Assembly (NCBI GenBank): GCA_903875045.1
Contig: CAIQUS010000062.1
Coordinates: 1 to 53,233 of the forward strand
Direction: 5' to 3'
DNA: 53,233 nt
Source: an uncultured Bacteroidales bacterium
GTDB taxonomy: Bacteria; Bacteroidota; Bacteroidia; Bacteroidales; FEN-979
Made by a program: the position numbers and the translations under genes. The notes beneath the pieces are model-generated. The model did no database searches and was not told where the DNA came from. It was given only the letters and a program-made list of their open reading frames with translations. Below, in pieces: positions 1 through 53,233 of the stretch (its first letter is position 1; the number at the start of each line of letters is the position of its first letter).

Positions 1-71
1 ATTTCGAAAACAGGATGATTGTTTCCTCTGCCGATGAAGTGCTTTCGATTATCCGCGATATTACATTTCGT
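1..71 (+). pseudogene. 3' remnant of a PAS-domain (sensor-type) protein, cut by IS66 element
   Basis: The third forward frame, open from the window edge, encodes a short segment containing SSADEVLSIIRDIT. This resembles the last strand of a PAS sensor domain, which commonly reads DEVLAIVRDITERK. Similarity is lost at about base 71, exactly where the inverted repeat of the IS66 element begins, and the frame then hits a stop at 87-89 inside the element. I infer that a signalling gene, such as a histidine kinase, was broken here. Only about 23 residues are visible, so the family call rests on one motif. Confidence 0.5.
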
Positions 72-84
72 GTAACTAATCAGT
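72..84 (+). repeat. Left terminal inverted repeat of the IS66 element
   Basis: GTAACTAATCAGT at this site matches the reverse complement of 1634-1646 at 12 of 13 positions. It marks the point where the PAS reading frame loses similarity. Confidence 0.7.
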
Positions 85-264
85 TCTAAAAAACTTACTC
101 GTTATTAACAAATTTGTTATTGTTATTACCACGTTTTCTTGTGTTCTATTGTGCCCTTTTTCAAATCTAGCAGTTACTAACAAAATGTGGTGATAACCAT
201 TGATAAGTAAATGGTTGCGTTCTTTGAAAGAATGAATTTCAGGGTTAGTTTTGCCGAATAAACT

Positions 265-1638
265 ATGCGAACACCTGAACAAATAATCATTGATGAATTG
301 CAACGTCTTATACGGATGCAGGCAGAAGAGATCCGGTTGCTGAAGGCTAAAATTTCCGAACTTGAAAAGCGGATCGAACAAATCAACAGGCCCCGTAAAG
401 ATAGCGACAACAGCTCTACACCACCTTCTAAAGATGTCAACAGGCCAGCACGCACCAGTAGTCTTCGAGAAAAAACCGAACGTAAGGTGGGAGGACAGCC
501 AGGACATGAAGGAAGAACATTGGAGATGACAGACCATCCTGATGAGATAATTGAACATCGAGCTTGCTTTTGTCCAGAATGTGGAAACGATTTGACTAAC
601 CAGACCTTTGAACTTTTGGGCATACGACAGGTCGTTGACATTCCGGTGATCAACCATGTGGTGACTGAACATCACGTTTATCGTTGTACATGCACCTGTG
701 GCAAACTTGTGGAAAGTGATTTCCCTGCTGGGGTTGATAGTCCGGTAAGGTATGGTAAAAACATTGAAGCGCTTATCGGGTATCTCAGCATCAGGCAATA
801 TCTTCCATTTAAACGGCTTCAGGAAATGCTGCACGATCTCTTTACGCTTCCAATTAGTGAGGGTGGTTTGCATTGTTTGCTGAACAGGCTGGCATCCAAA
901 GGTGTTGATGCTTATGAAATAATCCGTCAAAGGGTTTTGAGTTCCGGGGTTATTGGCTCAGACGAAACGGGAATGAAAGTCAATGGGAAAATGCATTGGT
1001 TCTGGACATGGCAAAATAAATCTGCCACATTCATTACTGCTTCGACTAATAGGGGAACTTCTACGATTGATGAAAATATGAACGGAATATCTCAGAACGC
1101 GGTACTTGTTCATGATTGCTGGAAAGCTCACTTTCAGACCCCGGTAAATGAACATCAATTGTGCTTGGCTCATCTTGAACGCGAAACCAAATACCTTGAA
1201 GAACGGTATAAAGTAGCCTGGCCAGTAAGGTTCCGCATTATGTTGTTGGAGGCGGAAAGACTCAAAAAGCAGTTTGCTCCTGTTGATTATTATTACCCAA
1301 ACCATTATCGAAGTCATCTGGAAAGAGAGTTGGACAATTTGTTGTCTGAGTCCTTGGACCCAAACCATAAAGAGTTGATTGCTTTTCAAAAGCGAATAAT
1401 CAAGTATCGAAGCCATGTCTTTACCTTCCTTTATCATCCAGATGTTCCCCCCGATAACAATGGTTCAGAAAGAGCCATCCGCAATGTCAAGGTAAAGCAG
1501 AAAATATCCGGCCAATTCAAAGTCTTTACTTCTGCTATAAACTTTGCCATCCTGAGATCCATTATTGACACTGCCATTAAAAATGGGCAAAAAGTGTTGC
1601 CTGCTTTGAATGTCATTGCCGATTATAAATGCGACTGA
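265..1638 (+). CDS. IS66-family transposase (TnpC-like)
   Basis: This 457-residue protein is a DDE transposase of the IS66 type. The N-terminus (about 10-50) is a leucine-rich coiled coil, followed by a basic, proline-rich linker with SSTPPSKD. A zinc-binding cluster containing CPECGNDL lies near 110-120. The catalytic triad appears as D in GSDETG (about 232), D in VHDCWKAHF (about 275) and E in NNGSERAIRNVK (about 400). The reading frame is complete, so the element may still be active. Helper proteins TnpA and TnpB of the larger IS66 elements are absent. The stop lies just inside the right inverted repeat. Confidence 0.93.
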   Translation: MRTPEQIIIDELQRLIRMQAEEIRLLKAKISELEKRIEQINRPRKDSDNSSTPPSKDVNRPARTSSLREKTERKVGGQPGHEGRTLEMTDHPDEIIEHRACFCPECGNDLTNQTFELLGIRQVVDIPVINHVVTEHHVYRCTCTCGKLVESDFPAGVDSPVRYGKNIEALIGYLSIRQYLPFKRLQEMLHDLFTLPISEGGLHCLLNRLASKGVDAYEIIRQRVLSSGVIGSDETGMKVNGKMHWFWTWQNKSATFITASTNRGTSTIDENMNGISQNAVLVHDCWKAHFQTPVNEHQLCLAHLERETKYLEERYKVAWPVRFRIMLLEAERLKKQFAPVDYYYPNHYRSHLERELDNLLSESLDPNHKELIAFQKRIIKYRSHVFTFLYHPDVPPDNNGSERAIRNVKVKQKISGQFKVFTSAINFAILRSIIDTAIKNGQKVLPALNVIADYKCD

Positions 1639-2440
1639 TTAGTAACAGGTATTCAAATGCATGAGAATCCGGAGAGGTGTTTTTCCTAATCAGGTCAGTC
1701 GGGGCATAAATCAAGATCCAGTCCCGGGGCATATCATCATTTTCAATGGATTTACTTAATTCATCTTTCAACGGCTCTGAAAATACACAGGTCATGGAAT
1801 AGGGGAATTCAATCTTTTCAAGTACTTTAATATTCAGTTCATTGTCACTTTTCAATAAATCATAGCTGCCATATAATTTATCCTTTGGATCATCGGCATT
1901 GACGGCCATTACCAGGATGCTGCTATCCCTCTCTACCTCATAAACACCACCCATAAATTTGTACTTTTTCCCGCTTTCATTTTTAGGCTTCACTTTATCC
2001 AGCATTTTAACTCTTCTTTCATACTGGCCCGTCCACCAATTGTATTTGGCCGTAATTCTTTTCTTTCTGAAAACCAGATCGGCAGAATAGTTGGCCGATG
2101 CTGAAATATTATTGGCCAGGAAATAGTCGCCTTTGTAGTTGAACCATTTCCATTTTTTCCTGGCGACTTCAATTTCAATCTCCTCCTTATCAACGTTGAT
2201 TAAGGTTGCCTCTTTATCAAAATGATAAATTTCTGATTTGATTTTCCGTTGGGAAGATGGTAAAATATAGGTCATGTCGAAATTACCGTTGTCCTTTTCT
2301 TCTACATTTCCCAGATACCCTTTTTTGGCTTTCCTTGAGATTTCATAATCTTTTTCAAGCATCATTTTTTGAGAAAAAGCGGATGGTAAATTACAAAAGA
2401 GCAGAAAAATAGTGACAATTAACCAGGTGTTTTGTTTCAT
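1613..2440 (-). pseudogene. Secreted protein of unknown function, 3' end removed by IS66 insertion
   Basis: This 275-residue product begins with a clear signal peptide ending SAFSQ. It is a paralog of the 533-residue protein at 3239-4840: both start with a YEIS(R/G)KAK(K/R)G segment after the signal, then share DKVK and IYAPTD/LFAPVK-type landmarks. The similarity covers only the first half of the paralog. The true gene sequence stops at 1647, and the final ten or so residues (LLISRIYNRQ) are read from inside the IS66 right end. About half of the protein is therefore lost. No enzyme motif is visible. Expression is possible, but the product is probably non-functional. Confidence 0.75.
1634..1646 (-). 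repeat. Right terminal inverted repeat of the IS66 element
   Basis: The sequence ACTGATTAGTAAC is the inverted counterpart of 72-84. It overlaps the last codons of the transposase, and on the minus strand it supplies the last residues of the truncated gene at 1613-2440. Confidence 0.7.
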
Positions 2441-2528
2441 TTTATAATTTTTAGTGATAGGGTTGTAAAATAATGACGAATTTTGCTTTTTTATTATTAT
2501 TTAGACAAAATTAAAATAAAAATTTTAA

Positions 2529-2921
2529 TTAGCAACTATTATTCGAAAAAAAGGTGCTTATGCCTATAAAAATCTGATGGGCCAAAACGGATGGGTTGCC
2601 AATGGTACAGATTTCCCGATTGAGAATATTTCACCACTCAATACATTTTATGCAGCGGTTGCCAGGCAGGATTTGGATGGATATCCAACCGGTGGATTCA
2701 TGATGGAAAATGCGCTGACCCGTGAGGAGGCACTCAGGTCTGTCACCATCTGGGCAGCAAAGGCAAACTATAAGGAGAAGGTTAAGGGCAGCCTAGAGGT
2801 AGGAAAAGATACTGATTTTGTGGTGCTTGATCAGGATATTATGCAGATACCCATCACCGCGCTTCCGAAAGTCAGGGTATTCCAAACATTTATTTGCGGG
2901 GAGAATGTGGTCCAAAAATAA
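2529..2921 (+). pseudogene. C-terminal remnant of a YtcJ-like amidohydrolase (amidohydrolase family 3)
   Basis: The frame is open from 2529 and carries typical C-terminal landmarks of secreted or periplasmic YtcJ-type metal-dependent amidohydrolases: KGAYAYKNL, NGTDFPIE (the metal-site Asp strand), FYAAVARQDL, ENALTREEALRSVTIWAAKAN and KGSLEVGKDTDFVVLDQDI. Complete members have about 550 residues; only about 125 remain and the N-terminal metal ligands are missing. Similarity extends upstream of the first ATG (2577), which supports a decayed gene rather than a small intact one. It lies between two paralogous secreted-protein genes that point away from each other. Confidence 0.8.
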
Positions 2922-3056
2922 ATTACTATTGTAGTTCCATAAAAGTAGTTCTATTTGATATGAACGGGTTAATTTTTTTATAAACTAAATGACAGTTTAA
3001 ATCGATTTCTCGATTACGATATCCTTTTGATTGGTTAAGAATTCCTTTATTTTTCC

Positions 3057-3086
3057 TTGACTTTTTAGTTAAATGTTGTATATTTA
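3057..3086 (+). promoter_or_regulatory. Candidate Bacteroidota-type promoter (TTG, 19 bases, TATATTTA)
   Basis: TTG at 3057-3059 is followed after exactly 19 bases by TATATTTA at 3079-3086, close to the phylum consensus TTTG-N19-TAnnTTTG. The last consensus G is replaced by A. It would drive the two-gene operon at 3239-6223. Confidence 0.4.
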
Positions 3087-3225
3087 CATATAATTTATTT
3101 TCTGAACAAACCCTGCGATGAAATGTTCGAATATTTTTAATATACCGCGGCAGGCGGTGGTGAGCGAAGTCTGCATGATCATCATTTTTTTTTCTTGTTA
3201 ATCAATCATTTTTCTAACCAAAAAC

Positions 3226-3232
3226 AGGAGGT
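3226..3232 (+). promoter_or_regulatory. Strong Shine-Dalgarno site AGGAGGT
   Basis: A near-perfect anti-16S match lies six bases before the ATG at 3239. Such strong sites are unusual in Bacteroidota, where most genes in this window have no clear site. It fixes the start codon. Confidence 0.7.
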
Positions 3233-3238
3233 AACATT

Positions 3239-4840
3239 ATGAAAAAAATTATTTTTACATTTTGGGGTATGCTTTATCTGCTTCAAATATCAGGGCAGGA
3301 CATTGAAATTGAAAAAATTTATGAAATTTCCGGAAAGGCTAAGAGGGGTAACCTGAGTTATGCGGTATTTGATGAAAAATCAGGAACCTATAATCTGACT
3401 TATGTAACCAAGGCCAACGAAAAAATGGCAAAGTTCGAAACCTACTTGTTTGACAAAGAGTTTAATTTTCTGAAACTTGACCAGCAGGAATTAGAATTTG
3501 AAAAGACAAAGGCGGTTTATCCATGGTGGAAATTCCGTGGAGAAAAATATGAAACGGATGGTATATCTGCGGATCCAAATTTGTTTGGTCAACTCGTTTT
3601 AAGAAAGTACCACATATCATTTTCGTACGATTGGTTTTTTGCATTCTACGATTTAAAATATAAAGTTCTTGATAAGGTTAAATTAAGAAACGATGCAGGG
3701 GACAAGTACTATTATTTTACAAGTGTGACGAGCATTCCTGACAGCAATCTTTTTGTATTGGCTGGTTTGAAGAGCAAGGATGACAAGGTTAGCCAGATGA
3801 AGAATTTACACCTGCTCCAAATTAATTTCAACCTGGATGTGGTTAAAGACCTTGAAATAAAGTTTGATTATCCTCAAATCGGGGTCCTTTTGAAAACGCT
3901 CTTTGACAAAAATTCAAATATCAGTGAATTTATTTATCTGTTTGCTCCTGTAAAAGAGGGCAAAAATCCTGACCCGCAAAAGAACAATTATACATTTATC
4001 CGTATCAGTCCGAAACTTGAAATCATTGACAGAATTTCAGTTAATTCTATATCTAACTATTGGGAGGTCAATGATATTGTGAAATCTGAAAAAAATGAAG
4101 AATATTACCTTTATGGTCCTTCCGCTGCCGGCAAAGACGAATATTATGATCAGTTGCTAAATACTACCAAGTATAAAGCTTTCCAGGTTGCAAAAATCAC
4201 AAACCACAAATTGGATTATCTCACAGAAACCTTTATCGAGGAGTTTGAGACGAAACTTAAGTTACCTCCCTCTCAGCGCAGTTCACCTTCTTATAATGGA
4301 AAAAAATTCGATCTTTCTGATGCCAAGGTTCTGATCAACGGAGACTTGTTTATAACCGGACAAACATGGGGAGGGAAATTCAATGCAATAACCGGAGAAA
4401 GAGAATTGACCTATAAAGATTTTCTTGGTTTTCAATTTGATCCGAAAGGCAAGTTAAAAACTCAGTTTGGCATTGATGCCAAAGAAAATTCCGGGGAATA
4501 CATGGCTCCGCAGATTGTGATGGAAAGTCCAACCGGCAAATCACTCTATTGGCTTTTCCAGGAGGTTAAAGGCCTCAAGGGAGAGGGTATTGGTTTTAAA
4601 ATTATGGGAATGCCACAATTTGCCAACCTCCTCAAGAAAAAACTGTTAACCTATCCAAGGCTTGGCAAAGTTGATTTAGCCAGTGGCAATATTAGCGAGA
4701 TCATTCTTTACGGAAAGGAGAAATATTTTTTGGATAATAATTTTCCGATCATCAGTGTCCCAAGCGAAAAGAAATTGGTTTTATTTGGTGCGAACAAAAG
4801 CGGAGATGAAATCTGGTTTGTAAGAATTAGAATGGAATAA
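3239..4840 (+). CDS. Secreted protein of unknown function (paralog of the truncated gene at 1613-2440)
   Basis: The 533-residue protein has an N-terminal signal peptide ending ISGQ at about residue 20, so it is probably exported to the periplasm or beyond. The rest is rich in beta-strand-like aromatic and charged segments without an enzyme motif I recognise. The first 260 residues align with the broken gene at 1613-2440, which gives a two-member family at this locus. The start is set by a strong ribosome-binding site. The stop is three bases before the next ATG, so it is co-transcribed with the ankyrin protein that follows. I cannot assign a function. Confidence 0.8.
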   Translation: MKKIIFTFWGMLYLLQISGQDIEIEKIYEISGKAKRGNLSYAVFDEKSGTYNLTYVTKANEKMAKFETYLFDKEFNFLKLDQQELEFEKTKAVYPWWKFRGEKYETDGISADPNLFGQLVLRKYHISFSYDWFFAFYDLKYKVLDKVKLRNDAGDKYYYFTSVTSIPDSNLFVLAGLKSKDDKVSQMKNLHLLQINFNLDVVKDLEIKFDYPQIGVLLKTLFDKNSNISEFIYLFAPVKEGKNPDPQKNNYTFIRISPKLEIIDRISVNSISNYWEVNDIVKSEKNEEYYLYGPSAAGKDEYYDQLLNTTKYKAFQVAKITNHKLDYLTETFIEEFETKLKLPPSQRSSPSYNGKKFDLSDAKVLINGDLFITGQTWGGKFNAITGERELTYKDFLGFQFDPKGKLKTQFGIDAKENSGEYMAPQIVMESPTGKSLYWLFQEVKGLKGEGIGFKIMGMPQFANLLKKKLLTYPRLGKVDLASGNISEIILYGKEKYFLDNNFPIISVPSEKKLVLFGANKSGDEIWFVRIRME

Positions 4841-4843
4841 AAT

Positions 4844-6223
4844 ATGGGACAACTGCACGGAATCAAATGGGGTTTATTGATCTTTTCTTTCATGGTACTG
4901 GCAAATCCTACTCTTTGTGCACAAAAAATATTTGAGATATATAAAAAGAGGGATTTAAATAAATTCATAGCAACCATTAGGAAAAATCCGAACATTGTTA
5001 ACGATACAAACTATGAAGGGGCTACAGTTCTCCATGTGGCCACTCGGAATAATTCTCCAAATTTTGTTCATGCCTGTATCGAACAAGGCGCCGATATCAA
5101 TTCCAAAGACAGATTCGGAGCTACCGCTTTAATGTATGCTGCAAGAAATGGAAATATGGCAAATCTTCAGTATTTGGTATCAAATGGTGCGTCCTTGAAT
5201 ATAAAAGATAAAAATGGGGAGAATTGCCTGGTCTATGGTATTGAAAATGAAGATGTTATTGAGTTTTTAGTGGAGAATAAGACTGATATCAATTCTCAGA
5301 ACATGGAGGGCACTTCGGTGTTGATGCATGCAATCGAAAAGCGTTTTCCGGTAATTGCGAATTACCTGATTCTTCATGGAGCCAACATTGAAACAAAGGA
5401 CTTAGCCGGGCATACTGCATTACATTTTGCTGCTTTTATGAATGATTCAAAGATTTTAGAATTGTTGATCATGAAAGGTGCATCTTTGGATGTCCAGAAT
5501 ATAAAAGGAAAATCTCCCTTAATTTATGCCTGCATCAATGGGAATGTTCCTATCTCATCCTATTTGATATCAAAGGGAGCTGATGTTAACCTCAGTGATC
5601 ATGATAACGTAACCCCACTGATGTATGCCGGCATCAACAGGAATTTTACAGTAGCATCCCTGTTGATTACCCATGGCGCTAAGGTCAATGACAAAGATAA
5701 TTCTGGCTTCAGTGTCTTAATGTATGCCATCTCCGGGGAGCAATTCCCTATTGTTGAAGCTGTATTGGCCAATGGAGCTGAGATTAACGCACACACCTCG
5801 CAAGGTTGTACCCCTTTGATGGTTGCCTGCTATTATGGAGATCTTACGGTAAGTCAGTTATTGCTGGAAAAGGGCGCAAAAGTGAATGTTACTGATAATT
5901 TAGGCAGAACACCATTGATGTATTTTTTTAGTGATCCTGATACTACCGGTGCCAAAAGGATCAAATTTTTAAATTTGACAAGTAAAACAATGGTTGAACT
6001 GCTTTTATTCAAGGGAGCCAAAATAAATGTGCAGGACAATGCGGGAAATACTAGCTTAATGTACGCAGCAGAATTGGGATTGTCGTCATTGGTTCAGTTT
6101 TTATTAACGAAGGGCGCCGATATTTCTATTAAAAATAAGGACGGTTTTTTAGCAGATGACATTGCAAAAGATAAAGGATTTAATAGAATCAGGTCTGAAA
6201 CCTCCAAAGGAAAGTATCATTGA
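4844..6223 (+). CDS. Exported ankyrin-repeat protein
   Basis: The 459-residue protein starts with a hydrophobic signal ending NPTLCA at about residue 26. The remainder is a chain of about 12 ankyrin repeats of 33 residues, recognisable from recurring G-x-T-(A/P)-L-M-Y-A and L-L-x-x-G-A-x-(I/V)-N-x-x-(D/N) motifs between about residues 45 and 450. Ankyrin arrays mediate protein-protein contacts; no catalytic domain is attached. It begins three bases after the stop of the secreted protein at 3239, so the two probably form an operon and may be partners in the cell envelope. It runs convergently into the PaaK-like gene, whose stop lies nine bases away. Confidence 0.88.
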   Translation: MGQLHGIKWGLLIFSFMVLANPTLCAQKIFEIYKKRDLNKFIATIRKNPNIVNDTNYEGATVLHVATRNNSPNFVHACIEQGADINSKDRFGATALMYAARNGNMANLQYLVSNGASLNIKDKNGENCLVYGIENEDVIEFLVENKTDINSQNMEGTSVLMHAIEKRFPVIANYLILHGANIETKDLAGHTALHFAAFMNDSKILELLIMKGASLDVQNIKGKSPLIYACINGNVPISSYLISKGADVNLSDHDNVTPLMYAGINRNFTVASLLITHGAKVNDKDNSGFSVLMYAISGEQFPIVEAVLANGAEINAHTSQGCTPLMVACYYGDLTVSQLLLEKGAKVNVTDNLGRTPLMYFFSDPDTTGAKRIKFLNLTSKTMVELLLFKGAKINVQDNAGNTSLMYAAELGLSSLVQFLLTKGADISIKNKDGFLADDIAKDKGFNRIRSETSKGKYH

Positions 6224-6231
6224 TCCAGGGA

Positions 6232-7542
6232 TTACCTTTCCCGGTTATCTATGAATTTCTTTGGTTTTCTGCTGGTTTCAGGAAAAAGCATTTTTTGAAT
6301 GGTGCTTTCAGAGGCGAAAGTGATGAGGGGAGCTACCCTTAATTTTGCCCGAAAGTGGTCTTTGATGTCTTTTTCCTTTTCTTCACCGATGCCTTTTCCG
6401 CTCAGGTGTATGAGGATTTCATCTGTACCGATCTGGTTGGTATAAACTTCGACAATATAATTTGATATGTACTCAATGTTATCAAGAATATCGTAAAGTG
6501 CAGGCGGGAATAGGGTGGTACCTTTATATTTGATCATCTGGTTCTTTCTGCCAACTACCGGACCAAGTCGCATGGTATTTCGTCCACAGGCACAGGGAGT
6601 GATGAAGTGATGGCAAACATCGCCTGTTTTAAACCGAAGTAATGGCATTGCTTCCACGCCGAGGGTGGTAATGGTCACTTCACCGAGTTCACCTTCCCTG
6701 ACAGGCATGTTGTTGTCATCCAAAAATTCAACGATGATCAACTCCGGATGATGGTGTCCTCCGGTACCCTGGGAACATTCTGTGAAGGTTGTACTCATTT
6801 CAGTCGAAGCGTAGGTTGAAAACAGATTTAAATCCCATTTTTCCTTTATCTTTCTACCGAGTGTATTGAATGACAGATCGTTGTTGCGTAATGGCTCACC
6901 AATACAGATTGCATTTTTTATACTGGCTGACTTGTAGTCAATTCCGTTCTCCTCAGCATAGGCTACCATCTTCAGAATGAACGAAGGAACGGCAACAATC
7001 GCTGTAGGTTTAATTCGCCGGATGGTATCCCATTGAAGTTCAGGAATTCCATTGCCTACCCTTACAACACTTGCGCCGAGCATCCTGATCCCCAGGAAAT
7101 ATGCTAATCCTGCCATAAAGCGGCGGTCGATGGTCACCATGAGCTGATAAATATCATCTGCACTACCTCCCGCACACGTGAATGAAATGGCTTCGTTGTA
7201 GGCCAGCCGGTCAAGGTCATTGCTGGTAAGGGCAAATGTCACAGGATCACCAAGAGTTCCGGAAGTGGTAATGTAATCGATAATTTTCACCCTGGGCACG
7301 CAAATAAATTCATCATTGTGATGCTGAAGGTCGTCTTTCGTGGTAACCGGGATATTTACAAGGTCGGCAACAGTTTTAATTTTATGGATGTCAATGTGTT
7401 GTTTCCTGAATAAATTCCTGTAATAAGGGGAACTTGCCTGAAGATATTCCAGCGTTTCAAGAAGCTTATTATTTTGAAAGGCCGAAATATCCGCAAGTGA
7501 TTCTTTTTCAATTTGAGGAAAAAAGGTATCTGGTAGTTTCAT
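6232..7542 (-). CDS. PaaK-like AMP-forming carboxylate ligase
   Basis: The 436-residue protein belongs to the phenylacetate-CoA ligase branch of adenylate-forming enzymes. The ATP-binding loop is TTSGTLGDP at 92-100, followed by the Y/F-A-S-T-E motif (ASTEMS) and the hinge segment GELGEVTITTLG with LRFKTGD. A C-terminal domain contains GRKNQMIKYKG. Cys/His residues (CHHF, CACG) after the TGD motif resemble the metal-binding insertion of this branch. It would activate a carboxylic acid for loading onto CoA or the nearby ACP (8669-8953). It is the last gene of the long minus-strand block and lies 18 bases after the sulfotransferase. The substrate, an aromatic starter or a fatty acid, is not readable from sequence. 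Confidence 0.85.
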   Translation of the reverse strand: MKLPDTFFPQIEKESLADISAFQNNKLLETLEYLQASSPYYRNLFRKQHIDIHKIKTVADLVNIPVTTKDDLQHHNDEFICVPRVKIIDYITTSGTLGDPVTFALTSNDLDRLAYNEAISFTCAGGSADDIYQLMVTIDRRFMAGLAYFLGIRMLGASVVRVGNGIPELQWDTIRRIKPTAIVAVPSFILKMVAYAEENGIDYKSASIKNAICIGEPLRNNDLSFNTLGRKIKEKWDLNLFSTYASTEMSTTFTECSQGTGGHHHPELIIVEFLDDNNMPVREGELGEVTITTLGVEAMPLLRFKTGDVCHHFITPCACGRNTMRLGPVVGRKNQMIKYKGTTLFPPALYDILDNIEYISNYIVEVYTNQIGTDEILIHLSGKGIGEEKEKDIKDHFRAKLRVAPLITFASESTIQKMLFPETSRKPKKFIDNRER

Positions 7543-7560
7543 GATGAACGGATGAAATGT

Positions 7561-8712
7561 TTATTGATCCTTAAGGTAGTTGCAAGATTTCATCTGTGCC
7601 CAGAGTTCGGTCGCAATCATCGATTTTTCTTGTGGTGTCAGCGAAAAAACATTTTTACTAAAAGCAGAATTCTGCAGCATGAAATCTTTAATGCGGATTT
7701 CCAACCTGTCGGAAAATGGCAGCCCGAGTTCCCTGTAAACGCCTCGTAGTACCTCAACAGGAGAAGCTTCCAGATCTTCAAACCTCACATGGACCACGGT
7801 TCCTGAAGGTAAACTTTCACAATCTCTTTCAACCGTTTCCAGCAGGTTCTTCAAAAAACCTACCACCTCCGAAAATGCCGGTTTGGCCCCCATGGTATTC
7901 ATGGAGTTCTGATTTCCAAGAATGTTCCACATGTGGATGGTTGATGGGACGACACAATTGGGATGGCGCATAATATTGATAAACCTGGCATTTGGGAACA
8001 TTTCATGCAATAGTTTGATACGGAATGAATTGAATGGATTCTTGGAAACAATTCTTTTTCCGGTTTTGAAATGTATTTTTCTAAAAAAGTTCTTAACATC
8101 GCTTTTCCACTTAATCAGCGGTTCGCCGGATGGTACAAATGGGCTGCCATGGTTGAGAAAGTACGACTTTGTTTTAGGAAAAACCAGATTTTCCAAAGGT
8201 GAATAGTTTGTGATCCGATAAATTGCGTATTCATCTTCCTGGGGTTCGTCCATGCCAATTTTGACCTGGTCCATGGGGCGGTGTTCGGAAACCACTTGTT
8301 TGAATATCGGACGGTAATAGGGATAAGAAACCAGGAAACTGTCGGGCACTGCAACCTGGAAAAGGGAAGGTGTGCACAATTCCTCATCCAGGCTCATGAG
8401 TTGATGAAGAAAAGTTGAACCGGTTCTCCAGTGGCCAATGATAAAAACCGGATCATCCGGTGTAGGAGCATTTTTCAGTTGCTTTCCATACCTTGCTTTT
8501 TCGATCCAGGAAAAAACAGATGACCAGAAGGCACTCTGGACAAGAAAAACCAGACGAAAAAGTGTTTTCGAGTTACAGGCAATTATGTTTCTGCGGAGGA
8601 GCCGAAACAATTGGTCCAGTCTGATTCCGGCAGTCAGGTAGGAATCTTTCAATGCTGATGGAATTAGGTTAGGTTGTTGTGTTTGCTTGTTGCTCACCAA
8701 TGAACCGGGCAA
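7561..8712 (-). CDS. PAPS-dependent sulfotransferase family protein
   Basis: The 383-residue protein carries the sulfotransferase P-loop GHWRTGSTFLHQL (93-105), which binds the 5'-phosphosulfate of PAPS. Further on, MRHPNCVVPSTIHMW fits the 3'-phosphate-binding segment (R..P...V.S). The family transfers sulfate to hydroxyl or amine groups. In this locus an attractive but unproven target is the lipid product or its head group. The chosen ATG overlaps the 3' end of the ACP gene by 44 bases; no closer methionine precedes the P-loop, so the start could instead be a non-ATG codon. It lies between an ACP and a PaaK-like ligase in the same operon. Confidence 0.85.
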   Translation of the reverse strand: MPGSLVSNKQTQQPNLIPSALKDSYLTAGIRLDQLFRLLRRNIIACNSKTLFRLVFLVQSAFWSSVFSWIEKARYGKQLKNAPTPDDPVFIIGHWRTGSTFLHQLMSLDEELCTPSLFQVAVPDSFLVSYPYYRPIFKQVVSEHRPMDQVKIGMDEPQEDEYAIYRITNYSPLENLVFPKTKSYFLNHGSPFVPSGEPLIKWKSDVKNFFRKIHFKTGKRIVSKNPFNSFRIKLLHEMFPNARFINIMRHPNCVVPSTIHMWNILGNQNSMNTMGAKPAFSEVVGFLKNLLETVERDCESLPSGTVVHVRFEDLEASPVEVLRGVYRELGLPFSDRLEIRIKDFMLQNSAFSKNVFSLTPQEKSMIATELWAQMKSCNYLKDQ

Positions 8713-8953
8713 TGGAATTGATGGAACCGATCACCTGCCTGGCAAGGTTTTGATCTGCAATCCTGATGTCATAAGTCCTTTGAATGGCCATAATGATTTC
8801 AATTGCATCAACCGAATCAAGTGTGAGTGCATTATCGCCACCGAAAAGAGGTTTTTCGTCATCCACATCCTCAATGGCCACGTCGGTGATCGCCAGGGTA
8901 CGCATGATTAGTTCTTTAATTTCAAGTTTCAGTTCTTCTTCTGTTTTTAACAT
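8669..8953 (-). CDS. Acyl carrier protein (first of two in the locus)
   Basis: This is a small acidic protein of 94 residues. The phosphopantetheine attachment motif is LTLDSVDAIEI, with the carrier serine at residue 47 and the typical helix-2 pattern after it. The preceding GGDNA segment is longer than in FabC-type AcpP, which is common for dedicated secondary-metabolism carriers. It sits between the BtrH-like gene and the sulfotransferase, which suggests that it holds the acyl group acted on by those enzymes. It is distinct in sequence from the other ACP at 30818-31126. Confidence 0.9.
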   Translation of the reverse strand: MLKTEEELKLEIKELIMRTLAITDVAIEDVDDEKPLFGGDNALTLDSVDAIEIIMAIQRTYDIRIADQNLARQVIGSINSIARFIGEQQANTTT

Positions 8954-8974
8954 ATATAAGATCTTAATATTCGA

Positions 8975-9982
8975 TTATTTAATTGCCTGCGACAGGGATT
9001 TGAAAAACCTTTCTTCCACATCGGCCCTGTCGTAAATCATTTCACTGAGTTGTTTAAGTTTTTCCGGGCCAAGATCCCTGTTTTTACCTATCCGGGCAGA
9101 GAAGAGTGAAATTTCCCTCCACCCGTCACCGATTTTCATCAATTCACCTGAAAGGTCCTTCAAGGCTGGTTTACCGATCAAACCCGCTGCCTGCTGAAGG
9201 AATGTTGCATACATGAACCGAAATCCAGCCCCACCGGTTCCCTGGTCTTCAAGCAGAATATTGATCTTCATGATTTCATGCGAAAGATGTTCGGTATCCC
9301 TGGCGAACTTTGGCCATTCAACCACTTTTTTAGCAAACATGCGCATCCCTTTTACTCCCAGGAAAGGAATTGGGATTTTTAACATGTAAAAGCAAGCTTT
9401 TTTTATTCCTTTGATGATCGCTGTGCTGTAATCGATATCGGCAGGTAGCTTCTCCAGATGAAAGATAAACCCCTTTGGTGACATATTTCCCCCGGCGAAC
9501 CTGCCTTTTTCCAATGAAGCCGCCTCAAGTTCAACCATTTTTGGAAAGTATGCATCGCTGATGGTATATCTTGTTCCTTCCTTACCGGTGATAACCAGAA
9601 AATGGACATTGATATGTACACGTTCCCAGGAAGGTACATAATCCATGTAAAAGAAATCAACCTGTGCAGCGGTCGGTATGTTTTGGCTGAGCAATTGATC
9701 AAGTGTCTGCTGCCCTTTGATAGGATCTTTAAAATCGTAGGATTTAAACTTTGCGCCAATCCGTTTTTCGATATTGGTACGCATTTGTCCCGGCTTGTTC
9801 CTGACAATAAAGGTAGGGAATGCAAAGGACTTCATTTTATGAAAATAACCGAAGAAAATTCCGCTTGCTATGCCGAATACCAGGGGCTCAGTGATGTTCA
9901 GGCCACCATGATTGAGCAGGGAGGTAATCGTTCCTGATTCACAGTGGGCGGCCATTTTATGGTTGAAATTTTGTATGATCAT
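8975..9982 (-). CDS. BtrH-type protein (BtrH N-terminal domain plus C-terminal helical domain)
   Basis: The 335-residue protein starts with the AAHCESGTITSLL signature of BtrH N-terminal domains (His13, Cys14). It continues with conserved FGIASG and HFLVITG segments of the papain/C39-like fold, then a helical C-terminal part. BtrH of butirosin biosynthesis transfers an acyl group from an acyl carrier protein to an amine. In Bacteroidota, homologs often sit in aryl-polyene-like loci. Here it directly precedes an ACP, fitting an ACP-to-acceptor acyltransfer. Its ATG overlaps the stop of the upstream gene by one base (TAATG), so translation is coupled. Confidence 0.8.
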   Translation of the reverse strand: MIIQNFNHKMAAHCESGTITSLLNHGGLNITEPLVFGIASGIFFGYFHKMKSFAFPTFIVRNKPGQMRTNIEKRIGAKFKSYDFKDPIKGQQTLDQLLSQNIPTAAQVDFFYMDYVPSWERVHINVHFLVITGKEGTRYTISDAYFPKMVELEAASLEKGRFAGGNMSPKGFIFHLEKLPADIDYSTAIIKGIKKACFYMLKIPIPFLGVKGMRMFAKKVVEWPKFARDTEHLSHEIMKINILLEDQGTGGAGFRFMYATFLQQAAGLIGKPALKDLSGELMKIGDGWREISLFSARIGKNRDLGPEKLKQLSEMIYDRADVEERFFKSLSQAIK

Positions 9983-10488
9983 TAAATTCGTTCTTCAATT
10001 TTGGTTATCACAACAAAAGGGTTGGCGGTTGCCATTTGATCGATTGAAATTTTCTCCCCTTTATTTTCCAGGATGAGCATCGATTCAAGGGTGCCATGAC
10101 TGTTTAGCAGCAGGGCCTGTAAGAGGTTCGCTGCCGGCACATTAAACACGGCAGCGTATTTACGAAGTTCATCAACAGTGGCATTGCCAAAGTGTTTCGG
10201 ATCAAGATGTTTCTTTACGCGTGATTTCCGGATCCCTGCCCTTGCAGCCAGTTCTGACAAGGACAGATCTTCAAAAACCATGTAAAATTTCACCGGACTG
10301 ATAAACCCGTTGGTAAGCTGGTCTCTTAGTTCCAACTCGAGGTTCCTGCGTTTATAAGTATAATCTTCCATGTAGTTGGCCGAAAGGTATGAACCTGTTT
10401 GCATAGGTCCATATTTTCCGTCATCCTTTTCTACATATAGGATCATCTGTTGTTCAGGATAATCCACAAATCCTTCCTTTTCTTTCAT
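9982..10488 (-). CDS. Small protein with HTH-like helical domain, function unknown
   Basis: The 168-residue protein has a mid-section LSLSELAARAGIRKSRVKKHL (about 83-103) that looks like the first helices of an XRE/Cro-type helix-turn-helix. An all-helical tail ends in FVVITKIEERI. The N-terminal 80 residues resemble nothing I recognise. It could regulate the locus, but its position deep inside the operon and its one-base overlap with the BtrH-like gene also allow a structural role. No membrane segment or signal peptide is visible. Confidence 0.6.
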   Translation of the reverse strand: MKEKEGFVDYPEQQMILYVEKDDGKYGPMQTGSYLSANYMEDYTYKRRNLELELRDQLTNGFISPVKFYMVFEDLSLSELAARAGIRKSRVKKHLDPKHFGNATVDELRKYAAVFNVPAANLLQALLLNSHGTLESMLILENKGEKISIDQMATANPFVVITKIEERI

Positions 10489-10512
10489 GGGATGAAACTA
10501 AATTTTCTTCCT

Positions 10513-11727
10513 CTATTTTGGTTTTGCAAAAATAGCAATGCTGGTCGTCATTGCAAAACCAAAAAACAGGATCAGTAAAACCGTATTTGGCAGGATACTG
10601 GCAATATTTCCCTCCCGTACGAAGAGGTTCAGGTAGTTATCGATTCCCCAGCGGATGGGGGAGAGGTAGCTGATATATTGAATAAAACCGGGCATGAGGT
10701 TGACTGGCAGAAAAGTGCCACTGATAACGCCAAGCAAAACCACCATCACCGAACCGAACAGTGCGGCCTGGTTATGGGTGGTAGCAGCGGCACCTACAAT
10801 GATACCGAAGCCAACGGCAGCAAGGGACGCCGCAATTGTTGCGATGACAATCGCCAGATACTGTTGCCCAAGGTCTAAAGGAGGAAAACCAAAAAATGTT
10901 GGGAAAACCCATGTTCCGATTCCCATCATCAGGATGAACTGAACCAGGCACACCAGCATGTAGGCGATAACTTTACCTCCCAGGATGGCTGATAGTTTCA
11001 CTGGCAGTGAACGAAGGCGCTGAAAGCTCCCTTCATTCTTTTCTGTCACCAGGCTTCCGGCGAGGGGAATTACGATAAAAAACATCGCAAACAAAATAAA
11101 TCCGGGGACATTATTCTGGATCACATTGGGTTGAATGGCAGATTTTTCCCTGAGCGCATAAGATTCCCTGACCGGAGGTAATTTTTGCATGGCCTCTGCC
11201 ACGATAGAGCGGATGGCAGGCTGCATGTTGCCGGGGAGATTACTCAGGATATTGTTCATGGCCTCTTTGTTCTGTGTGCCTTTGATAATATAAGTTAACG
11301 AGTTGATAACCGAGGATTTAAATGTTTCCTGCAAGGTGGGGTCGATCAGCAGGACAATTGCAGAGTCAGGGTGTGAAATGATCACGCCAAACTTGTAATC
11401 TCCTTGACCAATAAGGGCTTTGGCCTGAGAATGGCTTACTGGAACATTTCCGATGTAAGCAACCGGTTTAAAAAAACCTGATGAGTCGATGCTTGAGTGC
11501 AGTTTTTGCGAAAACGGGCTCTTCAATTCATCTACGAACAGGATTCTTGTTCGTGCATTCTGACTTTTAAGGGCATTTTCCTGTGCAAGGGTTACCACGA
11601 AAATCAACAACACGGGCATCAGGAACAGGATGATCAAGCCTGGGAAGTCTCTGAGAAGTAATAAAAATTCTTTATTAAGAATGGACCAGAATTTTCGCAT
11701 GTTGCAAAAATAGGAAGTTTTATCCAT
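10513..11727 (-). CDS. ABC-2 type transporter permease
   Basis: The 404-residue membrane protein has the ABC-2 export topology: one N-terminal helix (about 30-50), a large extracytoplasmic domain (about 55-205), then five or so hydrophobic helices with LPVNLMPGFIQYISYLSPIRW near 340-360. The signature phrase FFIVIPLAGSLVTEKNEGSFQRLRSLP is typical. It should work with an ATP-binding subunit, but none is encoded in the window. The start at 11727 overlaps the methyltransferase stop by eight bases (ATGGATAA), a geometry repeated elsewhere in this locus. An internal ATG at 11700 (MRKFWSIL) is the alternative. Confidence 0.88.
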   Translation of the reverse strand: MDKTSYFCNMRKFWSILNKEFLLLLRDFPGLIILFLMPVLLIFVVTLAQENALKSQNARTRILFVDELKSPFSQKLHSSIDSSGFFKPVAYIGNVPVSHSQAKALIGQGDYKFGVIISHPDSAIVLLIDPTLQETFKSSVINSLTYIIKGTQNKEAMNNILSNLPGNMQPAIRSIVAEAMQKLPPVRESYALREKSAIQPNVIQNNVPGFILFAMFFIVIPLAGSLVTEKNEGSFQRLRSLPVKLSAILGGKVIAYMLVCLVQFILMMGIGTWVFPTFFGFPPLDLGQQYLAIVIATIAASLAAVGFGIIVGAAATTHNQAALFGSVMVVLLGVISGTFLPVNLMPGFIQYISYLSPIRWGIDNYLNLFVREGNIASILPNTVLLILFFGFAMTTSIAIFAKPK

Positions 11728-12802
11728 TTTTTCTGGCCTCTATCAGGCAAATCGGGGCAATCGTGGGGATGATCCGGGTAAGTTTGAATCCTGATTCTTG
11801 AAGTAATGTTCGATATTCTTCAGCCGTACGTTCTTTGCCCCCAACCATGGTGGCCATCATCTGGATATCGATCAATTTGGCAAGTGATGGTTCTTTTCCA
11901 GGCAAGATTACCATTTCAATGATCAGCAGGGTTCCATGTGGCTCCATGGTTTTATGGATGGAACTTAACAATTCAACACATTGTTCATCACCCCAGTTAT
12001 GAATGATATTTTTGAGAAGGTAAAGATCAGCGGATGCCGGAACAGATTTGAAAAAATTACCCGAAACGACAGTTGTCCGGTTTTCCACCTGATGTCGGGC
12101 TAGCATTTCGGGTGCTTTCACAAGGGCTTCCGGGGTATCAAAAAGAATACCCTTGCATGTTTGGTTTTGCTGAAGGATATTTGCGAGTAGAAATCCTTCC
12201 CCACCCCCGATATCAGCGATTAAGGCGAATTTTGAGAAGTCATAAACCTGCAGAATGGGGGCAAGTCCAAGTTCGGAAAGGTTAGACATCGATCTATCAA
12301 ACAAGGCATATTCTTCAGGGTGCTCCTTTAAATATTCGTATGTTTCCATGCCATATTTATTGGTAAAAGCCTCATTTCCTGTACGTACAGCATATTCCAG
12401 GTTGCTCATTAAATTCCAGTTCACAGGTCCGAGGTGGTGAAGGACCATGTATCGCAATGAACCAGGCTCGTTAAGAAGACCTTTGGCCATGCCGTTGATC
12501 GCAAAACGTCCATCGCGTTTTTGGGTGAAAATACCCTGACTGACGAGGGCGCGAAGGATACGTGAAACATTGGAAGCATCAACATTTAATTGTTCAGATA
12601 ATTCCTGGGCTGAAAGTGGTTTATCCTTTAAAAGGGTTGCAATGTCAAGTTTTGCAGCAACATAGAGCGATGGTAAAAGCCAGAAGTTCTGAAATTGTTC
12701 ATACAAAACAACATTTCCAGGGAAAAGCTTCCTGTTGAATTGAATTAAAAAAGTGCGGAAAGCGTTGATGGCTTTGACAAGCCAGACGGGTGGAAGAATC
12801 AT
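11720..12802 (-). CDS. SAM-dependent O-methyltransferase (acetylserotonin OMT-like)
   Basis: The 360-residue protein has a winged-helix dimerisation domain (about 30-100, with LSAQELSEQLNVDASNVSRILRAL split by residues) and a Rossmann methyltransferase domain. Motif I is ADIGGGEGFLL (about 183-193). Later segments LKNIIHNWGDEQC and GTLLIIEMV are the hallmarks of family-2 O-methyltransferases, which methylate phenolic or small-molecule hydroxyls. The His in IHNWGDE is the usual catalytic base. It is coupled to its neighbours by a four-base overlap (ATGA at 12799-12802) and an eight-base overlap downstream. The target is probably the locus product. Confidence 0.87.
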   Translation of the reverse strand: MILPPVWLVKAINAFRTFLIQFNRKLFPGNVVLYEQFQNFWLLPSLYVAAKLDIATLLKDKPLSAQELSEQLNVDASNVSRILRALVSQGIFTQKRDGRFAINGMAKGLLNEPGSLRYMVLHHLGPVNWNLMSNLEYAVRTGNEAFTNKYGMETYEYLKEHPEEYALFDRSMSNLSELGLAPILQVYDFSKFALIADIGGGEGFLLANILQQNQTCKGILFDTPEALVKAPEMLARHQVENRTTVVSGNFFKSVPASADLYLLKNIIHNWGDEQCVELLSSIHKTMEPHGTLLIIEMVILPGKEPSLAKLIDIQMMATMVGGKERTAEEYRTLLQESGFKLTRIIPTIAPICLIEARKNG

Positions 12803-14607
12803 GCCATCACTTCTTCAATTTGATGGATAGGCAGTTCTTTCAGTTGAATTTCATATTGTTCCAACTGAGATAACAGTCTGGATTTTTTTTCCTGGAAACT
12901 TAATTTCACATTGGAGAAAAGGTCCTTATAATATTGAATGCCTTTTTGCAGATTATCCTTGAAAGAAGTGAAATATTCCTGCTGTTTTTCAGTCCGGGGG
13001 TGAGCTGTTTCCTCCAGTTTACTTTTCAGGAAATCGATGTAGATCGTAAGTTCTTTGATGAACATGTGCGGGCGGTCAGTCCGGGTAATGACATTGATTC
13101 TTCCATAGATATGATCCACCATCTCTTTGAGGGTCATTACTTCAGAGAAATAGGCCATATTTGGTCCCGGACACACAGAAACACCCGGCTTTTCAACCTT
13201 CGTATCGAGATTATTTACCAGGAGCGCTGAAGTACCCAGACCAACGCAAATACAGGCTTTTTCAACAATTTTATTGTATTCGGTTTGAAATTCCGCTTCC
13301 GGCAAACCCTTGGTTTTAAGTTCATTGATTTTCAACTTCTGATATTTCCTTGAAGCTGTGCATAAGGATGGAAATCCGAACTCATCATTGAGTGCCACGT
13401 ACTTTTTCGGACAAGGATTTCCGGGTGTCTTATTATTGATGTATTGCTCTTTTTCGAGGTCTTTTGTATTCCCCCGGAGGTTATTAAACGGAACATTCAA
13501 TGGGCTTATGCCGCTGAGATAAAGATCATCTTCTTTGGCCTTACACAACAAATCGAGTGTAATGTCATCCACATTAACCACCTCAGGTACCAGCAGGAAC
13601 GGAGTTCCCCAGCCAACTGAATCAAGTTGGTAATGGTCAGTAAGGAACTGATGTTCCTCAGCAGTGCCCACACCACCCTGTGCGGTGATTTTGACTTCAA
13701 GCGGTTCGGCAGGGCAGGGGCGGTTTTTTGCCTTTAATGCTATTTTCATCAGGTCAAAGGTTTGTCTGATGAGATCCTCACGATTGACATTGATCTCATC
13801 CAACACCGGGCCAAGCAGAAAACCTGTTGTGGCGAATGCGTGCCCGCCACAATTCAGACCTGATTCAATTCGATATTCAGAAACCCATAACCCTTTTTTA
13901 GCCAAATACTTACCCTGTATGAGTGCCGATCTGAAATCACTTACTTTCAGGGTTATTTTCTTTTTTAACTTAAAATCCTGATCCGGATAAAATTCCTCAA
14001 AGGTTTCAAAATAATTATACAAGCGTGGGCTCAACCCTGCAGATATTACTACGGAAGAGGTGAGGTCACTGTTAATAAAACCGCGTACAGCGGCATAAGC
14101 ATTATTATATTCAACCGGCAGTTTTACATTGTCACGGTAATTTTCCTTGTCCACCTTGGTCATGATGTTCACATCGATGCTGCCCATAGGCAGATTTTCA
14201 TGAATCCATTCTTTCATGTCCAGATCATTCCAATTCTGTTTGAGCTGTTCAAACTTCTGTTTGATGAGGGATGAATCATGTAATAAATCAATGTATTTGG
14301 AAAATTCACTGTTCTTTTGTGCGTAGGTTGCTTTCAGTTCTTCAAATTTATCCTTGGCAAGTTTCTGAACGAGGTTGAGATAGGCGGTAATTCTCTTTGC
14401 CCGGAAATCATCTATTTTCTCAGTAATAGCCTGAAAAGGAAGATCAAACTTTTTGCTATAGAACTCCCTAAGTCTTTCAATGAGGATGTCATCTCCAAGT
14501 GAAATGACAGATGATATTCCCAAATGAGCCACCTTAATCGGAGTATCAATGGAATAGCCAATACCCAGTACAGGTATATGGAATGAATGTGCAGTGTCTT
14601 TATTCAT
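12799..14607 (-). CDS. Large NPD/nitronate monooxygenase-like flavoenzyme, function unknown
   Basis: The 602-residue protein has segments that fit an FMN-binding TIM barrel of the 2-nitropropane dioxygenase/FabK/PfaD group: CGGHAFATTG (253-262), AQGGVGTAEEHQFL (309-322) and DSVGWGTPFLLVPE (329-342), the last two matching the phosphate-binding part. After the barrel come several cysteines (C399, C416, C452, C454, C479) that could bind a metal or iron-sulfur cluster. The C-terminus is helical. Because PfaD and FabK are enoyl reductases, it may supply that step in the locus, but this is inference. An own promoter is likely at 14627-14634. The N-terminal VLGIGYSIDTPIKVAHLGISS segment is probably the first barrel strand. 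Confidence 0.6.
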   Translation of the reverse strand: MNKDTAHSFHIPVLGIGYSIDTPIKVAHLGISSVISLGDDILIERLREFYSKKFDLPFQAITEKIDDFRAKRITAYLNLVQKLAKDKFEELKATYAQKNSEFSKYIDLLHDSSLIKQKFEQLKQNWNDLDMKEWIHENLPMGSIDVNIMTKVDKENYRDNVKLPVEYNNAYAAVRGFINSDLTSSVVISAGLSPRLYNYFETFEEFYPDQDFKLKKKITLKVSDFRSALIQGKYLAKKGLWVSEYRIESGLNCGGHAFATTGFLLGPVLDEINVNREDLIRQTFDLMKIALKAKNRPCPAEPLEVKITAQGGVGTAEEHQFLTDHYQLDSVGWGTPFLLVPEVVNVDDITLDLLCKAKEDDLYLSGISPLNVPFNNLRGNTKDLEKEQYINNKTPGNPCPKKYVALNDEFGFPSLCTASRKYQKLKINELKTKGLPEAEFQTEYNKIVEKACICVGLGTSALLVNNLDTKVEKPGVSVCPGPNMAYFSEVMTLKEMVDHIYGRINVITRTDRPHMFIKELTIYIDFLKSKLEETAHPRTEKQQEYFTSFKDNLQKGIQYYKDLFSNVKLSFQEKKSRLLSQLEQYEIQLKELPIHQIEEVMA

Positions 14608-14626
14608 TTTCAGAGTTATGGAATTG

Positions 14627-14634
14627 CAAAGATA
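14627..14634 (-). promoter_or_regulatory. TATCTTTG -7 element upstream of the 602-residue flavoenzyme
   Basis: On the minus strand TATCTTTG matches the TAnnTTTG consensus perfectly, about 20 bases before the ATG at 14607. No clear -33 TTTG is seen. It would give the distal part of the long minus-strand block its own start. Confidence 0.5.
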
Positions 14635-14645
14635 GGGGTTTTTAT

Positions 14646-17033
14646 TTAAAATTGTATCCTCCAGGTCCCCATTGGGAAAAATCCCATGGTCAGGAAATTT
14701 CTTACCTCACCTGTTTTGGGGTCAATCCGCTGGAGTGAGATGTTGGTAAAACTGGTCCGGTATTGTAAATCCATGAAAAATTCAATGTTATACCCTGGAA
14801 GATTTCTTCTGATCCCGAAACGGAAGGCAATGCGTTTGTAATCAGGAAAACGGGGATGATAGGCCTGTTCCCAATCATATACCGGTTCTCCTGAAGCTAC
14901 GGTGCCATTCACATCGTAAGGGATATATGGGCTTCCTCCCGCCCAGGTTGCACGTAACCCCAGTGACATCACGCCCCATTTTCGTTTTCCCATGATAAAT
15001 TCATATCCGCCTGCAGCATTCAATGCGTAGTTCACATTAAATGCTGAGTTTCTTGTAATGTTGTCGTACCCGTAATAGGTTGAGTTGAAAACTGAGGCCG
15101 AAAACAGAAAGTAATAGTTTTTTCTGAAAAATCGTTCGAAAGTGGTTTCCAGCCCATAATTCTGACCGGTTCCCCGATTCACCAGGCTGTCAGAATATTG
15201 CCGATCGATAAAAAAGCCGTGCCCCTGGTTGCTGAGGGCATATTCCGGGATCGAACTTTTGGTCGGTATCCTGAATAAATACTGATAATATAATTCGGTT
15301 TTGAATCGAAGGTCATTGTTTAGCAAATAGTTATACCCAATCGCGATTTGAGCGCTCCGCGTGAACCCCAGATCAAGGTTGGGTTGTGATACCCGGCCGC
15401 CGGGTTGATGTGACAGTATAAAATAGGTTACCCTGGGTTGCATCTGACTGTAAAGCCCGGTTCCAAAATTGACCGAATGTTTCGTACTGATGATCCAGTC
15501 GAACCCAAGCCTTGGTTCCACCGACCATGAATTGTTCATGGTAAGCCATGATCCGAAAATCCCCAGTGTAGAAGAGAATTTTTCGCTGAAAATATGCTGC
15601 CATTGCGAAAATCCACGTAACAGTTGCATACTTTCCCTCGAACCGGTATTTATAAGGAAGTTGCCTTTATACATCATGCTGTCGGCAAATGACATCTGAT
15701 ATAAATCCCAATAAATGCCAGATGTCATGGAGTTCAGGGGTGAGAATTTCTTTGTCAGTATGGAAGAGAATGAATACTTGACTTCGGTTGATCTTTCACC
15801 AGCCCATCGGGAAGGGACCTGTTGAATGTCAGAAAAGGTATCGATCCGGGTGCGGGTATCGGAAGCAACCAGATAAAGCATGTTTTTCCAACGGAGATTA
15901 TTTGTCAGGAAAATCTGGTGAGAGACCCCAAAAACACCAAGGTTTGACCCATTCGAGAGGTCTTCGCCAAAATCAGGGAAAAGCCATTCAGATTGATTTT
16001 TCTTACTGTCAAAAAGTTCAATATAACTCAAACCACCTATCCCGGTGATAGTGAAGGTACCTGATTTCCGTGTAGGAATGTTTATTTTGACATTAAGATC
16101 CTGATATTTCGGGACGATTCCGACGTTGATATTAAACCAGTTAAGAAATTGCAGCGGAGAATACCGGTATGAAATCAGGTAGGAGGCCCGGCTTTTTTTT
16201 GAAAACGGGCCTTCTGTTCCGAATTCGAGCCCGTTCCAGCCAACTTCAAACCAGTATTCCCGTTTTTCGGCATTCCCGTTCCGCATTTTCAGGTCAAAAA
16301 TACCGGCCAGTGTATTGCCATATTGGGCGGGGAACGCACCCGTGAAAAAATCGGAATTGGTCACGAGGTTGTTATTCAACACCGTAACAGGACCACCTGT
16401 GGTACCTACTGCTGCAAAATGGTTTGGATTTGGAATCTCCATGTCGTCGATGCGCCATTGCAAGCCGGTCGGAGAATTGCCCCGGACAATGATATCATTC
16501 CGGTTATCGATGCCACTCGTTACACCAGCAAAATTAGCCGCCATTCTTGCAGGGTCGTTGTAGCTTCCGGCGAACCTGAAGGTTTCATCAACACTGAAGG
16601 ATCTTACGCTCACCGTTGCCATTTTATTCAGGGCTTCATCTTTGCGGTAGCCGGCCCTTATTTCAACTTCTCCGGTATTGACGGCCGTTTCCTGCATCAA
16701 AATGGTTGTCATCGTCTCTTTACCACTGACTACAATCAGTGCATCGGTCAGTATTGGTGCATAACCCATGTACGTAACCCTGAGTTGGTATTGCCCAATT
16801 TTTACAGGAGGAAGCCGAAAATGGCCATGACTGTCGGTAACCGTACCAATGAGAGGGTCAGAACCGGGAATAGTAATTGTTGCTCCGGTGAGCGGCATTT
16901 GAGTTTGAACATCGATGACAATACCCTGGATGCACGATTTGAGCACCTGTTGCGCAAAACCCGGATGGGTAAACAATAGAAATGGAAAAAATAATGAAAC
17001 AAAGAGATACCAGCAGATTTTGTAATGAACCAT
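14646..17033 (-). CDS. TonB-dependent outer-membrane receptor
   Basis: The 795-residue protein has a signal peptide ending GFAQ. A carboxypeptidase-D-like domain follows (about 34-115; GIVIDVQTQMPLTGATITIPG and TDSHGHFRLP), then a plug domain (about 130-235; NDIIVRGNSPTGLQWRIDDMEIPNPNHF) and a long aromatic-rich beta barrel ending in an aromatic residue (WRIQF). The domain order is that of SusC-like/CarboxypepD_reg receptors, but the length is short for SusC and no SusD partner is present. Its place inside a biosynthetic operon is unusual; it may recover or sense the locus product or a cofactor such as a cobalamin. The ligand is unknown. Confidence 0.85.
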   Translation of the reverse strand: MVHYKICWYLFVSLFFPFLLFTHPGFAQQVLKSCIQGIVIDVQTQMPLTGATITIPGSDPLIGTVTDSHGHFRLPPVKIGQYQLRVTYMGYAPILTDALIVVSGKETMTTILMQETAVNTGEVEIRAGYRKDEALNKMATVSVRSFSVDETFRFAGSYNDPARMAANFAGVTSGIDNRNDIIVRGNSPTGLQWRIDDMEIPNPNHFAAVGTTGGPVTVLNNNLVTNSDFFTGAFPAQYGNTLAGIFDLKMRNGNAEKREYWFEVGWNGLEFGTEGPFSKKSRASYLISYRYSPLQFLNWFNINVGIVPKYQDLNVKINIPTRKSGTFTITGIGGLSYIELFDSKKNQSEWLFPDFGEDLSNGSNLGVFGVSHQIFLTNNLRWKNMLYLVASDTRTRIDTFSDIQQVPSRWAGERSTEVKYSFSSILTKKFSPLNSMTSGIYWDLYQMSFADSMMYKGNFLINTGSRESMQLLRGFSQWQHIFSEKFSSTLGIFGSWLTMNNSWSVEPRLGFDWIISTKHSVNFGTGLYSQMQPRVTYFILSHQPGGRVSQPNLDLGFTRSAQIAIGYNYLLNNDLRFKTELYYQYLFRIPTKSSIPEYALSNQGHGFFIDRQYSDSLVNRGTGQNYGLETTFERFFRKNYYFLFSASVFNSTYYGYDNITRNSAFNVNYALNAAGGYEFIMGKRKWGVMSLGLRATWAGGSPYIPYDVNGTVASGEPVYDWEQAYHPRFPDYKRIAFRFGIRRNLPGYNIEFFMDLQYRTSFTNISLQRIDPKTGEVRNFLTMGFFPMGTWRIQF

Positions 17034-17053
17034 GAGGTAAATTTAGGAAGAAT

Positions 17054-17440
17054 TTATGCTTCCATCATTCCATCAACCAGATCCGGTGAAAGCCGTGACC
17101 ATTTTGGATTAACTAAATTATGACCATCAACATCAAAAGTAACCAGGTCGAAAGTTTCATCGTAAAATGCTAGTTTGCTGCGAAGGTCCGGAGTATGTTC
17201 GATAAAAATAAATTGGTCAGGTAAACAATCCAACTCCTTCATGATAAGGGTAGCCAGTGGTGCACACCATTCGGTAACCGGGGTTCCGGGATTTTGCCTG
17301 TAGATTTCAGTGGCAATGGCCAATGTTTTACCATCTTTCCGGTGAATGACCTTTAATCCGCATTTGGAGGGACTTTCCCATTGTCCTGCAAAGTTGAAGT
17401 AGCGGTCCATGTATTTATTGAAGTCGGGATTTGTCTCCAT
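17054..17440 (-). CDS. Small hypothetical protein
   Basis: The 128-residue soluble protein has no signal peptide or membrane segment. Tryptophan and proline residues are scattered (GQWESPSKCGLKVIHRKDG; NPGTPVTEWCAPLATLI; LVNPKWSRLSPD). I do not recognise the family. Its position between a radical SAM gene and a TonB receptor within one transcription block suggests a role in the pathway, for example as a small partner protein. The frame is intact and codon use is like that of its neighbours. Confidence 0.55.
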   Translation of the reverse strand: METNPDFNKYMDRYFNFAGQWESPSKCGLKVIHRKDGKTLAIATEIYRQNPGTPVTEWCAPLATLIMKELDCLPDQFIFIEHTPDLRSKLAFYDETFDLVTFDVDGHNLVNPKWSRLSPDLVDGMMEA

Positions 17441-17470
17441 TGGTTGACAGGTGGATTTTAAGTATTAAGG

Positions 17471-17502
17471 GTTAAGGGGTAAAATGGTGAAACGGTGAAA
17501 AT
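17471..17502. repeat. Degenerate 8-base tandem repeat (four units)
   Basis: Four consecutive octamers (GTTAAGGG, GTAAAATG, GTGAAACG, GTGAAAAT) abut the stop codon of the radical SAM gene at 17503. The unit resembles those at 35581-35676 and 45096-45143. Confidence 0.55.
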
Positions 17503-18774
17503 TTACACAAGTTTAGGTACTTTCTTCCCAAAGCTCAGATCGGCGATGTCGCGGCGGCGGGGAGTATAGGTACCATCAGCAATTTCGCGTGAAACAACCT
17601 TGTTGATCAGGTTGAACATTTTCATCGTTTGAGGTTCATCCTGATAAAACGTATCCCATGCATATTGATAAAGTTCACCCAGCCTTTCTGCCGACATGTG
17701 TTTTGGGTGGTAAACTACTTTTCCTGCATTATAGTGATTCCAGTCGGTATCGAAGATGCGACCCTGTTTCAGCAGATCGCTGTAAGCTTTTGTATGGGGA
17801 AAAGGGGCAAGTACGGTAAACTCAGCCAGGTCAAGTTCGATTTCCAACAGAAAGTCAACCAATCGCTTGATATCATCTTCGGTTTGGTTGTCGAGGCCAA
17901 GCAAAATGGTGCCTTCAACAGCAATGCCATATTCATGGTACTGCTTGATGCGGTTTTTAATGTAATCAGAGGTGTCAAATACCGCCTGATAAACATACCA
18001 TGCACCCGCCTGCGCAGCAAGATCAAGTACCTCATCTTTGTCTTCAATGGTGTGGCTAACCCATTTTTTCTTCAACGGGATCATCGCTTTAAAAAGATCT
18101 TTTTCCCACTGTGTATCGAGCGCGAGCGAATTATCAACAATAAACAGGCGATTATTATCCATTTGCGACAACTCCTCAACCACCTTGTCGATGGGACGGG
18201 GACGGAAGCCGCGTCCGCCAAGGTAACGCACGGCGCAGGGATAGCAATCATAGATACATCCACGGGAGGCATGGAAAAGGTCAACCATGCGGAAACCTTT
18301 ATGATAGTAAAGATCTTTTTTCAGGATATCACGCTTGGCAGGACCGATCAGGCTCATATCAGGTGGTGTACTGATGAAATTGTAGATCTTCTTCAGGTCA
18401 TTTTTATGAAAATCCTGGAATACCTGATCCAGACGTCCTTCCACTTCGCCTAAAAAAACTGAGTCGGCATGCAGCATGGTTTCTTCTGCGTGCAGCATGG
18501 TAGAAATACCACCAAAAATCACCTTTTTCCCAAGCTTTCTGTATTGGTCGGCGATTTCCCAACCCCGCTTGACCTGCGTGGTCAGCATCATTGAAATACC
18601 TACAAAATCAGGACTTTCATCAATGATGAGGTCTTCAACATTTTCATCAGTAAAGTCGATTTCAATATTGTGAGGGATGGCAGCGGCCATGACTACCGGG
18701 CCATGGGGCGGCAGATTGAAAATGGTTTGTCCGTCAAGTTTTTCCCAGCGGGGATATATCAGTTTAAATTTCAT
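17503..18774 (-). CDS. B12-binding-type radical SAM enzyme (locus enzyme 1)
   Basis: The 423-residue protein has an N-terminal cobalamin-binding-like Rossmann domain (about 1-150; PDFVGISMML, KKVIFGGI, LGEVEG). The radical SAM barrel follows, with the cluster motif CIYDCYPC (C173, C177, C180). Segments RLFIVDNSLA and EGTILLGLDNQTEDD match the barrel strands of the BchE/HpnJ-like group. Such enzymes carry out methylations, ring formations or rearrangements on unactivated carbons. Its closest relative in the window appears to be the protein at 33990-35576, which shares the (D/V)DN(S/N)L phrase. It lies 29 bases after the C45-like gene in the same block. Confidence 0.87.
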   Translation of the reverse strand: MKFKLIYPRWEKLDGQTIFNLPPHGPVVMAAAIPHNIEIDFTDENVEDLIIDESPDFVGISMMLTTQVKRGWEIADQYRKLGKKVIFGGISTMLHAEETMLHADSVFLGEVEGRLDQVFQDFHKNDLKKIYNFISTPPDMSLIGPAKRDILKKDLYYHKGFRMVDLFHASRGCIYDCYPCAVRYLGGRGFRPRPIDKVVEELSQMDNNRLFIVDNSLALDTQWEKDLFKAMIPLKKKWVSHTIEDKDEVLDLAAQAGAWYVYQAVFDTSDYIKNRIKQYHEYGIAVEGTILLGLDNQTEDDIKRLVDFLLEIELDLAEFTVLAPFPHTKAYSDLLKQGRIFDTDWNHYNAGKVVYHPKHMSAERLGELYQYAWDTFYQDEPQTMKMFNLINKVVSREIADGTYTPRRRDIADLSFGKKVPKLV

Positions 18775-18803
18775 CTATTATTTTTTTTTAGCACCTGTAA
18801 AGG

Positions 18804-20501
18804 CTAATTGTGCATATTGCATGCGGCCAGCTTCTTTATAATATTTTCCTTTTCTTTCCAGCGTGGGATAATCAAGGTCAGCGCATGGCGGTATTCCGCC
18901 TGTGCTAGTTTCCATTGCCCTTTTTTGCGATAATAATCACCAATCAGGTCATAAACCTCGTAATACATGGGATTGGAAGTCCGGAAATCATCAAGAAAAG
19001 AACCTGAAAGCACATTGGTTGTTTCTGCCCGAAGCATCTGGTTAAGGCTTTTCCTCATTTCCCTGAAGCGTATGAAACGTTTATATTCAAAGGATTCAAG
19101 GAATGTATCCGCTGGAATGGTTTTATCCGTTTCCGTTATTTCAACCTTTTGCTTAAGCCCGGCAAAGTTATGAAAAATTTTATAAAGGTCGTAACACACA
19201 TAAGGCCCGATTTGCCATGGGGTCGTTGAAACCCAAACAAGCAATTTTTCCGGCATAAAAATAATTGAATGGTGGGCGATCAGCTGATTTAATGCTTTCT
19301 CGTTGCCCATGCCGATGTTTGAATTGTTCAGACCTTGCTGGTCGCGCAGGATGGCGGCTACACCTTTGTAATCAAGGGGAGTATTGGTGGTAATGTTCTG
19401 AATAAGTCGTTTGTACCGGTATGCAGATGCATTCTCTTTGATATTCTGTATGTTAAGTGGATCTGTAGAAAATTCAGGCGATTGAAAATGGTTTGCGCAT
19501 GAAATATAGTTTCCGGCGGGAGTAACTAGTGCAATTTTGAAAGGAGATTTCTCAATGATGGCTGCTTGTTTATCCTTTGCAGATCCGATGAGAATGGATT
19601 CGGAAACAAATGTTTCCCGTTTTTGAGCAATGCGATATGCTTCGCTGATGGTTGAAGCATATTGCAGTATTTCGCGTGCTAACAGGGAAATTGGCGTGCG
19701 TGCCGAGGTTGGAATTTCCGATTTGGCTGCATTAATGGTCACGGTCAAACCTGACTCGTTCATCCCCGAAACAGTACCGATCATCCCTCCCCAGGTAACC
19801 ATCATGAAACCAAATCCATTTTCAGGTTTTTCAAAACAAACGATCTTATTTGCTGCAAATTCATCTCCGGCATAAAAATCGAAATTGCGACCAATGAGCA
19901 TGGAGCTGTCTTTCGATTTGGATCCCCAAACACCGAAACTGGTACACCCGACAAGCCTGTAGTCCTGCATAGCATGACCAATGTCATGTGCTGAGTGATA
20001 GTTCAGGATACGCTGGTAGTTTGAACCGATGAAAGAATACTGATCCGAAGCCGAGAGTGATATTCCATAAATTTCGAGTTTGTATTCATCCGGAAGAAAA
20101 TGATCGAGGTCGCGGTTAAACCAATAGATGAAGTATTTCAAAAAACGCAGATAGAAATCTGACGGGATCAGGCTACGGATCTGGTCAATAAATGCCTTCT
20201 CCTGTTGAGCGATAAGGGTTTTCGATAATTTTCCATTGATGACACCGCGGTCAAACGGTTTTCCTTCAAGGTACATCTCCCAAAGCCCTGACGAACTTTT
20301 CTTCATCCAGTTCGGGCCGACCCGGTAAAAATCGGTTGCCGGGTTCTCTACGGTGAGATTGATGGATTCTTTGCTGTCTGGCTGAGGGGGCTGGATTTGA
20401 GTCCTTAGATAAAACCATCCTGAAAAAACAAATACGATGGTCGTCAAAATAAGCAGGATTATTCCAATTCGTTTGCTCCGGCGGTGTTTCCGTTCAGCCA
20501 T
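18804..20501 (-). CDS. C45/AAT-like Ntn-hydrolase or acyltransferase, membrane-anchored
   Basis: The 565-residue protein has one N-terminal membrane helix (about 12-31), then a domain resembling acyl-CoA:6-aminopenicillanate acyltransferase and peptidase family C45. The probable autocatalytic nucleophile is the Cys in VGCTSFGVWG (Cys186), followed by LIGRNFDFY, TVSGMNESGL and the family phrase GNYISCANHF. Mature activity would need cleavage before Cys186. A helical C-terminal tail (about 430-565) looks TPR-like (YEVYDLIGDYYRKKGQWKLAQAEYRHAL). Members hydrolyse or transfer acyl-amide groups; here it could attach or release the acyl product. The start codon overlaps the oxidoreductase stop by eight bases (ATGGCTGA). 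Confidence 0.8.
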   Translation of the reverse strand: MAERKHRRSKRIGIILLILTTIVFVFSGWFYLRTQIQPPQPDSKESINLTVENPATDFYRVGPNWMKKSSSGLWEMYLEGKPFDRGVINGKLSKTLIAQQEKAFIDQIRSLIPSDFYLRFLKYFIYWFNRDLDHFLPDEYKLEIYGISLSASDQYSFIGSNYQRILNYHSAHDIGHAMQDYRLVGCTSFGVWGSKSKDSSMLIGRNFDFYAGDEFAANKIVCFEKPENGFGFMMVTWGGMIGTVSGMNESGLTVTINAAKSEIPTSARTPISLLAREILQYASTISEAYRIAQKRETFVSESILIGSAKDKQAAIIEKSPFKIALVTPAGNYISCANHFQSPEFSTDPLNIQNIKENASAYRYKRLIQNITTNTPLDYKGVAAILRDQQGLNNSNIGMGNEKALNQLIAHHSIIFMPEKLLVWVSTTPWQIGPYVCYDLYKIFHNFAGLKQKVEITETDKTIPADTFLESFEYKRFIRFREMRKSLNQMLRAETTNVLSGSFLDDFRTSNPMYYEVYDLIGDYYRKKGQWKLAQAEYRHALTLIIPRWKEKENIIKKLAACNMHN

Positions 20502-22023
20502 TTTGAATCTTTTTTAGCAGATATTCTAATCCGAGAATTTCACCGCAAGTTACCACAGAACCAATGGTTACGCCGAGAACTCCATGCAGATTGATATTTT
20601 GTCCTGTGAAATAGAAATCCGGGATTTTGGTTTTAGGCATCACAGCAGTCAGCAATGGTTCATGAAAGTTTTTCCGGATTCCATATAATGATCCATCCGG
20701 AGTGCCGGTATAGTCGCGATAGGTGAGTGGGGTGGATATCTCCATACGATCAATCGCAGCTGATAATCCGGGAAATTTTAGTGACACCAGTTGCAGGAGC
20801 CGCTCAGCCTTTTCATTCTTGAAATCCTGATATTCGGGCCCCCGGCGCCCGATGGTTGTATTTTCCCATCCGGCAACTTCATCGAAACGCATGTAGGTCA
20901 GAATCGTCACGGTTTCTGCATATTTCTGGTCAGGGATGTGACAGCCTGTGGAGAGGAGGAACATCTCAGGCCAGTTTTTTTCAGATACTGCCGATTCATT
21001 CCAAGGATCACGGGAAGTGTGATAATAATAGTTATAGTTGAGATAAGGAAAGGATCCCGGCTTGACAGACAGGTATAAAATAAATGATGATGTTGTGTTT
21101 TGCAGGGAAACGATCCGTTTATGATAGGCGGGACGAACCATATCCGGTGGCATCATGGTAAGTGTTTTTGCCGGATGGATGTTGGAAATGACCATGTTCG
21201 ACATAAAAATCTCGCCGGTGGTTGTTTCAAGGATGAATTTTTGTTGCAAATGTGGTAATTGTCCGATCTTGGAAATTTCTCGTCTGGTAATCACTGTTCC
21301 ACCCTGCGAGGCAATCGACGCAATCAATGCCTGCGAAACCTGATCACTGCCTCCCATTATTCTGTAAGCCCCTGAAATAAACGAATGACTGATGAGAGAA
21401 GCCACATGAAGTGGTGAAAAATGGCTGCCCGCATAAAGATAGTTATTGCCCGCCAGCACTGCCGACAGCGGGGTTTGGGATTTGAAATTTGCAATTTGCA
21501 ATTTGAAATTTGGTGTCCTGGATAAGTTTTGTAAAAAATCAAATGCACTTTGGGTGGTATAATGGTGTTCCCGATGATCTTTTGGTAATTCAAGGTTGTA
21601 AAGCGGAAAAGATGAAACAACCTCCTGAATTGTCCGGATATAGTCATCCAGTGCCTGTTTCTCGTTTGGAAAGTACCGCAGCAGCTGACTGGCGAAATTT
21701 TCGAACCCCTGTGCAATCGGAAACTCTTCTTCATTAAATGCAACACGGTCAAAACAATCCAGGTCAAGTTGTTGAAATTGAATTTTGTCCATCAATCCAA
21801 AATAAGACCAGTATCTTGCAAGGGTTTGGTTTGGACCCAATGAACCAATATAATGGACTCCCGTTTCAAATTTGTGTCCGTGACGTGTAAATGTTTGCAG
21901 GTTGCCGCCCGGTTGGCTCTGTTTTTCAACGATGCACACATTGAAACCCTCTTTGCTCAGGATATATCCGCAAAGAAGTCCACCCAGTCCGGAGCCAATG
22001 ATAACAATGTCGAATTTATGCAT
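20494..22023 (-). CDS. FAD-dependent CrtI/RetSat-like oxidoreductase
   Basis: The 509-residue protein starts with the dinucleotide-binding motif IVIIGSGLGGLLCGYILS. It ends with the family signature YFTGQNINLHGVLGVTIGSVVTCGEI, split across the FAD-binding C-terminus. This is the phytoene desaturase/retinol saturase group, whose members dehydrogenate, isomerise or reduce polyene chains. I chose the ATG at 22023 because the glycine motif follows at once and the ATG overlaps the upstream stop by eight bases (ATGCATAA); the upstream in-frame ATG at 22074 lies inside the neighbouring gene. An odd heptad repeat is translated at about residues 170-181 (NFKLQIANFKSQ). Confidence 0.87.
   Translation of the reverse strand: MHKFDIVIIGSGLGGLLCGYILSKEGFNVCIVEKQSQPGGNLQTFTRHGHKFETGVHYIGSLGPNQTLARYWSYFGLMDKIQFQQLDLDCFDRVAFNEEEFPIAQGFENFASQLLRYFPNEKQALDDYIRTIQEVVSSFPLYNLELPKDHREHHYTTQSAFDFLQNLSRTPNFKLQIANFKSQTPLSAVLAGNNYLYAGSHFSPLHVASLISHSFISGAYRIMGGSDQVSQALIASIASQGGTVITRREISKIGQLPHLQQKFILETTTGEIFMSNMVISNIHPAKTLTMMPPDMVRPAYHKRIVSLQNTTSSFILYLSVKPGSFPYLNYNYYYHTSRDPWNESAVSEKNWPEMFLLSTGCHIPDQKYAETVTILTYMRFDEVAGWENTTIGRRGPEYQDFKNEKAERLLQLVSLKFPGLSAAIDRMEISTPLTYRDYTGTPDGSLYGIRKNFHEPLLTAVMPKTKIPDFYFTGQNINLHGVLGVTIGSVVTCGEILGLEYLLKKIQNG
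21481..21515. repeat. 7-base tandem repeat inside the oxidoreductase gene
   Basis: Units TTTGAAA, TTTGCAA, TTTGCAA, TTTGAAA and TTTGGTG follow one another in the coding region. They stay in frame and encode an N-F-K-L-Q-I-A-N-F-K-like stretch that looks like an insertion in a loop. Confidence 0.6.
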
Positions 22024-25000
22024 GTTGTTTTCTGACCACAAACAAATTATTAGAAGTAACTTTCTTATTATCAATAACCTCCATCGTCAGGCCATATTCA
22101 TTTGCCAAAGCCCTGATTTGGCCGGCTGAGGTGAAATAGAGTCGTTTTTCCCCGGTTTGTGTTTTATTGAACCCGATGTGTGTTGAAAAGAATTCAGTAA
22201 GCAATGATTTTTCATGACGGCCGGCAAGTTCGGCGTTTGCCTCCCGGATAAGCACACATCCACCGGGTTTAAGATTTGAAAAGCATTTCGTTAACAGGTT
22301 TTCCTGTTGTTCATAAGTGAGGTAATGCAAAACATCACTTAGCAGGAATCCATCCATTGGCGTTATTTCATAATCAGAAACATTGGCAACGGTGAACCGG
22401 ATCCGGTCATTTTTAGAGAAGCAGTTTTCAGCCACCTCAATTTTTTCAGGATCATAATCCACAGCAGAAACCTTTCTGCCATCAGCGGTAAACATCAGCA
22501 TATATGAAATAAACCCGTAACCGCATCCCAGGTCAAGTATATCTCCGTTACGGGGCATCAGCTGATTATATATTTCGTAATTGTTTTCAAGTTTCAGTTT
22601 TACCCGCATGTACCATTCGAGAACAGGCCCCTTTAACACATAATTCAATGCAAGTTTACGGCGATAATAATTCGTGTTCCCTTCTTCCGTCCTGAATGCT
22701 GCATATTGGGAAATATAAAATTTTCGAAATTGCCTGGTCCGCTCCTGGTAGGTAGTTCCAAAGGAAATATCGTCGCAGGTTACCCTGTTGAGTATCTTCA
22801 TTCTGAAGCTGTTCGGCCGGCCCCAGAAAGCACCTTTTCCCAAAAAATCACCGGTTCCGAAGACCAAAATGGGTAATATGTCAATCTGTAGTTTCTCAGC
22901 CAGGTAAAAAGCCCCTCTGTGAAAACGCTGGATATGATGATCCTCCGAACGATGTGCCTCCGGAAATATAAGGATCGAAAAGCCTTCATCCACCTTCTCT
23001 TTCAACAGCCCGATGATGCTTTCAATTCCATTGTCAACATTGTAAAAATTAGCCAGCCGGGCTATCGGGCCAAAAATAGGAGAGCGGTAAACCCATGAAG
23101 TAGTGAGGATGATGATTTTAGGGTATAACCTTAGAAAGGCCGGCGTTTCGATAAGGCTTTGGTGGTTGCTGATAATGATAGCAGGTTTTACGAAATTTTC
23201 GCCGGATTCATTGATCAGTTTCCGGTCGAAGGCAAAAGTAAATGCGATGTATGCTTTTGTAAGCCAATAAAATAACCGGTGAAAGAGCATCTCTTTTTTC
23301 TTTCTTTTCATCGGAAGCAGCAAATTGATCATGATACCTGAAATCATCAGGATAAATGCGATGGCTACAATATTGCCCCAGGTGATCAGGGTTTTAATCA
23401 AAATCCGGAAGGTAACCGGAAATTTTTGATCCGACCGTCTGTTGAGAATCACTCCCTTGAAAATCAGTGGCTGAAAAACAAACGAAAGTAGCACAACGGC
23501 CACGATGCCAACAACTGATACCAGCGCAATGGAGTGGAGCGCCGGATGGCGGGAGAAAAAGAGGGCTCCAACGCCAAACAGGGTTGTAAGGGATGAGAGT
23601 AGTACAGAGACTTTATATGCCTGAATATCATCTTTCCCGGTTCTCAGGGAATGCTGCAACCCTCGCATCATCAGGATGCTGTAATCAACTCCAAGCCCGA
23701 AAATAAACGAAGAGATAATGATGTTGAAAATATTGAACCGGATGCCGGTGAGCCCCATAAAACCCAGTGTGATCAGCCAACTGAAAAACATTGGCATGGC
23801 AGTCATCAGGCCAAGGCCAAGACGGCCAAAGGAAAAAATCAGGAGCAGCGTGACAAAAACCATGGACAATGATACCAGCAAATCGAAATCATGTTTGACA
23901 TTTTCGATAAACTTCCGGGTAAGACTTTGCCTGTCAAACATTACATATCGTGCATCTGCAGGAAATTTACTGTAAACCATTGACATTGATTCCTCCCGTA
24001 CTTTCAGGATGGTCGGTGCAAGCGTTAGTTCAGAAGTCACTGTGAGCCAGTCGGCAACCACAGGGTTGTCAGCCAGATTCAATTCGCCTATTGTCAGAGG
24101 AGTGTATTTTGCATCTAGCATTTCAAAGAAGGCATCAAAGGCTGATCCACGGAACCCGATTTTTTGCGATTGGGCTGTCAGATTCACTTTCAGCTTATCT
24201 TTTTTTTCTTCTGTCCAGTAACTGTTCCATCGGGCGATTTTAATTACCTGCAATGAATCCGAGGAGAGAAGTGCTCCGGCATTTGAAACTCCCAGGACAG
24301 TCCCGTTGTTAATCAGGCCATAAATCCTGTCGGCCATATTTTCCTGGTTTCTGAGTGCCTCTTCGGTTGTTTTTCCGGTTGCAACAAGATAAATATTCTT
24401 AAGCTTATAGCTGCTTATCCTATCCAGGTCGGACTCGGCTTTGGCAAGCCGGGGTGTCACAAAACTAAGGGATGACATGTTTTTCTCAAATCCGACTTTT
24501 TGGGAAAACCAAATACTCACCATGCAGAGAAAAACCAAACCGATGATTAACCATTTGTTTTTCTCATAAGGAATGGCAGCCAGTTTATCAATGAAAGTGA
24601 AGCGTTGCGGGGTCTTTTCAGAAAGCATTTTTCTGGTTAGAAAATGAGGAAGTATGATCAGTGTGAATAGGGCTGCGCCTGTTACGCTGATTGCGGCGAA
24701 CCATCCAAGGTCCTGCAAAACAACCGAATTGAGAAAGGTGAGGCACAGAAAAGCACCTGCAGATGTGAGGCTGCATAATATAATGGTCAGAGACATCTCC
24801 CTGAAGGTACGTTCAATGTCCTGATTTCTTCGAAAATGGTTTATGAGATACAACGAATAGTCAACAATCAGCCCGAGAATGACGGAGCCAATCCCGAGCG
24901 AAATGGCTGAAATTTTACCCTTCACGATAAACAGTACTGCCAATGACAAAGCACCGCCGAAAATGGCAGGCAACATTCCCAGAATGGGAACCCTGATACT

Positions 25001-25879
25001 TTTAAAATACCAGCCAACCAAAAGAAAAATCAACCCCACGGCGATCGCCAGGGTGAGGGTAATATCTTTCTTTAACTGCCGGGCATTGCAAACTGCAACT
25101 GCAGGACCTCCGAAGTATTGAATCTTGAACATAGAAAGCTGACCAAACCCTAATCTTTCGATGATTTCATCAAGTCCTTTTATCAGCTTGTCATTTTTGG
25201 AAGTTTCACTTGACGGATTTGCCGGTACGATGAAGATGAGCAGATGACGGAGATCACTGGTGAAAACACATCCGTTGTACAATTCGAAATTCTCACCAGC
25301 CTTGAGTGACTTCAATTTCGCGAATGCTTTGTTTGAAATCCCAAGCGGATCCTGCTGAATACGTTTTTTGAGTACCATGCTTGCCGGGGAAACAAGGATT
25401 TTGTAGTTTTTTTTAAGCGCTGTTTCAATAAAACCAGGAAGGAGCAGGCTATCGATGGCTGAATAATCGGATTCATCCAGAAAATTAGGCAGATGGTGAA
25501 TTACCAAATCCATCATGGAAGTCATTGCCGTATCGGAGGCCCTGAAGGTAATATTGCGAATGTAGCTGGTATCGAACCGGACCTTCAGTGAATCCACCAG
25601 GAGTTGACCCAAGGCCTCCAACCCATCGGGGTTCACAGCAGCAAGCGAGTCACTGAGGGTTATATCAACGATCAACTTATCACTGATCTTCAGGTTTCTC
25701 ACCACATAACCGGTGTTGTCGAATTTGTCTTTATCTGAAAGAGATTGAGATATGTCCTCTTCAAAGCTGATTCTGGAGGTAAAGAATGCCAATACCAAAG
25801 AAACAGCCGCAAATAAAAGGTAGAAAACTCCTTTCCGGATTTTGAAAAAACGGTAGATATGGACCAGTATTTCAGACAT
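22016..25879 (-). CDS. MMPL exporter - PlsC acyltransferase - methyltransferase fusion protein
   Basis: The 1287-residue protein joins three parts. Residues about 1-770 form a two-lobed MMPL/RND transporter with about 12 membrane helices; transporter Asp residues appear in GLIVDYSLYL and GLGVDYSILMM. Residues about 800-1040 form a PlsC acyltransferase with NHQSLIE (HX4E instead of the usual HX4D) and FPEAHRS. Residues about 1080-1287 form a class I methyltransferase with DILDLGCGYGFISY. Such fusions occur in Bacteroidota flexirubin and aryl-polyene loci, where they move the lipid product to the outer membrane. The start at 25879 overlaps the GT2 stop by eight bases (ATGTCTGA); an in-frame ATG at 25963 lies within that gene. 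Confidence 0.9.
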   Translation of the reverse strand: MSEILVHIYRFFKIRKGVFYLLFAAVSLVLAFFTSRISFEEDISQSLSDKDKFDNTGYVVRNLKISDKLIVDITLSDSLAAVNPDGLEALGQLLVDSLKVRFDTSYIRNITFRASDTAMTSMMDLVIHHLPNFLDESDYSAIDSLLLPGFIETALKKNYKILVSPASMVLKKRIQQDPLGISNKAFAKLKSLKAGENFELYNGCVFTSDLRHLLIFIVPANPSSETSKNDKLIKGLDEIIERLGFGQLSMFKIQYFGGPAVAVCNARQLKKDITLTLAIAVGLIFLLVGWYFKSIRVPILGMLPAIFGGALSLAVLFIVKGKISAISLGIGSVILGLIVDYSLYLINHFRRNQDIERTFREMSLTIILCSLTSAGAFLCLTFLNSVVLQDLGWFAAISVTGAALFTLIILPHFLTRKMLSEKTPQRFTFIDKLAAIPYEKNKWLIIGLVFLCMVSIWFSQKVGFEKNMSSLSFVTPRLAKAESDLDRISSYKLKNIYLVATGKTTEEALRNQENMADRIYGLINNGTVLGVSNAGALLSSDSLQVIKIARWNSYWTEEKKDKLKVNLTAQSQKIGFRGSAFDAFFEMLDAKYTPLTIGELNLADNPVVADWLTVTSELTLAPTILKVREESMSMVYSKFPADARYVMFDRQSLTRKFIENVKHDFDLLVSLSMVFVTLLLIFSFGRLGLGLMTAMPMFFSWLITLGFMGLTGIRFNIFNIIISSFIFGLGVDYSILMMRGLQHSLRTGKDDIQAYKVSVLLSSLTTLFGVGALFFSRHPALHSIALVSVVGIVAVVLLSFVFQPLIFKGVILNRRSDQKFPVTFRILIKTLITWGNIVAIAFILMISGIMINLLLPMKRKKKEMLFHRLFYWLTKAYIAFTFAFDRKLINESGENFVKPAIIISNHQSLIETPAFLRLYPKIIILTTSWVYRSPIFGPIARLANFYNVDNGIESIIGLLKEKVDEGFSILIFPEAHRSEDHHIQRFHRGAFYLAEKLQIDILPILVFGTGDFLGKGAFWGRPNSFRMKILNRVTCDDISFGTTYQERTRQFRKFYISQYAAFRTEEGNTNYYRRKLALNYVLKGPVLEWYMRVKLKLENNYEIYNQLMPRNGDILDLGCGYGFISYMLMFTADGRKVSAVDYDPEKIEVAENCFSKNDRIRFTVANVSDYEITPMDGFLLSDVLHYLTYEQQENLLTKCFSNLKPGGCVLIREANAELAGRHEKSLLTEFFSTHIGFNKTQTGEKRLYFTSAGQIRALANEYGLTMEVIDNKKVTSNNLFVVRKQHA

Positions 25880-27059
25880 GCTTCTTTCTGAACAAACGCA
25901 ACAGGAGGTAAGATACAGGCCCGAAAACCAAAACGAGCGCAATCCCAAGCAACAGGCTCCCAATCAGGTACTGGAAGAGGTTTTCTTTGATCCACTGCAG
26001 ACTGAACCCGGGATTGTATGGCATGTTCGAAACATTAACGCCCAGCATCCATCCTCCGATAATATAACTCAGGAAGATAATAAACGGAAGCATGGGGGGG
26101 AGGCTCACATTGGAGGCAGATACTGCCACGAATTTGTTTAATTTGAACAGGTGCGCCAGTCCCAGTGTTGTAACAATCTGCCAACCCCAGATGGGTGTCA
26201 CCCCGATAAAAAGGCCAAGAGCAACCGACTTTGCCAGTTTTGCATCAGAATCCTCACTATTCACAATATATTCCCTGAAAAATTCACGAAAAGATTTTTT
26301 CCTTAGTCCCTTGAAAAAGGAAAAAGGTCGTACCCAGAGCAATGCCAAAAAGACAAGGATACTGTTCACAATGCTGACACGGGTAAAATCTCTGAATTTT
26401 CTGAAATGCGAAACACGAACCTCCTTCGGGGCGTAATATACTTTTACCGGAACCGAAAGAACATCTACATCACGCCATGCAAGCCTGACCAGTATTTCAA
26501 CCTCATACTCGTATTTCTTCGAAAACACCCATCTGATCTCCTTGATTTTATCGAGAGGGTATAAACGGAATCCGGTCTGAACATCCAATACCCTGATCCC
26601 GGTTTCAACTTTAAACCAGAAAATGGAAAACTTATGACCAAAACTGCTGGTTCCGGGCACATCTTCACGGGTCATATCCCGGGCACCGAGAACCATTGAA
26701 TCGGGATGTTGTTCAACAATATCCAGGAACAGGGGCAAATCATCCGGAAAATGCTGGCCGTCGCTGTCAATGGTGATCGCGTAACGATAGCCCCGTTCGA
26801 TGGCATGCCTGAAACCTTGTCTCAAAGCCCATCCCTTGCCGGTATTTACGGGAATATTAACTTTCTCAACAAGAGGAAACATGTCCAATATTGACTTAGT
26901 CTGATCAGTCGAGCCATCATTAACCACAATTACATCATCAGTATATTGCAAAACCCCTTCGATAACCTGTTTTAATGCATGGTCGTTGTTATATGTGGGA
27001 ACGATGATACAACAATTCAGGTTTATAAATTTTTGTTGTATCAGGGGTAAATCGGGCAT
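25872..27059 (-). CDS. GT2 glycosyltransferase with C-terminal DUF2062 membrane domain
   Basis: The 395-residue protein has a GT-A glycosyltransferase family 2 domain (about 15-230) with IIVPTYNND, VVNDGSTD and the metal-binding DSD in TIDSDGQHFPDDL. It resembles dolichol-phosphate-mannose synthase-type enzymes. The C-terminal 150 residues form a DUF2062 domain with three membrane helices (VALGLFIGVTPIWGWQIVTT is the signature). Fusion of these two parts is common in aryl-polyene-like clusters, where a sugar or other group may be added to the lipid head. It is the first gene of block C, with TACATTTG in its promoter. Confidence 0.9.
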   Translation of the reverse strand: MPDLPLIQQKFINLNCCIIVPTYNNDHALKQVIEGVLQYTDDVIVVNDGSTDQTKSILDMFPLVEKVNIPVNTGKGWALRQGFRHAIERGYRYAITIDSDGQHFPDDLPLFLDIVEQHPDSMVLGARDMTREDVPGTSSFGHKFSIFWFKVETGIRVLDVQTGFRLYPLDKIKEIRWVFSKKYEYEVEILVRLAWRDVDVLSVPVKVYYAPKEVRVSHFRKFRDFTRVSIVNSILVFLALLWVRPFSFFKGLRKKSFREFFREYIVNSEDSDAKLAKSVALGLFIGVTPIWGWQIVTTLGLAHLFKLNKFVAVSASNVSLPPMLPFIIFLSYIIGGWMLGVNVSNMPYNPGFSLQWIKENLFQYLIGSLLLGIALVLVFGPVSYLLLRLFRKKHV

Positions 27060-27085
27060 AAAGTCTTGTCAATGATTATTCGAAA

Positions 27086-27093
27086 CAAATGTA
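27086..27093 (-). promoter_or_regulatory. TACATTTG -7 element for the minus-strand block C
   Basis: On the minus strand TACATTTG matches TAnnTTTG exactly, 26 bases before the ATG at 27059. The -33 region has no clear TTTG. It lies 12 bases from the opposing -7 element at 27106-27113, so the two promoters overlap. Confidence 0.55.
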
Positions 27094-27105
27094 GTAAAAA
27101 TCAGC

Positions 27106-27113
27106 TAATTTTG
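27106..27113 (+). promoter_or_regulatory. TAATTTTG -7 element for the radical SAM pair
   Basis: TAATTTTG matches the phylum -7 consensus and ends only four bases before the ATG at 27118. If used, transcription would start at or next to the start codon, giving a leaderless mRNA. Confidence 0.45.
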
Positions 27114-27117
27114 GGGC

Positions 27118-28458
27118 ATGAAAATCCTTTTGATCAACCCACCCAGATCTCCGGAAAATAACATTCTCAAGTTTGCGCCTGAAGAGGCTAAGCGGTTCAT
27201 CCACAAGAAACTGATCGGACCACCTCTGGGCCTTTTAACCATTGCAGCGGCCGTGAAAGACCACGATGTAACTGTTTTTGACACCAAGGGGGAGTATGAT
27301 CTTGTGGAGGAAACCCCTCCGCTGGATCGGTTAGTCAGGTTGCTACTTGAGAAGCATCAGCCAGATATTGTTGGCGTTACGGTTATTACTTCTGAATTTG
27401 GTTTTTGCATCGAAATATGCCGGACGGTTAAGCAATTTAACCCTGGAATACTCACCGTCGCAGGAGGTTTACATGCAACGCTATGCCCCCAGGATTTCAC
27501 TGACCCCTCCTTTGATATTGTCATTCCCGGCCAGTGTCCGCATATTTTCCAGGAAGTGGTCAGGATGAAGGAGAACGGTGGTTCTTACACTTCAATTCCG
27601 GGCATTCTGATCAATTCGGCAGCCGGTTTGCATAGAACTGCCGGAAAGCCGGCTCCCTGGGATACAGCGGATGCTGATTATCTGATGCCCGACCGGAGCC
27701 ACCTCAAGCGATGGATCGATACCTATAAAGTCGGGAACAGTCCCTTCCCGAGTACTTATGTTTTTACATCCCTGGGATGTCCGTATAAATGTACATTCTG
27801 CTCTATCTGGACTCAATTCAAAGGGAAATATTTTCAACGTACTGTTGAAAGTCTGATCCATGAATTGAAAAGTATTGATGAGTATCCGGTCGTAAGGTTT
27901 GCGGATGCAAATACCGTGGTAGACGAAACGTTCATGCTCCATTTATTCAAAAGAATGGAAGAGGAGGGAATCCGAAAAACATTCATCATGGATATTCGTG
28001 CGGATGTGGCAGCAAATCGCCCCGATATCATCGAAAAACTTGCCCGGGGTGGATTGAAGGTAGTGATCTGCGGTTTTGAATCCTTTCGTGATGAAGAGTT
28101 GAAAAAATATCATAAAGATTCACCGGCTATTGATAACCAGGAAGCTGTGAAGGTTTTTGAGCAAAACGGGATCATGGTCCGTGGCAATTATGTAGTGCCG
28201 CCTGATTATAACCTGAATGATTTTCAAGCGCTTGCAGAATATGCCGACCGAAACCGGGTTGTCTATGCCGGCTATACAGTTCTCACACCAATGCCAGGAA
28301 CTATTTATTATCAACAGGTTAAAGATCAGATTATTGATCATGATTACCGGAAGTATAACTTTTTTAATTCGGTGATGAAAACCACATTGCCACATGATGA
28401 GTTTCACACGAGAATTGGAAGTCTCTGGCTGATAAAAAAGGGGACCGACGTGATATAA
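27118..28458 (+). CDS. B12-binding-type radical SAM enzyme (locus enzyme 2)
   Basis: The 446-residue protein opens with ILLINPPR, the first strand of a cobalamin-binding Rossmann domain (about 1-150; DIVGVTVIT and TVAGGLHAT). It then carries the radical SAM motif CPYKCTFC (C221, C225, C228). Later strands VRFADANTVVDE and VVICGFESF are typical of the B12-radical SAM superfamily. Possible reactions include C-methylation or carbon-skeleton changes; the substrate is unknown. It is divergent from block C and its stop overlaps the next start by one base (TAATG), so the two radical SAM proteins are made together. Confidence 0.88.
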   Translation: MKILLINPPRSPENNILKFAPEEAKRFIHKKLIGPPLGLLTIAAAVKDHDVTVFDTKGEYDLVEETPPLDRLVRLLLEKHQPDIVGVTVITSEFGFCIEICRTVKQFNPGILTVAGGLHATLCPQDFTDPSFDIVIPGQCPHIFQEVVRMKENGGSYTSIPGILINSAAGLHRTAGKPAPWDTADADYLMPDRSHLKRWIDTYKVGNSPFPSTYVFTSLGCPYKCTFCSIWTQFKGKYFQRTVESLIHELKSIDEYPVVRFADANTVVDETFMLHLFKRMEEEGIRKTFIMDIRADVAANRPDIIEKLARGGLKVVICGFESFRDEELKKYHKDSPAIDNQEAVKVFEQNGIMVRGNYVVPPDYNLNDFQALAEYADRNRVVYAGYTVLTPMPGTIYYQQVKDQIIDHDYRKYNFFNSVMKTTLPHDEFHTRIGSLWLIKKGTDVI

Positions 28459-29885
28459 TGAGAAGAGTTTTACTTGTCAATACCAATGTAGAGAAAGCGC
28501 CTTATCCGGTACCACCGCTTGGATTGTGCCTGCTCGCCGCTGGCCTGAAGGATCGGTTTGAAGTGAAAGTTTATGATGGTGTTTTTGATGAGGGCAGAAA
28601 CCTCGTTGCAATTGTAAGCCAATTTAATCCCGACTTCGTAGGTTTCAGCATCCGGAATATTGATGATGTTGTGATGGACCGGGCAATTTTTTACATGGAT
28701 GATATTCTGAAGAAGTTCATTCACCCAGTCAGGGCTGTTACAAAAGTTCCGGTTATTTTGGGTGGTAGTGGATTCAGCATTTTTCCGGTCGAGTTAATGA
28801 AGTTGACTGGCGCAGATTATGGAATTGTGGGTGAGGCCGAAGATATTCTGCCGGTTTTGCTTGAAAGCCTCCAGAATCACCTGGATATCTCAGAGATTCC
28901 GAACCTGGTTACCTCGAAAAGCATGGAAATTCAACGAGGTACAGGTTTTTCATCTATCAAGCCGGTCTCTGCCCGGTTTTCTGACATCGACCGATGGATT
29001 GATTTTTCACCCTATCTGAATAAAGGGGTCTATTCGGTTCAAACCAAACGCGGATGCGCCCACAAATGCATTTATTGCACCTATCCACTGATTGAAGGCC
29101 GAAAATTCAGAACCCGAACACCGACGGATATCGCTGATGAAATTGAACATGTTCATAAACGGCTGGGTTATATCACCTTCGAGTTTGTTGATTCCACATT
29201 CAATGACCCGAAAGGCCATGCGGAATCAATTTGCCGAGAAATCATCAGGCGTAATATTAAGGTGAGACTGAGAACGATGGGTATAAATCCCAGACATTGC
29301 AGTGAAGAATTGTTCGAACTGATGATCAGGGCAGGTTTTATCCAGATCGATGCCACACCCGACAGCGCATCCCCCTGTGTGTTGAAGCGCCTCGACAAAG
29401 GGTTCGATCTGCCTGAAATTGAAGATATGGCCCGGATGATCAGCAAATTCAATATTCCCACGATGTGGTTTTTCCTTTTCGGCGGGCCGGGTGAAAGTGA
29501 AGAAACATTTTTCGAAACACTTGATTTTATTGATAAATATATAAACCCCGCTGATTTGGTCTACATGAATGCCGGTCTCCGGGTCTATCCAAACACCCCG
29601 CTTTATTCAATTGCATGCATGGAAGGAAGAATTGCCCCTGGTCAGTCTGTATTTCAACCACCTCTCTATTATTATTCCGGAGAAATCACGAAGAATCGGC
29701 TCGACCAGTTAATCCGGGAAGCATCCAGGGCACGTCATAACTGTATGCATGCACTCGAAACAGCCCCGTCACCTGAAATGATCTCGGAAGCCCTGGAAAT
29801 GCGTAAAACGCAGCATTCAGAGGAACCTATGTTCCGAACCCTGCTGAAAATCAGGGCAAAATGGAAGAAATTGGGGAAAATCTGA
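28458..29885 (+). CDS. B12-binding-type radical SAM enzyme (locus enzyme 3)
   Basis: The 475-residue protein has an N-terminal B12-binding-like domain (about 1-150; RRVLLVNTN, VGFSIRNID, VILGGSGFS, YGIVGEAED). A radical SAM barrel follows with CAHKCIYC (C200, C204, C207). The phrases TFEFVDSTFNDPK and WFFLFGGPGESEE are those of BchE-like and related enzymes. It is coupled to the preceding radical SAM gene through TAATG and ends only eight bases before the convergent stop of the malonyltransferase-like gene. The two proteins may act in sequence or as a pair on the same substrate. Confidence 0.88.
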   Translation: MRRVLLVNTNVEKAPYPVPPLGLCLLAAGLKDRFEVKVYDGVFDEGRNLVAIVSQFNPDFVGFSIRNIDDVVMDRAIFYMDDILKKFIHPVRAVTKVPVILGGSGFSIFPVELMKLTGADYGIVGEAEDILPVLLESLQNHLDISEIPNLVTSKSMEIQRGTGFSSIKPVSARFSDIDRWIDFSPYLNKGVYSVQTKRGCAHKCIYCTYPLIEGRKFRTRTPTDIADEIEHVHKRLGYITFEFVDSTFNDPKGHAESICREIIRRNIKVRLRTMGINPRHCSEELFELMIRAGFIQIDATPDSASPCVLKRLDKGFDLPEIEDMARMISKFNIPTMWFFLFGGPGESEETFFETLDFIDKYINPADLVYMNAGLRVYPNTPLYSIACMEGRIAPGQSVFQPPLYYYSGEITKNRLDQLIREASRARHNCMHALETAPSPEMISEALEMRKTQHSEEPMFRTLLKIRAKWKKLGKI

Positions 29886-29893
29886 CGCAACGG

Positions 29894-30802
29894 TCAGGTT
29901 TGCGGGACTGAATTCAAAGCATAAAAGCGATAACTGCCATCCACGAATTTTGAATTCTTTACCAAACCTTTGGAGGATCCGCATTCGATGAATACTGATA
30001 TTTTGTTTTCCAGCATCGCATTCATTGTACGAAACCAATTCAAAGGTTGAAAAAGATTTCTGATTAACTCCTCCCTGATCAATGCAGGGGTTGACAAAGT
30101 AACCTGGTCGATTAAGGAGATCATCGGGGTTTCAGGGGCTTTTATCTCAAAATGGCTGATTTGGCGGGCAAATTCCATGGCACCACTTTTCAGATGACTT
30201 GAATGGTAAGGAATGGACACTGCCAGGTCACGTGTATGCAAGGCACCCTCCTCCTTAGCCAAATCCATCAGTTTACGGATATCATCAAGATTCCCTGAAA
30301 CAACATAAGAGTATGGGGCATTTTGGTTGGTAATCTCAATCTTTAAGGAAGAATGATCAATAAGTTTTTGAATATCAACATCATCAAGTCCTATCAGGGT
30401 TCCCATGCCAAAGAATTCGTTGTTCAGGGATGCATGAAGGGTCTGGTAAGCGATTTTGATCAGGAACAAACCTGTTTCAAAGGAGATGGCACCTGCATCG
30501 AATACGGATGCGTAGATACCCATACTGTAGCCGGCGTTTAAGGTGGAGTATAACCCATTCATCTTCAATACTGAAGAGGCCGCGCAACTATAAATATACG
30601 TAAGATATTGGGTTCGCAATTCATCATCCTGGAATGTTCTGCCGGTGAAATTGAATTTTTCCAGTTCCTGATCAATGGCACTGGCAGCACGTAAGCGTAA
30701 TTCATCGAACCGATCATTAAAACCAGGGATGTTCCGCCCGGGATGATCGGTATAATCGCTGTTAAAAGCAGGAAAAATAAATGCTGAATGAGTATCTGAC
30801 AA
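29894..30802 (-). CDS. FabD-like malonyl/acyl-CoA:ACP transacylase
   Basis: The 302-residue protein has the acyltransferase nucleophile elbow as GYSMG (Ser93) instead of the usual GHSLG, and the catalytic His in the segment IPYHSSH (His200). The C-terminal IECGSSKGLVKNS corresponds to the GPGKVL.. segment of FabD. It would load malonyl or another acyl group onto the ACP encoded just upstream (30818-31126). It is the last gene of block A. The Tyr next to the serine is unusual for malonyl-specific enzymes, so acyl specificity is uncertain. Confidence 0.8.
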   Translation of the reverse strand: MSDTHSAFIFPAFNSDYTDHPGRNIPGFNDRFDELRLRAASAIDQELEKFNFTGRTFQDDELRTQYLTYIYSCAASSVLKMNGLYSTLNAGYSMGIYASVFDAGAISFETGLFLIKIAYQTLHASLNNEFFGMGTLIGLDDVDIQKLIDHSSLKIEITNQNAPYSYVVSGNLDDIRKLMDLAKEEGALHTRDLAVSIPYHSSHLKSGAMEFARQISHFEIKAPETPMISLIDQVTLSTPALIREELIRNLFQPLNWFRTMNAMLENKISVFIECGSSKGLVKNSKFVDGSYRFYALNSVPQT

Positions 30803-30817
30803 ATTGATCTGTACAGT

Positions 30818-31126
30818 TTATTGTTCTATTTCCAAAAGCCGGTTTTCGTGTTCAATGATGAGCAATTGCATTTCAATCAATTGCCCGATGGTTGAAACCG
30901 GGTGTTTCACAGCATATTTGCCAATAATTTTCAATTCAATATCGAGTTTGAACTTTTTCTTGAATATCTCTATCAGTTCCAGAAACATCAGCGAATCTCC
31001 ATCGAGGTCGTTGATAATACTGGTGTTTTCATTGATCTGTGCAATGTCAACTTCACATTCTTCGGCAAAAAAACTGTAAACGATCTCTTTGACTTCATTC
31101 TTAATACTCTCTGTTATTATAGCCAT
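30818..31126 (-). CDS. Acyl carrier protein (second of two in the locus)
   Basis: This acidic carrier protein of 102 residues has the phosphopantetheine site LDGDSLMFLEL, with the serine at residue 45. I chose the ATG at 31126 (MAIITES) because a perfect TATTTTTG element at 31145-31152 places transcription start downstream of the other in-frame ATG at 31147. The C-terminal tail after the carrier core is longer than in AcpP and ends in ENRLLEIEQ. It sits between a KAS II gene and a malonyltransferase-like gene, so it is probably the chain-elongation carrier. Confidence 0.9.
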   Translation of the reverse strand: MAIITESIKNEVKEIVYSFFAEECEVDIAQINENTSIINDLDGDSLMFLELIEIFKKKFKLDIELKIIGKYAVKHPVSTIGQLIEMQLLIIEHENRLLEIEQ

Positions 31127-31144
31127 GGTATCTTTACTTTTTTG

Positions 31145-31152
31145 CAAAAATA
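31145..31152 (-). promoter_or_regulatory. TATTTTTG -7 element upstream of the ACP gene
   Basis: A minus-strand TATTTTTG matches TAnnTTTG exactly, about 19 bases before the chosen ACP start. It would allow extra ACP and transacylase expression independent of the operon. Confidence 0.45.
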
Positions 31153-31166
31153 TGATTTTTTTTTTA

Positions 31167-31184
31167 CCCAGACTAAAGTCTGGG
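31167..31184. repeat. Perfect 8-base-arm palindrome between KAS II and ACP genes
   Basis: CCCAGACT and AGTCTGGG form an 8-bp stem with a two-base centre. On the minus strand it is followed by a long A run rather than a T run, so it is not a standard terminator. It could be a short interspersed palindromic element or an mRNA processing hairpin. Confidence 0.6.
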
Positions 31185-31193
31185 ATTGGTCGG

Positions 31194-32411
31194 TCACAAA
31201 TGCTTCTTCAGCACAAGGGTAGCATTGTGTCCGCCAAAACCAAATGAATTGGACAGCGCCACCCTGATATCTTTGACCCTCGATGTATTCGGAATGAAAT
31301 CGAGGTCAAGGTCAGGATCCGGATTGTTGTAATTAATAGTAGGAGGGAGGACACCGCTTCTGAGGCTCATTGCAGTAATGATTGCTTCGATGGCACCGGC
31401 GGCACCAATGGTATGACCGAGCATCGACTTTGAAGATGACACGGGGATTTGATAGGCAATCTCACCGAAAACCTTTTTAATGGCCATGGTTTCATAACGG
31501 TCATTTAATTCTGTTGAGGTTCCGTGCGCATTGATATAACCAACCTCATCCTTACTGATTCCGGCATTTTTGATGGCCTGCTCAATCGTTTTAGCCATGC
31601 CTTCGCCATCCTTCATGGGAGCCATGATGTTGTATCCCTCGCTGGTAAGTGCATAACCGGCAACTTGTGCATGGATGAAGGCATTTCTTGCAATTGCATG
31701 ATCTTTCGACTCAAGCACCAATATTCCGGCGCCTTCACCGATCACGAATCCATCCCGGTCTTTTGAAAAGGGTTTGCTGGCCTGTTCGGGTGGATCATTG
31801 GCAATAGATAAGGCATAAAGAGCATTGAATCCCTGGATCTCCTCAAAATTGATGATGGAATCTGCTCCTCCGACAATGACAATATCTGCCTGGCCATTTT
31901 TGATCATCTCATAGCCAAACGCGATGGCATAAGCTGAAGAAGCGCAGGCTGTATTTACGGCATAATTGGGCCCCATCAGCTGGTATTCAAGTGATATCCA
32001 GGCAGGCATGGAATTGGTCATGGTTTTAAAAACGGTATTTTGCGGGGTGGTATCCTTTTCAGCACTTGAATTACCTGTATTTACCACACCCATTATTACG
32101 CTGCAACGCGTACGGTCAACCTGAGAAAAATCGATTCCCGAATTTTGAACCGCGATCTTTGCAGCAGTCACACACATGCGGGTAACCCTGGTCATCTGAC
32201 TGCCAGCTCTTTTTTTGATGTAATTCCGCGACAATTCCTCGAATGCAGGCGAAACTTCAGCAGCGACCCTTGTCGTAAGCGAACTTGCATCGAACATAGT
32301 GATGTTTTTCACCCCGCTTTTTCCTGCAACAAGATTGTTCCAGTTTTCCTCCAATGACAATCCCAGGGATGAAATAAGGCTCATCCCTGTAATGACTACT
32401 TCTTTTGGCAT
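31194..32411 (-). CDS. Beta-ketoacyl-ACP synthase II-like (KAS II)
   Basis: The 405-residue condensing enzyme has the full Cys-His-His set: Cys156 in VNTACASSA, His296 in NAHGTST and His333 in SMLGHTIGAAG. A complete elongating enzyme is therefore expected, not a chain-length factor. The length and C-terminal FGFGGHNATLVL motif match FabF. Only one KAS II-type enzyme is present in the locus, without a separate chain-length-factor partner such as those in aryl-polyene loci. It is followed by its likely carrier protein and transacylase, and starts eight bases after the cytochrome gene. Confidence 0.93.
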   Translation of the reverse strand: MPKEVVITGMSLISSLGLSLEENWNNLVAGKSGVKNITMFDASSLTTRVAAEVSPAFEELSRNYIKKRAGSQMTRVTRMCVTAAKIAVQNSGIDFSQVDRTRCSVIMGVVNTGNSSAEKDTTPQNTVFKTMTNSMPAWISLEYQLMGPNYAVNTACASSAYAIAFGYEMIKNGQADIVIVGGADSIINFEEIQGFNALYALSIANDPPEQASKPFSKDRDGFVIGEGAGILVLESKDHAIARNAFIHAQVAGYALTSEGYNIMAPMKDGEGMAKTIEQAIKNAGISKDEVGYINAHGTSTELNDRYETMAIKKVFGEIAYQIPVSSSKSMLGHTIGAAGAIEAIITAMSLRSGVLPPTINYNNPDPDLDLDFIPNTSRVKDIRVALSNSFGFGGHNATLVLKKHL

Positions 32412-32419
32412 CTGATTTT

Positions 32420-32812
32420 TTATTTCTTTAAACTACCGGCCCACCTGCAAACCATATCTTTTTCGGCCTGAGTCGGAACATCATTCGGGTTATTGGCACA
32501 CCACTTTTTTGGTGGCATCGATCCTTTGGTTAAAACCTTGCAAATGGCCTGGGCTTTACTATACTGTTTTTCAGAATCATATTTTTCCCAAGCGGAGAAA
32601 TTGATTTTTCCCTTTGCCATGAAATTTCCATCATCTGCATGACAATCCATACAGGCTCTTTGAACCAACTTATGGATACTGTCGGGAAGTGCTGTGCCCG
32701 GCCCTGCAGATGTAGATTTTTTAGATCCGATAACTGTCTGCGGGTTAAAAATAAGAGCAAAACCAAATACAAGGCTGAATGCAATGATTGATAAGAAAGC
32801 AGCTTTTTTCAT
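32420..32812 (-). CDS. Small exported c-type cytochrome (heme-binding domain protein)
   Basis: The 130-residue protein has an N-terminal hydrophobic signal (about 4-24) and one covalent heme site, CMDCH (about 54-58). A later GSMPPKKW offers the axial methionine, as in the haem_bd family of Bacteroidota. It is expected in the periplasm as an electron carrier. Its place between a 3-hydroxyacyl-CoA dehydrogenase gene and a KAS II gene is odd for fatty-acid genes; it may accept electrons from a periplasmic or membrane step. A perfect promoter element lies just upstream. Confidence 0.85.
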   Translation of the reverse strand: MKKAAFLSIIAFSLVFGFALIFNPQTVIGSKKSTSAGPGTALPDSIHKLVQRACMDCHADDGNFMAKGKINFSAWEKYDSEKQYSKAQAICKVLTKGSMPPKKWCANNPNDVPTQAEKDMVCRWAGSLKK

Positions 32813-32833
32813 TTTATTTTATTTTTATTTTTA

Positions 32834-32866
32834 CAAAGATAGGCTGAATTGAAACAGAATCGCAAA
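32834..32866 (-). promoter_or_regulatory. Bacteroidota-type promoter upstream of the cytochrome-KAS II-ACP-transacylase genes
   Basis: On the minus strand TTTG (32863-32866) is followed after 21 bases by TATCTTTG (32834-32841), both matching the phylum consensus. The leader would be about 18 bases. Confidence 0.65.
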
Positions 32867-32883
32867 AAAAATCCTTCAATTTG

Positions 32884-33933
32884 TTATTCGAAGGGTCCTT
32901 TTGGCAGGTCGAAATACTCCCTGATCGCATAGTTTGCATCATCTATCGGAATATGCGCACGAGCCGTAAATTGTTTCGAGGAGGTGAGCCACGTTTGACG
33001 AAGGTGTTCAACTATTTCTGCTGTATTTACCGGTTCTTCTGCCGGTATTTCTTTTATTGGATATTTGAAAAAACCTTCCTGTGACTTTACCCCGAATTTT
33101 CCTTCGTTGACCAAACGTTGTAATGCGCTGATCAGCGCGCTAAAATGCTCTTTGTGCGGATATCCGCGTGTGTAATTCCGGATGGAGGCCAGCATGGTAT
33201 CAATGCCAACACTATCACAAAAATCAAAAACCCCGAACGGAAAGAGATATTTTCTGACCAATTGATCCATCTGAAATTGACTGCAATGCCCTGTCTGAAC
33301 GATCATAAAAGCTTCATTTTGAACATCAAGAAAAATTTTGTTCAGCATAAAGCTGCTTTGCTCATCCAAAATAATAAACCGCCGGTGAATGCTTTCGAGA
33401 AAGGATTCAACTGTTGCGGTTGTATTTATGGTAGTATTTGCCGTCAAAGTGAATTCGACTATATTTTTCAACGGAACCGGATAAAAAAAGTGTAAGCCGG
33501 CAAACAACCCGGACCGGTTTCCGGGAGGAGATAATTCAGACGGATGGATGGAGGATGAGTTGGACGTGAAAATCGCTTCAGGCTGAACGATTTGATCCAG
33601 TTGAAGAAACAGCCCCTTTTTCAATTCAGGAATTTCGGGAACCGCCTCAATGATCAGATCGCAATATTGCAAATCATCCAAATTTGGAGTGATGGAAGTT
33701 CGCATCAACCAATCGAATCGCTGATGGTCGATGATTCCTGCATTCAGCAATCGTTTAATTTTCTTGACAAATTGTTTGTTGAGTTTATCCGTATCTGCAT
33801 TACTGCTACATACCCATACCAGGTCAAAATTAAAATCGAGCAGGTAATTAAAAATACCGGAACCCATTTTCCCCTGGCCAACAATACCGACTTTCTGAAT
33901 ATTTGATTTTGAATTGGTATCCCGCAACATCAT
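32884..33933 (-). CDS. 3-hydroxyacyl-CoA dehydrogenase-like protein
   Basis: The 349-residue protein begins with an NAD-binding fold, VGIVGQGKMGSGIF (about 16-29), and contains the conserved SNSSSIHPSEL and GLHFFYPVPL segments of 3-hydroxyacyl-CoA dehydrogenases. A C-terminal helical domain has FPFGVFDFCDSVGIDTM. The family interconverts 3-hydroxy- and 3-ketoacyl thioesters. No FabG-type ketoreductase is visible in the window, so this enzyme may do the ketoreduction in reverse. It is longer than the usual 280-290 residue stand-alone bacterial enzyme, with an extended C-terminus. Confidence 0.87.
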   Translation of the reverse strand: MMLRDTNSKSNIQKVGIVGQGKMGSGIFNYLLDFNFDLVWVCSSNADTDKLNKQFVKKIKRLLNAGIIDHQRFDWLMRTSITPNLDDLQYCDLIIEAVPEIPELKKGLFLQLDQIVQPEAIFTSNSSSIHPSELSPPGNRSGLFAGLHFFYPVPLKNIVEFTLTANTTINTTATVESFLESIHRRFIILDEQSSFMLNKIFLDVQNEAFMIVQTGHCSQFQMDQLVRKYLFPFGVFDFCDSVGIDTMLASIRNYTRGYPHKEHFSALISALQRLVNEGKFGVKSQEGFFKYPIKEIPAEEPVNTAEIVEHLRQTWLTSSKQFTARAHIPIDDANYAIREYFDLPKGPFE

Positions 33934-33989
33934 TACCTGCTTTTTTGTAATTCACAATTCGTTGGTCAATATTCAATATTCTCTGTTCA

Positions 33990-35576
33990 TTAATCCTTTC
34001 TCCATGCTCCTTTGTCCTGTGCCATCACAATTTTTCTATATTCGGCCATGTTCCGCTGATGTGCCCTGATATGCCGGTTATAGCCCAGCATGGATAAAAG
34101 AAACCCAAGTCCTTTATCAATGGCGATCTTTTTTGTACGGATAAGGTTTATCACAAATTTGAAAAGATTCCGGCGGTCGGGATCCCGGGTGAGCACAAAC
34201 TCTTTAAATGTAATCCACGAAAGGCGGGCCTTCATCCATGCCGAAATGTCACCTCCCGGTCGGGTAAATGTGCCATTGCTTAAAAGCCTCTCGCCCTTCT
34301 TCCGGATTGTTTCAAAAGAATATAGCCTTGAAACAGTTTCCATGTATTTATCAAAGATTCCGATTTGCGACATGTTCATATAGTGAAGGGTAGGAAAGTG
34401 TCCAACGCCCAATTCCGGATCGCATGACAGCAACCGCCCCTCTTCATTGAATTTTCGATGCGTTTCGGTTCCGGGAGGGGCATTCAGCAGGTGCAGGTTA
34501 ACATTCGGAAGATTGTACATCATGGTGAAATCAAAAATACGATCGAACTCTTCAAGGGTATCATTGTCAAAACCTACCACAAAGCTGGCGTTAATGTGGA
34601 TCCCGGCTGAATGAATTTTATTGATAGCCTCTGCATAAATGCTCCCGCCCCGATTGTGATGCTTTTGCGATTCATCCAGACTTGCAGGGTTCAGGGATTC
34701 GAAACCTACCAAAATGTTGAAACACCCCGCTTCAGCCATTAAATTCAGTAATTCTTCGTCCGTGGCCACATCCAGGCTGCACATGCATCCCCATGAAATT
34801 TTCAGAGGAATGATGGCACGCATCAGTTCCTTCGCATACTTTTTATTGATGGTGAGGTTATCATCGACAAAGAAAAAGTATTTCGAAGGGGCTGCTTTGA
34901 TCTCCGCTACCACATTATCGATATCGCGGTAACGCATTTTTCGTCCAAAATTTTTAGAAACCAGACAAAAGTCACAGTTAAAGGGGCATCCGCGTGAAAC
35001 CTGGATCGCAACCTGAAAAATCCGGTTCATATTCACCAAATCCCAGCGGGGAGGTTTCTGTGTCTTATATTCGACATAATTTTGTGATTCGTACACAGGT
35101 TTCAGGCAACCATGTTCAAAATCAGCCAGTGCCTGTTCCCATTTACCTTCGGCTTCGCCGGCAATCACACAGTCACCATGCTTCAGAGCCTCCTCCTGCA
35201 TAAATGAGGCATAGGGGCCACCATAAATCACCTTGCTTCCTAAACTCCTGTAATAATCACCAAGTTCGAAAGCACGTTTTCCTGTTGCGGCGAGTGTGGT
35301 AATTCCAACGATATCGGGTTTCAGGTTTTTTGGTATTGTTTCGATCTCCTCATCAAATATGCGGATATTATAGTGATCGGGTGTCAGCGCCGCGATGGTT
35401 GGCAACGCCAGCGGGATCATCAACCTCCTTTTACCAAACATCCTGGCCATCTCACTATGCGCCGGATAATTCACAAACCGTTGCCGGGGAGAAATCAGGA
35501 ATAATGTATATCTCTTAAAATCAGACAAATTAATATGAATTTGAAAATTTGAAAATTTGAAAATTAAGGCATCCAC
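33990..35576 (-). CDS. B12-binding-type radical SAM enzyme (locus enzyme 4)
   Basis: The 528-residue protein has an N-terminal B12-binding-like domain (about 20-165; DIVGITTLA, KVIYGGPYASF, IAGEAEG). The radical SAM motif is CPFNCDFC (C197, C201, C204), followed by FFFVDDNLTINKK and FNILVGFESL. A long C-terminal helical extension (about 400-528) is present. The first 16 or so residues (FKFSNFQIH region) are translated from a TTTGAAAA tandem repeat, so the true start may be a TTG further on (LSDFKRYTLFLISP). It follows the KAS III-like gene after a 12-copy octamer array. Confidence 0.87.
   Translation of the reverse strand: MDALIFKFSNFQIHINLSDFKRYTLFLISPRQRFVNYPAHSEMARMFGKRRLMIPLALPTIAALTPDHYNIRIFDEEIETIPKNLKPDIVGITTLAATGKRAFELGDYYRSLGSKVIYGGPYASFMQEEALKHGDCVIAGEAEGKWEQALADFEHGCLKPVYESQNYVEYKTQKPPRWDLVNMNRIFQVAIQVSRGCPFNCDFCLVSKNFGRKMRYRDIDNVVAEIKAAPSKYFFFVDDNLTINKKYAKELMRAIIPLKISWGCMCSLDVATDEELLNLMAEAGCFNILVGFESLNPASLDESQKHHNRGGSIYAEAINKIHSAGIHINASFVVGFDNDTLEEFDRIFDFTMMYNLPNVNLHLLNAPPGTETHRKFNEEGRLLSCDPELGVGHFPTLHYMNMSQIGIFDKYMETVSRLYSFETIRKKGERLLSNGTFTRPGGDISAWMKARLSWITFKEFVLTRDPDRRNLFKFVINLIRTKKIAIDKGLGFLLSMLGYNRHIRAHQRNMAEYRKIVMAQDKGAWRKD
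35540..35563. repeat. Three-copy TTTGAAAA octamer at the start of a radical SAM gene
   Basis: Three identical 8-base units lie within the first codons of the frame at 33990-35576. This makes the annotated N-terminus doubtful. Confidence 0.65.
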
Positions 35577-35580
35577 TGCA

Positions 35581-35676
35581 CTCGCCCGCTCGCCCGCTCA
35601 CCCGCTGACCCGTTCACCCGCTCACCCGCTCACCCGTTCACCCGCTCACCCACTCACCCGCTCACCCGCTCACCCG
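35581..35676. repeat. 12-copy 8-base tandem repeat (CTCACCCG), G-quadruplex-like on the minus strand
   Basis: Twelve consecutive octamers, mostly CTCACCCG with single-base variants, fill the gap between the KAS III-like stop (35678) and the radical SAM start (35576). On the transcribed-sense minus strand they read CGGGTGAG, giving GGG tracts separated by five bases. Confidence 0.9.
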
Positions 35677-35677
35677 T

Positions 35678-36802
35678 TTACCATCTCCTAATCACATACC
35701 CCGCTTGCATAAACTTACTCACCTCGGTAACAAAACTAAGAATAATGTCACCTTCTGCCAACTGTTCCTCCTTACGGATCTTGTCGAGACATAACAGTGC
35801 CATCGGAGGGCCGATGTATCCCATGGAAGCCATTTTAGAGTACAACGTTTTCCGGTCGATCCCTAATACTTCGCATTCATCCATAATCAGTTCCGAAATG
35901 TGTTTTGACGGGAAGTTCACCTGGAAATATTTAATCTTTTCAACATCCACCGGGTGTTTTGCCAGCATGCGTTTGAGTCCTTTGAGGAAAACTGATCCAT
36001 CGGGTTCATGAAAATTTTCCCGTAGCTCTTCCTGAAACATCTGAGCAAGGTGATGGTATCCGAGTTCAAATTCTTCACGCGGGTTCATATAGTAAGCCGG
36101 ACGCTTGTTCCCCATGGCCGATGGCTTGTTTCCGCCAACGGATTCAATATAATTGTATTCCACAAACAACCCGTTTTGACAAGCATCTGCAGCCTGCAGC
36201 AAAATGGCCGCTGCACCATCACTCAGAAAATAACGTAAAAACAACTCCTCCTTTTTAACAAGTGGTTGATTGTAATATTCGGCTACCAATTCAGACGAAG
36301 AGATGCCCGAAGAGATAATCAGTGCATTGTTATAGCGGCCATTCCTGATCAGGTCTGCCCCCAGTAACAGTGCCTTGTAAGCAGAAGTGCAGTTGGCATG
36401 AACAGAAATTTCAGCACATTGTTCAATGCCTAATGCCTCCTGAATGCGGACACTTGCGGTGGGCATCTGATCCTGGTGTGCGCTGCCATAAACGATCAGG
36501 TCGATATCCGCCGGGGAAATTCCTGCATCAGCAATTGCTTCCATCGCGGCTTTTACCGACATGGTTATATTGTCTTCGGTAAATTTTCTGGAGACAGGAT
36601 CAATGGCAAAATGGTAAAAGTCCACTTCGAGCAATTCCTTCATTAAAATTTTGATCCGTTTAAGCCATTTTCTGATCTTCTCCGGGGCAAATGTCAATTC
36701 ACCAAGGTACTTGTCAACCTCATCGGCCGGGATAGGGGCACCAGGCAGAAAGGATCCACTCCCAACCACCTTAACAAATATTTTGCTATCAATCTTTTGC
36801 AT
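35678..36802 (-). CDS. KAS III-like (FabH-type) condensing enzyme
   Basis: The 374-residue thiolase-fold protein has the active Cys in VHANCTSAYKAL (Cys138) and FabH-like segments VYGSAHQDQMPTASVRIQ and FLSDGAAAILLQ. The C-terminal part reads YFQVNFPSKHISE and SMGYIGPPMALLCL, where ordinary FabH has HQAN and GNTSAAS. The usual His and Asn are therefore not at their standard positions, although a His is close by. The enzyme may start chains, use an unusual substrate or do a head-to-head condensation. Its first 14 bases overlap the 3' end of the upstream hydratase gene. Confidence 0.82.
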   Translation of the reverse strand: MQKIDSKIFVKVVGSGSFLPGAPIPADEVDKYLGELTFAPEKIRKWLKRIKILMKELLEVDFYHFAIDPVSRKFTEDNITMSVKAAMEAIADAGISPADIDLIVYGSAHQDQMPTASVRIQEALGIEQCAEISVHANCTSAYKALLLGADLIRNGRYNNALIISSGISSSELVAEYYNQPLVKKEELFLRYFLSDGAAAILLQAADACQNGLFVEYNYIESVGGNKPSAMGNKRPAYYMNPREEFELGYHHLAQMFQEELRENFHEPDGSVFLKGLKRMLAKHPVDVEKIKYFQVNFPSKHISELIMDECEVLGIDRKTLYSKMASMGYIGPPMALLCLDKIRKEEQLAEGDIILSFVTEVSKFMQAGYVIRRW

Positions 36803-37436
36803 GCAAAGGCTTTAAGAATTTATGGAGATAAACACTCCGTTCGGCGCTCTTGAAATTAACAGGTAGGGCATTTGCGAAAGCAATGGAAACCGGAATGACA
36901 TCATTTTTCGGGAAGGTTCCATCAACAAGCCCCATCTCTTTGGCCTCACTTGCTGAAAAGGTCACACCTCGTAAAATGATTTCAATTGCCCTGGCCTTAC
37001 CGGCAAGTGCCGCAACTTTTTGAATACCTCCAATTCCGGGCATCAGGTTATAGGTCGACTCCGGTAATCCAAGAACTGCATCATTCGCACATAACCGGAA
37101 ATGGCTAAAAAGTGCCAGTTCAAAGGCAGAGCCAAGGCAAACACCACGGATGGCAGAAATAACGGGAATTTCCAACTGTTCAAGCATCACAAAGGCACGG
37201 TAGTTTTCAATCATGGTCCGATGATCAACGTTGCGTAACAATTCAGCGATATCAGCACCGGAGGAATAATGCCTGCCACTTCCGCTGATAATAACAGCCC
37301 TGAGATTTTCCATGGTTGATATTTCATTTACCAGAACCTGCATCTCCTGAAAGAACTCCATGGTCATGGTGTTCGACGGAGGCTGGTTAAGTATCAATCG
37401 CCCGATATCTTGTTCAATGGTCCATTGAAGGGTCAT
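36789..37436 (-). CDS. Enoyl-CoA hydratase/isomerase (crotonase fold), copy 1
   Basis: The 215-residue protein is short for the family (usually about 255-265) but has both oxyanion-hole regions: SSGADIAELL near 55-65 and RGVCLGSAFELAL near 95-110. Both glutamates expected for hydratase action are present, in SAFELAL and in GLPESTYNLMPGIGG. The missing part is the C-terminal helical region. It forms a tandem with a second crotonase gene only three bases upstream, and it overlaps the KAS III-like start. It probably acts on an enoyl or 3-hydroxyacyl thioester in the pathway. Confidence 0.87.
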   Translation of the reverse strand: MTLQWTIEQDIGRLILNQPPSNTMTMEFFQEMQVLVNEISTMENLRAVIISGSGRHYSSGADIAELLRNVDHRTMIENYRAFVMLEQLEIPVISAIRGVCLGSAFELALFSHFRLCANDAVLGLPESTYNLMPGIGGIQKVAALAGKARAIEIILRGVTFSASEAKEMGLVDGTFPKNDVIPVSIAFANALPVNFKSAERSVYLHKFLKPLHAKD

Positions 37437-37439
37437 GGT

Positions 37440-38201
37440 TCAGGCCTCCTCTGATTTTCGTCGGAACGCTTCATCCTTTGCCAGCGCACAAAACAGTTGT
37501 GTTTCCTCTTTCATCGCTTCATTCCGTGATAATTCCGAAGCATTTTTCAAAGCCTTCATGATTGACCTGATGACTTTAACCGGACGGTCAGATGTCATTT
37601 TCAGCATTAATGACCATGCATATTCAAATGCCTGATCTTTAGGAGCAATATAGTCAATTATTTTCAACTCTCTTGCTTCCAATGCATTGACAATATCTCC
37701 GCCAAGAATCATTTTTGCTGACTGAGAAAAACCTGCTAATGCCGGAAGCATAAATGTTCCCCCCATCCCAGGCATCAGATGATGGTTTACCTCAGGAAAA
37801 GCAAGCATGGCATTTTCTGAGGCAACCCGGATGTGACAGGCAAGGGCAACTTCAAGGCCGCCGCCGAAACAAACACGGTTAATGGCAGCAATAACAGGAA
37901 TATCCAGATTTTGAATAACCGCTAAAAGTGCATGGCCATCGCGCATCATGATATTCAGGGATTCGGGCTCGTCGCTTTTCTCAAAAATAGCCTCAAGATT
38001 TCCACCTGAAGAAAAATTTCTCCCTTCACCTTTAAAAATCAAACCTTTGAGGGTTTCATCCGATGTCCATTGAGAAAACAGACCTATCGGAATAAACTCA
38101 GGAATGTCCAGAACATTTGCCGGAGGATTATTCAAAGAAACAATCCCGATAGAATCACGCACTTCAAATGTTACCTTATCCGAATGATTCATTGAATTCA
38201 T
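37440..38201 (-). CDS. Enoyl-CoA hydratase/isomerase (crotonase fold), copy 2
   Basis: The protein has 253 residues from the ATG at 38201, four bases after the upstream stop; a longer frame from 38237 overlaps the thioesterase gene. Conserved regions are GRNFSSGGNLEAIF, CFGGGLEVALACH and FPEVNHHLMPGMGG, with both glutamates of an active hydratase. The full family length is kept, unlike copy 1. Two crotonases next to a condensing enzyme and an ACP recall beta-branching cassettes, but the condensing enzyme here is not HMG-CoA-synthase-like. Sequential dehydration or isomerisation steps are equally plausible. Confidence 0.9.
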   Translation of the reverse strand: MNSMNHSDKVTFEVRDSIGIVSLNNPPANVLDIPEFIPIGLFSQWTSDETLKGLIFKGEGRNFSSGGNLEAIFEKSDEPESLNIMMRDGHALLAVIQNLDIPVIAAINRVCFGGGLEVALACHIRVASENAMLAFPEVNHHLMPGMGGTFMLPALAGFSQSAKMILGGDIVNALEARELKIIDYIAPKDQAFEYAWSLMLKMTSDRPVKVIRSIMKALKNASELSRNEAMKEETQLFCALAKDEAFRRKSEEA

Positions 38202-38205
38202 GGTT

Positions 38206-38595
38206 TTAAATTCTGAATAGAATTTCAGCGGGAACATCCCGGGGAATTTTCTCTTTATCGATGAAAATCAGCTTTGTAGTAGCCCTGGCTGAAGTAAGTC
38301 CAGTAGTCAGATTCAGGATTTTCTGGTGAAAGATGAGGTAGGGTTTTTCCTCCGTACAAACCGTTTCTATCTGAAGCTCATCGAATAGTTTTATTTCCCG
38401 CTGATAACGAATATGAACATCGGTAACGACGGGCAGATTGTCATTTTCCTTCAGGAACGTGTATAGTTCCAACTGTCGGAAGAACTCCCAACGGGCATGT
38501 TCAAAATAATTAAGATAAACCGCATTGTTGATGTGATTATATGAATCAAGCTCATAGCCGCGTGCAGTAAACCTGACAGACAGTTTTTTTGGCAT
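38206..38595 (-). CDS. Hotdog-fold acyl thioesterase (4HBT/YbgC-like)
   Basis: The 129-residue protein has the hotdog signature with Asp17 and the segment YELDSYNHINNAVYLNYFEHARWEF, read in parts. This is the 4-hydroxybenzoyl-CoA thioesterase/YbgC pattern. It hydrolyses an acyl thioester and could release the chain from CoA or ACP. It is coupled by TAATG to the FabZ-like gene upstream, and the second crotonase starts four bases after its stop. No signal peptide is present. Confidence 0.88.
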   Translation of the reverse strand: MPKKLSVRFTARGYELDSYNHINNAVYLNYFEHARWEFFRQLELYTFLKENDNLPVVTDVHIRYQREIKLFDELQIETVCTEEKPYLIFHQKILNLTTGLTSARATTKLIFIDKEKIPRDVPAEILFRI

Positions 38596-38981
38596 TATTC
38601 TGAAAATTCAAATTTTCCCTTAAATTTTAAAAATACCGAGGCTCCTGATGCGATAGATGCAGTGACAGAAAGGTTTTGATCGATGTCAGGTTTTATCAGC
38701 ATGTTGAATTCAAGCAGCGGATTTACATCAGGATTGATCATCGACAGGAATTTAATGTTGTCTGCCTCTTTCAGCATAACAGGATGATGAACGGCGGTTT
38801 CAACGAGTTCTTTTAATATTTGAATCTGGCATACTCCGGGAACTACCGGGTTTCCGGGGAAATGCCCGTGATAAATCGGGTGGCTGCCATTAAGTGAGAC
38901 ATGCACGATACATTTTTGCTGGGCGGTGTTGGATTCATCAACTGTAAAGGATTGAATATCAAAAAAAAATCCGGATAACAT
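38595..38981 (-). CDS. FabA/FabZ-like 3-hydroxyacyl-ACP dehydratase
   Basis: This small hotdog protein of 128 residues carries the FabZ signature HGHFPGNPVVPGV (38-50), including the catalytic His40. FabZ normally has a catalytic Glu further on; here LKELVETAVHH provides acidic residues, so activity is likely but not certain. It is the first gene of block A, with a TATTTTTG promoter element in front and a terminator of the previous gene just before that. It overlaps the thioesterase by one base. Confidence 0.85.
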   Translation of the reverse strand: MLSGFFFDIQSFTVDESNTAQQKCIVHVSLNGSHPIYHGHFPGNPVVPGVCQIQILKELVETAVHHPVMLKEADNIKFLSMINPDVNPLLEFNMLIKPDIDQNLSVTASIASGASVFLKFKGKFEFSE

Positions 38982-39011
38982 GAGTCATTATTTAGGTCAA
39001 ATGATTATTCG

Positions 39012-39019
39012 CAAAAATA
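39012..39019 (-). promoter_or_regulatory. TATTTTTG -7 element for block A
   Basis: On the minus strand TATTTTTG matches TAnnTTTG exactly, about 30 bases before the ATG at 38981. A TTTTTTC stretch sits about 19 bases upstream as a weak -33. Confidence 0.55.
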
Positions 39020-39039
39020 GGGAAAAAATTGACCCGGTG

Positions 39040-39082
39040 AAAAAATGGAAACCCCAAACAAGCAGATGCTTGCTGGGGTTTC
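39040..39082 (-). terminator. Strong intrinsic terminator of the FISUMP lipoprotein gene
   Basis: GAAACCCCA and TGGGGTTTC form a 9-bp outer stem, and CAAGCA/TGCTTG a 6-bp inner stem. On the minus strand a run of six T follows. It separates the lipoprotein gene from the biosynthetic block A. Confidence 0.85.
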
Positions 39083-39164
39083 ACCGGGAACTGTTTCTAA
39101 ACCAACCACAATTTAGAAAAGCACCTTTGAAAAGGCGAATAGCCTGTATGTCAATATGTTAAAA

Positions 39165-40244
39165 TTAATTTTTTATGCAACGAACTGAATATCCTTCTGC
39201 CCGAAAGTCATCTGTGGTTATAGCTTCGGTGGTGGAAATCCAAAGAACCTTTGACTTTGAATTGGAAACGGTGCTTGTCCAAACCCCTCCTAACAACCCG
39301 GCATCATAAACAACCCCATCATAGAATTCCCGATATCCGGCAACTGCCCAATGCAATGATGAACCAAAAGCGCCAGCTGTGTTTTTGGTGCTCCAGGATG
39401 CTGATTCGGCTGTCATTTCAGCTGCTGTGGGAATCCTGTAACCTGTCGGACATGGGTTGTTTAAACCTGTGACACCTTGCCATAGAGTGTTAGTAGATGT
39501 AGATCTCCAGTCGCTGGCGGTATTCATGGCTTTGATGTACATTGAATGACCAGGAGTGTTTGTCGGGCTTAAGGTGCTAGTTGTACCATTCATTCCAATT
39601 CCGACAGATGCGTTAGTCCAGTTAATACATTGATGACCGTCATTTAAACGTCCCCATTGAAACAGGGAACCATACCCCAGATGGTCTGTTGCGGACAAAG
39701 CAACTCTGGTTGCACCCAAATTCTTGTCAAGCCACACTTTTTCTGTTTTATGGTTCGCCACCTGCATGTAGGTATAGCTGGTGTTGCACGAAGTCTGAAT
39801 GATCGGGGTATTGCTCACTGTCACCACCTTAAATGTGCAACCATAACCACCAAAGGAAACACTGTATGTACTGGCTCCCGTAACCAGTGGGGTGCCATTA
39901 CCATAAAGAATTACATCCTGGATTCCCTTTAACCTGAATTCTCCGCTTTTTGAAAATTGAATTCCATTGGCTGAATTGCTGATAATGTTATAAAAACCCA
40001 GGGTGTACACATTAATTTTCAAAGTAACTGTGTTGCTGAGGTTACAGATTAGTCCTGTTCTGTAGTCACCATTCACAACATACGATAAAATTTTTCCTGT
40101 TGCAGTGGCTTTTAAAACTGAGCCAGATTGTTCTGATTGAGGTAATGGCTGTAATTCGTCAACCTCTTTTTGGCATCCCGTAACGAATAAACTTGCAACA
40201 ATTGCCAGCGTGAAACTGTTTCTGAGAAATTTTAAAGTTTTCAT
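39165..40244 (-). CDS. FISUMP-domain lipoprotein
   Basis: The 359-residue protein has a lipobox LFVTGC with the lipidated Cys at about residue 24. The second half contains the Fibrobacter-succinogenes major paralogous domain pattern: VWLDKNLGATRVA, YGSLFQWGR, NPCPTGYRIPTAAEM and a final VRCIKN. These surface lipoproteins are abundant in Bacteroidota; their function is mostly unknown. The middle part (about 60-150) may be an immunoglobulin-like domain. It ends before a strong terminator, and a 226-base upstream region is non-coding. Confidence 0.88.
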   Translation of the reverse strand: MKTLKFLRNSFTLAIVASLFVTGCQKEVDELQPLPQSEQSGSVLKATATGKILSYVVNGDYRTGLICNLSNTVTLKINVYTLGFYNIISNSANGIQFSKSGEFRLKGIQDVILYGNGTPLVTGASTYSVSFGGYGCTFKVVTVSNTPIIQTSCNTSYTYMQVANHKTEKVWLDKNLGATRVALSATDHLGYGSLFQWGRLNDGHQCINWTNASVGIGMNGTTSTLSPTNTPGHSMYIKAMNTASDWRSTSTNTLWQGVTGLNNPCPTGYRIPTAAEMTAESASWSTKNTAGAFGSSLHWAVAGYREFYDGVVYDAGLLGGVWTSTVSNSKSKVLWISTTEAITTDDFRAEGYSVRCIKN

Positions 40245-40530
40245 GGCGTATGCTTTTATATTGGTTGTAATCTTCAGTTATCCGGTCAATCTTTTTTGAA
40301 AAAAGATATCGGTAAAGATCGTTCAGGAAGAAGCCGTACGCAATTGGGGGTATTTGTAAATTTTCTTTACGGAAAGCCGGTATAATTAGGTGTATTTATC
40401 ATGCTTAACATACATGTATACAGTATGATAAGTGATAAATATGGCGTACAGTGTTCACGCCAGAAAAAATGAGAAAAAGCTGAATTATGGTGTAAATGGT
40501 GAGATTGGCGAATTGTCGGGTAACTTGAAT
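40245..40530. other. Intergenic region with two palindromes
   Basis: No gene is supported. An A/T palindrome (40289-40307) overlaps an imperfect TATCTTTT element (40301-40308, minus strand) upstream of the lipoprotein gene. A second inverted pair TTATCAT/ATGATAA lies at 40396-40431. Confidence 0.4.
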
Positions 40531-42471
40531 TTACCGGATATCAATCTTCCAGGTTTTTTTATAATCATCACATTCTACCTGGAAATAATAGACAGCCTTG
40601 GAAAGACTTGTCAAATCAATTGCTGTTGGTGTCATCAGGTCGGGGGAGGATAAATGCTGATCGAAAACGCTTCTGCCTGACTGATCCAGCACATGAATAC
40701 CCGTTGATGCACAATTTCTGTAAAACTTTATAAACAACTTCCCGTCTGATGGATTGGGATAAACCAGGAGAGGCTGCGCCTGGTGAAGGAGAGGGTTTAC
40801 AGACAGGAGGAGGGTATCGCAAAAAGTTCCTATGGACTGACTGTTTCCGGCAGTAAGACAAACCTGGTAATTCCCATATTTTTTATACGTATGAGATGGA
40901 TTTCGCAGAATGGAAGTATCTCCATCGCCGAATTTCCACTTCCAGTATGTTGTTCCTGAGGTCAGATCGCTGAAATGTGCAACAAGATCATTGGTAGCTT
41001 CCGGGGTAATTGCGATATCCAGTTTCATGGGTATCAACAGATACATGGGTTCACACACGGTATTTGTTCCACAGGAATCTGTAACTGTGAGGCAAACCAC
41101 ATAGACTCCGGGGGTATTATATATGTGCTGAGGGTTGGGCTCGGTGGAATATGTGCTGTCGCCAAAATCCCAAAGCCTGGAAATCAGAGAAAACGTGGAT
41201 GATGAATCGATATACTGGGCCTCAGGGTAGCTGACGGCATATACAAAACGGGCAACCGGTTCCATGCAGTCTATTTGAACCGATTTGCAAACGGAGTCCT
41301 GGCCGCACTCATTGGCAGCAAGCAAACAAACATTATAAACTCCGGGGCGGAAGGTATGGACAGGATCCTTCTCACTTGAATGAGTTCCGTCACCAAAACT
41401 CCAATGATACACGCTTGCTCCGGAGGATGAATCTGAGAAACTCACCACAAACCGGTCGTGCCGGTAAGTAAAATCTGCGACAGGCAGGGTACAGTCAGTG
41501 AACGCCCAAAGATCGCTGAGCATTTTCCCGTTGGTATAAAAAGGATCGTAAGGTTCTGACCGGCCACCCAGCACATAACCTGTATTACCGATAGAAAAAG
41601 CAGTACCGAGCATCCGTTGGCTGAAGGCTGCAGGAGGGTCGGGAACAGTTGTCCATGCATTTGAAGAAGGCGTGTAATACCAAAATGTTTTGTAGGTAGT
41701 ATTCAGATCAGTTCCGGTTCCCACAAATGCTTTATCTCCAAGTACAAAACCAATGGCGCCTGTTCTGATCCCCGGGAAATCAGGAAGCCGGATCCATGAA
41801 TCATTCACGGGATTATATTCATAAAAATCTTTTGTTGGTTGCATGGTTGAATATCCTCCGCATACAACATACCCTTTCCCATTGATGGTAAATGCTGTAG
41901 CACATGATTTGTGATCAGTGGGCAAACTTGCTTTCTGAACCCATGTATCGGTTTCGGGGGTATAACACCAAAGATCGTTCAGGTAATTTTCCCCTGCGTT
42001 CACCGATCCACCAACCAGATAGCCTTTGCCGTCGATAACAAATGTAGCTGAAGCATAACGGTTTCCTCCCGGGAAATTCGATTTTTTCAACCAACTTTCG
42101 GTAACCGGATTAAACTCCCAGACATCGTTTGTCCACGCATGGGTGGTATCGACACCAAGACAAATGTACCCTTTCCCGTTTATGGAGAAGGCTGATGCAG
42201 CATAAAGCCCTCTCCCCGGAAAATCATTTAATCGTATCCATGCGTCATCGGCAGGATTGTATTTGAAAAATCCGGAAGTATAAATGCGTTGCGCTGCATC
42301 GATGGAGCCTAATCCTGCGTATGCATTATTACCGATCACAAAAGCGATATGACTGTACCTGCCCGATGAGGGAAGACTCTCTTTATGAACCCAGTCCAAC
42401 TGAGCGAAAACAGCATGCTGACTCAAGATAAAAAAGAAAATGACCGTGTATTTCAACATCAGGCTTTTCAT
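40531..42471 (-). CDS. Kelch-repeat and PKD-domain protein with type IX secretion tail
   Basis: The 646-residue protein has a signal peptide ending AVFAQ. About six Kelch blades follow (residues about 30-330; repeated A-F-x-I-x-G-K-G-Y and W-x-(Y/F)-(N/T)-P motifs). Three PKD domains lie at about 335-565 (SFGDGTHSSEKDP, DFGDSTYSTEPNP, KFGDGDTSILRNP). A C-terminal sorting domain begins LLVYPNPSDGKLFI and ends KTWKIDIR, the hallmark of type IX cargo. It should be exported and anchored at the cell surface, probably in adhesion or carbohydrate contact. The ATG at 42471 is chosen because the signal follows at once; 42495 is the in-frame alternative. Confidence 0.9.
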   Translation of the reverse strand: MKSLMLKYTVIFFFILSQHAVFAQLDWVHKESLPSSGRYSHIAFVIGNNAYAGLGSIDAAQRIYTSGFFKYNPADDAWIRLNDFPGRGLYAASAFSINGKGYICLGVDTTHAWTNDVWEFNPVTESWLKKSNFPGGNRYASATFVIDGKGYLVGGSVNAGENYLNDLWCYTPETDTWVQKASLPTDHKSCATAFTINGKGYVVCGGYSTMQPTKDFYEYNPVNDSWIRLPDFPGIRTGAIGFVLGDKAFVGTGTDLNTTYKTFWYYTPSSNAWTTVPDPPAAFSQRMLGTAFSIGNTGYVLGGRSEPYDPFYTNGKMLSDLWAFTDCTLPVADFTYRHDRFVVSFSDSSSGASVYHWSFGDGTHSSEKDPVHTFRPGVYNVCLLAANECGQDSVCKSVQIDCMEPVARFVYAVSYPEAQYIDSSSTFSLISRLWDFGDSTYSTEPNPQHIYNTPGVYVVCLTVTDSCGTNTVCEPMYLLIPMKLDIAITPEATNDLVAHFSDLTSGTTYWKWKFGDGDTSILRNPSHTYKKYGNYQVCLTAGNSQSIGTFCDTLLLSVNPLLHQAQPLLVYPNPSDGKLFIKFYRNCASTGIHVLDQSGRSVFDQHLSSPDLMTPTAIDLTSLSKAVYYFQVECDDYKKTWKIDIR

Positions 42472-42525
42472 GTAATTTTCATTTTGGATACTCACAAAGG
42501 TAGGGGAAATTGTTAAAAAGTCAAC

Positions 42526-44979
42526 CTAAATCTTCAGTGATAAGCCAAAAAGAAAATTGATCAGTGCCTGGGGAAAGTAACCATTGTATTCATTGTAAAC
42601 ATCTCCCTGATAGTAGGGGTAAACCCACGCATTTGATTCATATTTCTGATTAAAAAGGTTGTTGATCGTCAGGCTGAGCCCGATCTCCTTAAAAATCTTC
42701 GTTTTTAAACCATACATTACACCAAATCCGTTTATAAAATATCCATTCAGTGACCTTCCTGCATTGGAGGTATTGTCGATGAATTGTCTTCCGATATATT
42801 TCGAATTCATGCTGATTGACAACTGTGAAATGGGTTTATAGGTTAATATCGCATTGACGATCATATCAGGCGAGAATGACAAATCCGTTTCCCCAAGATA
42901 AATGGTATCCTGGCCGAGGGAATTCCAGTCCTGATCATACCTGTCGATATACTGGGTAAAATTCTTGATCTTGTTCCTGCTGAGGGTAGCATTGACCGTC
43001 AACTGCAGTTTTTTTTGAAAAAAACCGGCAGTGGCAGAAAGCTCAATGCCGGCGTGGTAACTATGGGGAACATTCACCATGACAGCTTCACCCACATTGT
43101 TGATTTCACCCGTCAGAACCAGTTGGTTTTTGTAGGTCATGTAATAAAGGTTGGCTGTAACTGAAAAATCGGGTAACCTGAAAGAGTATCCCAATTCATA
43201 ATCAAAAAGGGTTTCGTATGATGGCAAGTGACCGGGATCGGCATCCTTGTAATTGTTCCGGCTGGGTTCGCGGTTTGCTATGCCGATTGAACCATAGATA
43301 CTGTTTTGCTTGTTGATCTCAACAAATATACCCCCTTTGGGGTTGAAAAAGTTAAAGATATGCCGCTGGTCCAGCATACGAAGGTTATCCAGGGTTCCTT
43401 CCAGTTTGTATGTGACATGACGATATTGAAGATCGGCAAAAAGATTCAGCTTTTTCAGCACCTGGAAACTGACTTTTCCGTAAATATTGAAATCCTTTTT
43501 TACTCCCGTATTATAATACCAATTCCGGTCAATATCTCCGTTAGAAGCATATTCTGCCCAAATAACCTTCCCGAAGTGCTCACCGTAATAACGGCTCCAT
43601 GCGCCGCCCATGGTTATTTTTAATTTGTCAGGCAATGAATAATTGGTAGAAAAAGTAATCCCGCAAAAGTCATTGTCCATCATTTTACGGTTTATCAGGT
43701 CGGTGGTTGTCAGCGTATCGTTGCCAACGATTACATCGTTAAGCCCGTAACTGATAAAAGATGCCCCCTGTTTGTAATTTTCATAATATCCCTGCCCCCT
43801 GGTGTAGTGGATGGCGGTATTGAAATTCCAGTTTTTTGCAAGCGATTGTGAAAAAAGCAGTTGATAATGATCCTGCTGGTAATTATCTGTCTGATTCTTG
43901 TAATACAGGGTGTTGCCGCTCTTGTCGGTGTACTCGCCCGAAGGATTATAGGTACGGTTTGTGGCGAGTGAATCCTTCGGAACCCCTTCCCATGCCTGGT
44001 AGGTACGTTCAAATCCTGAAAAACTGATCAGTTTGATGGTTGTGTTTTTGCCATAGTATCCTCCGGATAAATAGAATGATTTCAAATTTGAAAAAGCCCG
44101 GTCGATATATCCGTTGGAATGGATGTACGACAGCCGGCCATCAACGCTGAATTTATTGGCCATCAGGCCGGTGCCAAAACGCAATGTGGATTTGAATGTA
44201 TTGTATGAGCCTCCGGAGAGATTAAGTTCACCATACGGATCCTGGTGCAGGTCGGAGGTCATGAAATTGATGGATGCTCCAAAAGCGCCGGCGCCATTGG
44301 TTGAGGTACCTACTCCGCGCTGTATCTGCAGGTTTTCAGTTGATGAAGCCATATCGGGCAGATCGACAAACCAGACCCCCTGTGATTCGGCATCATTGAT
44401 CGGGATGGAGTTGACTGTAACGTTGATGCGGGTCAGATCTGTTCCGCGAATGCTGAAACTGGAATATCCCACACCGTTACCGGCATCGGAAGTGACAATG
44501 GTAGAAGGAGTTCCCTGGATCAGGTAGGGGATATCCATCCCCAGATTTGAAGACTTGATTTCTTTGTTTGAAATCGATGAATAGGCAGTTGGATATTTAT
44601 CCCGGGCCCTCGTTGCCATGATATTGACTTCATCACCAAGCAGTGCATTTCCCTCCATTTCAATTTGCAAGGTGGTGTCGTGGAGGATAACCAATAACCT
44701 GTTAAAAGTCTGATAACCAATAAAGGAAATTCTGAGATTGAAATTTCCCGGCCTGATGTTGGATAACTGAAACCGCCCGTTAACATCGGATACGGTTGAT
44801 GAAGAATTACTGCCTGCAATGATGTGCGCCCCCGGAAGTGGTGTTCCTTCCTTTTTATCGGTGATGATACCTGAAATTGAATATTGAGCATGTAAACAGC
44901 CTGAATATAAGACAAATATAATTAACAGGATGATGGAAAATATTCCATGTTTCATGTGTGAAATGAGGTTTGTTTTCAT
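42526..44979 (-). CDS. TonB-dependent receptor under TPP-riboswitch control (thiamine uptake)
   Basis: The 817-residue protein has a signal peptide ending CLHAQ. A carboxypeptidase-like domain (about 33-115; GIITDKKEGTPLPGAHIIAG) is followed by a plug with SFSIRGTDLTRINVTVNSIPIND and a barrel ending in FGLSLKI. A TPP riboswitch stands directly in front, so the likely ligand is thiamine, a phosphate ester or a precursor. Thiamine-regulated outer-membrane receptors are established in Bacteroidota. No inner-membrane PnuT or thiamine kinase gene follows in the window. An internal ATG at 44955 is an alternative start. Confidence 0.9.
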   Translation of the reverse strand: MKTNLISHMKHGIFSIILLIIFVLYSGCLHAQYSISGIITDKKEGTPLPGAHIIAGSNSSSTVSDVNGRFQLSNIRPGNFNLRISFIGYQTFNRLLVILHDTTLQIEMEGNALLGDEVNIMATRARDKYPTAYSSISNKEIKSSNLGMDIPYLIQGTPSTIVTSDAGNGVGYSSFSIRGTDLTRINVTVNSIPINDAESQGVWFVDLPDMASSTENLQIQRGVGTSTNGAGAFGASINFMTSDLHQDPYGELNLSGGSYNTFKSTLRFGTGLMANKFSVDGRLSYIHSNGYIDRAFSNLKSFYLSGGYYGKNTTIKLISFSGFERTYQAWEGVPKDSLATNRTYNPSGEYTDKSGNTLYYKNQTDNYQQDHYQLLFSQSLAKNWNFNTAIHYTRGQGYYENYKQGASFISYGLNDVIVGNDTLTTTDLINRKMMDNDFCGITFSTNYSLPDKLKITMGGAWSRYYGEHFGKVIWAEYASNGDIDRNWYYNTGVKKDFNIYGKVSFQVLKKLNLFADLQYRHVTYKLEGTLDNLRMLDQRHIFNFFNPKGGIFVEINKQNSIYGSIGIANREPSRNNYKDADPGHLPSYETLFDYELGYSFRLPDFSVTANLYYMTYKNQLVLTGEINNVGEAVMVNVPHSYHAGIELSATAGFFQKKLQLTVNATLSRNKIKNFTQYIDRYDQDWNSLGQDTIYLGETDLSFSPDMIVNAILTYKPISQLSISMNSKYIGRQFIDNTSNAGRSLNGYFINGFGVMYGLKTKIFKEIGLSLTINNLFNQKYESNAWVYPYYQGDVYNEYNGYFPQALINFLFGLSLKI

Positions 44980-44992
44980 GATTTTTCATTTT

Positions 44993-45065
44993 TCCTACGC
45001 CGGCATTACCCGGATCAGGTTATTGGGGTATAATCTCAGCCCTTGGTTTTAAGGCACCCCCTGTG
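44993..45065 (-). promoter_or_regulatory. TPP (THI-box) riboswitch
   Basis: On the minus strand the conserved core is present in order: GGGGGTGCC, GGGCTGAGAT, ACCC, AACCTGATCCGGGTAATGCCG and GCGTAGG, which I give in parts. This is the thiamine-pyrophosphate aptamer. It ends 13 bases before the TonB-receptor ATG, so it probably controls translation by hiding the start region when TPP is bound. Confidence 0.95.
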
Positions 45066-45080
45066 GAGAAATATCGGAGA

Positions 45081-45088
45081 CAAATGTA
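45081..45088 (-). promoter_or_regulatory. TACATTTG -7 element for the TPP-regulated receptor
   Basis: A minus-strand TACATTTG matches TAnnTTTG exactly and would start transcription about ten bases before the riboswitch. Its -33 region falls inside the octamer array at 45096-45143. Confidence 0.6.
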
Positions 45089-45095
45089 CAAAATA

Positions 45096-45143
45096 GTGAA
45101 ATAGCGAAATAGTGAAATAGCGAAATAGTGAAATGGTGAAATT
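45096..45143. repeat. Six-copy 8-base tandem repeat between two divergent promoters
   Basis: Units GTGAAATA, GCGAAATA, GTGAAATA, GCGAAATA, GTGAAATG and GTGAAATT follow without gaps. They fill the space between the -7 elements of the thiamine receptor and of aroQ. Confidence 0.85.
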
Positions 45144-45146
45144 CTT

Positions 45147-45154
45147 TATCTTTG
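45147..45154 (+). promoter_or_regulatory. TATCTTTG -7 element for aroQ
   Basis: TATCTTTG is a perfect match to TAnnTTTG, 17 bases before the aroQ ATG at 45172. Its -33 region lies in the octamer array. Its position excludes the longer in-frame start at 45133. Confidence 0.6.
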
Positions 45155-45171
45155 CGTATCAATCGGAACCT

Positions 45172-45597
45172 ATGAAAATACTTATTATCAATGGCCCCAA
45201 TTTAAACCTTTTGGGAAGCAGAGAGCAGGAAGTGTATGGAATTCAGAGTTTTGAGGCTTATTTAAAGAAACTGAGAAAACAATATCATGATCACTCGCTG
45301 GAGTATTTTCAAAGCAATATTGAAGGCGAGATCATCAATGCAATTCAAAAGGCAGGTTTTCTCTATGATGGCATTATTCTCAATGCGGGCGGGTATACAC
45401 ATACATCAGTCGCCATTGCTGATGCCATAAAGGCAATTAAATCACCTGTGGTTGAGGTTCATATGTCCAATACTTTTGCTCGTGAACCCTTCCGCCATAC
45501 CTCATTTTTAGCGGCATTCGTCAAAGGCAGCATCATTGGGTTCGGTATGGAATCGTACAGGCTTGCCATTGAGAGTTTCATCACAAAAATTGGTTGA
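45172..45597 (+). CDS. aroQ: Type II 3-dehydroquinate dehydratase
   Basis: The 141-residue cytosolic enzyme of the shikimate pathway converts 3-dehydroquinate to 3-dehydroshikimate. The family signature is clear: ILIINGPNLNLLGSREQEVYG at the N-terminus (read from residue 3), the catalytic Tyr in that segment, LNAGGYTHTSVAIADAI, and EVHMSNTFAREPFRHTS with the active-site His. The length is normal for type II enzymes. The start at 45172 follows a perfect -7 element. It is transcribed away from the thiamine receptor and runs convergently into a glycosyltransferase gene, whose stop is three bases away. Confidence 0.95.
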   Translation: MKILIINGPNLNLLGSREQEVYGIQSFEAYLKKLRKQYHDHSLEYFQSNIEGEIINAIQKAGFLYDGIILNAGGYTHTSVAIADAIKAIKSPVVEVHMSNTFAREPFRHTSFLAAFVKGSIIGFGMESYRLAIESFITKIG

Positions 45598-45600
45598 ACA

Positions 45601-46623
45601 CTACCTGTGATAGAACTTTTTCATGTTCAATTGTGAGAATTTGCGTTTGCCTTTGAGGTAATATTCTACGACGATATTTTTGCCATAGACATCCTGCATG
45701 GAGTCATGTTTAAGTTCCCTTCGTTTCTGTTTTATTTTGGCAAGGGAGCCATAAAAACTTATATGTGCCCTTGTCACTGCCCAGAAATCCCTGAATCCGG
45801 CCTGAAACAGGAATTTGAATGCAGCGATGGTGTCGAGCAGGTAACGTACGGCAAACACTTTCAGCAGACGGTCGTCGGGCAGATTTTTATATAAAAGGAA
45901 AAAATTGTTACGGAAATTCAGATAGGTTTTACGCCAGGATGCTTTGGGTAGGGTACCGCCTCCGATGTGAAAAACAGTTGAGGCCGGACAGTACATGATT
46001 TTATATCCGTTGTTTTTCAATCTCCAGCAAAAATCAATCTCTTCCATGTGGGCGAAAAAATCTTCATCCAATCCGCCATACTTGTGAAACAAACCGGCTT
46101 TGACAAACATACAGGCACCTGTTGCCCAGAATATTTCAATGGCATCATCATATTGTCCATGATCCTCTTCTATTGAAAGGAAAATCCGGCCACGGCAGAA
46201 AGGATATCCATATTTATCAATAAACCCACCGGCAGCACCGGCGTATTCAAATTTTTTTGGTTCCAGGAAGGAACGGATTTTAGGCTGACAAGCTGCTATC
46301 AGTTCATCCTGTTCCATCAATTCAATGACTGGAGTTATCCAGTTCTCAGTTACTTCTATATCTGAATTTAAAAGGATATAATAGTCAGCCTCTACTTGTT
46401 TCAGTGCGACATTGTAACCTCTGGCAAAGCCACCATTGTCAGGATTCTGAATGATACGGATATCGGGGTATGATGATTTGAGAAAAGCAACAGAATCATC
46501 GGTTGAGGCATTATCGGCAACGATTATTTCCGCCTCATTCTTGCTGCATTGAATCAGAGTAGGAAGAAACTGCTGAAGGTATCTCTTTCCATTCCAATTC
46601 AAAATAATTACAGCAACATGCAT
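45601..46623 (-). CDS. GT2 family glycosyltransferase (rhamnosyltransferase-like)
   Basis: The 340-residue protein has the GT-A fold: VAVIILNWNGKRYL, IIVADNASTDDSVAFL, the metal-binding region LLNSDIEV and FWATGACMFVKAGLF. A later DEDFFAHMEEIDFCWRL is the hallmark of WbbL-like rhamnosyl/glycosyl transferases. The enzyme would add a sugar to a surface polysaccharide or glycoconjugate. It is not linked to other polysaccharide genes here. The C-terminal helical part (about 240-340) is basic and may associate with the membrane. Confidence 0.9.
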   Translation of the reverse strand: MHVAVIILNWNGKRYLQQFLPTLIQCSKNEAEIIVADNASTDDSVAFLKSSYPDIRIIQNPDNGGFARGYNVALKQVEADYYILLNSDIEVTENWITPVIELMEQDELIAACQPKIRSFLEPKKFEYAGAAGGFIDKYGYPFCRGRIFLSIEEDHGQYDDAIEIFWATGACMFVKAGLFHKYGGLDEDFFAHMEEIDFCWRLKNNGYKIMYCPASTVFHIGGGTLPKASWRKTYLNFRNNFFLLYKNLPDDRLLKVFAVRYLLDTIAAFKFLFQAGFRDFWAVTRAHISFYGSLAKIKQKRRELKHDSMQDVYGKNIVVEYYLKGKRKFSQLNMKKFYHR

Positions 46624-46635
46624 CCAGGTAAAATT

Positions 46636-46663
46636 ACGAACTACGAATTACGAATTATGAATA
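46636..46663. repeat. 7-base tandem repeat upstream of a glycosyltransferase
   Basis: Units ACGAACT, ACGAATT, ACGAATT and ATGAATA lie just upstream of the minus-strand start at 46623. The rest of the gap to 46758 shows no gene. Confidence 0.55.
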
Positions 46664-46758
46664 GCATGAAATATTGCCATTTGGGATAGCAAATGTCATG
46701 ACATCAGCGCCGTAAAATTACAAATAAAGACCCTGTAATTATAATTTTTAATTTTTAA

Positions 46759-48237
46759 TTAATTGGGTAATTCCCAATAATCCGTTTGCATATCGCCCCA
46801 GGCATTGATTACCTGTGTTTCCTGCAAATCAAGGGTTTCATAAATGCGGTTGCGAAGGTCGATTTTCCACCGGGGATTTATAATTTCCCCTGTTGCATCT
46901 GAATGTAGGAGAATGAAATCGCTGGTGACCATATCAGGCGAATAGAATACAAATTTCCGGTTACGCTGGTTATTGTTCAATGTATAATATTGCCATATTT
47001 CATAAGGATAGTTGCTTGGTTCAACATTTTGTGCGCTTCTGGTATTGGGTGGGCCATACTCGAGGTAAACCCGGCCACGGTCGGTTTGGTAACCTTTTTT
47101 CACCGGAGTTCCGAAATTCACCTGCACTTTATACACCTGCTCTTTATAGAAATTCCAAGCCAATTCAGGATTTTGGGGATCATGGCTTAACCAGAAACCA
47201 TAGAAAAACTGCTGCATCATTCTCAGGTCGGCTTTTTTAAGTGATTCACGGATGAATGATTTTTCGATGCCGGTGGCGATGGGATATGTGCTGTTGATGA
47301 ACTCCCGCAAAGAATCCGCATTGGTGATCTTTTCAGCAAAGGTATTGGCAATCTCTGTAGCCCCAAGGTCGGCAAGGTCAATTTGTGCCTTGGGGTTCAT
47401 GCGCTGGAAAAACAATTTTTTGGATGCAACAACCTCATTTTGCTGGTTTCTGGCTTCAATCACCAGGTTGTAGTTTCCGGATGGAAGGTTTTCTATCGCG
47501 ATTTCAGACAACAGGACATTCACATCTTTTGAAGTCTCTTTTTTTACTTTTGAATAGGAATTTAATTTTACATTGTTTTCAAATGATTCAAGATAATAGG
47601 AGATAAGAAACTTCTGGTCCTGCCCGATTGCTTTGCCGATGTTGTACAATTCGCTGTAGAATATCATTTTAGACTCATTCTCAGGAAAAAATGTGTAAGT
47701 ATAGGGCACAAGGTCATAGCCACTTTTGGTAAGGGTTGTCGGTACCGGTTCTTTTGTATAAGATTTCACCAGTTCGATGCCGGAGAAGGAGGGCTTGTCG
47801 GAGGCGAAATCAATTACAATATTTTGATTGTACGGAACAGCGGGAACTGCCTTGTTTTTATCCGCAAGTTGTATTTCGAAATCATAGGTGCCATTTGGGA
47901 TTGCAAATCGTTGCAGATCAATAAATTGAAAATTAACATTGAGTGTGTCTTCAATTTCTGCTGAGTTAAGCTCATATTTTTTAAATGCTTTGATTTCCTT
48001 ATCCTGTTTAAAAGTCATAAGAATATTGACAGTTGCCTGGAACTTTCCATTATCTTTTTTAACGAATTTCACACTATTCGCTGCTACCGACAAATAGGTT
48101 TCCACATAAGGTCCGTCAGCGGAGTTGAATGTGGAATAGCTGAGGAAGGCCCAAAGATTTCTGGCTTCAAGGTCAGATGCAGGGAATACAGAAAACAGAA
48201 TAAAAATCAGGGTAATCAGTCGAAATATCTTTTTCAT
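46759..48237 (-). CDS. GWxTD-domain protein
   Basis: The 492-residue exported protein has a signal peptide ending DLEA at about residue 25. An N-terminal beta-rich part precedes a C-terminal GWxTD domain, recognisable from NFGTPVKKGYQTDRGRVYLEYGPP, here with Y in place of W. GWxTD proteins are envelope proteins of unknown role found in Bacteroidota and related phyla. It stands alone, with its own promoter (48278-48308). No lipobox is visible, so it is probably periplasmic. Confidence 0.87.
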   Translation of the reverse strand: MKKIFRLITLIFILFSVFPASDLEARNLWAFLSYSTFNSADGPYVETYLSVAANSVKFVKKDNGKFQATVNILMTFKQDKEIKAFKKYELNSAEIEDTLNVNFQFIDLQRFAIPNGTYDFEIQLADKNKAVPAVPYNQNIVIDFASDKPSFSGIELVKSYTKEPVPTTLTKSGYDLVPYTYTFFPENESKMIFYSELYNIGKAIGQDQKFLISYYLESFENNVKLNSYSKVKKETSKDVNVLLSEIAIENLPSGNYNLVIEARNQQNEVVASKKLFFQRMNPKAQIDLADLGATEIANTFAEKITNADSLREFINSTYPIATGIEKSFIRESLKKADLRMMQQFFYGFWLSHDPQNPELAWNFYKEQVYKVQVNFGTPVKKGYQTDRGRVYLEYGPPNTRSAQNVEPSNYPYEIWQYYTLNNNQRNRKFVFYSPDMVTSDFILLHSDATGEIINPRWKIDLRNRIYETLDLQETQVINAWGDMQTDYWELPN

Positions 48238-48277
48238 GGCTGTAAGGTTATGAAAAACTGGTTAAATTAATACAGCA

Positions 48278-48308
48278 CAAAGATAGGGTTGATGTGCTCA
48301 AATAGCAA
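48278..48308 (-). promoter_or_regulatory. Bacteroidota-type promoter of the GWxTD gene
   Basis: On the minus strand TTG is followed after 20 bases by TATCTTTG (48278-48285), a full match to the -7 consensus. The leader is about 35-40 bases. Confidence 0.6.
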
Positions 48309-48446
48309 GTGAAATCGGTAAATTATACAGATAACAGGTTGAAGCAGTCAAGAATTACTTTGACATACCGGCATCATGGTGGAGCCAGCGTAGGAAAAGG
48401 CTGTATAATGTTTGGCAGAATCGAAAAAATGTGTAATTTTGCTCCC

Positions 48447-48531
48447 GGAGAGATGGCAGAGCGGTCGATTGCGGCGGTCTTGAAAACCGTTGACCTGAAA
48501 GGGTCCGGGGGTTCGAATCCCTCTCTCTCCG
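48447..48531 (+). tRNA. tRNA-Ser (anticodon TGA)
   Basis: The acceptor stem GGAGAGA (48447-48453) pairs with TCTCTCC (48524-48530), and the discriminator is G. The anticodon loop CTTGAAA reads UCA codons. A long variable arm typical of serine tRNAs and the T-arm GGTTCGAATCC are present. CCA is not encoded. Confidence 0.97.
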
Positions 48532-48553
48532 CAGAAATTGAATCAAATACCTG

Positions 48554-48592
48554 AAAATCCGCTTAAATTCAATGATTTAGGCGGATTTTTTA
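48554..48592 (+). terminator. Intrinsic terminator after tRNA-Ser
   Basis: A 14-bp stem (48554-48567 with 48576-48589, one G-T pair) with an 8-base loop is followed by a T run. It is one of the strongest hairpins in the window. Confidence 0.9.
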
Positions 48593-48750
48593 TTTCATCC
48601 CACCCAAAAATTACCTAAGAAATTTTTTTTTCCTGGATCGGGGATCTGTTTTTTTTTGATTGTTCTGTTCATTGGTTAACGAAAAAACAATACTTTTATC
48701 CTCAGATATTTAGCAAACTAATTTTATTCATTCACGGAAAAACGTTTATC

Positions 48751-51567
48751 ATGAAAAAAATGTCATTCCTTTTAATTCTGGCATTGGTCCTTGGCCTGCA
48801 TAGCGGGTTTTCACAGGCTGCCTACAATCCCAAAGTAATCATTCCGGTTTCTCCTGATGTTAAAACGGGCACTTTGTCCAACGGGTTGAAATACTACATC
48901 AAGTACAATCACAAGCCTGAAAAGAAGGTCGAACTGAGACTCGCGGTCAACGCCGGCTCCATTCTGGAGGATAATGACCAACAGGGGCTCGCCCATTTCA
49001 TGGAACACATGAACTTCAATGGTCTGAAGCATTTTCCCGGCAACGAGTTGGTGCATTACCTGCAGAGCATCGGGGTTGGGTTCGGCAATGATTTGAATGC
49101 CTTCACCGGTTTCGACGAAACGGTATACATCCTGCCTGTGCCTTCGGATGATGCTGAAAAGCTGGACAAAGCCTTCACGGTTATTGCCGACTGGAGCGGA
49201 CTTGCACTGCTCACACCGGAAGAGATCGACAAGGAGCGGGGCGTGATTCTGGCAGAAAGCCGCATCGGCAAGGGCGCCGACGATCGCATGATGAAAAAAT
49301 GGCTCCCGGCGATGTTCAACGGTTCCAAATATGCCGACCGCCTTCCTATTGGCAAAGACTCGATCATCGAGAAATTCGACCATGCATCGCTGTTGCGCTT
49401 TTACCACGACTGGTACAGGCCCGGCCTGCAGGCGGTCGTGGTGGTCGGTGACATGCCGGTAGATAAAGCCGAAAAAATGATCAGGGAAAAATTCAGCGAT
49501 TTTAAAAATCCAGCCAACCCTCGTCCCAGGCAGCCGCTGTTTGAAGTGAAACCTTTTACAGCAAGCCGGGCCATGATGGTTAGCGACAACGAAGCCTCCA
49601 TGACAATGATTTCGCTGGTCAGCAGCGCCAATCCAAGCAAGGAGGTGGTTACAGAAGGCGATTTCATGAATAATTTGATCAATAATCTCTGTTTCAGTAT
49701 GATCTCGGGGCGACTCGATGAGTTGAAGAACGCAGCCAATCCGCCTTTTGCCTACGCTTACGCCTACCTGGGGAGTTGGGTTCGGGGGTCAGAGAGCTTT
49801 TCCACGGGTGTCATGTGTGGTAACAGCCAGATGCAGGCTGCCATCGACGCTGTCGTGACAACATGCATGAGTGTAAAAAAATACGGGTTCACCGAAAGCG
49901 AACTGATGCGTGCCAAATCTAAAATGGTGGCTGATTACGAGCAGCGTTACAACGAGCGCGATAAAACCGAATCCGGGCGGCAGGTATGGGAATATGTTTC
50001 CAATTTCTTCGTGAACGAAGCCATTCCTGGGATCGAATGGCAATACAAGTTCGTAAAACAGAACCTTGGTAATGTAAACTTGAAAAGTTTCGATGAGATT
50101 CGGAGCAAAATTACCTACAACGATAAATATTTTTGCTACGCAACCGCCAAAACACAGCCGGATCTGCCAACCGACGAGCAACTCAAGTCATGGGTTGACA
50201 AGGCCCTGCAAAAACCTGTGGAACCCTATAAGGAAAATGCCATTGCTGCTTCTTTGCTGAAGGCCATCCCCACACCGGGGAAGGTGACAAAAACTGAGAC
50301 CAGCGAAAAGCTCGGGACCACTACCTATACGCTTTCCAATGGTGCTACGGTGTGCCTTAAGCCCACCGATTTCAAAAATGACGAGATACTTTTCAAAGGG
50401 TCACGGTATGGTGGTTTCAGCCTGTATACTGCGGAAGATTACCCCAGCGCACAGTACTCCAACAATGCGGTGGAAGAGATGGGATACGGCGATTTTCCAA
50501 AAACGGATCTTGAAAAATTCCTTTCGGGCAAAAAGGTTGAAGTGACCCCCACGGTCGATAAATACACAGAATGGATCGAAGGCAGGAGCACCATCAAGGA
50601 TTTGGAAACCATGTTCCAGCTGATCTACCTGAAGTGCTCCTCTCCGCGCAAAGATCCCCAGGCTTTTCAGTCGTTTGTAAGCAGGGAGAAACAACAACTG
50701 GAATCGATCAAACAGAATCCGCAGTACCTGTTCATGGATTCTGCTTACAACACACTATATCAGGGAAACAAAAGGGCTCACCTGATTGAATCCCCCTCCA
50801 TTTACGACAAGATTAACATCGACAATGCGATATCTTTCTACAGGCAGCGGCTTTGCAACGCCGATGGCATGTATTTTACCATCGTGGGCAGTTTTACCAT
50901 TGACCAGATTAAAACGCTTGTTGAAAAGTACCTGGGCAGTCTGCCCTCCGGCAACATCGACAAGAACTACAAAGACATGGGGCTCCGCACAGTCAGGGGC
51001 AAAGTTAATTTCACCCTGCGAAAAGGATCGGAACAGCAGGCGATGCTGACTCATTCTATTACAGGTGACATGCCTTATAATCCTGACGATAATTTCCTGC
51101 TGAGCCAGCTGAATGCGATTATCAATAACATGATCATCGACACCATCCGGGAGAAAATGAGCGCCATTTACGGTGGCGGCTGTGGTGGGGGCATCACCCG
51201 TTACCCGCGCGAGGAGTTTCTCATTCAGTCGCAATTCCCTTGCAGTCCGGATAACATCGCAAAGGTCGACTCCGCTTTCTTCAGCCTGATTGAATTCACA
51301 AAAAAGGACGGCGGAATTTCTGGCGATGACTGGAAACGCGTACGCGAACCTGCCCTGGAACGTTACAAGGTCAGCATCAAGACCAATGAATATTGGCTTG
51401 GCGGGCTGCAGAACGCTTTTTTGAACAAGACAGATCCCGAGCGTATTGTTACATACGAACAGCGTGTGAAAGATGTGACACCGGAGAAACTGGTGCAGAC
51501 ATCCCGCAAGTTCTATACCCGCAATAATGTTTTGAAATCGGAATGGTTGCCCGAAGAAAAGAAATAG
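48751..51567 (+). CDS. M16 family zinc metallopeptidase
   Basis: The 938-residue protein has a signal peptide ending GFSQA and two M16 peptidase halves, as in pitrilysin-like periplasmic enzymes. The inverted zinc motif HFMEH (His82, Glu85, His86) is in the first half; the third ligand Glu is expected in the EEIDKERGVILAE segment (157-169). The second half (about 500-938) lacks the zinc motif, as is normal. It degrades peptides in the periplasm. Its base composition is clearly richer in G+C than its neighbours. It stands alone after a tRNA terminator. Confidence 0.93.
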   Translation: MKKMSFLLILALVLGLHSGFSQAAYNPKVIIPVSPDVKTGTLSNGLKYYIKYNHKPEKKVELRLAVNAGSILEDNDQQGLAHFMEHMNFNGLKHFPGNELVHYLQSIGVGFGNDLNAFTGFDETVYILPVPSDDAEKLDKAFTVIADWSGLALLTPEEIDKERGVILAESRIGKGADDRMMKKWLPAMFNGSKYADRLPIGKDSIIEKFDHASLLRFYHDWYRPGLQAVVVVGDMPVDKAEKMIREKFSDFKNPANPRPRQPLFEVKPFTASRAMMVSDNEASMTMISLVSSANPSKEVVTEGDFMNNLINNLCFSMISGRLDELKNAANPPFAYAYAYLGSWVRGSESFSTGVMCGNSQMQAAIDAVVTTCMSVKKYGFTESELMRAKSKMVADYEQRYNERDKTESGRQVWEYVSNFFVNEAIPGIEWQYKFVKQNLGNVNLKSFDEIRSKITYNDKYFCYATAKTQPDLPTDEQLKSWVDKALQKPVEPYKENAIAASLLKAIPTPGKVTKTETSEKLGTTTYTLSNGATVCLKPTDFKNDEILFKGSRYGGFSLYTAEDYPSAQYSNNAVEEMGYGDFPKTDLEKFLSGKKVEVTPTVDKYTEWIEGRSTIKDLETMFQLIYLKCSSPRKDPQAFQSFVSREKQQLESIKQNPQYLFMDSAYNTLYQGNKRAHLIESPSIYDKINIDNAISFYRQRLCNADGMYFTIVGSFTIDQIKTLVEKYLGSLPSGNIDKNYKDMGLRTVRGKVNFTLRKGSEQQAMLTHSITGDMPYNPDDNFLLSQLNAIINNMIIDTIREKMSAIYGGGCGGGITRYPREEFLIQSQFPCSPDNIAKVDSAFFSLIEFTKKDGGISGDDWKRVREPALERYKVSIKTNEYWLGGLQNAFLNKTDPERIVTYEQRVKDVTPEKLVQTSRKFYTRNNVLKSEWLPEEKK

Positions 51568-51601
51568 AAATACCCGGGAAGTCCAAAATAAAGCACTTTA
51601 G

Positions 51602-52924
51602 TTAATACAGCATCGAGGCTTCGGCCATTTTTGATGCAACCTCCTTTTCAAAATTGTAAAGTTTTACGAGTGTTTGGGACGATGCATCAAGGTTCTGCGG
51701 AGTTATGACGATAAAATTCATGGTTGTCAGTTGTGGATTTACGTCGATCCAGGTACCGGAATTCGCATAAATACATTTTTTACCTTCATAACTTGTGCCC
51801 ACATCAATTCTGGGTACGTGAGTATGACCAAATACTACAATTCTTTTATCTGAGGCAGGGTTCATAAAGTACTGTAAACCGGCCTGATGGTCGGTTTCTG
51901 TATTGGAAGATACTGAATCGATCGCATGAGCTGTTGCAATATGTATTGGTACGTTATTGTAAGTTTGCCTTGCTTCCCAACTGTCCTGAACACCATGGTA
52001 AAGAACCACATCTATAAATCCGCCGGGAGAAGTTTGGAATGGAACCAGATCGTTCACCGAATAATTACCCGTAAATCCGTTTACATTTGCAATAATGATT
52101 TTATTATCAAATTTGTAGGTGATTGGAAACATCTTCACTGATTCTGCCCATTTCTTCCAATATCTGTATAGTAAATCCTGGCTTTCACCCCCCCCGATAT
52201 TTGGGATAACAATGGGTAAGGTTTCTCCTGGTGATGGTTTTTTTTGTTTTACACTGAGTGCAGCCATTCTTGTATAAAAATACCCGGGAGGCATGATGGT
52301 ACCCGGGGCAATATCCTGATTTGAGAACGGATCAGGTGCACAGAAAAAGTTGTAGCGGTGGCCATGTTCAATAGCTATTTCAGGATGGCCATTCGGTGAA
52401 TAAGTACCTAACCCCAGCACATTATCCCGTGCCTGGTTTATTCCCGGAAGGATACTTTCAATATTTGCTGCCGTAATTGTCAAGTCGTGGTTCCCAGGTA
52501 CATAGGTAACCAAAATATTCTCTTCCCTGATGATACTGTTAAAAGCATCAAACACGCCTTTGTTGACTGTCGCGAGGCGCTTAACAAAATCAGCCTGGTC
52601 CTTTCCCTGGTAAGTATCTGTTGTAGCTGGCACATACCACTCATCAACCAAATCTCCGCCGATAACCAGTTCTTTTACATTCGGCGCCACTTTTATCTGA
52701 TTAAGCAATTTTTCAAGAGGCCCAAGGTTTACTTTGCACTCGGAATATGAGGTATCGGCTCCAAGATGCAGGTCGCTGATAATAACAATCATATTCCTCT
52801 CAGTCCCACCATTGCTGAATGGGTTTATTATCGGAACTGCGGGATTTGACTTTTTGCATAAAGTAAGTAATAGTAATAACGACATCAGCAAAGAAAAACT
52901 TAGTAATCTCTTCATGATTTTCAT
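51602..52924 (-). CDS. Exported calcineurin-like metallophosphoesterase
   Basis: The protein has 440 residues from the ATG at 52924 (MKIMKRLL); an upstream in-frame ATG is at 52951. A hydrophobic signal is followed by LTLCKK, which may be an atypical lipobox. The metal-binding motifs of calcineurin-type phosphoesterases are in order: ISDLHLG, GGDLVDEW, VPGNHDL, TAHAID and VFGHTHVPR. Members hydrolyse phosphomonoesters, phosphodiesters or nucleotides; the substrate here is unknown. It is convergent with the M16 gene, 34 bases apart. Confidence 0.9.
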   Translation of the reverse strand: MKIMKRLLSFSLLMSLLLLLTLCKKSNPAVPIINPFSNGGTERNMIVIISDLHLGADTSYSECKVNLGPLEKLLNQIKVAPNVKELVIGGDLVDEWYVPATTDTYQGKDQADFVKRLATVNKGVFDAFNSIIREENILVTYVPGNHDLTITAANIESILPGINQARDNVLGLGTYSPNGHPEIAIEHGHRYNFFCAPDPFSNQDIAPGTIMPPGYFYTRMAALSVKQKKPSPGETLPIVIPNIGGGESQDLLYRYWKKWAESVKMFPITYKFDNKIIIANVNGFTGNYSVNDLVPFQTSPGGFIDVVLYHGVQDSWEARQTYNNVPIHIATAHAIDSVSSNTETDHQAGLQYFMNPASDKRIVVFGHTHVPRIDVGTSYEGKKCIYANSGTWIDVNPQLTTMNFIVITPQNLDASSQTLVKLYNFEKEVASKMAEASMLY

Positions 52925-52951
52925 GGTACACTCGTTTTTTATCTCTTCCAA

Positions 52952-53148
52952 TTCACTCCGTACACCATTAAAATTTTGGTTGCCTGCTTTTTATCGTGTT
53001 CTCGAGGAATGGTGGTGAGACTTGTGATAACCGCACAATTGTGATTATTTGTGACTATGGGCGTATGAAAACACCCATTTTTGTAAAGGTAATCTCCTAT
53101 ATAACACTTTTTAACTATTTGAATTTCAATACCATTAATTTGTAAAAT
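52952..53148. other. Non-coding gap with a weak hairpin
   Basis: No gene is seen. A 7-base stem with one mismatch at 53057-53078, followed by T, could be a weak plus-strand terminator, but no plus-strand gene precedes it. Confidence 0.3.
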
Positions 53149-53233
53149 TCATGCCACTTGCCTTAAACGGGCTAATTGTTTTTCAAGTTTTTTAATTTTT
53201 TCCTCTTTAAATTTTTCTTGATTGTCAATCATC
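53149..53233 (-). CDS. Edge fragment: short coiled-coil C-terminus, partial
   Basis: On the minus strand a frame enters from the window edge and ends at 53149. The visible residues are lysine-, glutamate- and leucine-rich (KIKKLEKQLARLRQVA), suggesting a coiled coil. An ATG lies at 53232, so it could be a very small protein, but a longer gene continuing beyond the window is more likely. No family can be named. Confidence 0.35.
   Translation of the reverse strand, partial: MIDNQEKFKEEKIKKLEKQLARLRQVA

What the first reader, a model, noticed from the sequence alone, without database searches (positions are those of the whole stretch)
6232..38981. Candidate undescribed lipid/polyene pathway with four B12-type radical SAM enzymes
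Seen: about 27 genes in three blocks combine two ACPs, KAS II, KAS III-like, FabZ-like, two crotonases, a hydroxyacyl dehydrogenase, a transacylase, a CrtI-like oxidoreductase, four CX3CX2C radical SAM proteins with B12-binding-like N-termini, an O-methyltransferase, a sulfotransferase, a BtrH protein, a C45-like protein and an MMPL-PlsC-methyltransferase fusion. Known: parts of this set occur in Bacteroidota aryl-polyene and flexirubin loci. Four cobalamin radical SAM enzymes, a sulfotransferase and the lack of an ammonia-lyase do not fit those. The mix of ACP enzymes, radical SAM and CrtI-like proteins also recalls candidate ladderane gene sets. Inference: the product is a heavily modified, possibly sulfated outer-membrane lipid of new type.
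Basis: partly seen in the sequence, partly recalled or inferred. Interest (0 to 1): 0.85.

Follow-up and report, generated by a model that had tools for sequence, protein, structure and literature searches.

The report
Flexirubin-type lipid supercluster with B12 enzymes
This is a large, conserved gene cluster of uncultured (probably anaerobic) Bacteroidales that looks like a heavily modified relative of the flexirubin pigment pathway and carries four vitamin-B12-type radical enzymes of unknown job; its product has not been identified.

Summary
The gene list is right: 28 ORFs at 6232-38981, with four CX3CX2C radical SAM proteins, each with a B12-binding domain. Stretches from 22 same-family genomes carry the cluster whole or in part; rSAM4 is 82-97% identical.

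It does not stand alone. FlxY and DarH pass flexirubin cut-offs. The 'missing' ammonia-lyase FlxA, and FlxB, lie on contig C140 of the same genome. FlxA is over cut-off in 37 of 43 family genomes; of 34 that also match KAS3, 10 have both on one contig. In a second lineage most parts, but not rSAM2 or rSAM3, form one contiguous run.

So it is best read as a flexirubin/aryl-polyene-type pathway with a second acyl-chain module and B12 radical SAM enzymes. It is not canonical flexirubin: 0 of 43 genomes reach the DarB cut-off; KAS3, a divergent DarB relative, keeps the catalytic Cys but not the His and Asn in 40 of 40 sequences. Nothing found supports ladderanes, though anammox proteins were not compared. 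Radical SAM chemistry and product are inferred; host anaerobiosis was not tested.

The parts
6232..7542 (-). FlxY, 4-coumarate-CoA-ligase-type acyl-CoA ligase
   Evidence: NF053551 716.8 bits, cut-off 520; FlxY activity reported for C. pinensis (PMC3992019 passages)
7561..8712 (-). Sulfotransferase (variable in relatives)
   Evidence: Pfam Sulfotransfer_3 113.5 bits
8669..8953 (-). ACP1, acyl carrier protein
   Evidence: Pfam PP-binding 26.5 bits, cut-off 20.8
8975..9982 (-). DarH, BtrH-related acyltransferase
   Evidence: NF053550 322.5 bits, cut-off 300
9982..10488 (-). DarG-like protein
   Evidence: NF053545 54.3 bits, below cut-off 170; NF053536 51.5, below 70
10513..11727 (-). ABC-2 export permease
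   Evidence: Pfam ABC2_membrane_3 119 bits
11720..12802 (-). O-methyltransferase
   Evidence: Pfam Methyltransf_2 168.2 bits
12799..14607 (-). g602, orphan protein, probably a passenger
   Evidence: no Pfam/NCBIfam hit; in 49 of 198 order genomes, own included; in 39 of the 40 neighbourhoods looked at it lies outside this cluster
14646..17033 (-). Protein with CarboxypepD_reg-like N-terminal domain (outer-membrane type, inferred)
   Evidence: Pfam CarbopepD_reg_2 52.8 bits
17054..17440 (-). g128, orphan partner of rSAM4
   Evidence: no Pfam hit for the window protein at E<=0.5; beside rSAM4 in 12 of 16 loci outside the family; AF2 pLDDT 86
17503..18774 (-). rSAM4, B12-binding radical SAM, most conserved gene of the cluster
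   Evidence: Pfam B12-binding 38.5 and Radical_SAM 30 bits, both over cut-off; orthologues at 66% or more in 18 of 198 order genomes (own included), next best 38%
18804..20501 (-). C45 family autoproteolytic acyltransferase/hydrolase
   Evidence: NF040521 219.8 bits, cut-off 85
20494..22074 (-). CrtI-like FAD oxidoreductase
   Evidence: TIGR02730 98.4 and TIGR02734 71.4 bits, below cut-offs
22016..25963 (-). MMPL exporter - PlsC acyltransferase - methyltransferase fusion
   Evidence: Pfam MMPL, Acyltransferase, Methyltransf_25; a match in 43 of 43 family genomes, own included, some partial
25872..27059 (-). GT2 glycosyltransferase - DUF2062
   Evidence: Pfam 91.1 and 78.3 bits
27118..28458 (+). 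rSAM1, B12-binding radical SAM, HpnR-like
   Evidence: TIGR04367 153.9 bits, below cut-off 650
28458..29885 (+). rSAM2, B12-binding radical SAM, TIGR04072-like; absent in three relatives
   Evidence: TIGR04072 328.3 bits, cut-off 360; rSAM1 followed directly by AT in G400, G406, G415
29894..30802 (-). AT, malonyl-transacylase-like, GYSMG serine motif
   Evidence: TIGR03131 126.8 and TIGR00128 121.1 bits, below cut-offs; motif read by eye
30818..31126 (-). ACP2, acyl carrier protein (DSL motif)
   Evidence: NCBIfam ACP hits up to 33.5 bits, below cut-off; 72-89% identical in 19 of 22 relatives
31194..32411 (-). FabF, KAS II
   Evidence: NF005589 447.5 bits, cut-off 387; TIGR03150 456.4, below 493.75
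32420..32812 (-). Haem_bd domain protein
   Evidence: Pfam 50.8 bits
32884..33933 (-). HCDH, 3-hydroxyacyl dehydrogenase
   Evidence: Pfam 3HCDH_N 122 bits
33990..35576 (-). rSAM3, B12-binding radical SAM, HpnJ/BchE-like
   Evidence: TIGR03471 99.1 and TIGR02026 93.8 bits, below cut-offs
35678..36802 (-). KAS3, StlD/DarB-related KAS III with Cys138 but Asn296 and Tyr329 for the catalytic His and Asn
   Evidence: NF005293 104.4 bits, cut-off 450; residues in 40 of 40 distinct sequences; alignments
36789..37436 (-). ECH2, crotonase
   Evidence: Pfam ECH_1 118.4 bits
37440..38237 (-). ECH1, crotonase
   Evidence: Pfam ECH_1 122.6 bits
38206..38595 (-). 4HBT thioesterase
   Evidence: Pfam 4HBT_2 71.9 bits
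38595..38981 (-). FabZ/ApeI-like dehydratase
   Evidence: ApeI-like 22.8 and FabZ 25.8 bits, below cut-offs

Best explanation
The region is about half of a flexirubin/aryl-polyene-type supercluster, probably adapted to life without oxygen; the other half lies on contig C140 of the same genome. SHOWN (by homology and linkage): FlxY and DarH over curated cut-offs, FlxA (tyrosine ammonia-lyase) and FlxB over cut-offs on C140, recurring linkage of both halves in relatives, a second acyl-chain set (AT, ACP2, FabF, HCDH, ECH1, ECH2, TE) with a DarB-related KAS III (KAS3), and conserved B12 radical SAM genes. INFERRED: FlxA makes 4-coumarate, FlxY activates it, and the C140 ketosynthases, ACP and FlxB extend it to an aryl-polyene acyl chain. 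AT loads ACP2; FabF, HCDH and the crotonases/FabZ build a second chain that stays unsaturated because no enoyl reductase is in the cluster. KAS3, with only the Cys of its triad, takes up an acyl chain and transfers or joins it without decarboxylation, in place of or beside the DarB step. The B12 radical SAM enzymes put methyl groups on unactivated or aryl carbons (rSAM1, rSAM2, TIGR04072 type) or do oxygen-free oxidation or ring formation (rSAM3, rSAM4). DarH, C45 and PlsC esterify the parts; the ABC and MMPL systems move the lipid to the outer membrane; O-methyl and, in some species, sulfate groups cap it.
For: FlxY 716.8>520, DarH 322.5>300. FlxA 830.9>700 and FlxB 400.4>340 on C140. FlxA over cut-off in 37 of 43 family genomes, own included; of the 34 with FlxA over cut-off and a KAS3 match, 10 have both on one contig (recount), 21-43 kb apart. 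In G394 and G397 the C140-type genes start about 3.2 kb after FabZ. In G799, G803 and G806 (second lineage) most parts form one contiguous run. In 22 other family genomes rSAM1 was found in 21, rSAM3 in 19, rSAM4 in 18, rSAM2 in 17. rSAM4 orthologues in 18 of 198 order genomes with a gap from 66% to 38%, and a neighbour from this gene set in 15 of 16 loci outside the family, 14 if the CarboxypepD_reg protein is left out. CX3CX2C kept in every distinct sequence collected, window included: 21 (rSAM1), 17 (rSAM2), 17 (rSAM3), 42 (rSAM4). No DarB over cut-off in 43. KAS3 residues in 40 of 40.
Against: In the window's own genome, and in 23 other genomes of the 34, FlxA and KAS3 are on different contigs; these are draft assemblies, so this neither shows nor excludes linkage. 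Three of 43 family genomes have no KAS3 match but keep FlxA, so the modules can part. In the second lineage at least one genome (G802) has DarB over cut-off (608 bits) as well as KAS3, and all ten KAS3-bearing genomes there have a further 23-25% hit of DarB length, so KAS3 is not simply a stand-in for DarB. rSAM2 and rSAM3 were not found in the 60 kb stretches of that lineage. No radical SAM protein of the window reaches an equivalog cut-off, so their chemistry is by resemblance only. TIGR04072 genes also occur in Flammeovirga, so the family is not tied to the Bacteroidales. Whether the hosts are anaerobes was not tested. No product was measured.
Confidence: 0.62

Rival explanations
1. Two pathways side by side: an ordinary aryl-polyene pathway (C140) and an independent lipid made by the AT-ACP2-FabF-HCDH-ECH-KAS3-rSAM module, sharing exporters and acyltransferases.
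For: Separate contigs in 24 of the 34 family genomes with both markers; KAS3 matches missing in 3 of 43 family genomes that keep FlxA; DarB over cut-off beside a KAS3 genome complement in G802; rSAM4 orthologues in 8 order genomes that have no TIGR04072 match at E<=1e-70.
Against: FlxY, DarH, MMPL and GT2 sit inside the window cluster, and FlxA/FlxB sit between the halves in the second lineage; rSAM4 lies within 1.5 kb of FlxA, FlxY or DarH-type genes at some loci of other families.
Confidence: 0.25
2. A canonical flexirubin cluster (aryl polyene esterified to a dialkylresorcinol) with extra decorations.
For: FlxA, FlxB, FlxY and DarH over cut-offs; acyltransferase, glycosyltransferase and exporter genes as in flx clusters.
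Against: 0 of 43 family genomes reach the DarB cut-off and the 38 lower hits are KAS3 itself; no match to the ORF that stands beside DarB and is taken for DarA, 0 of 43; KAS3 lacks the catalytic His and Asn.
Confidence: 0.07
3. A ladderane or anaerobic polyunsaturated-lipid cluster related to that of Kuenenia and Desulfotalea.
For: rSAM2 resembles TIGR04072 (328 bits); the overall set (radical SAM, phytoene-desaturase-like, ligase, lipid-transport membrane protein, GT, FabF) resembles the one in Rattray 2009.
Against: rSAM2 is below the TIGR04072 cut-off; TIGR04072 relatives lie mostly with FlxA and FlxB relatives (43 and 52 of 65 loci of at least 12 kb), so the family does not mark ladderanes; antiSMASH 'ladderane' calls are reported in many non-anammox phyla without a link to the lipids (PMC9902471 passages). 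Anammox proteins were not compared.
Confidence: 0.03

Closest known systems
Flexirubin biosynthesis (flx/dar genes of Chitinophaga pinensis and Flavobacterium johnsoniae)
   Same: FlxA, FlxB, FlxY and DarH by curated cut-offs; several ketosynthases and a thioesterase; acyltransferase, glycosyltransferase and exporter genes as described in PMC3992019 (passages)
   Different: No DarB over cut-off in the family; second acyl-chain module with KAS3; four B12 radical SAM genes in the window plus one on C140; sulfotransferase; C45 protein
Aryl polyene clusters (APE/xanthomonadin type)
   Same: Ammonia-lyase and ligase start, type II ketosynthases, ApeI-like dehydratase (weak), MMPL and GT2; the comparison with APE clusters is recalled
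   Different: DarH/DarG, KAS3 module and radical SAM set; APE rules were not run (no antiSMASH here)
Candidate ladderane FASII clusters (Kuenenia, Desulfotalea; Rattray 2009)
   Same: Radical SAM, phytoene-desaturase-like, CoA-ligase, lipid-transport membrane protein, GT and FabF genes together
   Different: Ammonia-lyase partner in the genome; rSAM2 below TIGR04072 cut-off; no direct sequence comparison was made
StlD/DarB-type ketosynthases
   Same: KAS3 aligns over nearly its whole length with StlD (residues 14-366) and keeps the active-site Cys
   Different: 104 bits against a cut-off of 450; His to Asn and Asn to Tyr in 40 of 40
B12 radical SAM enzymes HpnR, HpnJ, BchE, tryptophan C2-methyltransferase (TsrM, name recalled)
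   Same: Domain layout and CX3CX2C; profile A1 of TIGR04072 relatives hits the tryptophan C2-methyltransferase best in the PDB (167.9 bits)
   Different: None of the four window proteins reaches an equivalog cut-off

Membership tests
Flexirubin biosynthesis | Tyrosine ammonia-lyase FlxA | tested here: met
   On contig C140, 830.9>700 bits; 37 of 43 family genomes over cut-off; not inside the window
Flexirubin biosynthesis | 4-coumarate-CoA ligase FlxY | tested here: met
   716.8>520 bits, window 6232-7542
Flexirubin biosynthesis | Reductase FlxB | tested here: met
   C140, 400.4>340 bits
Flexirubin biosynthesis | DarB that makes the dialkylresorcinol | tested here: not met
   0 of 43 family genomes over the 550-bit cut-off; the 38 lower hits are at KAS3 coordinates
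Flexirubin biosynthesis | DarA | tested here: inconclusive
   0 of 43 with an ORF of G811; the query is taken for DarA only because it stands beside DarB, no Pfam or NCBIfam model names it; it finds relatives beside DarB-like genes in two genomes of the second lineage at 41-45%
Flexirubin biosynthesis | Aryl-polyene ester of a dialkylresorcinol as product | not testable with these tools
   needs chemistry
Aryl polyene clusters | antiSMASH arylpolyene rule | not tested
   antiSMASH is not on hand
Ladderane clusters | TIGR04072 member over cut-off in the cluster | tested here: not met
   rSAM2 328.3<360; the C140 protein is over it (413 bits) but lies beside FlxA/FlxB
Ladderane clusters | Orthology with Kuenenia cluster proteins | not tested
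StlD/DarB ketosynthases | Cys-His-Asn triad (recalled) | tested here: not met
   Cys138 kept; Asn296 and Tyr329 instead, 40 of 40 (alignments)
B12 radical SAM enzymes | CX3CX2C plus B12-binding domain | tested here: met
   Pfam B12-binding over gathering score in all four; motif kept in all distinct sequences collected

The most novel reading that the evidence does not exclude
The KAS3 module and the B12 radical SAM enzymes build a new kind of ring-bearing or multiply methylated lipid unit without oxygen, in place of the dialkylresorcinol of flexirubins, with KAS3 acting as a non-decarboxylating acyl-joining enzyme and rSAM4-g128 as an essential, so far unnamed enzyme pair. That would be a new class of outer-membrane polyene lipid of Bacteroidales.
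Probability: 0.25. Interest if true: 0.8.

Novelty: new variant of a known kind. Interest (0 to 1): 0.58.

Why it matters
It shows that flexirubin-type pathways occur in uncultured Bacteroidales in a form rich in B12 radical SAM enzymes, and that the radical SAM family named after ladderanes (TIGR04072) is, in many Bacteroidota, a neighbour of ammonia-lyase polyene genes. That family occurs in a named strain, Flammeovirga aprica JL-4, so its function could be tested outside anammox bacteria. KAS3 and the rSAM4-g128 pair are conserved, uncharacterised proteins with a clear pathway context.

Tried and rejected
Ladderane reading: looked for through TIGR04072 and rejected as the main reading; anammox sequences were not reached. 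g602 as a cluster-specific gene: rejected. KAS3 as plain DarB: rejected. Radical SAM genes as passengers: rejected. A plasmid search with g602 found nothing. g128 function: sequence searches gave nothing usable (weak hits only, the best PDB ones to designed helical proteins), and its predicted fold could not be searched. A fold of rSAM4 was not obtained. Papers: searches (open-access PMC only). Abstract, outline and part 1 of 2 of the results and of the discussion: PMC2649909. Passages only: PMC3992019, PMC13142503, PMC9902471. PMC4790861: start of abstract in a listing (47) and a term search with no hits (74). Everything else was seen as search listings only.

Corrections made on re-reading my calls: the notebook entry says g128 stands beside rSAM4 in 13 of 16 loci; a recount gives 12. 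One search counted the window protein twice in some sets; one search gives distinct counts (KAS3 40 instead of 41, rSAM1 21, rSAM2 17, rSAM3 17, rSAM4 42). One search tabulated 15 genomes that I had picked after seeing the lists, 10 of them on one contig; the full recount is 10 of 34. For that, confidence in the best explanation was lowered from 0.65 to 0.62 and the two-pathway rival raised from 0.22 to 0.25. The DarA test was lowered to inconclusive because no model names the query.

Full report
What is there. Between 6232 and 38981 I take 28 ORFs as genes, in three transcription blocks (6232-27059 minus, 27118-29885 plus, 29894-38981 minus). The four radical SAM proteins all carry CX3CX2C and a B12-binding domain over Pfam's gathering score. 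None reaches an NCBIfam equivalog cut-off: rSAM1 is nearest HpnR (153.9 of 650), rSAM2 nearest TIGR04072 (328.3 of 360), rSAM3 nearest HpnJ (99.1 of 577.6), rSAM4 nearest TIGR04013 (60.8 of 251). Two proteins do pass flexirubin-type models: FlxY (716.8 of 520) and DarH (322.5 of 300).

The missing ammonia-lyase. The same genome has a second cluster on contig C140 with FlxA, the tyrosine ammonia-lyase (830.9 of 700), FlxB (400.4 of 340), three ketosynthase-type proteins, a thioesterase and an ABC ATPase, relatives of ACP1, DarH, DarG and the ABC permease, and a TIGR04072 protein over cut-off (413 bits). FlxA is over cut-off in 37 of the 43 family genomes searched, the own one included. Of the 34 genomes with FlxA over cut-off and a KAS3 match, 10 have the two on one contig, 21-43 kb apart; in 24, the window's own among them, they are on different contigs of draft assemblies. 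In G394 and G397 the C140-type genes begin about 3.2 kb after FabZ.

Conservation. KAS3 has a match in 40 of 43 family genomes and the MMPL-PlsC-methyltransferase protein in 43 of 43, some partial, own included. I fetched stretches from 22 other genomes of the family: rSAM1 was found in 21, rSAM3 in 19, rSAM4 in 18, rSAM2 in 17. Many stretches end within the cluster, so absences are mostly not informative; three genomes (G400, G406, G415) lack rSAM2 with rSAM1 and AT side by side. In an even sample of the phylum only the own genome and one 26% hit matched KAS3 at E<=1e-20 (2 of 395), but that sample holds few members of the order.

A second lineage. That most are anaerobes is my inference; it was not tested, and Flammeovirga is among them. 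Of all 80 loci, 58 carry a FlxB relative, 48 a FlxA relative and 10 an rSAM4 relative; of the 65 of at least 12 kb, 52, 43 and 10. In 14 genomes chosen from these loci, KAS3 at 70-73% identity was found in 10, one of them partial. In G799, G803 and G806 most parts lie in one contiguous run: AT-ACP2-g128-rSAM4-sulfotransferase-ACP1-DarH-DarG, then FlxA-FlxB-ketosynthase-TIGR04072-DarG-DarH-ABC-ketosynthases, then FabZ-GT2-MMPL-CrtI-C45-FlxY, then FabF-HCDH-KAS3-ECH2-ECH1-TE; rSAM1 is seen at one end in G799 and G806, and the O-methyltransferase at the other end in G799 and G803. rSAM2 and rSAM3 were not found in these stretches.

rSAM4 and g128. rSAM4 is the most conserved gene. In 198 genomes of the order, 18 (own included) have an orthologue at 66% identity or more, and the next best protein is at 38%. 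By comparison of the two listings, 10 of these 18 also have a TIGR04072 match at E<=1e-70 and 8 do not. At 16 loci outside the family, g128 stands beside rSAM4 in 12, and some gene of this set within about 1.5 kb in 15, or 14 if the CarboxypepD_reg protein is left out. The window's g128 has no Pfam hit and a confident AF2 model (pLDDT 86), whose fold could not be searched.

KAS3. It aligns with StlD and with three DarB-type proteins, two of which I scanned and which pass the DarB cut-off (656.5 and 607.9 of 550). Its Cys138 is kept. Where StlD and these proteins have a His it has Asn296 (a deposited StlD variant, 5gk2, has Ala at that place), and where they have Asn it has Tyr329. These residues hold in 40 of 40 distinct KAS3 sequences, window included. 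The catalytic roles of the His and Asn are recalled from KAS III knowledge. So KAS3 should not decarboxylate in the normal way (inference). The family has no DarB over cut-off (0 of 43). An ORF beside DarB in G811, taken for DarA by its place only (no model names it), has no match in the 43 genomes, while it finds relatives beside DarB-like genes in G802 and G806. G802, of the second lineage, has DarB over cut-off as well as KAS3, so KAS3 is not simply DarB's replacement in general.

How it may work. Reported for C. pinensis: FlxA and FlxY start the flexirubin polyene (PMC3992019 passages). Inferred here: C140 enzymes extend the aryl polyene; AT, ACP2, FabF, HCDH and crotonases build a second chain, unsaturated for want of an enoyl reductase in the cluster; KAS3 transfers or joins; the radical SAM enzymes methylate or oxidise without oxygen. 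B12 radical SAM enzymes that do not methylate are described as forming rings or rearranging (PMC13142503 passages). Profile A1, built mostly from TIGR04072 members, has a tryptophan C2-methyltransferase as its best PDB match (167.9 bits), and labelled methionine was fed in the C. pinensis study, so aryl C-methylation is a reasonable guess for that family, no more.

Ladderanes. The resemblance rests on rSAM2's sub-cut-off hit and on the overall gene list of Rattray 2009. Since TIGR04072 relatives sit mostly with FlxA and FlxB relatives in Bacteroidota, Flammeovirga aprica included (L244), the family name is not evidence for ladderanes here. I did not compare with anammox proteins.

Verdict. A real, conserved and, as far as my searches show, undescribed variant of flexirubin/aryl-polyene clusters. 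'Undescribed' rests on the listings in an open-access library only. The product and the radical SAM chemistry remain open.

Noticed in passing
window 44974-45071 (-): TPP riboswitch (68.2 bits) just upstream of a TonB-dependent receptor gene (42526-44979), a likely thiamin-regulated outer-membrane receptor.
   Followed up: no
window 265-1638 (+): IS66-type transposase near the left end of the window.
   Followed up: no
window 2577-2921 (+): 114-aa ORF matching only the C-terminal part of an amidohydrolase; probably a gene remnant.
   Followed up: no
own genome C60:133.7-137.1 kb (L008): Three tandem radical SAM proteins related to rSAM3 (32-34%) near a relative of the CarboxypepD_reg protein of the cluster; another radical SAM locus of unknown role.
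   Followed up: partly
own genome C161:19.5-29 kb (L006): Five radical SAM matches within 10 kb.
   Followed up: no
window 12799-14607 (-) and L034-L073: g602, a 602-aa protein with no Pfam or NCBIfam family, in 49 of 198 order genomes, mostly outside this cluster.
   Followed up: partly
L270:4008-4379 (-): Small ORF beside AT in G799 that by eye begins like a holo-ACP synthase; possibly a dedicated phosphopantetheinyl transferase.
   Followed up: no
L244 and L247 (Flammeovirga): TIGR04072-type radical SAM gene inside an ammonia-lyase polyene cluster of Flammeovirga strains.
   Followed up: partly
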